Assembly: GCA_946699065.1 (NCBI GenBank)
Contig: CAMPDV010001733.1
Location: 1 to 64,000, forward strand
Direction: 5' to 3'
DNA from: Loxodes magnus
Taxonomy: Eukaryota > Ciliophora > Karyorelictea > Loxodida > Loxodidae
Length of the DNA: 64,000 nt
Under the pieces are notes generated by a model that worked only from the letters and a program-made list of their open reading frames with translations, was not told the DNA's origin and ran no database searches. Below, one piece after another: positions 1 through 64,000 of the stretch. Positions within the stretch are counted from its first letter, which is position 1, and every line of letters begins with the position of its first letter. Position numbers and translations under genes: made by a program.

Positions 1-888
1 AGATTTATTTTTAGATTTTGTAAAATTTTCAAGTTGAGTATAAATTTAATTTTTTTTGTTGAGTAATTAAAATATTATTTATAAGGTTAAAGTTAGTTTA
101 TAATCTTGATTATTAATTAAAAAATTTAATTAAGTATTTTATTTATTTTAAATTAAATTTTGTTTTTTATTATTTGTTTCTTTTGTTATTTGTTATTTGT
201 TTTTTATTATTTATTTTTATGATTGATATTTATGATTGATATTTAATATTAATTATTATTATTATTAATTATAATTAATTATTAGTGTTTATTATAATTA
301 TTAAATTTTAATATTTAAGTTTAATACTTTTCGTTTCCGATTGGAAAATTAATTTTTCTGATGGTAAGTTTTTATTTTTTAATTTTAGAGTATGAATTTC
401 TTGAAAAATAAAAAATTTGTTTTTTTACTCCACGTTTTATACTACCAAAGATTTTCGGCACGGAATAATTTTTTTTATTTCGGGATAAAAAATCCTAAAT
501 AGGAATAAAATTTCAAGAAAAAATTCCAAATATAAAAGATTTTTGAGAAAAAAATAGGAATAAAAAAAATTTTATATTAAAATAGAATTTGGAAATCTTT
601 TTTGTTGAAATGGTATTTTGTAAAAATAAAAAACATTTTTAGGTTAGGAAAATTTTTTGATTTGAAGAATTTTGAAGAAAATTTTTTGTTTTTGATTTAA
701 AAATATATTTTTGATAAGGTAAATTATTTTTTAAATTATAAAATAATTTATTGTTTATGCTTTGGAAAAAATAAAATTTTTGATTTTGAACTTCTTTTCG
801 AGTAAATTAAAAAATTCGCTTTAATAATTTTTAATGTTATAAGAATTTACTTAAATAAAAAGAATCTCAAGAAAAAAGGAAATATATT
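1..888. repeat. Inverted arm (right-hand orientation) of unit 1
   Basis: This A+T-rich stretch is an inverted copy of about 9618-10422: the first bases match the complement of the sequence ending near 10422, and the block around 790-888 matches the complement of 9618-9720. It carries one copy of the arm motif (ACTACCAAAGATTTTCGG, near 443-460). I see no gene in it. In the other units this arm lies directly 3' of a WD40 gene, so by analogy with 42179-42760 a plus-strand WD40 gene probably ends just outside the left edge of the window. At about 889-894 the arm is joined abruptly to endonuclease coding sequence, whereas the arm at 42.2-42.8 kb continues through a second motif copy. Confidence 0.75.
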
Positions 889-893
889 TAAAA

Positions 894-3000
894 GAATTCA
901 TAAGAGAAAATAGTATTGACATTTTTTCAATTAATGAAACTTGGTAAAAAACAAGATTTCCATCCAATATTAATATAAGGTTATAGGACTTATTACAAAA
1001 ATTCAGGAAAAGGAGGAGGTATATGTCTAGTTATTAAAGAAGAACTCAATAGTACTGAAGAAACTAATATAATTGATGTATCCTAGAATCGATTTATCAT
1101 AACCAAAATAGATAATATATTTATTACGTCCTGTTACATGCCAGATAATAGCTAAAATTATAATTGAAAAGATGGGGGAGCTGAGAATGACCTTCGTGAC
1201 AACACTTTCTGGTTTTATGGCTAGGAACAAGTTCCTTTCCTGTCGCTGGGAAAGTCCCTGGTCAGAGTCATTTTCTGAAGGGAACACTGTCTTTGAGATT
1301 ATCCGCTCTTGGTATGGGCTTGAAGCCTGGCTGCTCATAGCGATGGAGCTCCCTAGCATCTGTGCCTATAGCACAACAGGATATCCCCGTTATTCCATAA
1401 AAAGAGTGCGTCGGGTCGTGCAATCGGAAAGGATTTCCGGTCCATAAACTTTTTTAGTTGAAATTAATTAATTAATAATAGGTAAAATTAGAACATAAAA
1501 GACCAAGCATATGACTATATTAATTTGCTACTTAATCAATTCCCAAATAACCCACATAATCTAATGGGAGATTTCAATGCTTCCCTATAAGATTATGGAG
1601 ATAATCCTAATAATGACTATGATAATACAAACAGATTCTAGGAATTTCTTATTCAGAAGTATCTTGAAATAGTAAATAATATGAACAGCAACACTTACAT
1701 ACATAAAGTAACATATTTTATGTATTGTAATGACTATATTGTAATAAACAATCATCTGAATATTAATCAATTTGAAAACTTCTAGGCTTATTATAACTAA
1801 CTATTTACTGATCACATATCAATTAGGGTAAATTTTCTCTTGAACACAATTGTCTATTAGGACATAATTACTTTAGGAAAATATAAAATTAACAGGCTGG
1901 AAGGCCCTATTGACAGATAGAAATATTAAGAATATTTTTTTGAAACTATAATGAATTTTTCAAATTGATAGGAATAATTTAGAGGATTAATACTCATGTA
2001 TTAAACGCAATATATAATATAATGCAGATGAAATATTAGGTTCATTTATTCCAGACCCTAAATATAATAAACTTACAAAAGACCTCATAAAGAAGTATAT
2101 TGAAGTTAAAAGAGCTAATCAAGTATATAAAGAAACTCACGCGTAGTTAGGAAGAATTAATTAATAAGTAATTCCCTTTTTAAGAACAATTGGTAAGAAG
2201 GATATTTATAGAGAGATTAAGTAACAAGACTATCTGAATGTTACGAAATAGATATTAATAATTAGGAATATAATAGTAGCTTTAATACTTTTACAAAATA
2301 TATTAAAAGTAAGATTCAACATAAATTTTATGAAGTAACTATTAAAAGACTAAAAGGAGGCCCACTGCAAAGTTATTTATAGAATAATTAGAATAATAAT
2401 AATAATTCCCGTAAATTACCTATCCAAAACTAAATAAATAGTATCAAAAAGAAATAATTACTATATACAACTCAGAACCTAAAGTTACAACGTAAGGATC
2501 TTTAAGACAGACATTATTTAGTTGAGAATTCCCATTGTATGTGTGGAGATTTTATTAATTTTAACATATTCTGGAATGCGATTGCTATATAGATATGTGA
2601 GAATAGTTATAGCAAAAATTGGAAAATGCGAAATTAGAAAATTAATAACCTATGACCCAAATATATCAATTAATTTCCAAAAAACAAAGCAGAATACATT
2701 GATCTGCAAATTAAAATTTTCCATAGGATGTTACTTAAAAGGAGATTAGAATTATTCTATTAGAAAAAAACTTATAATAAGAAAGTTCTGAGACTAAGGT
2801 AAAGAAGCGAAAGAGCAAGATAAAGATGAAGAGAATAATGAAAATGAGGAAGGAAAAGAAGAACAAGAAGAAAAAGATGAGCAAGTGGAAGATTAGAATG
2901 AATAAACTGATGAAGAAGATAATATAGGTGAAGAAGAAGATTAAGTAGAAAGTGCTGAGTTGAAAAACTTTTAAAAAACATTATAACATCTTTAATTGAA
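894..3000 (+). pseudogene. LINE-type ORF2 remnant: endonuclease and C-terminus, reverse transcriptase missing
   Basis: Read with TAA/TAG as Gln, this gives an apurinic-like (exonuclease/endonuclease/phosphatase) domain of a non-LTR retrotransposon. Visible motifs are INETW (about 930-953), a GKGGG-V loop (about 1003-1022), MGDFNA (1564-1581) and the terminal TDHISI (1807-1824), in the usual order; this enzyme nicks target DNA to prime reverse transcription. A post-endonuclease linker KRANQVYKE-H-x4-GRINQQV follows. The reading then passes straight to a C-terminal cysteine motif HCMCGD (2533-2550) preceded by QRKDLQD. The same linker and cysteine motif flank the complete reverse transcriptase on the minus strand at 5289-7980, so here the polymerase core has been deleted. 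A highly acidic Glu/Asp/Lys tail is readable at 2801-2990. The frame also shifts around 1950-2020, and a 330 bp insertion interrupts it at 1161-1490. A non-functional remnant; the second copy is at 45600-47480. Confidence 0.85.
1161..1490. mobile_element. G+C-rich 330 bp insertion with 8 bp flanking direct repeats
   Basis: The endonuclease copy at 45.9 kb reads straight through this point, but here about 330 bp intervenes, bounded by TAAAATTA at 1153-1160 and again at 1483-1490, which looks like a target-site duplication. Bases 1172-1445 are far richer in G and C than anything around them. With the standard code one plus-strand frame (1172-1447) is open for 91 residues and a minus-strand frame overlaps it; I recognise neither. 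The island also has short hairpins (GGCTTGAAGCC, GGAAAGGATTTCC), so it could be a structured RNA-derived element. No terminal inverted repeats are evident. Origin unknown: mobile element, RNA-derived insert, or captured foreign DNA. Confidence 0.6.
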
Positions 3001-3049
3001 GGAAGTAATTTCAACAATGAAAAAATGTCTCAAGACTCTTTTAGTTAAA

Positions 3050-4060
3050 TTTAAATTTAAGAACAACATGTGTAAGAGAAAGATTTAGATTAGCTATATA
3101 TAAGTCATTAAATATTGCACTAGTGTTGGGAATACTGGTTGATTTTTACCTTTCATTATAATATCAGCAATGCTAGATCAAATTTAACAAAAATAATTCT
3201 ACTTAGTAAAAAGATAAAAATTACATCATTTAATCTTTATTCTCAAAATCAGAGCAAAGAAATAAATCTGAAGTAAGATAATTATTTTTAAAATTAAGAA
3301 TTGTCAAGATAATCAAAACCTTGCTTACTTATGAATATTTGCAAATAGATATTATAATTGATGATTTCAAAGAGTTTAATAAGCATAGCAATATTTAACT
3401 TTAAAAAAATTTAATCTAAGAATGCCTTTAAAGAAATGCAGTCATATCAACAGCAAAAATATTTGCTGATTTAATATGAAATATATAAAACATTTTCTCT
3501 TTAATAATATACGCTAAATACAATAGACATCCAATTAAAGAAACTATTTCAATCTAAAAATTAATTACTTATATTTATAATTTTTAATATGAACTGAATC
3601 ATCGATATATCAAAACTCAATTCAATAAACTTTGTTTAAGTAGATAGGAATTTGATACATTTGAGCACATTTTCAAACGTAATCTTTTTACAGATATTTA
3701 AAAATGTTTAATAAACTTAAAATAATTAATGGAAAATAGTGTAAAAGACTTGTTTTATATGACTAAACTATATTAATAAATAGTTTACAAAAGATAAGAT
3801 AATTAAATTAGATAAGTACATAAAAATATTTCATCAATAATATTTAGAAAACCATTAGAGATTTTAAGAACTAGAGTGAATAGAAAATAGGTTATATTAA
3901 AAACCCATTAACAGATTTAATGAGCTAAAAAATTCTTTATGACTATGAGAGTGAAAGAGAACCATGAATGAAATATAGAAAGTTTTAAATTTAGGTTAAT
4001 TTGGATGGTTGAAAGGCAATAATTATAGAATTAAGTCTAAATATTTAAAGTGTTATAGTT
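3050..4060 (+). repeat. Shared helical coding-like block, copy 1
   Basis: This block recurs at 24195-25200, 47565-47938 (cut short) and 60003-60658. With the reassigned code a long frame is open from about 3491 to beyond 3900 and reads like a helical, Lys/Gln/Ile-rich protein with the signatures CLSRQEFDTFEHIFKRN (near 3630-3680) and LMENSVKDLFYMTKLY (near 3728-3775). A second frame is similarly protein-like from about 3070 to 3480, so small indels or introns probably separate parts of one gene. I do not recognise the family. It lies between the endonuclease remnant and the reverse transcriptase remnant in units 1 and 3 and starts unit 2, and it is also the target into which the ORF1-like element at 60674 inserted. 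It may be a host gene fragment carried by the unit or an unrecognised part of the element. Confidence 0.45.
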
Positions 4061-5288
4061 GATTATTATTACTTATGATTTAAAGTTTTAAATAGTGAAT
4101 AAGATTTTGAAATGATTAATTTTTAAAAATAAAAATAAATAATTTTAATAATTATAATTAATTTGATTAATTGTAAGGTATATGGGCCTTTCTAATATAA
4201 TAGTTGATATATATATAAATAATAAAAATGATAGGATAAAATTGAATGTTTTAGCATTTATAATATTAAAGGATAGTTTTAGTTAAAATATGTTTTTAAA
4301 GAAATAAAGTAATTGAATTATAGTTAAATATTTGATGTAAGTATAATTTTGTTATTATTAGGAAATGAATAATAATGGCTTATATTTAAATTTGTTTAAA
4401 CTGACAATTATAAAATAATTAATTTTACATAATTATGTTTAATTAAATTTATATAAATTAATAATTTATACTTAACTTATAATAAAAGTTAGTTAAGATT
4501 ATATTATAATTACTTATATTACTTAGAACTAAAAATTATACATTCATTAAATTTATAATTATTGATAATTCTTTATTAATTTTATTTTATACAGTTATCT
4601 CTAAAGGTATGTTTAACTATATTTACTTTTTAATTCACTAAATTATTGTTTTAATTATTGTAGACATTAATTATCAAATGAGAACTTTTATATTTTTATA
4701 ATCTAGTAATCAAATGCTTATTGTTAACCAATTATTTAAAACTCTTATCAAAATTATGAAAAGCATCCTCTTTATTAGTTTTAAATTGATACAAAGATAA
4801 TTAATTCTAGCATATAATTATTGAATTATTTTAGATTTTTGATATAGTATTTTTAATATTAATATCTTACTATTATAAAGGATTATTTTAAACTATATTT
4901 TGCTATCATTTAGAATTTTATATTATTAAAGTAATAAAGCTAAAGTTTCCTTTGGTTTACTTAGAACTTCAATTCCTTTTAGATATTTCTTCCTTTATAT
5001 TCTCTATGTTTTATTAATTATAGTTAAATAAAGAGTTATTTAAATGGCTTAGCAATTTAATTAGTTTTTAGAACCTAAATTTTAATATTTATTTATAAAA
5101 ATGAATGCTATAAATTAAAGCTATTTAGTAATAATATTTAACTTTAATAAAAGAGTTATTGTATGAAACTGTTTATTTCAATTTTAAATTTTAAACTAAA
5201 ATTATTTTTTGACATCTATAACTGCAAGAATTGCTTCAATTATAGACATTAGTAAATGTTTTTAATGCTTTTTAATATAATCTTGAAC
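4061..5288. other. A+T-rich DNA conserved between units, no gene seen
   Basis: Nearly identical sequence is found at 25200-26434 and 47939-48922. I see no protein family, RNA gene or promoter that I can name. Copy 3 lacks 3438-4305 of this unit, the deletion being bounded by TTTAAAGAAAT at 3427-3437 and 4295-4305. Confidence 0.6.
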
Positions 5289-7980
5289 TCATCAATTTTT
5301 AATTACTCTTGTTATAGTCTCATCTTTTATTTCTCCATTTTTACTTTTTCCATTTCTAATCATTCTAATCTTCTTGATATAAGTTTCTTGTAAAATCTTT
5401 TTATTTAGAAATCTAAATATCTAAAATAAGACTTTAGAAAGGAGTTTATAAGTCCTTAATCATATATTATAATGCGTCTTAAGTCATAATTCTCAATCTC
5501 TTATATTAGAATAGTATATACATTTCAAAATCTCCTCAAATGTACCATACTCTCCACATATACAGTAGGGATTATCAATAGGATAATCAAGATCTTAAAG
5601 ATCTTTTCTAAAATTAAAAGATTGGGTTCTAAGTTTATATATACTGATAATTTCTTGTCTAAATTATTTGTTCAACTTAGTGTAAGTAATTACTAAAAAT
5701 TGGTTAAGATTACTAAACTGCTTAGTATATATTTTAGCTCTTAAACTTTTGAGTAGCTGTATTATACAAATATTGTTCTTTTTTGACTCTTATATATTTA
5801 GTAAACATTTTTTAATTTCTACTAATCTTGGAATTCTACAGGGCGATACTATAGATGTCTGATAATCGCTAAACTTTATCATAGCATTGAAATCAAATTT
5901 TTCAGTTGGTAATGAAAAGAGAGCCTATTGTCGATGTTGGAAAATTAATGCTTTCTTATTTCATTTTATAATAGAATTTAAAAAACTTTATTGTCATAAT
6001 GTGTTTGAAAGATAACCAGTTTAAATCTATGAAACATAACTTATTAATTGCTGAAGTTGCTGCTTAAAATCCTTTTCTTGAAATCATTCTCATGTTTGAT
6101 TCAATTCTATTCAAAACTCAAGTTATTCCTCTCTGAATACACCATGGTACTAGTTCTCTCCATATTCTGCTTTAGGTAATGTAAAAAGTTTGCATAAAGT
6201 TTTAAAATGCCAAGAAATCACATTCTTATATCTAATTAGTTAAAAAACTGCTTTTTTCATTGCAGCTAAATACTGGAACGCGACTTCTTTACAATGAGGA
6301 TTAAAATTATTCTTCTAATGTAGCATTACATCTAAATATGTTACTTTTTCCTTTTAAATAATTGGTTAATTATCTAATCATAAATTTAAATTTTATTATT
6401 TTTTAATGTTTCTTTAAAATTTAGATGCATTCAGATTTGATAAATTTTATCTTTAATTGAGTTTATGTAAAAATGCTTACTTGTTTCATTTATTAACTCC
6501 TTCATCTACTTTGCAGTTTTGGAAAGAAGAATCAAATCATCTGCTCATCGTCTACGTGCGAAGCTAATACTCCAACCCTGGCATTTGAATCCCAATCAGG
6601 TATTTTTACTTTCCAAATATCTAATTACTATGTCATATGGTCCATATGGCTTTCCTTACATAACTCCATTGTTGTATTATAATGTTCTGATGTTCTTTCC
6701 TCTATTTTAAATGAAGAGTTTAGGTTTTTGTAAAACGATTCTAAGGCTATTATTATTCCAAGTGGTAGTTTAACTCTCTTAAGTTAATCAAACAAAAGTC
6801 TTCTTTCTATTGAGTCAAACATTTTTTCAACGTCTATCAGTGTTGCTATCAATTTAGTCTTATTTTTAGCACTTTTCCGATAGTTATCAATTATTTGTTA
6901 TATTATTCAAATTTATTAAGTTGCTTATCTAATTTTCATAAATCCCATTTATGTAGGGTGAATCAAATTTCTCTAATAAAGCAGATTGTATAATCTTTTT
7001 GTTAAAGCTTTATCATATAGTTTTATAATAATATTAATAAGAGAAATAGGTAGTCAGTTTTTCCAGTCATCTTTATTTCCTTTTTTAAATATTGGAATTA
7101 CAGACAATGTATTTAATTCCTAAGGGATTCTTCCAAATCTTAACATATTATTCAGAAAAGAGTGAAGAATTATTATCAAATATTATCCACCATATTTCAG
7201 AAGTTCACCTTTTTATTCAAGCTGAAAAAGCTGCTTTTCCATTCGTAATTTCTTTTATAATTTCTTGTATTTCTTGTATGGTAAAAAGATAAAATCCTTA
7301 TAAATATGAGAGTTAATAATCTTTAATTTCCTAAATACTATCTTATATTTTATCTATTTTTTAATTACTAAGATTTATTTATTATTTAGTTATATTAGAA
7401 TGTTTGTTAAAAGTACAATTCTCCCATGAATCAATGGATTTATTTTTAATTTCTTAATTAAAGTTCATTTAATTTATTATTTTAGGCTTTTTAATTTTCT
7501 TAGTATGTGAAAATATTTCTTTAGCATCTCCATTTAGAAGTAAAAGTTTCTTTTTTGCTTTGTTTTTTCAAACTTTCACAAATTAGACTTGAAGTCATTC
7601 AGAATGTTGTTTCACTTTTTCATGAAGATTAGTTACTTATTAGTTTATTCTTCCAGATATAATATGTGCTTCTTTATATACTGAGTTAGCCCTTTTAGGC
7701 GTACATATTTGTTAGTAAGATCTGGAGATATTTGTTATAACTTGAGTCTGGAATAAAGGATGGTAATGTTTAATCAGCATTGTATTAGATGTTATTTTTG
7801 ATAAATTTATATTAAACTTCAAGATTATCTTAATCTATCTAAAAGAATTCTAGATAAGTTTGCAGGAAAAATTCTAATATTTTTGATGATATATTGCATC
7901 TTATAAGCTATTTATTTTATATTTCCTCAAATTCTTGCACATTTTCAATTAATCTCACATAAAATTAAGTTTTTTTTATA
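5289..7980 (-). pseudogene. Non-LTR reverse transcriptase ORF2 remnant, unit 1
   Basis: Minus-strand reverse transcriptase of LINE type. In order from the high-coordinate end: the post-endonuclease linker KRANSVYKE, the finger motif VIPIFKKGNKDDWKNWLPIS, a GFMKSRQAT motif, the first catalytic aspartate motif LIDVEKMFDS (near 6826-6853), the QGxPxxP-like GVMQGKPYGP (near 6648-6678), the catalytic box WADDLILLS (6520-6547), the thumb-side YLDVMLHQ and CICGE near the end (about 5550), finishing at two adjacent TGA codons (5289-5294). Two conserved tryptophans (of WADD at 6545-6547 and NWLPIS) are TGA codons. Damage: a 5 bp duplication at about 6684-6688 shifts the frame between the first and second catalytic motifs, further shifts occur near 6490 and 7220, and the GKAAGPDRI motif seen in copy 3 is scrambled. 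Convergent to the plus-strand remnant at 894-3000. Confidence 0.87.
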
Positions 7981-9617
7981 AATAAATTTGCAGAAAAAAA
8001 GTGATTTTTAAGCTATAATATCATCTTATCACTGTTTATCTTATAATAGTTTTAAGAATTAAGTTTTTATCTTTAAATATCTAGCAATTTTCAGTTGATA
8101 TCATACTTTATGAATAAATATAATTACAATCTTTAAAACATCAATCAAATAGATAAATGAACAATAAATAATGACTATTTAATTATAAAATGAATATGAA
8201 AACATTTTAATTTAATTTCTTGATAAGATATTTTAAATTTAAATAAGTGCTTAATCTTTTAAAAATCATATTTATTAAACCACTTTAAATGTTTTTATGT
8301 TTATGAATATTTACTATCTTAAATTAAACAATACTATATTCTATATTAAAGCAAACCTTTATTAAAGGAATCCTTAAATTATAAATTATCATTTAGTTCT
8401 CTAATCATTTAGAATATAACAAAAATAATTCATTATTAAGCTTATTTGGGAAATTGTGTACTATTAGCATTATCGGCTTAGTAGAAACTTTGCTTTTTAT
8501 TATGCTATATATGTTTCTTTTTATATTGTACGAAATATTTGCCATTTTTTATAGATATAATTATAATAGTTATTAAATTACACTTTGTATATTATTTTAA
8601 TTAATACAAAAGATTAAAGCTTTTAACCTTTTTTGATATAATTAAGGTATATTGATTTCTTAATTATTTACACTTTCATTTGGTAATTCTTATTATTTAA
8701 TATTAGAATATCATTTTATTCTTATTTTAGATGCAAGTATAAGATAATTTACAAGAAACTTAAGATTTTTATTATTTTCCATATATTCAAATTATTTATA
8801 TACTTTACTAACAAATCCTTTTATATCATAAATAATCAATCTATTAAAAAAAAAAGCTTTCAGCTTTAATAAAATACCTTCATTAGGAATTCAAATTTTA
8901 AGATTAATAAATAAAATCTATTTTCTATATACATAGTAGATATATTCAAGTTGCTTTAAATCAGAATCTTATTTTTAAAGCTATTCCTTTTAATATTACG
9001 AAATAAAAAAAATTTTGAAGAGAAAAAATACTTAATATAGCAATTTTTTCTTAAAAACTAATCTTTCTCTTCTAAATTAACATCTTTTCGCAAACTAAAA
9101 ACAGATAGTTAGTCGTAGTAAGCTCTTTTCAAAACTCTTTTACTCATCTTAAATTTTTAATGTTTTTCTAATTATTATAATAAAGTAGAATATTTTTAAA
9201 CTTGATTAATAAATTTTTGTTTCTATATTTTATATAGTTAGGTTAGATATATTATTTAGATCCTTGTTTAATTACTATTTTTTAGATTCTTTGTAAATTG
9301 GCCTAAAATTTATTATTACAGACGTATCGAACCTCATCTTTTCTATTTGATTGATCATATTTTATAAAGAGATTTTTAAGCTCTTTTTAGATTAGTTATT
9401 TTTAAAAATTCGCAATGTCTATTAAAAAGTTAGTTTTAAGCCCTTTTATAGAAAATTTTTTTACTGATTTTGTTTCTTCCTAAAAGTCATTTAAAAAACT
9501 TTTCAAATCTTTTAAAATTCTATCCCTTTAAGAAAAGGATTTATCCACCCGAAAATCTTTTGTAGCGAATAACTCAGAGTGAAAAAAGGATAATATTTTC
9601 ACGATTTCATGGTTTAT
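7981..9617. other. A+T-rich DNA conserved between units, no gene seen
   Basis: Copies are at about 29120-30797 and 51600-53297. Near 9541-9590 it contains one copy of the arm motif (CCCGAAAATCTTTTGTAG followed by AACTCAGAG). No frame looks like protein and no RNA gene is recognisable; it may be a decayed 5' part of the retroelement. Confidence 0.55.
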
Positions 9618-10422
9618 TTTATTATATCTCCTTTCTTCTTGAGATCCTTTTCATTTAAGTAAATTCTTATAACATTAAAAATTTTTAAAGCGAATTTTTT
9701 CATTTACTCGAAAAGAAGCTCAAAATTAAAAATTGTATTTTTTCCAAAGCATAAACAATAAATTATTTTATCATTTCAAAAATAATTTACCTTATCAAAA
9801 ATATATTTTTAAATCAAAAACAAAAAATTGTGTTCAAAGTTCTTCAAATCAAAATTTTTTTTTAATTTTTACAAAATACCCATTTCAGCAATAAAGATTT
9901 CCAAATTCTATTTTAATATAAAAATTTTTAATTCCTATTTTTTTCTCAAAAATCTTTTATATTTGGAATTTTTTCTTGAAATTTTATTCCAATTTTAACA
10001 TTTTTTATCCTGAAATAATTAAATTTATTCCATGCCGAAAATCTTTGGTAGTTCAAAACTCTGAGCAAAAAACAAATTTTTTATTTTCATGAAATTTAAA
10101 CTCTAAACCCGAAAGATAAATAAAAAAACTTATTATCAGAAAAATTAATTTTCCAATCGGAAACAAAAAATATTAAACTTAAATATTAAAATTTAATAAT
10201 TATAATAAACACTAATAATTAATAATAATTAATAATAAATAATAATTAATAATAAAAAACAAAATTTAATTTAAAATAAATAAATACTTAATTAAATTTT
10301 TAATTAATAATCAAGATTATAAAGTAACTTTAAACTTATTAATAATATTTTAACTACTTCACAAAAAAATCTAAAATTTAAACTCAACTTAAAATTTTTA
10401 CAAAATCTAAAAATAAATTTTA
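9618..10422. repeat. Inverted arm (left-hand orientation) of unit 1
   Basis: Inverted partner of 1-888; the pair encloses the two retroelement remnants. It holds the second arm-motif copy (GCCGAAAATCTTTGGTAG then AACTCTGAG, 10034-10069), about 485 bp from the copy at 9541-9590. Copies at 30798-31612 and 53298-54090. No gene seen. It ends about 300 bp from the stop codon of the neighbouring WD40 gene, and the intervening 10423-10716 is also conserved between units. Confidence 0.75.
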
Positions 10423-10716
10423 TAGAATAAAATTAAACTTAAACTTATTTCATGTCTTCATTTAACAAAATTATATTTTTAATATTTTTAAATATTACCA
10501 CTTTAAATCAACATACCTCACTAATTTCTATAACCTATATTACTCAAACTTTTTTTAAATCAAGAATATTTAAGAATATACAACCTTTTAATAAATATAT
10601 AAAGCAAACACTTCATAAAATTACAAACATTATTACCATTCAACATTCATTTAAATGCATTACCAATATCTTATATATTTAATCGTAAAATTTAATTAAG
10701 TCAAATAGCAAGTTAC

Positions 10717-11804
10717 TCAACTCGAAACTCTCCACTTTCTTATCGTCTTGTCCCATGCTCCCGATACCAACCATCTATTGTCAACACTCAATGCTATAGA
10801 ATATATATCATCTGTATGCCCTTACAAAGTCTATATACACTCACCCTTTTCAAAGTTCCAGATCTTGATTGTTCTATCATAAGAACCAGAAAATATTACA
10901 CTTGAATCAACACTTAACTGAATACTTGATACACCTATTGCATGACCTTAAAGAGTACGAATACACTAACCAGAAGAGAAGTCCCATATCTTAATAGTAC
11001 TGTCATAACAACCAGATATTATATACCTATTATCCTTAGACACAATCACCGATGAAACTCAGTCTGAATGCCCAGTAAGATTTCGTACAAGCTGACCAGT
11101 CTAGAAATCCCAAATCTTTATAGTTTTAATCCCAAGATCCCGATATGATATATCTAGAGTCATAGGAGATTACTACCGAACTAACTATATAAGTATGTCC
11201 CGTTATAGTTCTTAGGAGAGTTCCATTGTGGAAATTTCAGATCTTTATAGTTGAATCACCAGATCCTGATACAATATAGCTAGAGTCAGGGGAGATTACT
11301 ACTGATCTGATTCCAGAAGTATACTCCGTTATAGTTCTTATGAGAACACCAGTCTACAAATTTCAGATCTTTATAGTTGAATCACCAGATCCTGATACAA
11401 TATAGCTAGAGTCAAGGGAGATTACTACCGATATAACAGTAGAAGTATGTCCTGTTATAGTTCTTTGGAGAGCACCTGTCTGGAAATTCCAGATTTTTAT
11501 CAAATTTTCAAGTTATTCTGAACCTGATACAATTCAATTCAGGTCCCTTGATATGGCTACCGAGAATACAACTGAAGTGTGTCCAGTAATGATTTAGTCT
11601 AAAAAATATTAAAGAAATACCTTTACTTTGGTCATAACTGATCTTGTTTATAAGCTTTTAGTAGCATAAGTTAGGCAGAATTTCATACTTAAAATGAAGT
11701 AGAGATATTTTCCCTAAAATGTGACTTCTCGCTCTTAAGAGTTTTCTTAAAAAAATACTTTTAGTAAATTGCTTTTCTTTTCTCTCCGTTTCTTTTTTCT
11801 CCAT
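10717..11804 (-). pseudogene. WD40 seven-bladed propeller gene, copy A, with a 1 nt frameshift
   Basis: Same architecture as copies B-E: ATG at 11804, a basic N-terminal segment of about 60 residues, a 22 nt intron (11599-11620), seven WD40 repeats and a TGA stop at 10717-10719. One extra A near 11127-11129 (TTTTAATCCC where copy D has TTTTATCCC) shifts the frame inside the fourth blade; the total exonic length is exactly one base more than in copies D and E. Everything else reads as intact WD40 sequence, so this is a very young pseudogene or a base-call error. Repeats 2 and 3 contain an exact 56 bp duplication (11232-11287 and 11358-11413), evidence of blade-to-blade copying. Variable face residues include TSVVF, TSTVI, TYIVS, AIGVS after the GH positions. 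TGA encodes Trp in LNWIVSG, in KIWN of blades 2 and 3, and in HSDWVSS. Confidence 0.88.
11599..11620 (-). other. 22 nt intron of WD40 copy A
   Basis: GTATTTCTTTAATATTTTTTAG on the minus strand: GT start, pyrimidine-rich end, AG. Removing it joins the codon for Asp (G + AC) and brings the N-terminus into frame with the first blade. The sequence is identical in all five copies. Confidence 0.85.
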
Positions 11805-14800
11805 TTTAATTTTTATAACTTACTTCAATAAATATTTAATTAAAATAACTCAATTAATTTTACTTACTTAATTTCATTACAATTAAACAAATTAATTATT
11901 TATTAAGCATACTTATAAATATCTTCTTAAACATTGATTTTTCTATTTTTGTCTTAAAGCAAGACAAGATATTAAACTAATAGTGTACAAGATTTTAAAA
12001 TTTTAATTATTTATATCTTTTTACTTTTAAATAAAAGGATAAATTATTATATCAAAAGTTTTATAACGAAGAATCTATATCCCTATTATAATAACTTTAA
12101 TATGCATCCATTAATTACAACTTATTTGTGCTTTAAATCAAAGACTTTTAATAAGAAAACCTTATTTCTTTAAAGACACTTTTAAATGATAAATAAAATA
12201 TTACATTTTTTTAAAGCTATTGTTATTAATTATAGTCTTTCTCTTACATTTAATCAAAAAAATTATTTATTTAAGTTTTTACTAATTAAAAAAATTAAAT
12301 AAAATAAGTTTCTTATTAATTAGTTTGAATAAATATTAAAAAACATCAAATTACTTAAAACAAAGTATTTTTAGAATTTATAAGATAAACTCTTTTATTT
12401 ATCCACTTTCTTACTACTATTTCATTAAAACTTTTTATTTATAAAGGTCTCTCTTATAATAATAAACTAATATAATTTATTACTTATAATGTTGATTCTA
12501 ATCAAAATATATAAATGTAATAAATATAAGTAGTAGAAAGTAAATATTTAAACTAACTAGGAATGGTGTATCACTAATTTTATCTTACAATTATTAAATA
12601 GTAATATTTAATTTTATTATAAAATAAGCTTTAATATGTTTAATTATGTCTATTTAATACTTAATATTTTATCCTTTTAGCTTTATTAGTTATTAATTAA
12701 TTTATCTTTAATTTATAAAGATATTAGATTAGTTATAATTAATACATTTAGATAACTTTCTATTTTTATAGCAAACTAATATTTATTATTTATGTTATTT
12801 TTGTAATTATCATTTCAAATTAATAATACCTAAATTATTCTAGATTACTTAAAGATAAAAACTTAATTCTATTATTCTATACAAATCTATATTATATTGC
12901 TAACACTATTAATACTCTCTTTATTAAAATAACTTGTTTGTTACTAAGAAAATTATAAGCTTTTTTAAGAAAGAAACATATTTTAATATATTCTACTATT
13001 ATTTTCTGAATTAATAGAAAGAGTAAACTTAACACAATATGTTTGTTTGTAATATGAGATAATATAAGTATTAGATTAGCTAATATAAGTTATTAAAACT
13101 AATCTAACAGATTATTATTTACTCTTAATACATTTTATTAGTCTACTATTATTCTATATCTTTCTGTTCCTAATCAACAATTCTACATGTTTTGCTTTAT
13201 AGCACATCATAATTTATTAATCTTAAACATTACAAAAGATTAAAACATAAAAAGATGATATAGATAGTTATAGAATTATTTGAAGCTGAAACATTAAAAT
13301 AAGCTAGATGTTTAGATTATTTATAATTTTCCTAATTTAAATTATATTTATATATTCCTTTTTATTAACTATCTTTAGTAATTAATTTTCGTTTGGAAAA
13401 CTGATAAAAAGATACATTTTGTAAAATATTTAGTCTTAATTTATCTAAGTTTATTTTAGTGAGCATAAGAGTATATTAAATTTAAAGTATTAATTATACT
13501 AGTTCTATAAAACATTTAGGTAATTATATGTACTAAAATAAATAGTAAAGAGAAAACATTATTCTTTTATATAATTAAATAAAGAAAAGCTAGCTTAAAT
13601 CTTCTATAGAGTCAATTATTTATTTATCTAAAATCCTCTATTTATCTTAAAATAAAGTGTTTAATATATTATAGCCTCCTTTACTAACTCATTTAGTAAT
13701 ATTAATTTCTAAAAACTTGAAAGAAAATTCCTTTTTACTTTAACTGTACTTGGAAATATTCTAAGTACTTTAACTATTTAAAGATATGTTTAATTAGAGA
13801 CTAATAAGAAATTTTCTTATCCTCTAGATAAAATATTTAATAAAGCTGTGATTGCATTTCTTATTAATGAAGAATAATATTTTAAATTAAAATAAGGAAA
13901 ATTAATATTTTTTCTTTATGTTTAATAAAAATTTAAAACAATTTATTATATAAAATCTATTAATATTTTATAAAAAACCAAAGTAAATGCAAAAACATTA
14001 ATTAAATATAATTTAAAAATATTAAGAAATTTATAATTATAAATGATATTATAAATAAATATTTAAATATTTTATTATTGTTTAGATAAAACATATAATA
14101 AATTATGTAATCTATATTTTAACCTTAGAAATGTAGTAAAATATTTTTAAAAGTTAAATGAAAAATTATAAGGAAAACTTAAGAAATTAAATTTTTCTAT
14201 AAAAAATGAATATAAAATTTACTAATTATTTAATTATACTATCACTTATATTAAATTATTTATAAATATTACTAAGAGAGAAAAAATATAAATTAATTAG
14301 TTAAAAAAAATTATAATTTAAAATTTTATATTTAACAATATTTGTGATAAAGATAAATATTAAAGAATAAAAATTTTATTAATCTAGCATCGATTGACTT
14401 TTTAAATAAAGAAATTCAACAAAAAAATAATTATTCTTAGAAACTTTCAATTTCAAAATATAAAAAATTAAAAACGTTAAAAATGTTAAAAAATTCTCTA
14501 AATCTCAGATTTTTATAATCAGCCTATTCGAAAATAGTTTATTTTTACTATTTTTCATCGATTATGGATATATATATGGTACAAGTACTAATTATTTTAC
14601 TAATCTAAAATTTTAACTTCTTCTTAAATGGAAACTTTTAAATATTTGAATAAATAAGTAAAAATTATTTAATTTTTTATTTTCTAATTCTTTTTCTAAA
14701 CTTAATATGAAATTCCGCTAAATGTTTTTAAAAATAATTTAATTTATATCAATATTAAGATTCTAACTTTAAATATTAAGTAAAGTAGCAAAATAAATTA

Positions 14801-16920
14801 AAATTTTGAATTAAAAAAATATTTATTTTTTAGTTTTATTGATTAAAATATGCCTATAAATAAAAAAATATGAAATTAGAACCATTTTTTATTAAAAGGA
14901 GAGTTAAAGATTGTCTAAGAACAATGAATAAATTAAATGAAATTAAACTTTTTGATAAATTTCTATTAATAAAATATAAATTATAGAAGTTTGAATATCA
15001 TTCTTGCTTATTTAAAATTTAATATTATTTTAATTTTTTAATTAAAATAAAAATTTCTGGTAATTAAATTTTATAAAACTTACTCATTTATAGTTATTAA
15101 TTATTAGTGAAAATATTATTATTATAATAGTATTTATAATTTATTTACGTATCTTATATTTATTATTTTTAAAGATTAAATTTCATAGAAAAATAATTAG
15201 TAATAATTAGTATTTAATAATTAATGCAATTGTACTAATTATAATTAAAATCAAAGTTTTCAAATTCTAGGTTTAACAGACTGGAAAATGCTATTTTTTT
15301 ACTTAAAATAGGTACATAAGGAAAAATTATTAATTTATAAAATAAATTATATCAATAGAGTATATATCCCTTCTTATTTTTAGTTTAAAATATCCCTTTC
15401 TATTAAATTTTATTTTTTAAACATTTTCGACGAAACTTATTATAAAAATCTATTTTGCAATCAATTAAAAACTCTATCAAGTTGATAAGTAATATTTATA
15501 CTTTTATCGAAGAGAATTTCTTTCTAACTATATTATAGCAAGTTGTTATCATACTTTCAAATATATATAAAATTAAAAATGTGAGACTAGAATTTTAAAG
15601 CCTTTGCATTGTAAAAAAATGTATTTATAGATAATAAATTTAAGCAAATAAATTATAAAGTAAATAAAGAAAATAATAGTCAATTTTACATCATGATCGG
15701 ATTCTTTTTATCTATTATAAAAATATTTAATTTCTTATTAAATATTAAATAATATATTTTTATATTTATATAATAGTTTTAATTAATTTTTCATATAACT
15801 TTAGTTTAGCAAAATCTTTATAAATTAAAAATAATTTAGATATCAAATTTAAAATATTTAATTAGTAAAATGATTAAAAATGTAATAAAAATATAATATT
15901 ATTTGAAGATATAATTATAAATAAAAGAAAGTATAAAATTTATGTATGTCATATAAAAAATATAATTAAACTTATTTAATATACTTAATAGCTTAACAAA
16001 TAATTTTCTTTATTTTTAAACATTTTAAGCATAGTTTTAAATAATTTTAAGTTGTATATAGAAATAAATGTTACTATTTTAATAATAATTATAAATCAAA
16101 TAGCTTAATTTATATAATTCTTTCAAACTATATTTAATAGCATTTTCATTTCTTATAATTTTTATTGTTTATGCATATTTATTTATAATTTTTATTATTA
16201 GATTCTAAATATTTTTAATAGTGAAATTTGATATTTAGTATTTAATTGTTTCAATACATTTTTCTTCGTTATAATTTTATTATTAAATTGTGTCATTTAT
16301 TATATTTATCGTAATCTTTTAGATTAAATATTATCTTATATTTGTTAAATTCTTGTCATAATAACTTATTGATATCGTAATTAAATTACTTAAAATTTAA
16401 GCTCCAATTAATTTAATTCTAGTGAATATCTTCCAATAAATTAAGTTTCTTCACTAATAAATTAAATTAATCTATTTTTTCTATATTTTTAAATTATGTT
16501 ATTTCAAATTGTCATATTCTATTAAAAAATTACGCTGATGTTTAATAAAGTTAGAAAAGTTATTTTTTGCTCATTTTTTCACTTAAATTTTTTTATATCA
16601 AGAAAAATTTGACTAAAATCTTATTTATCACAGTATCAGATCAAGGTTTTTTTCTCAACTAGAATCGAATGATTAAGTTTTAATGAAATTCATAGTTTAT
16701 TTAATAGTACTATTTTAATTTTTCATTTGTATTACCGATATCCTTTTTTATATAAAAGCTTCTAACTTTTGGAGTAAAATAAAATCTTTGGAATTAATGA
16801 GGAGAAAACACATACTTAAAATTAAATTATTTGATACTATAAAGTTTTAGATAAAAAAACAAATATTAAGTTTTATAATAATTATTATATAAAATTGTTT
16901 CTCTATTATTAAGGAGTCTT
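11805..16920. other. A+T-rich upstream region of WD40 copy A
   Basis: About 4 kb (to about 15.9 kb) is conserved upstream of copies B and D, and shorter pieces upstream of C and E, so it travels with the gene and should hold its promoter. The first 20-30 bp upstream of the ATG are nearly identical in all copies. No open frame resembling a protein and no RNA gene was found. Segment 12385-12959 is missing from copy B (see separate entry). 15900-16920 looks unit-specific and empty. Confidence 0.55.
12385..12959. other. 575 bp segment present in copy A but absent in copy B, bounded by TTATAAG
   Basis: TTATAAG stands at 12378-12384 and 12953-12959; in copy B the flanks are joined through a single TTATAAG at 33568-33574. 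Related sequence is present upstream of copies C, D and E, so the likeliest event is loss in B. A precise loss between short direct repeats resembles either microhomology deletion or excision of an internal eliminated sequence. No inverted termini seen. Confidence 0.55.
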
Positions 16921-16926
16921 ACCCTC

Positions 16927-17760
16927 TCAAAAGTACAGCGCTTCAAGCTTTTCGCTGTTCGTTACATTTTTTTGGGCAACTTTATGATTTCGCGTTCCCA
17001 TCTGCGATTTTTTAGATAGTTTTGCCTTCTACATTCCTGTCGGGCTTGGTAATAACTCCATATTCTTCCTCTTGTTCATACTTCTATTCTCGCGCAAAAA
17101 ATCTTGTTCAGCCTAATTGCTTCTGTTTGCTTTGCTTATCACAAATTCCTTTGTTTCTATTGAAACTTCTTACAGTTCTGATATAGCTTTTATTGATTTT
17201 AGCAACGAAAGTATCTCTTCTTGATCGGAATTAGTCTCATTTGAGGTTAAGCTTAGGGTTTGACGAATATTGAGATCGATCCAGTATTTAGCTATTTCAT
17301 TCTTGATTCTTTTAGGAGTTGAATTTCCTATTCTTATTTCACTACTTAATCCCTCAGCTAAGTTGTGTTTTTATCCTAATGGTGTTGATGTCCAAGAACG
17401 CATCCATTTACGTTCATATTAATCTATACGATCCCCATCCATTTAATTCTTTTCTTTGTGGCTTGAAAATTGGTTTTTTGTTCTAGTATTTTAACTTTTA
17501 AGCCTCTTCATTGAAGTTCACCACCCTTAATGCAAACTACGCTACATCAAATTGCTCAGAGTTAAAGCCAAAAGATCGTTCCTAGTCACGCAATACCATC
17601 TCCTACTGCCTTCGAGGCCTCTCTTCCGTGTTTGGAGTTTATCAAGTTTGTTTCTGTCGTTTACACGGCTTTGGAAGTTGTTAGGTCTATTATTAGTATT
17701 TTTTGCTGATAAAAAGGTTTATCTAATTAAAGAAAAGACGTGAGGTTAGAAGAATGGCAT
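16927..17760 (-). CDS. Unknown basic protein, 277 residues
   Basis: Open in the reassigned code from ATG at 17760 (MPFFQPHVFS) to TGA at 16927-16929, exactly 278 codons with many in-frame TAA/TAG glutamines. It lies in a patch visibly richer in G+C than its surroundings, which supports real coding. The N-terminal third is Arg/Asn/Lys-rich; the middle (from about MKRLKSQN, ATG at 17511) contains DRIDQYERKWMRSW and KRIKNEIAKYW, followed by a probable coiled coil (EEILSLLKSIKAISELQEVS) and a Lys-rich tail ending EKLEALYF. ATG 17511 is a possible alternative start; one tryptophan pair near it (GWWTS) uses a TGA. I do not recognise a family. The neighbours on the same strand are coiled-coil ORF1-like frames, so it may also belong to a retroelement, but this is inference. 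Confidence 0.5.
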
Positions 17761-18234
17761 CTTGCTTCCTCTCTTCCTTTTTTTTCTTTTGAAGAGGAGG
17801 CAAAGAAGCCCTATCGGATGTTTGACATTTTTTTTTAATTACATATAAATTGTTGTAATTTATAATTATCCAAGCTAGAAAAAACTTAAAATTTTATAAA
17901 GTTAATAATTTAAAATAATTTAATTATTATATTTAACCTTTTTAAATAAAATCTAGTTTTCAAATAAGCTTACTAAATATTATTGCTTTTAAGAAAGCAT
18001 CTTAAACATTTTATTTTAAGTTTTGAAAATTAAATTTTATTTTAAATTAAATTATTAAATTAAATATGTTAAAGTAAATAATCTTAATTAGTTTTAGCTT
18101 TTAATATTGCTTCAATAAGAGCTTGCAGAATTATTAGAATATAAATATTTAAAGGTAGTTTAATTAAAAGTGTTTTTAAAGTTTCTATCTATATAAAGGA
18201 CAAAAACTCAAATTCTATAGATATATTTCTCATT

Positions 18235-19560
18235 TCAAATGATGTGGATCACCATGCAAAGTAGCCCCCTAAATTTATGAGAATGATGAAAAACATATAA
18301 GATATCCTGCCTCGTCTTCTATTTGCTACTATATTCTTTCTTTTTCTTGTCAAAAATACATACTTTTTGAATAGCTTTTACTGAAGGAATAGACTCGATT
18401 TCCTCTTATGTTTCCTCTTATATTTCTTCCTGCTTTTCTTCACTTTCTTCTACTTATTTTATTTATACATCCTGATTTGTTCTTATAGTTTATCCTAATT
18501 ACATTGCTATAAGACTTGCTTATTGTTTACCTGATTTTCTTCTTTTTCTCCAATTCATATCGTAATTGTTAAGCTTGAAAGTTTTTTCTTGAAAACCTCA
18601 TATACTGCGCTATTTTAAGAAACTGTTCTTGCAATTATAAATAAAATAAATTTTATTCCTAAAGGTGGCGTAGGTTTTTCTTCTTTACAACCATCTAATT
18701 TTCTCTTATATAACTTGAGCATTTTCTTCAGTTCAATCTTTTGCTATACCGAAAATAATATTTTTTTATTATTTGCTATTTTAAGATGTATAAATTTGAT
18801 TTGAAAAGGGAGATCTTAAGATTTGATAAATATTTAACATTTATTTAGTTTTATTTACTTTTTCTTATTCAGTTTATTAAGTACTAAGAACATTTTAAGT
18901 ATTTTAGTGTATTTTTTAGTGGGAGCATTTTATTATACTAATCTAAGCATCTACTCTCCTGTTCAAACAGCACATCTTTTAAACTTACTAGCTCCTAGAA
19001 TAAATTCGGCAACTCCTGCTTCACTTAAGGAGCTTTTCCCACTTAGATAGATTGCTAAACATAGAATAGTAATTCCATTCAAATTTTTACAATTTTACCT
19101 TACTAAAAATTAATTCTTCTAAGTAACATATATACTAGACATTCTTCATGGTCTCTAAAATACTGTTCTGAAGCAATCTAATACAAAATTTCAACTTATT
19201 TTCGTATTTTGCATTGAACTTCATGCTTTTTTTTGTAAATATTCAATCAGTTAATCTCTTTCAAATATGCATTATTAATTATACTGAAAGGTAATAACCC
19301 TAAAGCACCTAGCTAATTTACACGCTTCATCCAGACTCAATTATTTGTTCTACAATACAAACAGGTACAATTCCCATTTGTAATGTTACGTCTGTTTCTG
19401 GTAATTAAAAAACGAGCACTAAATACACATAACTTCAGTTTTGCCATCATGAGTTTTAAAGGTGTGATTAAGCATTTCAAATCCTACATTTTATCTCAAT
19501 AAATTTTATCTCTCTGCAGCTCACTAAGTATGAGATGGTATTTAATAATTAATTATTGGA
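18235..19560 (-). CDS. Coding-like region, gene structure unresolved
   Basis: The 3' part reads well: an acidic stretch rich in EEIQEETQEE followed by a basic end (FDKKKKEYSSKQKTRQD ... CMVIHII) closing at TGA 18235-18237; an ATG at 18840 in that frame would give 201 residues. Upstream, to about 19560, the minus strand shows several protein-like pieces in different frames, including a Cys pair in EVMCIQC (near 19438-19460), RDHEECLVYMLLRR (near 19140-19180) and CLAIYLSGKSSLSE (near 19020-19060). The parts could be exons separated by tiny introns or a frame-shifted pseudogene. A loose resemblance to a cyclin/TFIIB-type helical repeat was noted but is not strong enough to call. Confidence 0.35.
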
Positions 19561-20980
19561 GACAGGCAATCTTAATAAGATATAAAAAGTACGGGGACTG
19601 TAAATTTAATGGCAATAAAAAGTGTTAATTAATATATAATAGATTTTTAGAATATTTATACTACCGAAGACGCGGTATGGGTCAGAAGTAATTCCTTGAA
19701 CTATTCTTCAGAGATAAAAAATAAAATGATATAATCACTAGCTAAAGAAAAGTAGCAAGATGTGCTTTAAAAAAGTCTTAATTCTACTTTTAATGAATCT
19801 TAGTTTATTGTCTTGAATTGGTTATTCTTTTTAAAATTACATTGCAATATATTATTTCAAATTCTATATAAAACTTTACACTTAATCTTAAACGGATCAC
19901 AACTCTGATGTAGCATTTCTTTTTAACAAAGAACAGTAACCTTAAATATTTAAAGAATTTAAATAAATGACTTAACATTTTCAAATAGAACTTTAAGATG
20001 CTAGTAGTAGCAAATAATTTTAAATAAAGATTTAAATAAAATAGAATAAAATTTTATTCAGATGTAATAGGAAGGTTGAGTGCGATGCCTACTTCACACT
20101 TTTATTTTTAAGATTAAGATAATACATTGATTAAAGAAAATTTCCAACTTATACTTACACAATATTAAACAAAATAATGATTAGAGAAATAGTATCAATT
20201 TTAAAATTAATGACCTTTAGTTACAATTTTTAGTATTATTTGAAATATAGAACTATTAAATAAAACACTCTGAAATTTACATTTAAGGAGAATAAGAAAC
20301 CTATTAACATAGTTCTTAATGTGACGCTCTGCAAGATTTAATGGAAGAATTTCAAGACTTGAAAATTTATGATTTACTTAAACTTATAACTTACAAAAAA
20401 ATTAAATTAATCCTAACTTCCATACTCTAAGATGACTTTAAAAAATTGGCTACAGAATTAAATACTTTTATTCGAAATTGCTTCATAGAAGAATTTAAAT
20501 TTTAGAGTAAAAAAACGAACAAGTGGAAGAGTTAATGGAATAATTTGACTAGTGAGCAAGTGCAGAAGAAAATGATTAAAGAAAATTAATTCAAGATTAT
20601 TGAGATGGAAATTGTAGAACATTTTTTATTATCTATATGAAATATGGTAAACATATATAAATTTTAATTATTATATATTTTAATCAATATAAGTCAAAAA
20701 AATAACCATTTTAATTTTTAACTTATTTTTTAAATTATATATCAAAAAAAATTTAATTTAACTTAAATTAAATTAGAATTATAATTGAAAATATTAATAA
20801 AGTTAAGGCTTTAAAAATGAAAGCTAATGTTTTCATAATTAAATAATTTTTAAATTTAATTAGTAATTAGTTATCATTTTCATATTATATCAAGATTGAA
20901 AATGCTTTGCAAGTACATCAATTTTTTGCTTAATTAAATTAAAATGCTGCAAAAATTTTAATTAATTATAAATAATAAAA
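19561..20980. other. A+T-rich stretch, nothing identified
   Basis: No family, RNA gene or unit repeat recognised. All three minus-strand frames are largely open because only TGA can stop translation in this code, so openness alone is not evidence of a gene here. Confidence 0.4.
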
Positions 20981-20989
20981 ATAAAAGTT

Positions 20990-21522
20990 TAGGCTTAAAT
21001 CTTGAGTTATTTTCACCTTCAATTATCATTTGATTATTCTTTTATTCTTTCAAATCCATTTAAAGCTGTAATTTTTACTTATTTTCTTCTATTTTTTCTA
21101 ATTTGCTAATCAGTTCTTTCTGCTTCTATTGTTAGTTTTGAGATTAACTGTTCTAGTCTTGTGATATATTTCAAAATGCGTTAAGGTCTCTTTCTTAGGT
21201 CACGAGTCTATATTCTATTTCCTGTGCAAGTTCAAATTTTACATTATTTCTCATTGTCTTTCTTCAACTTTTTTACCTCTTCCTGGAGATCTAGCACCAC
21301 TTTAATCAGCTAATCATAACTTATTTACTATTATGTGATGAGATTCTAGACTTCCGGGCGCATAATATTCTTAGCCTATTTCCTAGGCTTTTCTTCAAAG
21401 GTGGGAGATTCATCCTGATTGATGTTTTTTTTGTTACTCTTTTCCTGGTCCTAGCCTTTCCAGGACGCCGTTAACTTCTACTTTTTAGGCGCCGCGAAGG
21501 ATCCTGGTTTGAATATTGACAT
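20990..21522 (-). CDS. Coiled-coil ORF1-like retroelement protein
   Basis: ATG at 21522 (MSIFKPGSFAAPKKQK), a basic disordered N-terminus, then two coiled-coil stretches (LIKVVLDLQEEVKKLKKDNEK and, lower down, KELISKLEKIEENKQKLQLQ). Between them is the signature YRLVTQERDLNAFWNIS, whose Trp is TGA; the ORF1-like insertion at 60700 has EDRLIKQEREMDAYWNI with TGA at the same place, so the two proteins are homologous. ORF1 proteins of LINEs typically are basic coiled-coil RNA-binding trimers; that role here is inference. The two coiled coils are in different frames, joined by a +1 shift at AAA-TAA-T (about 21245-21252). Either a one-base error or mutation, or a real frameshift. The end is uncertain: the protein-like sequence fades near 20990 and the next in-frame TGA is further on. 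Confidence 0.6.
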
Positions 21523-21639
21523 ATTTAAAAAAAAAATTTAAAAGATAATAATTTTAAAGATAAAATGCAAGATAAACTTTAGAATTTATAATTAATTAAT
21601 TAATTATAAAATAAATGTAAAAAAGAGTTTACCATACTT

Positions 21640-22336
21640 TGGGATTTAAATCAGGCACTTGCTGCCATTTTCTTAACGAGGATGGATACCGCGACCTTCT
21701 TGATTAAGTGGTAGGTAACCAAGGTTGATTCTCAGTCTATCCAGCAAATATTTTTCTCTTGTAAATTCCACTTGATGTAATTCAAAGTTTGTTCATTTAA
21801 TTTCATGTTATGTTTTGTTCTTTTTCGTTCAGTTTTTTTCAGGTTATACATTTCCTTAATAAACGAAATCTTGATTTGCAGTATCAACATAGTTTAAGTT
21901 CTTATCTTGATTAAGTTTTATAAATATCTTGTTTTCTATCTTTTCTAATCTTTTTATTTATTCTGATCTTAAATTTCGATTTATGAGATTTCTTCTTTTT
22001 TATTTAAGTTTGAGTTTTTTCTAATTCCATTATTTGATTATTGGGTAAGTTTGATTAAGATTATCTTCATAATTATTCTTCTGTTATTAATTGATTTTAT
22101 ATTAGTTATTTTCTTAAGATTGTTAATTCATTATCCTAAAAATCCATATTACTCATAAGTTCTCTTATTTATATGCTTTGATTATAAATAGTTTCTTCGT
22201 ATTGGGAAATTTATTTTTTCATTTGTTCGACTTAATTTTAGAGTTTTTAATATGGGTCATTTTTTTATTCTTCTACTAATTACATTCCAACCATCACTTT
22301 ACCTTTGGAAGAAGAACTAGATTCTGATGTAGTCAT
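21640..22336 (-). CDS. Coiled-coil protein, probably retroelement ORF1-like, with a frameshift
   Basis: ATG at 22336 (MTTSESSSSSKGKV). A Ser-rich start is followed by a long coiled coil (KLQNQVEQMKKQISQYEETI, then IRELMSNMDFQDNELTILRK), full of TAA/TAG glutamines. Near 21960-21990 the protein-like reading moves to another frame across an A-run and goes on with EQIKRLEKIENKIF, NYVDTANQDFVYQGN and RINLGYLPLNQEGRG, reaching about 21650. Raised G+C compared with flanks. The gene sits about 120 bp upstream of the ORF1-like frame at 21522 on the same strand, with similar composition and coiled-coil character, so both may derive from related retroelements. No enzyme domain seen. Confidence 0.5.
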
Positions 22337-22439
22337 CTACTTTTATTTTTCTTTGCCCGCCTTTCTTTTGGCTTTTCTATTTTAGTTTCTAGAAAGGCGA
22401 ATCGACTATTCCGTTTTTTACTGCGCAATTTTCCATTTT

Positions 22440-23700
22440 TTTAATATTACTTTAAATTTTATAATAAATAAAATTAAAAAAGTAAAATTTCATTCAATTA
22501 ACAGATAATCCTAATTTTTTAAATTTAGATCCTCTTAAAATAAAATAGATAAAAAGATATTTTAACTAATGCTATAATCTAAAAATATTAGAAGTAAAAA
22601 TGAGTGAAATCTTAAAGGATTCTTTAGTAATAATATTTCTTGATAATTGTTAGTAAAGAGAAAGAAAGTCATAAATTTTAAGATTCTTTATTAAATTTAT
22701 GAAGAAAATATTAAAATTCAGTCCTAAAATGAATTATAATTTAAACATATTTAACTACAAATTTATATGAATTTTACATATTTTAAAAAAGCTAAGTTCT
22801 TATATAAATTAAAGAACTATTTCTAAAATAAAATAAATACTTTTATATTTATTAAAGAATTAAAAAACTTCTAAAATGTGTAAGACAATTACAAATAAAC
22901 CTTTCTTAAAAAAAGTTTAGCGTTTAGAAAATTATAAATAAATATACAATTACTAAACATTTAAACTAAAAATTACATAAATATTCTTATTTTTAGCAAA
23001 TTTTGACTTTAAATTCTAAAATTAAAAGGTTATCTTAATTTAATAAATTGAGCGATAAAGATATCTAAAACTTAATAAATTCTAATAGAAAAAAGTTGAA
23101 CCTAAAAGAGATAATATTTATATGATATTAATGAATCTATTAAGCAAAAAATAATTTCTAAAGTTTTATTATTATTAAATAATTAATTCTTATGCTACAT
23201 AATTATTTGATTTAGTATAAACTAGCTAAAATGTAATAAAAATATAATATAAAATTAGTTGTTTAAGTTTAATAAATAAAATAGATTTAAAATACTTTGA
23301 TTAATATATAGCTAAATATTCTAAAAGGGATTGCTTGATTATGAAAGTTTTAAATTAGGCTTTTTAATAAATTGAATATGATTTAGTGATAATTTTTGAA
23401 TATTTAAAGTAAATTAGGATTATTTAATAAATGATAATTGAATTTTGATTAAAAAGGATAAAATGATTAGTTAGTATTTTGACTTAAAGTAGTTAATGAA
23501 TAATAGACTAATGATTTAATGATTATATTGATTTTGAATAATAATGTTTATAGTTTTAAAATATTAGTAGTATAATCCCTTATAATGCTTTTATATTTTT
23601 GATGACTAATTTAAATTAATCTTTTTTGATAAAATAATAATTTAATTAATTAATTTTATTATTTTTAAATTAAATATACTAATTATTTATTTATCAATTC
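22440..23700. other. A+T-rich stretch, nothing identified
   Basis: No recognisable gene, RNA or unit-derived repeat; very high A+T with few G or C residues. Confidence 0.4.
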
Positions 23701-23759
23701 ATAGTCATTTAACATTATTTAAATAACATTTAACTATATCAACAGTAACTATCAAAACT

Positions 23760-24194
23760 ACTATTACTATATCAAATATACTATTTACATATTTTTACTA
23801 ACAAACCTAAATAACTCATTTCAAATTACTTCTTATTCCTTAATTCTTTAATAACTTATATAATATCTATTTATTATTTAGCATACAAATATTACATTCT
23901 ATTATTATAACAAAAACTATAACCTATTTTACTTCTACTAAATCCAAACCCATACCTAGTTATTAAGTAATTAAAAACTAAATTATTACCATTTACTTTA
24001 TTCCTATTAGTACCAAACCTGTACTCTAATTATTTCTATTTCTCAAATAAGAAAAAGAAGCAATAGTTATAAGGGTACTTCTATAATTAAAATTTAGAAA
24101 TTTAAAATGCTTGCTTTAAAGTTTCCTCCTTAATTGATTGTTACTTTAATTATTGCTTTACTATAATGTAACATACTATTATTTCCTAAATCAG
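23760..24194. repeat. Repeat shared with 59570-60002
   Basis: C-rich/A+T stretch beginning ACTATATCAAATATACTATT and containing TACTAACAAACCTAAATAAC; a near-identical copy at 59570-60002 precedes the shared helical block there too. It therefore marks the original left junction of the block in units 2 and 4. No gene seen. Confidence 0.6.
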
Positions 24195-25200
24195 TATTTT
24201 AACATAAGAACAATATGTGTAAGAGAAAGATTTAGATTAGCTATCTTTAAGTCATTAAATATTGCACTCGTGTTGGGAATAATAGTTGATTTTCACTTTT
24301 CATTATAATATCAATAATGATAGCTCCAATTTAACAAAAATAATTCTACTTAGTAAAAAAATAACAAATTACATCATTTAATCTTTATTCTCAAAATCAG
24401 AGCAAAGAAATAAATCTGAAGTAAGATAAATATTTTTAAAAATTAAGAAACGTCAAGATAATCGAAACCTTGTTTACTTATGAATATTTGCAAATAGATA
24501 TTATAATTGATGATTTCAAAGAGTTTAATAAGCATAACAATATTTAACTTAAAAAAATTATTCTAAGAATGCCTTTAAAAATGCAGTCATGTCAACAGCA
24601 AAAAGATTTGTTGATTTAATAAAAGATATATAAAACATTTTCTCTTTAATAATATACGCTAAATACAATAGACATCTAATTTAAGAAACTATTTCAATCT
24701 AAAAATTAATTACTTATATTTATAATTTTAAATATGAACTGAATCATCGATATATCAAAACTCAATTCAATAAACTTTGCTTAAGTAGATAGGAATTTGA
24801 TACATTTGAGCACATTTTCAAACGTAATCTTTTTACAGATATTTAAAAATTTTTAATAAACTTAAAATAATTAATGGAAAATAGTGTAAAAGACTTGTTT
24901 TATATGACTAAACTATATTAATAAATAGTTTACAAAAGATAAGATAATTAAATTAGATAAGTACATAAAAATATTTCATCAATAATATTTAGAAAACCAT
25001 TAGAGATTTTAAGAACTAGAGTGAATAGAAAATAGGTTATATTAAAAACCCATTAACAGATTTAATGAGCTAAAAAATTGTTTATGACGATGAGAGTGAA
25101 AGGGAATCATGAATGAAATATAGAAAGTTTTAAATTTAGGTTAATTTGGATGGTTGAAAGGCAATAATTATAGAATAAAGTCTAAATATTTAAAGTGTTA
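24195..25200 (+). repeat. Shared helical coding-like block, copy 2
   Basis: Near-identical to 3050-4060, including the LSRQEFDTFEHIFKRN and LMENSVKDLFYMTKLY segments (near 24780-24920). Here it is not preceded by the endonuclease remnant, so the block and the endonuclease piece are separable. Small differences from copy 1 (for example one or two base indels near 24560) suggest that neither is under strict coding constraint. Confidence 0.45.
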
Positions 25201-26434
25201 TAGTTGATTATTATTACTTATGATTTAAAGTTTTAAATAGTGAATAAGATTTTGAAATGATTAATTTTTAAAAATAAAAATAAATAATTTTAATAATTAT
25301 AATTAATTTGATTAATTGTAAGCTATATGGGCCTTTCTAATATAATAGTTGATATATATATAAATAATAAAAATGATAGGATAAAATTGAATGTTTTAGC
25401 ATTTATAATATTAAAGGATAGTTTTAGTTAAAATATGTTTTTAAAGAAATAAAGTAATTGAATTATAGTTAAATATTTGATGTAAGTATAATTTTGTTAT
25501 TATTAGGAAATGAATAATAATGGCTTATATTTAAATTTGTTTAAACTGACAATTATAAAATAATTAATTTTACATAATTATGTTTAATTAAATTTATATA
25601 AATTAATAATTTATACTTAACTTATAATAAAAGTTAGTTAAGATTATTATTATAATTACTTATATTACTTAGAACTAAAAATTATACATTCATTAAATTT
25701 ATAATTATTGATAATTCTTTATTAATTTTATTTTATACAGTTATCTCTAAAGGTATGTTTAACTATATTTACTTTTTAATTCACTAAATTATTGTTTTAA
25801 TTATTGTAGACATTAATTATCAAATGAGAACTTTTATATTTTTATAATCTAGTAATCAAATGCTTATTGTTAACCAATTATTTAAAACTCTTATCAAAAT
25901 TATGAAAAGCATCCTCTTTATTAGTTTTAAATTGATACAAAGATAATTAATTCTAGCATATAATTATTGAATTATTTTAGATTTTTGATATAGTATTTTT
26001 AATATTAATATCTTACTATTATAAAGGATTATTTTAAACTATATTTTGCTATCATTTAGAATTTTATATTATTAAAGTAATAAAGCTAAAGTTTCCTTTG
26101 GTTTACTTAGAACTTCAATTCCTTTTAGATATTTCTTCCTTTATATTCTCTATGTTTTATTAATTATAGTTAAATAAAGAGTTATTTAAATGGCTTAGCA
26201 ATTTAATTAGTTTTTAGAACCTAAATTTTAATATTTATTTATAAAAATGAATGCTATAAATTAAAGCTATTTAGTAATAATATTTAACTTTAATAAAAGA
26301 GTTATTGTATGAAACTGTTTATTTCAATTTTAAATTTTAAACTAAAATTATTTTTTGACATCTATAACTGCAAGAATTGCTTCAATTATAGACATTAGTA
26401 AATGTTTTTAATGCTTTTTAATATAATCTTGAAC
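25201..26434. other. A+T-rich DNA conserved between units, no gene seen
   Basis: Copy of 4061-5288; nothing recognisable in it. Confidence 0.55.
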
Positions 26435-29120
26435 TCATCAATTTTTAATTACTCTTGTTATAGTCTCATCTTTTATTTCTCCATTTTTACTTTTTCCATT
26501 TCTAATCATTCTAATCTTCTTGATATAAGTTTCTTGTAAAATCTTTTTATTTAGAAATCTAAATATCTAAAATAAGACTTTAGAAAGGAGTTTATAAGTC
26601 CTTAATCATATATTATAATGCGTCTTAAGTCATAATTCTCAATCTCTTATATTAGAATAGTATATACATTTCAAAATCTCCTCAAATGTACCATACTCTC
26701 CACATATACAGTAGGGATTATCAATAGGATAATCAAGATCTTAAAGATCTTTTCTAAAATTAAAAGATTGGGTTCTAAGTTTATATATACTGATAATTTC
26801 TTGTCTAAATTATTTGTTCAACTTAGTGTAAGTAATTACTAAAAATTGGTTAAGATTACTAAACTGCTTAGTATATATTTTAGCTCTTAAACTTTTGAGT
26901 AGCTGTATTATACAAATATTGTTCTTTTTTGACTCTTATATATTTAGTAAACATTTTTTAATTTGTACTAATCTTGGAATTCTACAGGGCGATACTATAG
27001 ATGTCTGATAATCGCTAAACTTTATCATAGCATTGAAATCAAATTTTTCAGTTGGTAATGAAAAGAGAGCCTATTGTCGATGTTGGAAAATTAATGCTTT
27101 CTTATTTCATTTTATAATAGAATTTAAAAAACTTTATTGTCATAATGTGTTTGAAAGATAACCAGTTTAAATCTATGAAACATAACTTATTAATTGCTGA
27201 AGTTGCTGCTTAAAATGCTTTTCTTGAAATCATTCTCATACTTGATTCAATTCTATTCAAAACTCAAGTTATTCCTCTCTGAATACACCATGGTACTAGT
27301 TCTCTCCATATTCTGCTTTAGGTAATGTAAATAGTTTGCATAAAGTTTTAAAATGCCAAGAAATCACATTCTTATATCTCATAAGTTTAAAAACAGTTTT
27401 TTTCATTGCAACTAAATACTTGATCACGACTTCTTTACAATGAGGATTAAAATTTTACTTCTAATGTAGCATTACATCTAAATATGTTACTTTTTCCTTT
27501 TAAATAATTGGTTAATTATCTAATCATAAATTTAAATTTTATTATTTTTAATGTTTCTTTAAAATTTAGATGCATTCAGATTTGATAAATTTTATCTTTA
27601 ATTGAGTTTATGTAAAAATGCTTACTTGTTTCATTTATTAACTCCTTCATCTACTTTGCAGTTTTGGAAAGAAGAATCAAATCATCTGCTCATCGTCTAC
27701 GTGCGAAGCTAATACTCCAACCCTGGCATTTGAATCCCAATCAGGTATTTTTACTTTCGAAATATCTAATTACTATGTCATATGGTCCATGTGACTTTCC
27801 TTACATAACTCCATTGTTGTATTATAATGATGTTCTTTCCTCTATTTTAAATGAAGAATTTAGGTTTTTGTAAAACGATTCTAAGGCTATTATTATTCCA
27901 AGTGGTAGTTTAACTCTCTTAAATTAATCAAGCAAAAGTCTTCTTTCTATTGAGTCAAACATTTTTCCAACATCTATCAGTGTTGCTATCAATTTAGTCT
28001 TACTTTTAGCACTTTTCCGATAGTTATCAATTATTTGTTATATTATTCAAATTTATTAAGTTGCTTATCTACTTTTCATAAATCCCATTTATGTAGGGTG
28101 AATCAAATTTCTCTAATAAAGCAGATTGTATAGTCTTTTTGTTAAAGCTTTATCATATAGTTTTATAATAATATTAATAAGAGAAATAGGTAGTCAGTTT
28201 TTCCAGTCATCTTTATTTCCTTTTTTAAATATTGGAATTACCGACAATGTATTTAATTCCTAAGGGATTCTTCCAAATCTTAACATATTATTCAGAAAAG
28301 AGTGAAGAATTATTATCAAATATTATCCACCATATTTCAGAAGTTCACCTTTTATTCTGTCTTAACAGCTGCTTTTCCATTCGTAATTTCTTTTATAATT
28401 TCTTGTATTTCTTGTATGGTAAAAAGATAAAATCCTTATAAATATGAGAGTTGATAATTTTTAATTTCCTAAATACTATCTTATATTTTATCTATTTTTT
28501 AATTACTAAGATTTATTTATTATTTAGTTAGATTAGAATGTTTGTTAAAAGTACAATTCTCCCATGAATCAATGGATTTATTTTTAATTTCTTAATTAAA
28601 GTTCATTTAATTTATTATTTTAGGCTTTTTAATTTTCTTAGTATGTGAAAATATTTCTTTAGCATCTCCATTTAGAAGTAAAAGTTTCTTTTTTGCTTTG
28701 TTTTTTCAAACTTTCACAAATTAGACTTGAAGTCATTCAGAATGTTGTTTCACTTTTTCATGAAGATTAGTTACTTATTAGTTGATTCTTCCAGATATAA
28801 TATGTGCTTCTTTATATACTGAGTTAGCCCTTTTAGGCGTACATATTTGTTAGTAAGATCTGGAGATATTTGTTATAACTTGAGTCTGGAATAAAGGATG
28901 GTAATGTTTAATCAGCATTGTATTAGATGTTATTTTTGATAAATTTATATTAAACTTCAAGATTATCTTAATCTATCTAAAAGAATTCTAGATAAGTTTG
29001 CAGGAAAAATTCTAAATATTTTTGATGATATATTGCATCTTATAAGCTATTTATTTTATATTTCCTCAAATTCTTGCACATTTTCAATTAATCTCACATA
29101 AAATTAAGTTTTTTTTATAA
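26435..29120 (-). pseudogene. Non-LTR reverse transcriptase ORF2 remnant, unit 2 (catalytic core in frame)
   Basis: Copy of 5289-7980 and the most continuous through the polymerase core: from VIPIFKKGNKDDW (about 28200-28250) through LIDVGKMFDS (about 27955-27985), GVMQGKSHGP and WADDLILLS (27665-27692) there is one uninterrupted frame when TAA/TAG are Gln and TGA is Trp, because it lacks the 5 bp duplication found in copies 1 and 3. TGA at 27690-27692 gives the Trp of WADD. It still shares the later frame shifts with the other copies, between the WADD helix and YLDVML, and its GKAAGPDRI motif is damaged (near 28365). It ends at paired TGA codons (26435-26440) after ITRVIKN. Pseudogene, but recently more intact than its siblings. 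Confidence 0.88.
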
Positions 29121-30797
29121 ATAAATTTGCAGAAAAAATGTTATTTTTAAGCTATAATATCATCTTATCACTGTTTATCTTATAATAGTTTTAAGAATTA
29201 AGTTTTTATCTTTAAATATCTAGCAATTTTCAGTTGATATCATACTTTATGAATAAATATAATTACAATCTTTAAAACATCAATCAAATAGATAAATGAA
29301 CAATAAATAATGACTATTTAATTATAAAATGAATATGAAAACATTTTAATTTAATTTCTTGATAAGATATTTTAAATTTAAATAAGTGCTTAATCTTTTA
29401 AAAATCATATTTATTAAACCACTTTAAATGTTTTTATGTTTATGAATATTTACTATCTTAAATTAAACAATACTATATTCTATATTAAAGCAAACCTTTA
29501 TTAAAGGAATCCTTAAATTATAAATTATCATTTAGTTCTCTAATCATTTAGAATATAACAAAAATAATTCATTATTAAGCTTATTTGGGAAATTGTGTAC
29601 TATTAGCATTATCGGCTTAGTAGAAACTTTGCTTTTTATTATGCTATATATGTTTCTTTTTATATTGTACGAAATATTTGCCATTTTTTATAGATATAAT
29701 TATAATAGTTATTAAATTACACTTTGTATATTATTTTAATTAATACAAAAGATTAAAGCTTTTAACCTTTTTTGATATAATTAAGGTATATTGATTTCTT
29801 AATTATTTACACTTTCATTTTGGTAATTCTTATTATTTAATATTAGAATATCATTTTATTCTTATTTTAGATGCAAGTATAAGATAATTTACAAGAAACT
29901 TAAGATTTTTATTATTTTCCATATATTCAAATTATTTATATACTTTACTAACAAATCCTTTTATATCATAAATAATCAATCTATTAAAAAAAAAAGCTTT
30001 CAGCTTTAATAAAATACCTTCATTAGGAATTCAAATTTTAAGATTAATAAATAAAATCTATTTTCTATATACATAGTAGATATATTCAAGTTGCTTTAAA
30101 TCAAAAAGCTTATCTTTAAAGCTATTTCTTTTAATATTACGAAATAAAAAAAATTTAAAGATAAAAAATACTTAATATAGCAATTTTTTCTTAAAAACTC
30201 ATTTTTCTCTTCTAAATTAACATCTTTTCGCAAACTAAAAACAGATAGTTAGTCGTAATAAGCTCTTTTCAAAACTCTTTTACTCATCTTTTCGATTTTT
30301 AATGTTTTTCTAATTATTATAATAAAGCAGAATATTTTTAAACTTGATTAATAAATTTTTTGTTTCTATATTTTATATAGTTAGGTTAGATATATTATTT
30401 AGATCCTTTTTTAATTACTTTTTTTTAGATTCTTTGTAAATTGGCCTAAAATTTATTATTACAGATGTATTGTACCTCATTTTTTCTATTTGATTGATCA
30501 TATTTTTATAAAGAGATTTTTAAGCTCTTTTTAGATTAGTTATTTTTAAATTTTCGCAATATCTATTAAAAAGTTAGTTTTAAGCCCTCTTATAGAAAAT
30601 TTTTTTACTGATTTTGTTTCTTCCTAAAATTGTCATTTATTTTTTATCTTTACTTCTTAAAAGTCATTTAAAAAACTTTTCAAATCTTTTAAAATTATAT
30701 CCCTTTAAGAAAAGGATTTATCCACCCGAAAATCTTTTGTAGCGAATAACTCAGAGTGAAAAAAGGATAATATTTTCACGATTTCATGGTTTATTTT
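29121..30797. other. A+T-rich DNA conserved between units, no gene seen
   Basis: Copy of 7981-9617, with the arm motif CCCGAAAATCTTTTGTAG near 30725-30742. Nothing else recognised. Confidence 0.55.
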
Positions 30798-31612
30798 ATT
30801 ATATCTCCTTTCTTCTTGAGATCCTTTTCATTTAAGTAAATTCTTATAGCATTAAAAATTTTTAAAGCGAATTTTTTCATTTACTCGAAAAGAAGCTCAA
30901 AGTTAAAAATTGTATTTTTTCCAAAGCATAAACAATAATTTTTTTATCATTTCAAAAATAATATACCTTATCAAAAATATATTTTTAAATCAAAAACAAA
31001 AAATTTTGTTCAAAATTCTTAAAATCAAAAAATTTTCCTAACAAAAAAAATGTTTTTTATTTTTACAAAATACCATTTCAACAAAAAGATTTCCAAATTC
31101 TATTTTAATATAAAATTTTTTTTATTCCTATTTTTTTTCTCAAAAATCTTTTATAACGAATTTTTTCTTGAAATTGTATCCCTATTTAGGATTTTTTATC
31201 CCGAAATCAAGAAATTTATTCCGTCCCGAAAATCTTTGGTAGTGCAAAACTCTGAGCAAAAAAAATTTTTTTCATTTTCATGAAATCTATGCTTTGAAAT
31301 TGAAACATAATTCAAAAAACTTACTATCAGAAAAAAAATTCTAATTAGAAACGTAAAATGTTGAACATAAAAAGAAAATTTAATAATAACAATAAATAAT
31401 AATAATTAATAATAATTAATTATAATAATTAATAATAAAAAACAAAATTTAATTTAATTAAAAATAAAATAAAATACTTAATTAAATTTTTAATTAATAA
31501 TCAAGATTATAAACTAACTTTAACCTTATAAATAATATTTTAACTACTTCACAAAAAAAATCTAAAATTTAAACTCAACTTGAAATTTTTACAAAATCTA
31601 AAAATAAATCTA
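30798..31612. repeat. Arm (left-hand orientation) of unit 2
   Basis: Copy of 9618-10422, with the second arm motif (CCGAAAATCTTTGGTAG, near 31227-31243). Unit 2 has no inverted partner arm on its left within this window. No gene seen; 31613-31917 is the conserved 3' flank of WD40 copy B. Confidence 0.7.
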
Positions 31613-31917
31613 TAAAATTTTATAGAATAAAATTAAACTTAAACTTATTTTACGTCTTCATTTAACAAAATTATATTTTTAATATTTTTAAACATAAACA
31701 CTTTAAATCAACATACCTCACTAATTTCTATAACCTATATTACTCAACCTTTTTTTTAAATCAAGAATATTTAAGAATATACAACCTTTTAATAAATATA
31801 TAAAGCAAACACTTCATAAAATTACAAGCATTATTACCATTCAACATTTATTTAAATGCATTACCAATATCTTATATTTTTAATCGTAAAATTTAATTAA
31901 GTCAAATAGCAAGTTAC

Positions 31918-32989
31918 TCAACTCGAAACTCTCCACTTTCTAATTGTCTGGTCCTTTCCTCCCGATACCAACCATCTATTGTCAACACTCAATGCTATAG
32001 AATGTATATCATCTGTATGCCCTTACAAAGTCTATATACACTCACCTTTATCAAAGTTCCATATTTTGATTGTTTTATCCCATGAACCAGAAAATATTAC
32101 ACTTGAATCAACACTTAACTGAATACTTGATACACCTCTTGCATGACCTTAAAGAGTACGAATACACTAACCAGAAGAGAAGTCCCATATCTTAATTGTC
32201 TTGTCACCAGAACCTGATATTATATACCTGTTATCCTTAAACACTATCACCAATAAAAAATAACTTGAATGGCCAGTAAGAGTTCGCACAAGCTGACCAG
32301 TCTAGAAATCCCAAATCTTTATAGTTTTATCACCAGATCCCGATATAATATATCTAGAGTCATAGGAGATTACTACCGATATAACTGCATTAGTATGACC
32401 CGTTATAGTTCTTTGGAGATTACCATTGTGGAAATTTCAGATCTTTATGGTTTCGTCACCAGATCCCGATATAATATATCTAGAGTCATAAGAGATTGCT
32501 ACCGAGTAAACATGAGAAGTATGCCCCGTTAAAGTTCTTATGAGAGCACCAGTCTATAAGTTTCAGATCTTTATGGTTTTGTCAGAAGATCCTGATACTA
32601 AATAACTAGAGTCTGGGGAGATTACTACCGATAAAGCATATGAAGTATGTCCCATTATAGCTCTTAGGAGAGTACCTGTCTGGAAATTCCAGATCTTTAT
32701 CAAATTTTCGGGATATACTGAACCAGATACAATTCAATTCAGGTCACTTGATATAGCTGCCGATTACACAGGCTAAGTGTGACCAGTAAGGATTTAGTCT
32801 AAAAAATATTAAAGAAATACCTTTACTTTGGTCATAACTGATTTTGTTTATTAACTTTTAGTAGCATAAATTGGGCAGAATTTCATACTTAAAATGAAGT
32901 AGAGATATTTTCCCTAAAATGTGGCTTCTCGCTCTTAAGAGTTTTCTTAAAAAAATACTTTTAGTAAATTGCTTTTCTTTTTTCTCCAT
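31918..32989 (-). CDS. WD40 seven-bladed propeller protein, copy B
   Basis: Intact: ATG at 32989, intron 32799-32820, TGA stop at 31918-31920; 1050 exonic bases, 349 residues. It is five residues shorter than D and E because one ETEKK-like repeat in the Lys/Glu-rich extreme N-terminus is missing. Seven WD40 repeats follow. Distinctive face residues: TQPVQ (blade 1), TSYAL, TSHVY, TNAVI, SSYFL, ARGVS, TDDIH. In blade 5 the usual HSDW is HSSY, so one TGA-coded Trp is absent here. Blades 3 and 4 share a 35 bp exact stretch (TCACCAGATCCCGATATAAT and on) not shared by the other copies in blade 3, suggesting copying from blade 4 into 3. TGA codes Trp in LNWIVSG and in KIWN of blades 2 and 3. Confidence 0.92.
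32799..32820 (-). other. 22 nt intron of WD40 copy B
   Basis: Identical to the intron in the other four copies; required to keep the N-terminal segment in frame with blade 1. Confidence 0.85.
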
Positions 32990-35875
32990 TTTAATTTTTA
33001 TAACTTACTTCTTTAAATATTTAAATAAAGTAACTCAATTAATTTTACTTACTAAATTTCAATAAAATTAAACAATTTAATTATTTATTAAGCATACTTA
33101 TAAATATCTTCTTAAACATTGATTTTTCTATTTTTGTCTTAAAAAAAGACAAGATATTAAACTAATAGTGTACAAACTTTTACAATTTTAATTATTTTAT
33201 ATCTTTTTACTTTTAAATAAAAGGATAAGTTATTATATCAAAAGTTTTATAACGAAGAATTATATCCTTATTATAATAACTTTAATATGCATTTATTAGT
33301 TAAAACTTATTTATGCTTTTAATCAAAGACTTTTAATAAGAAAAAATTATTTTTTTATAGACCCTTTTAAATGATAAATAAAGCATTACAATTTTTTTAA
33401 AATCTACTGTTATTAATTATTATTTTTCTCTTACATTTAATAAAAAAAATGATTTATTTAAGCTTTTTACTAATTAAATAAAATGTAATAAAATTGGGTT
33501 TCTTATTAATTAGTTTGAATAAATATTAAAAAACATCAAATTATTTAAAACAAAGTATTTTTAGAAATTATAAGCTTTTTTAAGAAAGAAAGCATATTTT
33601 TACTATCTTCTATTACTATTTTCTGAATTAATTGAAAAAGTAAACTTAACATAATATGCTTATTTGTAGTATGAGATAATATAAGTATTAGATTAGCTAG
33701 TATAAGTTATTTAGAACTATTCTAATAGATTATTATTTAATTTAATACATTTTATTAACCTACTATTATTCTATATCTTTCAGTTCCTAATCAGCAATTA
33801 TACATGATTTACTTTATAGCACATCATCATTTATTAATCTTATTACAAAAGATTAAAACATAAAAAGATAATATAGATAATTATAGAATTATTTGAAGCT
33901 AGGCATTAAAATAAGCTAGATTTTTAGATTATTTATAATTTTCCTAATTTAAATTATATTTATATATTCCTTTTTATTAACTATCTTTTGTAATTAATTT
34001 TCGTTTGGAAAACTGACAAAAAGATACATTTTGTAAAATATTTAGTCTTAATTTATTTAAGTTTGTTTTAGTGAGTATAAGAATATATTAAATTTAAAGT
34101 ATTAATGATACTAGTTCTAAAAAAGCATTTAGGTAATTATATGTACTAAAATAAATAGTAAAGAGAAAACATTATTCTTTTAATAATTAAATAAAGAAAA
34201 CCTAGCTTAAATCTTCTTTAGAGTCAATTATTTATATATCTAAAATTCTCTATTTATCTTAAAACCAAGTGCTTAATATATTATAGCCTCCTTTACTAAC
34301 TCACTTAATTATATTAACTCATAAAAACTTAAAAGAAAATTCCTTTTAACTGTATTTGGAAATATTCTAAGTACTTTAACTAGTTAAAGATAGGTTTAAT
34401 TAGAGACTAATAAGAAATTTTCTTATTCTCTAGATAAAATATTTAATAAAGCTGTGATTGCATTTCTTATTAATGAAGAATAATATTTTAAATTAAAACA
34501 AGGAAAATTAATATTTTTCTATTTGTTTAATAAAAATTTAAAATAATTTATATAAAATCTCTTAATATTTTATAAAAAACCAAAGTAAATGCAAAATCAT
34601 TAATTAAATATAATTTAAAAATGTTAAGAAAATTTATAATTCTAAATGATATTATAAATAAATATTTAAATATTTTATTAATGTTTAGATAAAAAATATA
34701 ATAAATTATGTAATCTATATTTTAACTTAGAAATGTAGTAAAATATTTTTAAAAGTTAAATTAAAAATTATAAGGAAAACTTAAGAAATTAAATTTTTCT
34801 ATAAAAAGAGAATATAAAATTTAATAATGATTTAAATATACTATCAGTTTTATTAAATTATTTATAAATATTACTAAAAGAAAAAATAAAGTATAAATTA
34901 ATTAATTAAAAAATTTAAAAAATTATAATTTAAAATTTTATATTTAACAATATTTGAGAAAAAGATAAATATTAAAGAATACAAATTTTATTAATCTAGC
35001 ATCGATTGACTTTTTAAATAAAGAAATTCAACAAAAAAATAATTATTCTTAGAAATTTTCAGTTTCAAAATATAAAAATGTTAAAAACGTTAAAAATGTT
35101 AAAAAATTCTCTAAATCTCAGATTTTTATAATCAGCCTATTCGAAGATAGTTTATTTTTACTATTTTTCATCCTTTATGGATGTATATGTGGTAAAAGTA
35201 TTAATTTTTTTACTAATTTCAAATTTTAATCTTCTGCTTAAGTGGAAACTTTTCAATATTTGAATAAATAAGTAAAAATTATTTAATTTTTTATTTTCTA
35301 AACTTAATATGAAATTAAGCTTAATTTTTTAAAAATAATTTTATTTAAATATTAGAATTCTAACTTTATATATTAAGTAAAGTAGCAAAATTAATTAAAA
35401 TTTTGAATTAAAAGCATATTTATTTTTTAATTTTATTGATTAAAATATGCCTATAAATAAAATATGAAACTAGGAGTATTTTTTATTAAAAGGAGAGTTA
35501 AAGATTGTCAAAGAACAATAGATTTACAAATAAAATAAGATTAAACTTTTTGATAAATTTGTATTAAGAAAATAAAATATAAATGATAGTAAATTTGAAT
35601 ATTATTCTTACTTATTTAAAAATTTAATATTATTTAAATATTTTAATCTAAAATATAAATTTCTGGTAATTAAGTTTTATAAAAATTACTCATTTATAAT
35701 TACAAATTATAAGCTAAAAATAATATTATTATAATAATAGTATTTATAATTTATTTACGTATCTTATATTTATTATTTTTATAAATTTAATTTCATAGAA
35801 AAATAATTAATAGTAATTAGTATTTAATAATTAATGCAATTGTATCTAATTTATAATTAAAATCAAAGTTTTCTA
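32990..35875. other. A+T-rich upstream region of WD40 copy B
   Basis: Homologous to the region upstream of copy A, minus the 575 bp between the TTATAAG repeats (junction 33568-33574). Homology stops abruptly at about 35875, inside sequence corresponding to about 15260 of unit 1, where low-copy DNA begins. No gene seen. Confidence 0.55.
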
Positions 35876-37617
35876 ATTCTATGTTTAAGACATCTTAAAT
35901 AATTTTGTGAAATCATTGTTAGAAATCCCTCAGTCCCTTTCTATCAGCACATGCTATCAAAAATTTACTAGATAAAATAAAAATTGGCTTTCTAGATTGA
36001 TTTTGATTTATAGATACTTTTTATTTGAGTCTTATTTCCTAAACTGTTCTTATTCTCTACATTAAAGATCTTTCTCTAAATTATATTTTTCACTTCCCAT
36101 TTATTGAACTGAAGGCTGTAGCTCATTCAATGGTCTTTAATTATCTTACTTTGTCTATTTTTTGCCACTTTTGTAATGAATTAATGAGGCATTTCTTTAT
36201 TTTGTGAAGATTATTCTGAATCCTCAAATTAAGAATTAAAACTGATTATAATATTTCCTATTTGTTTATTTTATACTTCTTAGATTTTACTTTTAGCAGG
36301 TATTTTATAGTGTTTTACACTTATTCTGCTGAGTTAGTCCTTTTTCTGTTTCAAATAAAAGTAATTTCTAATAGCTTGAGTAAATAATAAAGTCTTAAGA
36401 TTTGATTTTGGATATCTATTAATATCTTTTTGATTTATGACTTATACTTTCTTATTTACTAATAATCATAATTATTCTTATTTATTTGGTAAATCTAAAG
36501 TTCTAATTTTGAAATAGTTTCTCAATTAGTTTAGATGGAGATAAAATGTTAATGAAGATTTGATATTAAAATTTGAATAGTTCCCAGTTAATTGGTTTAT
36601 TTCTTTAATTTAAATGAAATAAGAATCTTTCTTTTATTTAATTAAGATTTATATTAAATTAAAGATATTCAATTAATATATTTATTAATAGAAATACTTT
36701 TAGTTAAAAAGTCTTCTACTATTATTAATTTCCTTTTTCTTCAAATTATATTAACTCTCTTTATCTAAACTTGTGTCTTACTATTATTATTTTAATCCAC
36801 TCCTTATTTCTAAATAAGATGATACTATCATTTTGCTCTAATGCTTTATAACTAAAACATTAAAATTTCAATATTATTAAAACATAACCAAGCAAACTAA
36901 TCTTCTTATTCTAAATAATTCAATGAATGTTAAAGGTATTAGATAAATCAAGTTCACTTGAAGGCTTAAAACATTATTTCATATCTATAACTTGCTCCTA
37001 AACTCTTCCTTTTACCGTTTCTATTCCCTTTAGTTATTTTTGCTTTTTGGAGTTCTTGATGTTCAGACCAATGGAGAATTGACTTCTATAAAATGGTTGA
37101 ATTTAAATTAGAAGTTTCAGATAAACTCTTTAATTAACTTAAATCCTTTTAAACATCTTATTTGGAATCTTCTTTTCTGCTTAAAAATAGTCTCTTTAAG
37201 TTAAGTGCTAGTATTTTTAAGAATTGATATCTCAGCATGATACCATTTAAGAATTTTAATTAGCTTGAAATTTACACTTTTAAGTTTTATTTAAATTAGG
37301 TTATAATTATACATATTAGTGATATTAAAGTGTTCTCATCATAGTCTTCCTTTGTTACTTCTAATGTTTATATTATTCTATTAAGAATTAAATCTCTTCC
37401 TCATTCTTGCAAGTTAACTGTTCACTACTTGCTTACAAATAGTATCGCAAAATGGTAAGTTTTACTGATTCTATAACTGATTTATAATGACATTTAATCT
37501 CTAGAGCTAATACAATTGTTTAGTAACTTTTATTAAGTTGATAATGATTTACTTGCTTCAATAAATTAAGGATTAGCTTTTCTTTTTTTTAATTAATTTA
37601 ATTTAAAAATTAATAAA
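35876..37617. other. Low-copy A+T-rich stretch, nothing certain
   Basis: Slightly richer in G+C at its start (35890-36300). Long frames are open on both strands but no family, RNA gene or unit repeat is recognisable. Confidence 0.4.
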
Positions 37618-38390
37618 ATGTAAGTGTCTATTTATTAAAATAGAGCCAAGAAAAGAGTTCATAGTAACCCTTCATTACAGTCAAGTCTTAAATTATTCAA
37701 AATTAATCAAGTAATTTAACCTTTTTAAGTAAACAGAACATAGATAGTCCAAGACTCCAATTATTCAAAAAATTACCCTCAATATTTACCTATACAGCTA
37801 AACATTCCTATACAAATATTGGAGATTAGATCAGAACTAAAATTTATAAAAGACGGAACTCTATAAAAAGTGTAATCATATGAAAAACAATCTATATTGC
37901 AAGATGCATAAATAATAAAAGAGTAAGTATTTGTAAATTTAGAAAATATTAGAAGCATAAAGCTAATTAGAATCTTAATTAGTAAGATAATAACACTAAT
38001 TAGTTCATCAATTGAACAAACTTTTAATCAAGAAACTAAAATTTATAATCAATCAGAGGAACATTAATTATTAAGGAAATTTAAGAAAATAAGCTAATAC
38101 CTATAGGTACTAATAGATAATAGCCTGCTTATATAAATTACTCTTCATTGACCTTCAAATTAATATCCTAAGATTTATTCTTAGATATTATATTTCTCAG
38201 CTGTTGGAATTTTTTAATGCAAAAATTATAAAGTTAAGAAATAGAAGAGCTATGAAAATGTACAAATTTAATTGAGAAACACTTAAGAAATAAAAAAATA
38301 TGCAATTAATTTTGTTAGAATAAACAAAGGCTAAAAATAAAATAAAATTTAGGCTTGAAAAAACTCTAAAGGTTTAAATAAGCCAAAGCA
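37618..38390 (+). CDS. Unknown helical protein with a probable 17 nt intron
   Basis: ATG at 37618 (MQVSIYQNRAKKRVHS). The frame reads as a basic N-terminus followed by Gln/Ile/Lys-rich helices (ILEIRSELKFIKDGTLQKVQ, IIKEQVFVNLENIRSIKLIR, ISSSIEQTFNQETKIYNQ). Without splicing it meets TGA at 38149-38151 (177 residues). Removing GTACTAATAGATAATAG (38107-38123) instead joins TAC CTA TAG to CCT GCT TAT and continues in a protein-like frame (LISQDLFLDIIFLSCWNFLM, IEELWKCTNLIEKHLRNK) in which TGA codes Trp. The 3' end is not clear; the sequence stops looking like protein at about 38390. No family recognised. It is unrelated to the duplicated units around it. Confidence 0.45.
38107..38123 (+). other. 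Probable 17 nt intron
   Basis: GTACTAATAGATAATAG, with GT and AG ends and an ACTAAT element close to the 5' end. Its removal restores a protein-like frame downstream. Such tiny introns are typical of several ciliate groups. Confidence 0.45.
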
Positions 38391-39899
38391 CGCACTCAAA
38401 ATTATCATAGCATCTTTATAAATCTCAATTAGAGATCTAATTCTTGTTCTTTTAATTTTTGTTCGAATTTCTACAGTGATATATCGAATGTTAATTCTAC
38501 TCATTAGAAGCAAGTATTACTTGAATTTATGGTTATTAAACTTTTTTTCTAGTTTTCTTTTCATAGTTATGTTTATATTCAGCATGCATTATATTTCTTT
38601 TTCTTTTAGCGCTGATATCTAGCAGAAAAATTACACAAAATAACTTTATCAATAGATTTAGGCCTTCTTTTAATTTTATAGCATCTCAGTTTTTTTCTTA
38701 AATTTGACTTTTTATTATTGTTGTTTCTCTCATTTTATCTTTTGTTTTATTCTATTTATCTTTCCTAAAATTGTTTTAGGCAATAATTTTTAAGCTTTTG
38801 AAGGTAATTTTGCTCAAAATTGGAATGTAAAATTGCAGGTTTAACTTAAATATAATTTACTTAGTTATAAATTTTCTAGGTGTAATTTATTTTGGTTGAT
38901 TTAACGAAGTTCTTATTTTATTAGATTATAGATTTTCATTAGCTTTTAATCATATTATCCCTGTTATCCTTTTCTTGAATAATGTTTAACTAGCTTTAAT
39001 TTTATTGTTTAACAGCAACACCTAGTATGATTAAAAATGAGATCCTTAATTATATAGTAAAATAGCTTATAATAGAATAAATTGTTAGTCTTAGTTAAAG
39101 AAATGTAAAGTGAGCTAAAGCTAAAGGCTTAATATTAAGAGAGATAGTAAATTTAGTATAAATAAGTAATTTTTAAAGATTTAATCCATAGCTATTATAT
39201 AAGGTAGCCTGTTTTTAGTTGTTAGAAACTTAATTTTAGTTTGAAATAGATTTATTAAAATAATTAGAAACTTTAGTTTAGTTAATTTATAATGGTAGAA
39301 ATCAGATTATGCTAATACAATTAAAGATAAGTGCTTAAAATAACATATTATTTTAGCTTATTATTGCCTTTTAATTAAGCATAATATATATAATTTTTTT
39401 TAAATTTTTTTACGCTAAATCTGAGTTCTTAATTCATTTTTACTGTCTGTTAATCTTTTTTCACTTATCTTAGATTAAATTCAACTTTTCTCTAAAATTC
39501 CTCTTGTTTAGTTTCTATTTTTTTTGTTTAGTTAATTCATTATATAATAATGTATGTTCATTAGATCCCAAAAGATATTTGCCAATTACTTTTTAATTTG
39601 ATAAAATTCTTTCAATGTATCTTTTCTTCCTTTTTTTAATATTTCTTTAATGTAATCTTTTACTATAAAGTCTATTTATTACTTCAGTTTTTCTTATTTA
39701 TTACGTATTCTCAGTAATCAAATTAGTAACTGCCTCATATATGTGTATTAGTTCAAAGTTTGATAGATCTATTAGTTCTAACCTGTTATTGAGGTAAATG
39801 TTATACAATTAAAATTTACATCTTTCTCTTTCTTCCATATATTATTCTCATGTACTTATGATGGAGTTTCGTCTTATACTCCAATATTGCAGAATTTAC
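38391..39899. other. Low-copy A+T-rich stretch, nothing identified
   Basis: Both strands contain open, lysine- or leucine-rich frames, mirror images of one another, and I could not decide that either is real. No repeat of the surrounding units. Confidence 0.35.
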
Positions 39900-41094
39900 A
39901 AATTATGATGTGCTATAAATCAAAACATGAAGTATTGCTGATTAGGAACCGAAAGATATAGAATAATAGTAGATTAATAAAATGTATTAAGAGTAAATAA
40001 TAATCTGTTAGATTAGTTTTAAATAGCTTATATTAGCTAATCTAATACTTATATTATCTCATACTACAAAGAAATATATTATGTTAAGTTTACTCTTTCT
40101 ATTAATTCAGAAAATAGTAATAGAAGATAGTAAAAATATGCTTTCTTTCTTAAAAAAGCTTATAATTTTATTTATATCAAACAAGTAATTTTAATAAAGA
40201 GAGTATTAATAGTGGTAGCAATATAATTTATATTTGTATAGAATAATAGAAAAGAAGTAAGTGTAATATAAAGTAAAATAATTTAGGTATTATTAATTAG
40301 AAATGATAATTACAAAAATAACATAAATAATAAATATAATATTAGTTTGCTATAAAAAGATAAAGTTATCTAAATTTATTTATTACATTTAGATATTTTG
40401 CTTAGAATCAACATTATAAGTAATAAATTATATTAGTTTATTATTATAAGAGAGACCTTTATAAATAAAAAGTTTTAATGAAATAGTAGTAAGAAAGTGG
40501 ATAAATAAAAGAGTTTATCTTATAAATTCTAAAAATACTTTGTTTTAAATAATTTGATGTTTTTTAATATTTATTCAAACTAATTAATAAGAAACTTATT
40601 TTATTTCATTTTATTTAATTAGTAAAAAGCTTAAATAAATCATTTTTTTTATTAAATGTAAGAGAAAAATAATAATTAATAACAGTAGATTTAAAAAATG
40701 GCAATATTTTATTTATTATTTAAAAGGGTCTACAACGAAATAATTTTTTCTTATTAAGAGTCTTTGATTTAAAGCACAAATAAGTTTTAACTAATAAATG
40801 TATATTAAAGTTATTATAATAAGGATATAATTCTTCGTTATAAACTTTTGATATAATAATTTATCCTTTTATTTAGAAGTAAAAAAAAATAAAATAATTA
40901 AAATTGTAAAAGTTTGTACACTATTAGTTTAATATCTTATCTTGTTTTAAGACAAAAATAGAAAAAATCAATGTTTAATAAGATATTTATAAATATGCTT
41001 AATAAATAATTTAATTGTTTAATTGTATTGAAATTTAGTAAGTAAAATTTATTGATTTAATTTAATTAAATTGAAGTAAGTTATAAAAATTAAA
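39900..41094. repeat. Upstream region of WD40 copy C (inverted relative to A, B, D)
   Basis: Reverse-complement match to the region upstream of copies A and D (for example the complement of about 55481-56880). The homology begins sharply at about 39900, giving the left boundary of an inverted arm. No gene; it should contain the promoter of copy C. Confidence 0.65.
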
Positions 41095-42178
41095 ATGGAG
41101 AAAAAACAAACGGAGAAAAAAGAAAAGCAATTTACTAAAATTATTTTTTTAAGAAAACTCTTAAGAGCGAGAAGCCACATTTTAGGGAAAATATCTCTAC
41201 TTCATTTTAAGTATGAAATTCTGCCTAACTTATGCTACTAAAAGTTAATAAACAATATCAGTTATGACCAAAGTAAAGGTATTTCTTTAATATTTTTTAG
41301 ACTAAGTCATTACTGGTCACACTTCAGCTGTGCTATCGGTAGCCATATCAAGGGATCTAAATTGAATTGTATCAGGTTCAGCATTTCCTGAAAATTCGAT
41401 AAAGATCTGGAATTTCCAGACAGGTGCTCTCCTAAGAACTATAACAGGAAATAATTATGCTTTATCGGTAGTAATCTCCCCTGACTCTAACTACATTGTA
41501 TCAGGATCTGGTGACAAAACCATAAAGATCTGAAATTTATAGAATGGTTCTCTCATAAGAACTTTAACGGGGCATACTTCTCCTATTACTTCGGTAGTAA
41601 TCTCCTATGACTCTAGCTATATAGTATCAGGATCTTATGACACTACTATAAAGATCTGAAATTTCCACAATAGAACTCTCCTAAGAACTATAACGGGTCA
41701 TACTAATGCAGTTATATCGGTAGTAATCTCCTATGACTCTAGATATATTATATCGGGATCTGGTGATACAACTATAAAGATTTGGGATTTCTAGACTGGT
41801 CAGCTTGTGCGAACTCTTACTGGGCATTCTGACTGAGTTTCATCGGTGATAGTGTCTAAGGATAATAGGTATATAATATCAGGTTCTGGTGACAGGACTA
41901 TTAAGATATGGGACTTCTCTTCTGGTTAGTGTATTCGTACTCTTTAAGGTCACTCAAGTTCTGTATCAAGTATTCAGTTAAGTGTTGATTCAAGTGTTAT
42001 CTTTTCTGGTTCAGGTTACAGAACAATCAAGATCTGGAACTTTGATAAGGGTGAGTGTATATAGACTTTACAAGGGCATAATTTAGATATACATTCTATA
42101 GCATTGAGTGTTGATAATAGATGGTTGGTATCGGGAGGATTTGACAAGACGATAAGAAAGTGGAGCATTTCTAGTTGA
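41095..42178 (+). CDS. WD40 seven-bladed propeller protein, copy C
   Basis: Intact: ATG 41095, intron 41279-41300, TGA stop 42176-42178; 1062 exonic bases, 353 residues. Residues 1-61 are basic (Lys/Glu-rich start, then [20 protein letters not shown]), with no signal peptide or clear membrane segment. The rest is seven WD40 repeats, each ending in IWxF/L and starting with LxGH, enough to close one propeller; WD40 propellers act as protein-binding platforms. No other domain is fused. In-frame TGA codons at 41363, 41531, 41657 and 41834 all fall on conserved tryptophans, while every Trp in the last 340 bases is TGG. Blade 2 is one residue shorter than in the other copies (GNNYALS for GHTSYALS) and blade 6 lacks the usual Asp (SGSGYRT). 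It converges with copy D across a 12 kb retroelement island. Confidence 0.93.
41279..41300 (+). other. 22 nt intron of WD40 copy C
   Basis: GTATTTCTTTAATATTTTTTAG, phase 1; the split codon reads G|AC (Asp). Exonic length is a multiple of three only if it is removed. Confidence 0.88.
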
Positions 42179-42760
42179 GTAACTTGCTATTTGACTTAAT
42201 TAAATTTTACGATTAAAGATATAAGATTTTGGTAATGCATTTAAATGAATATTCAATGATAACTATGTTTTTTGTTATTTGAAATGTTTGCTTTATATAT
42301 TTATTTAAAAATTTGTTAGTATAATTAGAATTTGTAAATCTTTTTTTTAAATGGTATTTTGTAAAAATGAAAAAACTTATTTTTGTTTTAAGGAAAAATA
42401 TTTGATTTTAAAAATTTTAGCAAACTTTTTGTTGCTTTTTTATTTCAAGAAAAAAATTTGATAAGTTTAATTTTTTTGAAATGATAAAAAACAAAAGTTA
42501 TTGTTTATGTTTTTGATAAAAATGCATTTTTTTACTTGGAATTAAAATTTTTTAAATTTGAATTTCTTTTCGAGTAAATGAAAAAACTAGTGATAAAATT
42601 TTTAAACTTTATAAGAATTTACTTAATTGAAAAGGATCTCAATTAAAAAGGAGAGAAAAGAAAGTAAAGAATGAAATTGTGAACAATTATTTTTTTATAT
42701 TTTAGCTCTGAGTCTTACACTACAGAAGATTTTCGGGATGGATAAATTAAAAAAAAGGGT
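42179..42760. repeat. Inverted arm 3' of WD40 copy C, shortened
   Basis: From about 42335 this matches 590-888 of the window start and the complement of 53215-53600. The part equivalent to about 1-590 is deleted, removing the distal arm motif; the proximal motif is present and extends beyond the end of the copy at 1-888 (ACTACAGAAGATTTTCGGGA, 42720-42739). Diverged more than the other arms. No gene. Confidence 0.65.
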
Positions 42761-42789
42761 TAGAGTTTTGATAGATATAAAAATGTTTA

Positions 42790-43070
42790 ACAATACTTTT
42801 TAAATTAAGATATCAAAGATTAAGCTTATGAACTTCTTGACACATTGCTAAATAGGTTTGATGAGAATCAACATATACTGACGGGAGATTTCAACACCCT
42901 TTTATAAGGTTTTGTAGACAATCCTGAAAATAATTTGATAATACATATAGATTATAAGAATTTCTCCTGCTAAATGTCCTTGAAATAATGAATGATAGTA
43001 ACGTTAATACATGTATACAAAAGAAACTGTATAATTGTGGTTTAATGATTATTCATTATAAGCACCAGGT
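42790..43070 (+). pseudogene. Diverged LINE endonuclease fragment
   Basis: Reads DIKDQAYELLDTLLNRFDEN, LTGDFNTLLQGFVDNPENN (GDFN at about 42885-42900), then NVLEIMND-NVNTCI in a shifted frame. This matches KDQAYDYINLLL, MGDFNASLQDYGDNPNND and YLEIVNNMNSNTYI of the endonuclease at 1500-1710, but is clearly divergent, so it belongs to a second subfamily. Only the central part of the domain remains, fused on its left to the WD40-linked arm. Confidence 0.75.
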
Positions 43071-43082
43071 TAAATTAAAAAA

Positions 43083-45590
43083 ATGGAAAATACTTAAAAT
43101 TCACTAGTTTTAACTAGCGACTCTTCTTTAATTGATTATTAAGAAGCTGCAAACTGATAGATCAAACACAGGCAGGTGCATAAAAACCTCCAAATAAAAG
43201 AAAAGGAGTTGATACAAATCAAATAAGTAAACATAATAATGGATTTATTTAGAAAATTACTAAATATCTGTAGTCAAAAACTATAAAATAAATTCTTACG
43301 CGTTCCACTGAAATCACTTCGAAATTCTCTTCATCGTGGACATCAATTTTGGGATCTATTGAAAGAAAAATAAACCTATAGGTAGAAAACTAGTTTAAAC
43401 GCCTAAAATATTACCGCAGAAGATACAAAAAGATCATCCAAAAAATCTTAGAAAAATGAAGATATTATCTAAGACACTCCGATCTCTTAAGATAAGCTTT
43501 CAAATCTGAATTAAATTTAAATAAAAATATCCTTTTACAATATAAAAAAAGTACATAAACTTAAGATTTATTTTTGAATAACAGTAATCAAATTAGATTA
43601 AATTGAATGTAATAAAAACAGTTAAAAGTAAGACAATAATATTATTTCTGTTAATTCAAAGTATCACTATTTATCTGATCTTTAGAATTAAAATAAACAA
43701 CTATAATAAAATGGTGGCCCGATAAATGCAATTCAAAATTAAGCAATTAATAATTCGTTTAATGAAATTTAATTTTTTTTAGGTATAAAAGTACTTAAAT
43801 AGGATATATAAAGACTAATAGATAAGAACTTTTTATTAAATGAAAAATTAGATAGTACAGAAACAAAATAGGAACTAGAAAAATAAACCTTGATAAATAA
43901 CTAAGAATCATCAAAAGCATATTATAAAGCATATATTAATAAAATTAATTAGAAATACAAAAAAATTAGTTACTAAAATTTGCCTTATAATATTATTAGG
44001 AAAAGCTATTTAAAAATAATTAAATATTATAACAGATAAAAAATAACCTATTAATAATTTTAAAGTAGAAGATTAAACTGAACTATTTCATTAGATAATG
44101 TTACTTATAAATAATATCTTTCTTTAGTAAAACATAATTAATAACTACTTTAGAACATTTTTCAATAAAGGTTTGAGAGAAATTAGTTTTCATTTTAATC
44201 CAAAGAGTAAATAAGAATTCACGAATAATCAGTATAAACAACTTATGTCAATTCTAAAGAGATAACTGTTTAAACAGATTTTATAATAAAATGTATTGAA
44301 TAAAGAACTTAAACTAACAATAGAGTTTTTATAAATTAAGAAGCGTAAACGCAATAGATAAATTAGAAATGGATCAAACATAAACTGAAGAATCATTATT
44401 ATATTCAAAATAGGAATATTTAAAATAATAAATTTCATTCTACTAATAGTAATTTTCTGACAACAACACATTTGGTAACTACTTTAAGAAGTTTGATAAT
44501 AAAAAACTAATATTGAACTTGAATTAAACTATATTTTTAATTATAATTAATAACTAAAATCTTAAAATTAAAAAGTAACTGATTAAGTATAAATATTATA
44601 AAGCTAACTTTAAATTTTGAAATTTGAATGAGAAAAGAAATATTCTTATAAATAGGATTTATGTAATAATCTTTAATAGAATCTATAACTTAAAGAATTG
44701 GATTATTAAAGCATATTAAGTTCATTACATTTGTAAAAAATAAGTATATCCAAGAATTTAAAGATGCTTTCACATAAACAAAAATACCTTAACTATAGAA
44801 TGATTACACACAGGTTGAAATTTAATCCAGTGATTAAAAAATTCAAACAATTATTTAGAATTTAGATACGGCTACTGGAGCAAACCTACTACATTTGGAT
44901 TAAAATTTCCTAGTGCGACTTTATTGATTCTAAATACATAAAATTGTAGAAATAATATGATAAAATAAATGAGCAACTAATCAATTAAATCAAAGCTTTT
45001 GATAAAGTTGCATCAGAAAAATATACTTTAATGGAAAATCTGAAATAGAGCCAAATTTTAAAGTAGTAAATTTCTTCCAATTTAACATTTCTATCCATAA
45101 AATTCTGTGAATAATCTTTTTAGATTTTCAACAACTCTCATTCATAAAATCTAAAATAGGATACTTAAGAAATTCTTTGGAATAAGATTCTATAAATTAA
45201 TTAAAGAGAAAATATCCAGATCCATATTTTCCATCTACTAAATAACATATCAATAAAATGGAACAAAATTAGGCTTTTATAAAAAATTACAATGTTAAAA
45301 TAGCTAAGAGACTTTATAATATCTAACTTTTGAAGAAAAACTAGTTTCCAAACTATAATTTAAAGCAGATACGTTTTACTTGACTAAGAACTTGATAAAA
45401 GATAGATTGACAGTCAAGTAGTTAAAATTAACATTGATAAGAGATTATTAAAGATATATAGCTGAAAATATATCTATATTATAATTTAATTTTATGACTA
45501 AAATAAATAACATTAAAAAAATATTCATCTTGAAATGAAGGGACAAAAAAAGAAATTTTAATTTATGAACCTGGGTTGAAAGGAGGAGGC
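43083..45590 (+). pseudogene. Retroelement ORF1-like coiled-coil region, frame-shifted
   Basis: Starting from ATG 43083 (MENTQNSLVLTSDSSL) a Gln-rich frame with dozens of TAA/TAG codons runs for more than 1 kb. It includes a basic disordered part (TAEDTKRSSKKSQKNEDI), coiled coils (LLNEKLDSTETKQELEKQ) and Gln/Thr-rich segments (SVQTTYVNSKEITVQTD, QEAQTQQ). Near 44360 the protein-like reading changes frame (LEMDQTQTEESLLYSKQEYL, FGNYFKKFDNKKLILNLN), and later pieces (near 44930-45080: YIKLQKQYDKINEQLINQIK, DKVASEKYTLMENLKQ) are again coiled coil in another frame. It sits directly upstream of, and on the same strand as, the endonuclease at 45600, the position expected for ORF1 of a LINE. Unit 1 lacks it: there the arm is joined directly to the endonuclease. 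Probably a decayed ORF1. Confidence 0.6.
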
Positions 45591-45599
45591 TCTTAACTA

Positions 45600-47480
45600 A
45601 ATCAGCAAAGAAAACAAATTATTTTAGATCGAAATAATCAATAAAAAAGAAGTAGCGTCAATCAAATTAAGATTGGACATGTAACATAAAAGGATTAGCA
45701 AGTAAACTATATAAAGTAGAAGAATTCATAAGAGAAAATAGTATTGACATTTTTTCAATTAATGAAACTTGGTAAAAACAAGATTTCCATCCATTATTAA
45801 TATAAGGTTATAGGACTTATTACAAAAATTCAGGAAAAGGAGGAGGTGTATGTCTAGTTATTAAAGAAGAACTCAGTAGTACTGAAGAAACTAATATAAT
45901 TGATGTATCCTAGAATCGATTTATCATAGCCAAACTAGATAATATATTTATTACGTCCAGTTACATGTCAGATAATAGCTAAAATGAGAACATAAAAGAC
46001 CAAGCATATGATTATATTAATTTGCTACTTAATAATTCCCAAATAATCCACATATTCTAATGGGAGATTTCAATGCTCCCCTATAAGATTATGGAGATAA
46101 TCCTAATAATGACTATGATAATACAAACAGATTCTAGGAATTTCTTATTCAGAAGTATCTTGAAATAGTAAATAATATGAACAGCAACACTTACATACAT
46201 AAAGTAACATATTTTATGTATTGTAATGGCTATATTGTAATAAACAATCATCTGAATATTAATCAATTTGAAAACTTCTAGGCTTATTATAACTAACTAT
46301 TTACTGATCACATATCAATTAGGGTAAATTTTCTCTTGAACACAATTGTCTATTAGGACATAATTACTTTAGGAAAATATAAAATTAACAGGCTGGAAGG
46401 CCCTATTGACAGATAGAAATATTAAGAATATTTTTTTGAAACTATAATGAATTTTTCAAATTGATAGGAATAATTTAGAGGATTAATACTCATGTATTAA
46501 ACGCAATATATAATATAATGCAGATGAAATATTAGGTTCATTTATTCCAGACCCTAAATATAATAAACTTACAAAAGACCTCATAAAGAAGTATATTGAA
46601 GTTAAAAGAGCTAATCAAGTATATAAAGAAACTCACGCGTAGTTAGGAAGAATTAATTAATAAGTAATTCCCTTTTTAAGAACAATTGGTAAGAAGGATA
46701 TTTATAGAGAGATTAAGTAACAAGACTATCTGAATGTTACGAAATAGATATTAATAATTAGGAATATAATAGTAGCTTTAATACTTTTACAAAATATATT
46801 AAAAGTAAGATTCAACATAAATTTTATGAAGTAACTATTAAAAGACTAAAAGGAGGCCCACTGCAAAGTTATTTATAGAATAATTAGAATAATAATAATA
46901 ATTCCCGTAAATTACCTATCCAAAACTAAATAAATAGTATCAAAAAGAAATAATTAGTATATACAAACTCAGAACCTAAAGTTACAACGTAAGGATCTTT
47001 AAGACAGACATTATTTAGTTGAGAATTCCCATTGTATGTGTGGAGATTTTATTAATTTTAACATATTCTGGAATGCGATTGCTATATAGATATGTGAGAA
47101 TAGTTAATAGCAAAAATTGGAAAATGCGAAATTAGAAAATTAATAACCTATGACCAAATTATATCAATTAATTTCCAAAAAACAAAGCAGAATACATTGA
47201 TCTGCAAATTAAAATTTTCCATAGGATGTTACTTAAAAGGAGATTAGAATTATTCTAATTAGAAAAAAACTTATAATAAGAAAGTTCTGAGACTAAGGGG
47301 TAAAGAAGCGAAAGAGCAAGATAAAGATGAAGAGAATAATGAAAATAAGGAAGGAAAAGAAGAACAAGAAGAAAAAGATGAGCAAGTGGAAGATTAGAAT
47401 GAATAAACTGATGAAGAAGATAATATAGCTGAAGAAGAATATGAAGTAGAAAGTGTTTGAGTTGGAAAACTTTTAAAAAA
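45600..47480 (+). pseudogene. LINE-type ORF2 remnant: endonuclease and C-terminus, unit 3
   Basis: Copy of 894-3000 with more of the N-terminus: DWTCNIKGLASKLYKVEEFI (from 45671) is the typical start of a LINE endonuclease, with the Asn metal-ligand position in CNIKG. Motifs INETW, GKGGG-V, GDFN (46063-46074), TDH (about 46304-46312) and HCMCGD (near 47030) are present. Compared with unit 1 a single C is missing near 46032 (TTAATAATTCCC for TTAATCAATTCCC), so the frame breaks just before GDFN. The G+C-rich insertion of unit 1 is absent. As in unit 1 the polymerase core is missing, and an acidic tail is readable at 47310-47455. Confidence 0.85.
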
Positions 47481-47564
47481 CATTATAACATCTTTAATTG
47501 AAGGAAGTAATTCCAACAATGAAAAGATGTCTCAAGACTCTTTTAGTTAAATTTAAATTTAAGA

Positions 47565-47938
47565 ACAACATGTGTAAGAGAAAGATTTAGATTAGCTATC
47601 TATAAGTCATTAAATATTGCACTAGTGTTGGGAATAATAGTTGATTTTTACCTTTCATTATAATATCAGCAATGCTAGCTCCAATTTAACAAAAATAATT
47701 CTACTTATAAAAAGATAAAAATTACACCATTTAATCTTTATTCTCAAAATCAGAGCAAAGAAATAAATCTGAAGTAAGATAAATATTTTAAAAAAATTAA
47801 GAATTGCCAAGATAATCAAAACCTTGCTTACTTATGAATATTTGCAAATAGATATTATAATTGATAATTTCAAAGAGTTTAATAAGCATAGCAATATTTA
47901 AATAAAAAAATTTATTCTAAGAATACCTTTAAAGAAAT
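47565..47938 (+). repeat. Shared helical coding-like block, copy 3, truncated
   Basis: Matches 3055-3437 and then jumps to sequence equivalent to 4306 onward; the junction is the direct repeat TTTAAAGAAAT (47928-47938). The FDTFEHIFKRN part of the block is therefore lost in this unit. Confidence 0.6.
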
Positions 47939-48922
47939 AAAGTAATTGAATTATAGTTAAATATTTGATGTAAGTATAATTTTGTTATTATTAGGAAATG
48001 AATAATAATGGCTTATATTTAAATTTGTTTAAACTGACAATTATAAAATAATTAATTTTACATAATTATGTTTAATTAAATTTATATAAATTAATAATTT
48101 ATACTTAACTTATAATAAAAGTTAGTTAAGATTATTATTATAATTACTTATATTACTTAGAACTAAAAATTATACATTCATTAAATTTATAATTATTGAT
48201 AATTCTTTATTAATTTTATTTTATACAGTTATCTCTAAAGGTATGTTTAACTATATTTACTTTTTAATTCACTAAATTATTGTTTTAATTATTGTAGACA
48301 TTAATTATCAAATGAGAACTTTTATATTTTTATAATCTAGTAATCAAATGCTTATTGTTAACCAATTATTTAAAACTCTTATCAAAATTATGAAAAGCAT
48401 CCTCTTTATTAGTTTTAAATTGATACAAAGATAATTAATTCTAGCATATAATTATTGAATTATTTTAGATTTTTGATATAGTATTTTTAATATTAATATC
48501 TTACTATTATAAAGGATTATTTTAAACTATATTTTGCTATCATTTAGAATTTTATATTATTAAAGTAATAAAGCTAAAGTTTCCTTTGGTTTACTTAGAA
48601 CTTCAATTCCTTTTAGATATTTCTTCCTTTATATTCTCTATGTTTTATTAATTATAGTTAAATAAAGAGTTATTTAAATGGCTTAGCAATTTAATTAGTT
48701 TTTAGAACCTAAATTTTAATATTTATTTATAAAAATGAATGCTATAAATTAAAGCTATTTAGTAATAATATTTAACTTTAATAAAAGAGTTATTGTATGA
48801 AACTGTTTATTTCAATTTTAAATTTTAAACTAAAATTATTTTTTGACATCTATAACTGCAAGAATTGCTTCAATTATAGACATTAGTAAATGTTTTTAAT
48901 GCTTTTTAATATAATCTTGAAC
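47939..48922. other. A+T-rich DNA conserved between units, no gene seen
   Basis: Copy of 4306-5288; nothing recognisable. Confidence 0.55.
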
Positions 48923-51600
48923 TCATCAATTTTTAATTACTCTTGTTATAGTCTCATCTTTTATTTCTCCATTTTTACTTTTTCCATTTCTAATCATTCT
49001 AATCTTCTTGATATAAGTTTCTTGTAAAATCTTTTTATTTAGAAATCTAAATATCTAAAATAAGACTTTAGAAAGGAGTTTATAAGTCCTTAATCATATA
49101 TTATAATGCGTCTTAAGTCATAATTCTCAATCTCTTATATTAGAATAGTATATACATTTCAAAATCTCCTCAAATGTACCATACTCTCCACATATACAGT
49201 AGGGATTATCAATAGGATAATCAAGATCTTAAAGATCTTTTCTAAAATTAAAAGATTGGGTTCTAAGTTTATATATACTGATAATTTCTTGTCTAAATTA
49301 TTTGTTCAACTTAGTGTAAGTAATTACTAAAAATTGGTTAAGATTACTAAACTGCTTAGTATATATTTTAGCTCTTAAACTTTTGAGTAGCTGTATTATA
49401 CAAATATTGTTCTTTTTTGACTCTTATATATTTAGTAAACATTTTTTAATTTGTACTAATCTTGGAATTCTACAGGGCGATACTATAGATGTCTGATAAT
49501 CGCTAAACTTTATCATAGCATTGAAATCAAATTTTTCAGTTGGTAATGAAAAGAGAGCCTATTGTCGATGTTGGAAAATTAATGCTTTCTTATTTCATTT
49601 TATAATAGAATTTAAAAAACTTTATTGTCATAATGTGTTTGAAAGATAACCAGTTTAAATCTATGAAACATAACTTATTAATTGCTGAAGTTGCTGCTTA
49701 AAATGCTTTTCTTGAAATCATTCTCATACTTGATTCAATTCTATTCAAAACTCAAGTTATTCCTCTCTGAATACACCATGGTACTAGTTCTCTCCATATT
49801 CTGCTTTAGGTAATGTAAAAAGTTTGCATAAAGTTTTAAAATGCCAAGAAATCACATTCTTATATCTAATTAGTTAAAAAACTGCTTTTTTCATTGCAGC
49901 TAAATACTTGAACGCGACTTCTTTACAATGAGGATTAAAATTCTTCTTCTAATGTAGCATTACATCTAAATATGTTACTTTTTCCTTTTAAATAATTGGT
50001 TAATTATCTAATCATAAATTTAAATTTTATTATTTTTAATGTTTCTTTAAAATTTAGATGCATTCAGATTTGATAAATTTTATCTTTAATTGAGTTTATG
50101 TAAAAATGCTTACTTGTTTCATTTATTAACTCCTTCATCTACTTTGCAGTTTTGGAAAGAAGAATCAAATCATCTGCTCATCGTCTACGTGCGAAGCTAA
50201 TACTCCAACCCTGGCATTTGAATCCCAATCAGGTATTTTTACTTTCCAAATATCTAATTACTATGTCATATGGTCCATGTGACTTTCCTTACATAACTCC
50301 ATTGTTGTATTATAATGTTCTGATGTTCTTTCCTCTATTTTAAATGAAGAATTTAGGTTTTTGTAAAACGATTCTAAGGCTATTATTATTCCAAGTGGTA
50401 GTTTAACTCTCTTAAGTTAATCAAACAAAAGTCTTCTTTCTATTGAGTCAAACATTTTTTAAACATCTATCAGTGTTGCTATCAATTTAGTCTTACTTTT
50501 AGCACTTTTCCGATAGTTATCAATTATTTGTTATATTATTCAAATTTATTAAGTTGCTTATCTAATTTTCATAAATCCCATTTATGTAGGGTGAATCAAA
50601 TTTCTCTAATAAAGCAGATTGTATAGTCTTTTTGTTAAAGCTTTATCATATAGTTTTATAATAATATTAATAAGAGAAATAAGTAGTCAATTTTTCCAGT
50701 CATCTTTATTTCCTTTTTTAAATATTGGAATTACCGACAATGTATTTAATTCCTAAGGGATTCTTCCAAATCTTAACATATTATTCAGAAAAGAGTGAAG
50801 AATTATTATCAAATATTATCCACCGTATTTCAGAAATTCACTTTTTATTCTGTCTGGACCAGCTGCTTTTCCATTCGTAATTTCTTTTATAATTTCTTGT
50901 ATTTCTCGTATGGTAAAAAGATCAAATCCTTACAAATATGAGAGTTGATAATCTTTAATTTCTTAAATACTATCTTATATTTTATCTATTTTTTAATTAC
51001 TAAGATTTATTTATTATTTAGTTAAATTAGAATATTTGTTAAAAATCAATTCTCCCATGAATCAATGGATTTATTTTTGATTTCTTAATTAAAGTTCATT
51101 TAATTTATTATTTTAGGCTTTTTAATTTTCTTAGTATGTGAAAATATTTCTTTAGCATCTCCATTTAGAAGTAAAAGTTTCTTTTTTGCTTTGTTTTTTC
51201 AAACTTTCACAAATTAGACTTGAAGTCATTCAGAATGTTGTTTCACTTTTTCATGAAGATTAGTTACTTATTAGTTGATTCTTCCAGATATAATATGTGC
51301 TTCTTTATATACTGAGTTAGCCCTTTTAGGCGTACATATTTGTTAGTAAGATCTGGAGATATTTGTTATAACTTGAGTCTGGAATAAAGGATGGTAATGT
51401 TTAATCAGCATTGTATTAGATGTTATTTTTGATAAATTTATATTAAACTTCAAGATTATCTTAATCTATCTAAAAGAATTCTAGATAAGTTTGCAGGAAA
51501 AATTCTAAATATTTTTGATGATATATTGCATCTTATAAGCTATTTATTTTATATTTCCTCAAATTCTTGCACATTTTCAATTAATCTCACATAAAATTAA
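48923..51600 (-). pseudogene. Non-LTR reverse transcriptase ORF2 remnant, unit 3 (best N-terminal half)
   Basis: Copy of 5289-7980. This copy keeps the motif GKAAGPDRIKSEFLKYGG (near 50820-50875), destroyed in the other two, followed in one frame by LRFGRIPQELN, VIPIFKKGNKDDWKNW and the first aspartate motif. It shares with copy 1 the 5 bp duplication (50317-50321) that breaks the frame between the first aspartate motif and QGKxxGP, and with both copies the shift between the WADD helix and YLDVMLHQKKNFNPH. The TGA codon of WADD is at 50178-50180. The C-terminal cysteine motif YCICGEYG is followed by paired TGA codons (48923-48928). The best reconstruction of the ancestral enzyme would need all three copies; none is functional as it stands. 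Confidence 0.88.
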
Positions 51601-53297
51601 GTTTTTTTTATAAATAAATTTGCAGAAAAAATGTTATTTTTAAGCTATAATATCATCTTATCACTGTTTATCTTATAAAAGAATAGTTTTAAGAATTAAG
51701 TTTTTATCTTTAAATATCTAGCAATTTTCAGTTGATATCATACTTTATGAATAAATATAATTACAATCTTTAAAACATCAATCAAATAGATAAATGAACA
51801 ATAAATAATGACTATTTAATTATAAAATGAATATGAAAACATTTTAATTTAATTTCTTGATAAGATATTTTAAATTTAAATAAGTGCTTAATCTTTTAAA
51901 AATCATATTTATTAAACCACTTTAAATGTTTTTATGTTTATGAATATTTACTATCTTAAATTAAACAATACTATATTCTATATTAAAGCAAACCTTTATT
52001 AAAGGAATCCTTAAATTATAAATTATCATTTAGTTCTCTAATCATTTAGAATATAACAAAAATAATTCATTATTAAGCTTATTTGGGAAATTGTGTACTA
52101 TTAGCATTATCGGCTTAGTAGAAACTTTGCTTTTTATTATGCTATATATGTTTCTTTTTATATTGTACGAAATATTTGCCATTTTTTATAGATATAATTA
52201 TAATAGTTATTAAATTACACTTTGTATATTATTTTAATTAATACAAAAGATTAAAGCTTTTAACCTTTTTTGATATAATTAAGGTATATTGATTTCTTAA
52301 TTATTTACACTTTCATTTTGGTAATTCTTATTATTTAATATTAGAATATCATTTTATTCTTATTTTAGATGCAAGTATAAGATAATTTACAAGAAACTTA
52401 AGATTTTTATTATTTTCCATATATTCAAATTATTTATATACTTTACTAACAAATCCTTTTATATCATAAATAATCAATCTATTAAAAAAAAAAGCTTTCA
52501 GCTTTAATAAAATACCTTCATTAGGAATTCAAATTTTAAGATTAATAAATAAAATCTATTTTCTATATACATAGTAGATATATTCAAGTTGCTTTAAATC
52601 AGAAAGCTTATCTTTAAACCTATTCCTTTTAATATTACGAAATTAAAAAAATTTTGAAGAGAAAAAATACTTAATATAGCAATTTTTTCTTAAAAACTAA
52701 TTTTTCTCTTCTAAATTAACATCTTTTCGCAAACTAAAAACAGATAGTTAGTCGTAGTAAGCTCTTTTCAAAACTCTTTTACTCATCTTTTCGATTTTTA
52801 ATGTTTTTCTAATTATTATAATAAAGCAGAGTATTTTTAAACTTGATTAATAAATTTTTTGTTTCTATATTTTATATAGTTAGGTTAGATATATTATTTA
52901 GATCCTTGTTTAATTACTTTTTTTAGATTCTTTGTAAATTGGCCTAAAATTTATTATTACAGACGTATTGAACCTCATTTTTTCTATTTGATTGATCATA
53001 TTTTTATAAAGAGATTTTTAAGCTCTTTTTAGATTAGTTATTTTTAAAAATTCGCAATATCTATTAAAAAGTTAGTTTTAAGCCCTCTTATAGAAAAATT
53101 TTTTACTTATTTTGTTTCTTCCTAAAATTGTCATTTATTTTTTATCTTTACTTCTTAAAAGTCATTTAAAAAACTTTGCAAATCTTTTAAAATTCTATCC
53201 CTTTAAGAAAAGGATTTATCCACCTGAAAATCTTTTGTAGCGAATAACTCAGAGTGAAAAAAGGATAATATTTTCACGATTTCATGGTTTATTTTAT
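51601..53297. other. A+T-rich DNA conserved between units, no gene seen
   Basis: Copy of 7981-9617. It has a small local insertion near 51675 (AAAGAATAG) relative to the others and the arm motif near 53225-53242. Confidence 0.55.
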
Positions 53298-54090
53298 TAT
53301 ATCTCCTTTTTTCTTGAGATCCTTTTCATTTAAGTAAATTCTTATAACATTAAAAATTTTTAAAGCGAATTTTTTCATTTACTCAAAAAGAAGCTCAAAA
53401 TTAAAAATTGTATTTTTTCCAAAGCATAAACAATAATTTTTTATCATTTCAAAAATAATTTACCTTATCAAAAATATATTTTTAAATCAAAAACAAAAAA
53501 TTGTGTTCAAAATTCTTCAAATCAAAATTTTTTTTTAATTTTTACAAAATACCATTTCAACAAAAAAAGATTTCCAAATTCTATTTTAATATAAAATTTT
53601 TTAATTCCTATTTTTTTCTCAAAAATCTTTTATATTTGGAATTTTTTCTTGAAAATTTATTCCAATTTTAACATTTTTTATCCTGAAATAATTAAATTTA
53701 TTCCATGCCGAAAATCTTTGGTAGTACAAAACTCTGAGCAAAAAACAAATTTTTTATTTTCATGAAATTTAAACTCTAAACCTGAAGGATAAATAAAAAA
53801 ACTTATTATCAGAAAAATTAATTTTCCAATCGGAAACAAAAAATATTAAACATTAAATATTAAAATTTAATAATTATAATAAACACTAATAATTAATTAT
53901 AATTAATAATAATAATAATTAATAATAAAAAACAAAATTTAATTTAAAATAAAATACTTAATTAAATTTTTAATTAATATTCAAAATTATAAACTAACTT
54001 TAACCTTATAAATAATATTTTAATTACTTCACAAAAAAATCTAAAATTTAAACTCAACTTAAAATTTTTACTAAATCTAAAAATAAATCT
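53298..54090. repeat. Arm (left-hand orientation) of unit 3
   Basis: Copy of 9618-10422 and inverted partner of the shortened arm at 42335-42760; second motif copy GCCGAAAATCTTTGGTAG near 53708-53725. No gene; 54091-54393 is the conserved 3' flank of WD40 copy D. Confidence 0.7.
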
Positions 54091-54393
54091 ATAAAATTTT
54101 ATAACATAAAATTAAACTTAAACTTATTTCATGTCTTCATTTAACAAAATTATATTTTAAATATTTTTAAATATTACCCACTTTAAATCAACATACCTAA
54201 CTAATTTCTATAACCTATATTACTCAACCTTTTTTTTAAATCAAGAATATTTAAGAATATACAACCTTTTAATAAATAAAGCTAACATTTCATATAACAA
54301 AAAACATTATTACCATTCAACATTAATTTAAATGCATTACCAATATCTTATATTTTTAATCGTAAAATTTAATTAAGTCAAATAGCAAGTTAC

Positions 54394-55480
54394 TCAACTC
54401 GAAACTCTCCATTTTCTTATCGTCTTGTCACTAGCTCCCGATACCAACCATCTATTATCAACACTCAATGCTATAGAATGTATTGATCTTGAATGCCCTT
54501 ACAAAGTCTATATACACTCACCCTTATCAAAGTTCCAAATCTTGATTGTTTTATCAATTGAACCAGAAAATATTACACTTGAATCAACACTTAGCTGAAT
54601 ACTTGATACACCATCTACGTGACCTTGAAGAGTACGAATACACTAACCAGAAGAGAACTCCCATATCTTAATAGTCTTGTCACCAGAACCTGATATTATA
54701 TACCTATTATCCTTAGACACTATCACTGATAAAACATAACCTGAATGCCCAGTAAGAGTTCGCACAAGCTGACCAGTCTAGAAATCCCAGATCTTTATAG
54801 TTTTATCCCAAGATCCCGATATAATATATCTAGAGTCATAGGAGATTACTACCGATATAACTGAGTCAGTATGCCCCGTTATAGTTCTTAGGAGAATTCC
54901 ATTGTGGAAATTTCAGATCTTTATGGTTTTGTCATGAGATCCCGATACTATATAGCTAGAGTCATAAGAGATTACTACCGAGAAAACTATAGAAGTATGC
55001 CCCATTAAAGTTCTTATGAGAGAACCATTCTATAAATTTCAGATCTTTATGGTTTAGTCAGCAGATCCTGATACGATATAATCAGAGTCAGGGGAGATTG
55101 CTACCGATAAAATAGTAAAAGTATGTCCTGTTATAGTTCTTTGGAGAGCACCTGTCTGGAAATTCCAGATCTTTATCAAATTTTCAGGATATACTGAACC
55201 TGATACAATTCAATTCAGGTCACTTGATATGGCTACCGATTACACAGGCTAAGTGTGACCAGTAAGGATTTAGTCTAAAAAATATTAAAGAAATACCTTT
55301 ACTTTGGTCATGACTGATCTTATTTATTAACTTTTAGTAGCATAAGTTAGGCAGAATTTCATACTTAAAATGAAGTAGAGATATTTTCCCTAGTATGTGG
55401 CTTCTCGCTCTTAAGAGTTTTCTTAAAAAAATAATTTTAGTAAATTGCTTTTCTTTTTTCTCCGCTTCTTTTTTCTCCAT
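54394..55480 (-). CDS. WD40 seven-bladed propeller protein, copy D
   Basis: Intact: ATG 55480, intron 55275-55296, TGA stop 54394-54396; 1065 exonic bases, 354 residues. Distinctive face residues: TQPVQ, TFTIL, TSIVF, TDSVI, SGYVL, VDGVS and SRSIH after the seven GH positions; SGSAD, SGSHD, SGSWD, SGSID and SGASD before the conserved Asp. Frame residues elsewhere match the other copies almost perfectly. Blade 5 has HSGY instead of HSDW. TGA codes Trp in LNWIVSG and KIWN of blades 2 and 3. Convergent with copy C; the conserved upstream flank runs to about 59540. Confidence 0.93.
55275..55296 (-). other. 22 nt intron of WD40 copy D
   Basis: Same sequence and position as in the other four copies. 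Confidence 0.85.
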
Positions 55481-58400
55481 TTTAATTTTTATAACTTAAT
55501 TCAATAACCATTTAAATAAAATAACTCAATTAATTTTACTTACTTAATTTAAATACAATTAAACAATTAAATTATTTATTAAGCATACTTATAAATATTT
55601 TATTAAACATTGATTTTTCTATTTTTGTCTTAAAACAAAATAAGATATTAAACTAATAGAATACAAACTTATATAATTTTAATTATTTTATATCCTTTTA
55701 CTTTTAAATAAAGGGATAAATTATTATTTCAAAAGTTTCTAACGAAGAATTTATATCCCTATTATAATAACTTTAATATGCATTTATTAATTACTACTTA
55801 TTTGTGCTTTTAATCAAAGACTCTTAATAAGAAAAAATTATTTCTTTATAGACCCTTTTAAATGATAAATAAAATATTACCATTTTTTTAAAGCTATTGT
55901 TATTAATTATTATTTTTCACTTACATTTAATCAAAAAAATGATTTAGTTAAGCTATTTACTAATTAAAAAAATTAAATAAAGTAAGTTTCTTATTAATTA
56001 GTTTGAATAAATATTAAAAAACATCAAATTATTTAAAGTAAAGCATTTTTAGTATTTATAAGATAAATTCTTTTATTTATCCACTTTCTTACTACTATTT
56101 CATTAAAACTTTTTATTTATAAAGATCTCTCTTATAATAATAAACTAATGATTCTAAGCAAAATATATAAATGTAATAAATATAAGTAGTAGAAAGTAAA
56201 TATTTAAACTAACTAGAAATGGTGTATCACTAATTTTATCTTACAATTATTAAATAGTAATATTTAATTTTATTATTAAAATAAGCTTTAATATGTTTAA
56301 TTATGTCTATTAAATACTTAATATTTTATCCTTTTAGCTTTATTAGTTATTAATTAATTTCTCTTTAATTTATAAAGATATTAGATTAGTTATAATTAAT
56401 ACATTTAGATAACTTTCTATTTTTATACCAAACTAATATTATATTTATTATTTATGTTATTTTTGAAATTATCATTTTAAATTAATAATACCTAAATTAT
56501 TCTAGATTATTTAAAGATAAAATCTTAATTCTATTATTCTATACTTATCCAAAAAACATAGTTACCACTATTAATACTCTCTTTCTTAAAATAAGTTGTT
56601 TGCTATTAAGAAAATTATTAGTTTTTTAAGAAAGAAAATATATTTATAATATCTTCTATTACTATTTTCTGAATAATTAGAAAGAGTAGACTTAACACAA
56701 TATATTTCTTTGTAATAAGTATGAGATAATATAAGTATTAGATTAGCTAATATAAGTTATTTAGAACTATTCGGATAGATTATTATTTACTCTTAATATA
56801 TTTTATTAGTCTACTATTATTTTATATCTTACTGTTCCTAATCAACAATTCATCATGTTTTGCTTTATAGCACATCATAATTTATTAATCTTATTACAAA
56901 AGATTTAAACTTAAAAAGATCATATAGATAGTTATAGAACTATTTGAAACTTAGGCATTAAAATAAGCTAGACTTTTAGATTATTTATAATTTTCCTAAT
57001 TTAAATTATATTTATATATTCTTTTTATTAACTATCTTTTGTAATTAACTTTCGTTTGGAAAACTGATAAAAAGATACATTTTGTATAATATTTAGTCTT
57101 AATTTATCTAAGTTTGTTTTAGTGGGTATAAGAGTATATTAAATTTAAAGTATTAATGATACTAGTTATATAAAGCATTTAGGTAATTATATGTACTAAA
57201 ATAAATAGTAAAGAGAAAACATTTTTCTTTTATATAATTAAATAAAGAAAAGCTAGCTTAAATCTTCTATAGAGTCAATTATTCATATATCTAAAATCCT
57301 CTATTTATCTTAAAGCCAAGTGTTTAATATATTATAGCCTCCTTTACTAACTCATTTAGTAATATTAATTCATAAAAACTTAAAAGAAAATTCCTTTTTA
57401 CTTAACTGTACTTGCAAATATTCTAAGTACTTTAACTAGTTAAAGATAGGTTTAATTAGAGACTAATAAGAAATTTTCTTATCCTCTAGATAAAATATTT
57501 AATAAAGCTGTGATTACATTTCTTATTAATTAAGAATAATATTTTAAATTAAAATAAGGAAAATTAATATTTTTCTATTTGTTTAATAAAAATTTAAAAT
57601 AATTTATATAAATCTCTTAATATTTTATAAAAAACCAAAGTAAATGCAAAAAAATTAATTAAATATAATTTAAAAAATATTAAGTAAATATATAATTATA
57701 AATGATATTATAAATAAATATTTTAAATATTTTATTATTGCTTAGATAAAACATATAATAAATTAAATAATCTATATTTTAACCTTAGAAATGTAGTAAA
57801 ATATTTTTAAAAGTTAAATTAAAATTATAAGGAAAACTTAAGAAATTAAATTTTTTTATAAAAAGAGAATATAAAATTTACTAATGATTTAATTGACACT
57901 ATCAGTTTTATTAAATTATTTAAAAATATTACTAAAGAAAAATAAAGTATAAATTAATTAATTTAAAAAATTTAAAAAAATTATAATTTAAAACTTTATA
58001 TTTAACAATACTTGTGTCTAAGATAAATATTAAAGAAAAATTTTTTATTAATCTATCATCGATTGATTTTTTAAATAAAGTAATTCAACAAAAAAATAAT
58101 TATTCTTAGAAATTTTCAATTTAAAAATATAAAAAATTAAAAACGTTAAAAATGTTAAAAAATTCTCTAACTCTCAGATTTTTATAATCAGCCTATTCGA
58201 GGATAGTTTATTTTTACTATTTTTCACTGATTATTGATGTATATATGATACAAGTACTAATTTTTTTTTTATTTTCAAATTTTAACTTCTGCTTAAGTGG
58301 AAACTTTTCAATATTTGAATAAATAAGTAAAAATTATTTAATTTTTTATTTTCTAAACTTAATATGAAATCCAGTTTCATTTTTTTAAAATAATTTAATT

Positions 58401-59540
58401 TATTTAAATATTAGCATTCTAGCTTTAAATGTTAAGTAAAGTAGCAAAATTAATTAAAATTTTGAATTAAAAGCTTATTTATTTTTTAATTTTATTGATT
58501 AAAATATGAAATTAGGAGCATTTTTTTAAAAAGGAGAGTTACTGATTGTCTAAGAACAATAGATATACAAATAAAATAAGATTAAACATTTTGATAAATT
58601 TGTATTAAAAAAATAAAATATAAATGATAGTAAATTTGAATATTATTCTTGCTTATTTAAAATTTAATATTATTTAAATATTTTAATTAAAATAAATATT
58701 TACGTTATTAAATTTTATAAAACTTACTCATCTATAATTACAAATTATAAGCTAAAAATAATATTATTATAATAATAGTATTTATAATTTATTTACATAT
58801 CTTATATTTATTATTTTTATAAATAATTTCATAGAAAAATAATTAATAATAATTAGTATTTAATAATTAATGCAATCGTATCTAATTTATAATTAAAATC
58901 AAAGTTTTATAATTCTAGGTTTAAGAGATTGGAAAATGCTAATTGTTTTTAATTAAAATAGGAAATTAAAATTACATAAGAAAAAATTATTTATTTATAA
59001 AATAAATAATATCAATAGAGTATAAATCCCTTCTTATTTTTAGTTTAAAATATCTCTTTCTATTAAAATTAATTTCTTAAACATTTTCGAAGAAATTAAT
59101 TATAAAAATATCTTTTGTAATAAATTAAAAACTCTATCAAGTAGATAATTAATATTTATACTTTTATCGAAGAGAATTTCTTTCTAATTATATTATAGCA
59201 AGATCTTATCATACTTTCAAATATATATAAAAATTAAAAAAAAATGAGACTAGCATTTTAAAGCCTTTGCATTATAAAAGATGTATTTTATAGATAGTAA
59301 ATTTAAACAAGAAATTATAAAGTAAATAAAGAATAAAATAAATAATTTTACATCATGAATGGAGTTTTTTTATCTATTATAAAATCTTTAATTTCTCATT
59401 ATATATTAAAATAATATATTTTTTATGTTTTATAAAATAGTTTTAATTTATTTTTCATTAAATTTAGTTTAACAAAATCTTAATAAATAAGAAATATTTA
59501 GATATCAAATTAAAATATTTTGATTTGTAAAACGAGACAG
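55481..59540. other. A+T-rich upstream region of WD40 copy D
   Basis: Homologous over about 4 kb to the region upstream of copy A (11805-15900). The segment bounded by TTATAAG in copy A is present here in diverged form. No gene or RNA recognised. Confidence 0.55.
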
Positions 59541-59569
59541 AATGTAACAAAAACAATCTTATTATTTTA

Positions 59570-60002
59570 CTACTATCAAATATACTATTTACATATTTTT
59601 ACTAACAAACCTAAATAACTCATTTCAAATTACTTCTTATTCCTTAATTCTTTAATAACTTATATAATATCTATTTATTATTTAACATACAAATATTACA
59701 TTCTACTATTATAACAAAAACTATAACCTATTTTACTTCTACTAAATCCAAACCCATACCTAGTTATTAAATTATTCAAAACTAAATACCATTTACTTTA
59801 TTCCTATTAATATCAAACCTGTACTCTAATTATTTCTATTTCTCAAATAAGAAAAAGAAGCAATAGTCTAAGGGTACTTCTAAAATTAAAATTTAGAAAT
59901 TTAAAATGTTTGCTTCAAAGTTTCCTTCTTAATAAACCGTTACTTTAATTATTTGCTTTACTATAATGAAACATACTATTATTTCCTAAAATAGAATTTT
60001 AA
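59570..60002. repeat. Repeat shared with 23760-24194
   Basis: Near-identical to the sequence preceding the helical block in unit 2, in the same orientation and at the same distance. Confidence 0.6.
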
Positions 60003-60658
60003 CATAAGAACAACATGTGTAAGAGAAAGATTTAGATTAGCTATCTATAAGTCATTAAATATTGCACTAGTGTTGGGAATAATAGTTGATTTTTACCTTT
60101 CATTATAATATCAGGAATGCTAGCTACAATTTAACAAAAATAATTCTACTTAGTAAAAAGATAAAAATTACATCATTTAATCTTTATTCTCAAAATCAGA
60201 GCAAAGAAATAAATCTGAAGTAAGACAAATATTTTTTTAAAATTAAGAGTTGTCAAGATAATCGAAACCTTGCTTACTTATGAATATTTGCAAATAGATA
60301 TTATAATTGATGATTTCAAAGAGTTTGATAAACATAGTAATATTTAAATTAAAAAAAATTATTCTAAGAATGCCTTTAAAGAAATGAAGTCATATCAACA
60401 GCAAAAAGATTTGCTGATTTAATAAGAGATATATAAAACATTTTCTCTTTAATAATATACGCTAAATACAATAGACATCTAATTTAAGAAACTATTTCAA
60501 TCTAAAAATTAATTACTTATCTTATAATTTTTAATATGAACGGAATCAACGATATATCAAAACTCAATTTAATAAAGTTTGCTTAAGTAGATTGGAATTT
60601 GATACGTTTGAGCACATTTTCAAACGTAATCTTTTTAAAGATATTAAAAAAAATTTTA
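60003..60658 (+). repeat. Shared helical coding-like block, copy 4, interrupted
   Basis: Matches 3050-3715. The block is broken by the insertion at 60674-61573 and resumes at 61559-61616 with the segment equivalent to about 3714-3770, giving the pre-insertion sequence directly. Confidence 0.65.
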
Positions 60659-60673
60659 ATAAACTTAAAATAA

Positions 60674-61573
60674 ATATTATAATCATAAAGATTAAAAAAA
60701 TGAAGCCCGTTTTTACCAAATAAAATAAGAAAGGTAAAAATTAATAAGAATATGAAGAGAAAAAGTAGAAACAATCAAAACCTAGGAAGAGAATGTCCAC
60801 ACCTCCAAAGTAATAAGAAACTCCAGTTGACTAAGATCTTTCATAAATTAATCTTAGTGAAGATCGAAATAGCATTGAATAACTTACAGAATTAGTAAAA
60901 AATTCGCTTAATGAGGTTAAAAAGCTTAAGGAGTAAAATCAAATATTGATAGAGAATAGTGAAAAAGTAGAAGATAGATTAATTAAATAAGAAAGAGAAA
61001 TGGATGCCTATTGAAATATTCAAACTGACTGCTCTTAGTAGATGTAGTAGACTCATGATCATAATTAATTAAATAAACAGAACGTGCATAATAGCCAGAA
61101 CCAATTGCGATATTGGGGCAAAATCAAATTTAAGAATAATTTTAAAACAATTAGCAAGGTTGTCAAATGGAAATTGAAAAAAGACCAAAAATTTATCAGA
61201 ATACAATGTAGAGTAGAAAGTGCTATTACTGCAAGAAAAAAGGACACTAATACAAATAGTGTAGAAATTTCTATGTATTCAAGAATGAATTTAATTAGAG
61301 AGTTAAGAGACTGACAGAAAGAATTTATATTACTGAGAGAGGATCTATTTATCAAATTAAAGAGACAAGCGCCAAAAGAATATTAGCAAGGTAGATGGAT
61401 GAAAGATGGAGAGAGAAGAGAAATACAAGATTTAAGACAAGAAAAAATAGAAATGAAACAATAAACTTTTCTTTTTATTCACCAGATTATTCTGGTTGGA
61501 AAGAGGGAAATTGCTGAAAATCCAAGAAGACCTCTAAACAATTTTATCTATTATTAATATAAACTTAAAATAA
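60674..61573 (+). mobile_element. Retrotransposed ORF1-like element with 15 bp target-site duplication
   Basis: ATAAACTTAAAATAA occurs at 60659-60673 and 61559-61573, exactly flanking a 900 bp segment (one repeat included) absent from the other three copies of this block. Duplications of about 7-20 bp are the hallmark of target-primed integration by LINE machinery. The insert contains one long reading frame (60700 onward) and no reverse transcriptase, so it was presumably mobilised in trans. No clear poly(A) tail is seen, only a short A+T end. Confidence 0.75.
60700..61558 (+). CDS. ORF1-like basic coiled-coil protein inside the insertion
   Basis: ATG 60700 (MKPVFTKQNKKGKNQQ), open for about 286 codons in the reassigned code. 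Order: basic disordered N-terminus with KPRKRMSTPPKQQE; coiled coil (LVKNSLNEVKKLKEQNQI, then SEKVEDRLIKQEREMDAYWN, Trp from TGA); a Gln/His-rich linker; a basic globular part with LRYWGKIKFKNNFKT, KDQKFIRIQCRVESAITARK and MNLIRELRDWQKEFILLRED (the Trp again TGA); and a second charged helix (GERREIQDLRQEKIEMKQ). The coiled coil followed by a basic domain is the layout of LINE ORF1 nucleic-acid-binding proteins. The frame at 21522 is homologous around the RxxxQERxxxAxWNI signature. No in-frame stop is obvious before the end of the insert; the last 25 residues are uncertain. Confidence 0.68.
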
Positions 61574-61659
61574 TTAATGAAAAATAGTGTAAAAGACTTG
61601 TTTTATATGACTAAACTATTAAATTAAATTAAAATTAAATTAAAAATTTTAAGGTTAAT

Positions 61660-61862
61660 GGAGTGTTCCCTTAAAAGATCCATAATCCCCTGTATTACCT
61701 TTTACAGGGTCTCGGACTCCCCGGTGTCTCCACCCAAGTTCACTTCCGAGCTTTCCGAACGGTCTTGGAGTTATCTTCTTACGTCATAATTAACCATCCG
61801 AGGAAGGATAAAACATGGTCAATTCATTTCAAATCTTTTTCTAATTTCCTTATTTCCCTAGC
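61660..61862. ncRNA. G+C-rich structured island, possible RNA gene
   Basis: Sharply richer in G+C than all the DNA around it. Several stems can be drawn: CCCTGTA with TACAGGG (in about 61688-61711), GGTGTCTCCACC, CTCGGA with TCCGAG enclosing it (about 61710-61753), and CCAAG with CTTGG. On the minus strand the order is CCAAG / CTCGGA / GGTG-GAGA-CACC / TCCGAG / CCCTGTA-TACAGGG. I do not recognise a tRNA, 5S rRNA, snRNA, SRP or RNase P RNA. It lies between the helical block and the flank of WD40 copy E. An A+T simple-sequence run (AAATTAAATTAAAATTAAAT) adjoins it on the left. Function unknown; could also be a SINE-like fragment. Confidence 0.35.
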
Positions 61863-61884
61863 ATCTTCTTTAAAGATGATATTG

Positions 61885-62894
61885 ACTGATAATTACAAAA
61901 ATAACATAAATAATAAATATAATATTAGTTTGCTATAAAAATAGAAAGTTATCTAAATTTATTAATTATAACTAATCTAATATCTAAATTAAAGAGAAAT
62001 TAATTAATAACTAATAAAGCTAAAAGGATAAAATTTTAAGTATTTAATAGACATAATTAAACATATTAAAGCTTATTTTAATAATAAAATTAAATATTAC
62101 TATTTAATAATTGTAAGATAAAATTAGTGATACACTATTTCTAGTTAGTTTAAATATTTACTTTCTACTACTTATATTTATTACATTTATATATTTTGAT
62201 TAGAATCAACATTAAAATAAATTATATTAGTTTATTATTTTAAGAGAGACCTTTATAAATAAAAAGTTTTAATGAAATAGTAGTAAGAAAGTGGACAAAT
62301 AAAAGAGTTTATCTTATAAATTCTAAAAATAATTTTTTTTTAATAATTTGATGTTTTTTTATATTTATTCAAACTAGTTAATAAGAAACTTATTGTATTT
62401 CATTTCTTTTAATTAGTAAAAAGCTTAAAGAAATCATTTTTTTGATTAAATGTAAGTGAAAAATAATAATTAATAACAATAGCTTTAAAAAAATGGTAAT
62501 GTTTTATTTATCATTTAAAAGGGTCTATAAAGAAATAATTTTTTATTATTAAGAGTCTTTGATTAAAAGCACAAATAAGTAGTAATTAATAAATGCATAT
62601 TAAAGTTATTATAATAAGGATATAATTCTTCATTATAAAACTTTTGAAATAATAGTTTATCCCTTTATTTAAAAGTAAAAAGAAATAAAATAATTAAAAT
62701 TGTAAAAGTTTGTACACTATTAGTTTAATATCTTATCTTGTTTTAAGACAAAAATAGAAAAATCAATGTTTAAGAAGATATTTATAAGTATGCTTAATAA
62801 ATAATTTAATTGTTTAATTGTATTGAAATTAAGTAAGTAAAATTAATTGAGTTATTTTAATTAAATAGTTATTGAAGTAAGTTATAAAATTAAA
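61885..62894. repeat. Upstream region of WD40 copy E (inverted relative to A, B, D)
   Basis: Matches about 40310-41094 upstream of copy C, plus part of the 575 bp variable segment, and begins sharply at about 61885. No gene. Confidence 0.65.
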
Positions 62895-63981
62895 ATGGAG
62901 AAAAAAGAAACGGAGAAAAAAGAAAAGCAATTTACTAAAAGTATTTTTTTAAGAAAACTCTTAAGAGCGAGAAGCCACATTTTAGGGAAAATATCTCTAC
63001 TTCATTTTAAGTATGAAATTCTGCCTAACTTATGCTACTAAAAACTAATAAATAAGATCAGTTATGACCAAAGTAAAGGTATTTCTTTAATATTTTTTAG
63101 ACTAAGTCCTCACTGGTCACACTTGATCTGTTTGGTCGGTAGCTATATCAAGTGACATGAATTGAATTATATCATGTTCTGGATATCCTGAAAATTCGAT
63201 AAAGATCTGGAATTTCCAGACAGGTTCTCTCCAAAGAACTATAACAGGACATAATTCTCATGTTAGATCGGTAGTAATCTCCCTTGACTCTAACTATATT
63301 GTATCAGGATCTTGTGATTCAACTATAAAGATCTGAAATTTATAGAATGGTTCTCTCATAAGAACTTTAACGGGGCATACTTCTCCTATTACTTCGGTAG
63401 TAATCTCCTATGAGTCTAGATATATTATATCGGGATCTGGAGGTAAAACCATAAAGATCTGAAATTTCCACAATGGAACTCTCCAAAGAACTATAACGGG
63501 TCATACTGATATAGTTAACTCGGTAGTAATCTCCTATGACTCTAGATATATTATATCGGGATCTTGGGATAAAACTATAAAGATTTGGGATTCCTAGACT
63601 GGTCAGCTTGTGCGAACACTTACTGGGCATTCGGACTGAGTTTCATCGGTGATTGTGTCTAAGGATAATAGGTATATATTATCAGGTTCGGATGACAGTA
63701 CTATTAAGATATGGGACTTCTCTTCTGGTTAGTGTATTCGTACTCTTTAAGGTCATGCAAGTGGTGTATTAAGTATTCAGTTAAGTGTTGATTCAAGTGT
63801 AATATTTTCTGGTTCATGGGATAAAACAATCAAGATATGGAACTTTGATAAGGGTGAGTGTATATAGACTTTGTAAGGGCATACAGATGATATACATTCT
63901 ATAGCATTGAGTGTTGACAATAGATGGTTGGTATCGGGAGGAAAGGACCAGACAATTAGAAAGTGGAGAGTTTCGAGTTGA
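62895..63981 (+). CDS. WD40 seven-bladed propeller protein, copy E
   Basis: Intact and complete at the right end of the window: ATG 62895, intron 63079-63100, TGA stop 63979-63981; 1065 exonic bases, 354 residues. The first 61 residues are basic with two Lys/Glu-rich repeats (EKKETEKKEKQ) and a helix rich in Arg/Leu; then seven WD40 repeats. In-frame TGA at 63124, 63163, 63334, 63460 and 63637 fall on tryptophans (four of them invariant in the family), whereas all tryptophans in the final 340 bases are TGG. Distinctive face residues: TWSVW, NSHVR, TSPIT, TDIVN, SDWVS, ASGVL, TDDIH. In blade 3 the Asp of SGSxD is Gly. Plus strand like copy C; a retroelement island and another convergent WD40 copy may follow beyond the window. 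Confidence 0.93.
63079..63100 (+). other. 22 nt intron of WD40 copy E
   Basis: GTATTTCTTTAATATTTTTTAG, identical to the other four copies even though the surrounding exons differ, so either constrained or recently homogenised. Confidence 0.88.
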
Positions 63982-64000
63982 GTAACTTGCTATTTGACTT

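What the first reader, a model, noticed from the sequence alone, without database searches (positions are those of the whole stretch)
10717..63981. A WD40 family whose copies differ mainly on one face of the propeller
Five copies (A-E) are nearly identical in framework codons but differ by amino-acid changes clustered at two places in each blade: the 3-5 residues after GH and the residue before Asp in SGSxD. Blade 6 reads SSSVS, ASGVL, AIGVS, ARGVS, VDGVS in C, E, A, B, D; blade 7 reads NLDIH, TDDIH, TDDIY, TDDIH, SRSIH. In WD40 propellers these positions point to the top, ligand-binding face. This resembles the hypervariable WD40 repeats of fungal HET-E/HET-D recognition proteins. It suggests an undescribed diversifying recognition system in a ciliate (self/non-self, mating type, defence or surface variation).
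Basis: partly seen in the sequence, partly recalled or inferred. Interest (0 to 1): 0.9.

Follow-up and report, generated by a model that had tools for sequence, protein, structure and literature searches.

The report
Hypervariable WD40 recognition gene family
A single-celled ciliate, very probably Loxodes magnus, carries hundreds of copies or more of one small gene whose protein is a constant seven-bladed propeller with one fast-changing face, which looks like a repertoire of binding or recognition molecules whose targets are unknown.

Summary
Confirmed and extended. The window matches the macronuclear assembly of the ciliate Loxodes magnus in size and genetic code. The five copies are two-exon genes: a 56-61 aa N-terminal exon, a 22-nt intron, and a seven-bladed WD40 exon. 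The junction has 668 exact matches in the assembly, 1,387 at up to 3 mismatches, 0 in the reversed control (duplicate contigs included). In 57 copies the excess change is nonsynonymous and sits at blade positions 7, 9, 25, 27 (pN/pS 2.09; framework 0.29; exon 1 0.18). These are the four codons reported under strong positive selection in the fungal HET-D/HET-E family, on the propeller's binding face. Copies recombine: 54 of 57 faces are unique, linkage is low, and one copy is blades 1-5 of E plus 6-7 of D. No NACHT or effector domain was found, so it is not a HET/NLR gene; it works like that recognition module. The bottom of blades 4-7 and exon 1 are constrained, perhaps the constant signalling side. 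Ligand, expression and role were not testable: a diversified recognition repertoire is well supported; immunity or allorecognition is inference.

The parts
11621..11804 (-). copy A exon 1 (61 aa basic N-terminus)
   Evidence: in-frame ATG to intron; spliced frame constrained
11599..11620 (-). copy A 22-nt intron
10717..11598 (-). copy A exon 2, seven WD40 blades to TGA stop, with a 1-nt frameshift in blade 4
32821..32989 (-). copy B exon 1 (56 aa)
32799..32820 (-). copy B intron
31918..32798 (-). copy B exon 2, seven WD40 blades to TGA stop
41095..41278 (+). copy C exon 1 (61 aa)
41279..41300 (+). copy C intron
41301..42178 (+). copy C exon 2, seven WD40 blades (one codon fewer in the blade 2 loop region) to TGA stop
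55297..55480 (-). copy D exon 1 (61 aa)
   Evidence: no Pfam family over its cut-off
55275..55296 (-). copy D intron
54394..55274 (-). copy D exon 2, seven WD40 blades to TGA stop; folded by AlphaFold2
62895..63078 (+). copy E exon 1 (61 aa)
63079..63100 (+). copy E intron
63101..63981 (+). copy E exon 2, seven WD40 blades to TGA stop
55481..56182 (-). noncoding upstream region of copy D, shared by all 57 loci compared

Best explanation
A very large multigene family of standalone recognition proteins in a Loxodes ciliate. Each gene makes a seven-bladed WD40 propeller behind a short constant basic N-terminus that is probably helical. The top face (blade positions 7, 9, 25, 27, also 6) is the ligand-binding surface and is under positive diversifying selection, while the framework, the N-terminus and the bottom of blades 4-7 are held constant and probably bind a common partner. 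New faces arise by point change and by recombination or gene conversion between same-position blades of different copies. SHOWN: gene structure (by codon constraint), number of junction matches in the assembly, site-specific replacement excess, mosaic copies, predicted fold. INFERRED: that the proteins bind many changing ligands, most likely molecules of parasites, prey, symbionts or other cells met inside the cell, as a standing repertoire, and that the constant parts pass on the signal. The confidence is for the whole statement with its first-choice role; for a diversified recognition or binding repertoire without a named role I would say 0.8.
For: pN/pS at 7/9/25/27 is 2.09 (bootstrap 1.88-2.33) in 57 copies and 1.80 (1.51-2.21) in the 17 not chosen by likeness of WD40 or upstream DNA; framework 0.29 and 0.33; exon 1 0.18 and 0.24. 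Positively selected sites: 25 of 28 at these positions, 18 of 262 elsewhere in the WD40 region. Exon 2 diverges more than noncoding upstream DNA in 119 of 136 pairs of the 17. The four positions are those selected in Podospora and match the known top-face hotspots and the d-a and b-c loops of the model (pLDDT 97.4). 668 exact and 1,387 near matches of the junction, control 0. 54 of 57 faces unique, low linkage, clear mosaic L041. Bottom of blades 4-7 constrained: pN/pS 0.24 in 57, 0.43 in 17; blades 1-3 0.92 and 0.91.
Against: No expression, ligand or polymorphism data. Positions 15, 18, 38, 40 on the other side also have pN/pS about 1, and 18 positively selected sites lie elsewhere, so the signal is not confined to one face. 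With a tree per blade, blade 3 lost all four positions; several single sites have weak likelihood ratios, and recombination breaks the single-tree assumption. In the 17, the bottom of blade 7 is not constrained (0.89). pS at hot codons is raised too, 0.23 against 0.18, or 0.30 against 0.16 with position 6 in place of 27 in the 40 copies. 7 of 47 copies have frameshifts and 1 of 18 sampled is broken.
Confidence: 0.55

Rival explanations
1. Allorecognition or mating-type repertoire: faces are compared between cells at contact or conjugation, as the first reader proposed by analogy with HET-D/HET-E.
For: Same four selected codons as the allorecognition genes het-d and het-e.
Against: Hundreds of different faces in one genome fit a few-locus self-marker poorly, unless one or few are expressed per cell, which is unknown; no surface signal noticed by eye.
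Confidence: 0.15
2. Adaptor or chaperone family that picks many fast-evolving internal clients (for example substrate receptors of a ubiquitin ligase, or factors that bind products of the abundant LINEs). Recognition is real but not of foreign matter.
For: Constant N-terminus and constrained bottom of blades 4-7 fit an adaptor; WD40 substrate receptors such as FBW7 are among the PDB sequence matches; LINE remnants lie nearby.
Against: No F-box or other adaptor domain in Pfam; no client known.
Confidence: 0.15
3. Relaxed or neutral paralogues, or a dispersed repeat that merely carries a WD40 reading frame, possibly with locally raised mutation.
For: Copies sit in a LINE-bearing, segmentally duplicated setting on both strands about equally; 7 of 47 copies frameshifted.
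Against: Framework pN/pS 0.29 and exon 1 0.18 in the same copies; at the hot codons pN is about 9 times framework (0.489 against 0.052) while pS is 0.234 against 0.181; 40 of 47 copies keep the frame; ends of homology differ between copies, no fixed termini seen.
Confidence: 0.05

Closest known systems
Fungal NWD/HNWD genes, het-d, het-e and relatives (Podospora anserina)
   Same: 42-residue WD40 repeats with a conserved framework and strong positive selection at codons 7, 9, 25 and 27, on the top interaction face, and exchange between family members (PMC1805685, passages seen); here the same four positions.
   Different: Fungal genes have a NACHT domain and N-terminal effector, 10 family members, and repeats that exchange and vary in number (PMC1805685, PMC2873952, passages). 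Here: no NACHT found, a 56-61 aa N-terminus, mostly 7 blades, blades that keep their position (nearest neighbour at another position in 6 of 374), and far more copies.
Highly-repetitive WD40 proteins and WRAP-type propellers (for example PDB 2ymu, 7big)
   Same: Best sequence and fold matches; hotspot sites vary over a conserved framework (PMC5587647, passages).
   Different: Mean blade-blade identity here is 0.48-0.55 in 40 copies, below their 0.7 cut-off ('moderately repetitive' by that scheme); here the variation is between hundreds of gene copies.
Tetrahymena rapidly evolving LRR families (and WD40 among species-specific domains)
   Same: Ciliate-specific expansion of over 1,000 repeat-domain genes in most species, LINE-like element association, proposed link to recognition (PMC6564038, passages).
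   Different: Different fold; [quoted passage not shown]

Membership tests
WD40 seven-bladed propeller | WD40 repeats that close into a propeller | tested here: met
   PF00400 in 7 stretches; AF2 pLDDT 97.4, 28 strands; Foldseek TM about 0.95 to seven-bladed propellers
Fungal HET-E/HET-D (NWD) family | NACHT domain before the WD40 repeats | tested here: not met
   no NACHT in Pfam scan of the exons; 200 nt upstream of the ATG noncoding by pN/pS in all three frames
Fungal HET-E/HET-D (NWD) family | N-terminal HET or other effector domain | tested here: not met
   exon 1 of 61 aa; only a sub-threshold match (zf-CCHC_4, 15.8 bits against cut-off 27)
Fungal HET-E/HET-D (NWD) family | positive selection at codons 7, 9, 25, 27 of the 42-residue repeat | tested here: met
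   25 of 28 such sites at P>0.95 on one tree; 23 of 28 with a tree per blade
Fungal HET-E/HET-D (NWD) family | repeat number varies and repeats move between positions | tested here: inconclusive
   3 of 18 motif-sampled copies have blade-sized deletions; nearest neighbour at another blade position in 6 of 374 blades
Highly-repetitive WD40 | internal repeat identity at least 0.7 | tested here: not met
   0.48-0.55 in 40 copies; cut-off from PMC5587647 passages
Transposable element | fixed termini in dispersed copies | tested here: not met
   ends of homology differ among 57 loci, some recurring; target-site duplications not looked for
Allorecognition or immune receptor | ligand-dependent response in cells | not testable with these tools
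   no expression, polymorphism or functional data at hand

The most novel reading that the evidence does not exclude
A germline-encoded intracellular immune repertoire of hundreds of 'propeller receptors' in a single-celled eukaryote: constant N-terminus and constant bottom face for signalling, a combinatorial top face diversified by point change and blade-level gene conversion, evolved apart from NLRs yet using the same four residues per blade as fungal HET-E.
Probability: 0.4. Interest if true: 0.92.

Novelty: new variant of a known kind. Interest (0 to 1): 0.8.

Why it matters
I found no description of this family: 0 papers with Loxodes + genome + WD40, 0 with karyorelict + WD40, 0 mentions of WD40 or WD repeat in the main text of the L. 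magnus genome paper; the library holds only openly licensed PMC papers. If the reading holds, a ciliate has its own large recognition repertoire, built on the same WD40 face that fungi use in allorecognition NLRs. That would be a striking convergence and would make protist self/non-self or anti-parasite recognition directly testable in an organism with a published genome and RNA-seq.

Tried and rejected
Reading without an intron (leader [10 protein letters not shown]...): dropped, because exon 1 is clearly constrained only in the frame that needs the 22-nt splice (pN/pS 0.14 against 0.64 and 0.65). Transposon with fixed ends: not seen. Giant WD40 arrays as donors of the faces: not tested formally, judged unlikely because their framework differs. 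NACHT or other domain in the exons: none. Pfam on 8 other translated stretches: LINE-type matches in 2 (one below its cut-off), none in 6; I did not scan the whole window in six frames. The literature listings showed no description of this family.

Limits. The 47 distinct copies come from 60 loci plus the window: 59 of 60 loci gave a match over more than 900 nt (L027 did not) and identical sequences were merged. They were found by likeness to copy D, so their divergence is biased low. Seven frameshifted copies were dropped from codon tests, leaving 40. The 18 motif-sampled places were picked by me from the 100 listed of 668, each on a different contig: not chosen for WD40 or upstream likeness, but not a random draw. 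The script flagged L071, L072 and L074 as frameshifted; in L072 and L074 the flagged gap lies at the first start codon, with a further ATG in frame, and they were kept; L071 breaks inside exon 2 and was dropped, leaving 17. Labels 'random' in script output mean this sample. In it the intron is invariant by construction; in the 47 it is not (0.6%). The selection model was written by me (FUBAR-like grid), not a published program. The structure alignment used 38 of the 51 sequences at hand, my choice.
Full report
ORGANISM. The window is G000:C1733:1-64000 of an assembly of 705,730,643 bases in 7,843 contigs. The published Loxodes magnus macronuclear assembly is 706 Mbp (PMC11441545, passages), with code TAA/TAG=Q, TGA=W or stop, and introns mostly up to 25 bp (section 9 read). 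The WD40 genes need that code: the W of the KIW motif is TGA in blades 2 and 3 of all five copies.

GENE. Aligning the five copies gave about 90-97% identity per 50 columns in the roughly 700 bases before the WD40 region and about 80-96% in most of it. A 22-nt GT...AG intron separates exon 1 from exon 2. Over 64 sequences exon 1 is constrained in the spliced frame (pN/pS 0.14; other frames 0.64 and 0.65). The 200 nt before the ATG look noncoding (0.95, 1.16, 1.05); the block from -400 to -200 gave 1.06, 0.66 and 0.63, without one clearly constrained frame. Upstream indels are mostly of 1 nt (81 of +1 and 92 of -1 in the 47 copies). Exon 2 has seven blades; PF00400 matches 7 stretches, exon 1 no family over its cut-off.

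COPY NUMBER. The 37-nt junction has 668 exact matches (328 + 340) and 1,387 at up to 3 mismatches (679 + 708), 0 in the reversed control. Identical copies occur on several contigs, so duplicate or haplotypic contigs inflate this and the true gene number is lower. At least 18 exact matches lie on contig C349, on both strands (the list is cut at 100 places). Homology to copy D spans window 56182 down to the WD40 exon in 57 of 57 loci and goes on past the stop in 56 of 57, with differing outer ends: segmental duplication rather than an element with fixed ends. Copies carry their own upstream region, which argues against silent cassettes (inference).

SELECTION. In 47 distinct copies mean pairwise divergence is 7.3% upstream, 3.5% exon 1, 0.6% intron, 11.5% exon 2; exon 2 exceeds upstream whether copies were found by the upstream query (11.3 against 6.6%) or the WD40 query (10.4 against 7.1%). 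In 17 motif-sampled copies: 10.6%, 5.9%, 0 (by construction), 14.4%; exon 2 exceeds upstream in 119 of 136 pairs. In 40 intact copies amino-acid entropy averages 1.6-2.4 bits at positions 6, 7, 9, 25, 27; the next are 38 (0.90) and 5 (0.77); 40 copies give 40 distinct proteins. pN/pS in 57 copies: 2.09 at 7/9/25/27, 0.29 framework, 1.06 at bottom positions 15/18/38/40, 0.18 exon 1, 0.62 over the whole WD40 region; in the 17 alone 1.80, 0.33, 0.81, 0.24 and 0.63. My own FUBAR-like model on one tree gave 45 of 355 sites at P>0.95: positions 7, 9, 25 in 7 of 7 blades, 27 in 4 of 7, so 25 of 28, against 18 of 262 elsewhere in the WD40 region (Fisher p 2e-21) and 2 in exon 1. With a tree per blade, 7, 9 and 25 are found in 6 of 7 blades and 27 in 5 of 7; blade 3 lost all four. 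Synonymous change at hot codons is somewhat raised (0.23 against 0.18 in 57 copies; 0.30 against 0.16 for positions 6/7/9/25 in 40 copies), much less than replacement change. Multi-step codon paths inflate pS there (my reasoning).

STRUCTURE. AF2 on 38 aligned exon 2 proteins: mean pLDDT 97.4, pTM 0.93, 28 strands. In blade 4 the strands are residues 138-143, 149-154, 158-163 and 169-174, which puts positions 6 and 7 in the d-a loop, 9 at the start of strand a, and 25-27 in the b-c turn (my mapping). These correspond to the R1-2, R1 and D-1 top-face hotspots (PMC3419727, passages) and to the selected codons of Podospora (PMC1805685, passages). Bottom loops: pN/pS in blades 4-7 0.24 (57 copies) and 0.43 (17 copies), in blades 1-3 0.92 and 0.91; in the 17, blade 7 alone gives 0.89. 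Exon 1 is predicted as one helix, pLDDT 92.4 but pTM 0.48, from a shallow alignment of 21.

RECOMBINATION. Over 152 biallelic sites mean r2 is 0.080 below 15 nt and 0.027 above 500 nt; correlation with distance -0.087, 0 of 1,000 permutations as low. L041 differs from copy E at 2 of 636 nt in blades 1-5 (from D at 75) and from D at 2 of 234 nt in blades 6-7 (from E at 27). 54 of 57 top-face combinations are distinct; blades stay in position, with the nearest neighbour at another position in 6 of 374.

READING. A constant scaffold with one hypervariable, positively selected face, in very many recombining copies, is best explained as a recognition repertoire. What is recognised is not known. Foreign matter inside the cell is my first choice, because of the copy number and because I noticed no secretion signal by eye (no predictor run). 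Allorecognition and client adaptors remain open. It is not a HET-E gene (no NACHT found) but works like its WD40 module.

Noticed in passing
L001-L008 (G000:C1503, between 11.3 and 101.9 kb); also C119, C9, C1832, C620, C272, C6957: Giant tandem arrays of 126-bp WD40 repeats with another framework (RTFTGHADWVRSIAISPDQKWIVSASYDKTIKVWDFQTGSCL). In 126 repeat places read there are 35 DNA and 30 protein variants, varying mainly at positions 1, 2, 7, 9, 25 and less at 4, 5, 27. The search pattern fixed many framework residues, so framework constancy is partly by construction. A second hypervariable WD40 set, or a coding-like satellite.
   Followed up: partly
3049-9493, 24196-30639, 47928-53137: A segment repeated three times at about 21-22 kb spacing, 98.0-98.7% identical; each unit carries a WD40 copy further on.
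   Followed up: partly
6214-7173 (-) and 901-1800 (+): LINE-type remnants: reverse transcriptase RVT_1 (E 6e-13) and Exo_endo_phos_2 (E 1.4e-5, below its curated cut-off).
   Followed up: no
4502-4801, 25648-25947, 48136-48435: Stretches 100% identical in the three units; no Pfam match in the one frame tried there, 4566-5783.
   Followed up: no
11599-11620, 32799-32820, 41279-41300, 55275-55296, 63079-63100: The 22-nt intron is almost invariant (0.6% mean divergence in 47 copies) while upstream DNA differs by 7.3%, so its sequence seems constrained.
   Followed up: no
L069, L074, L080: Three of 18 motif-sampled copies have blade-sized deletions in exon 2 (135, 252 and 129 nt of gaps), so blade number can change.
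   Followed up: no
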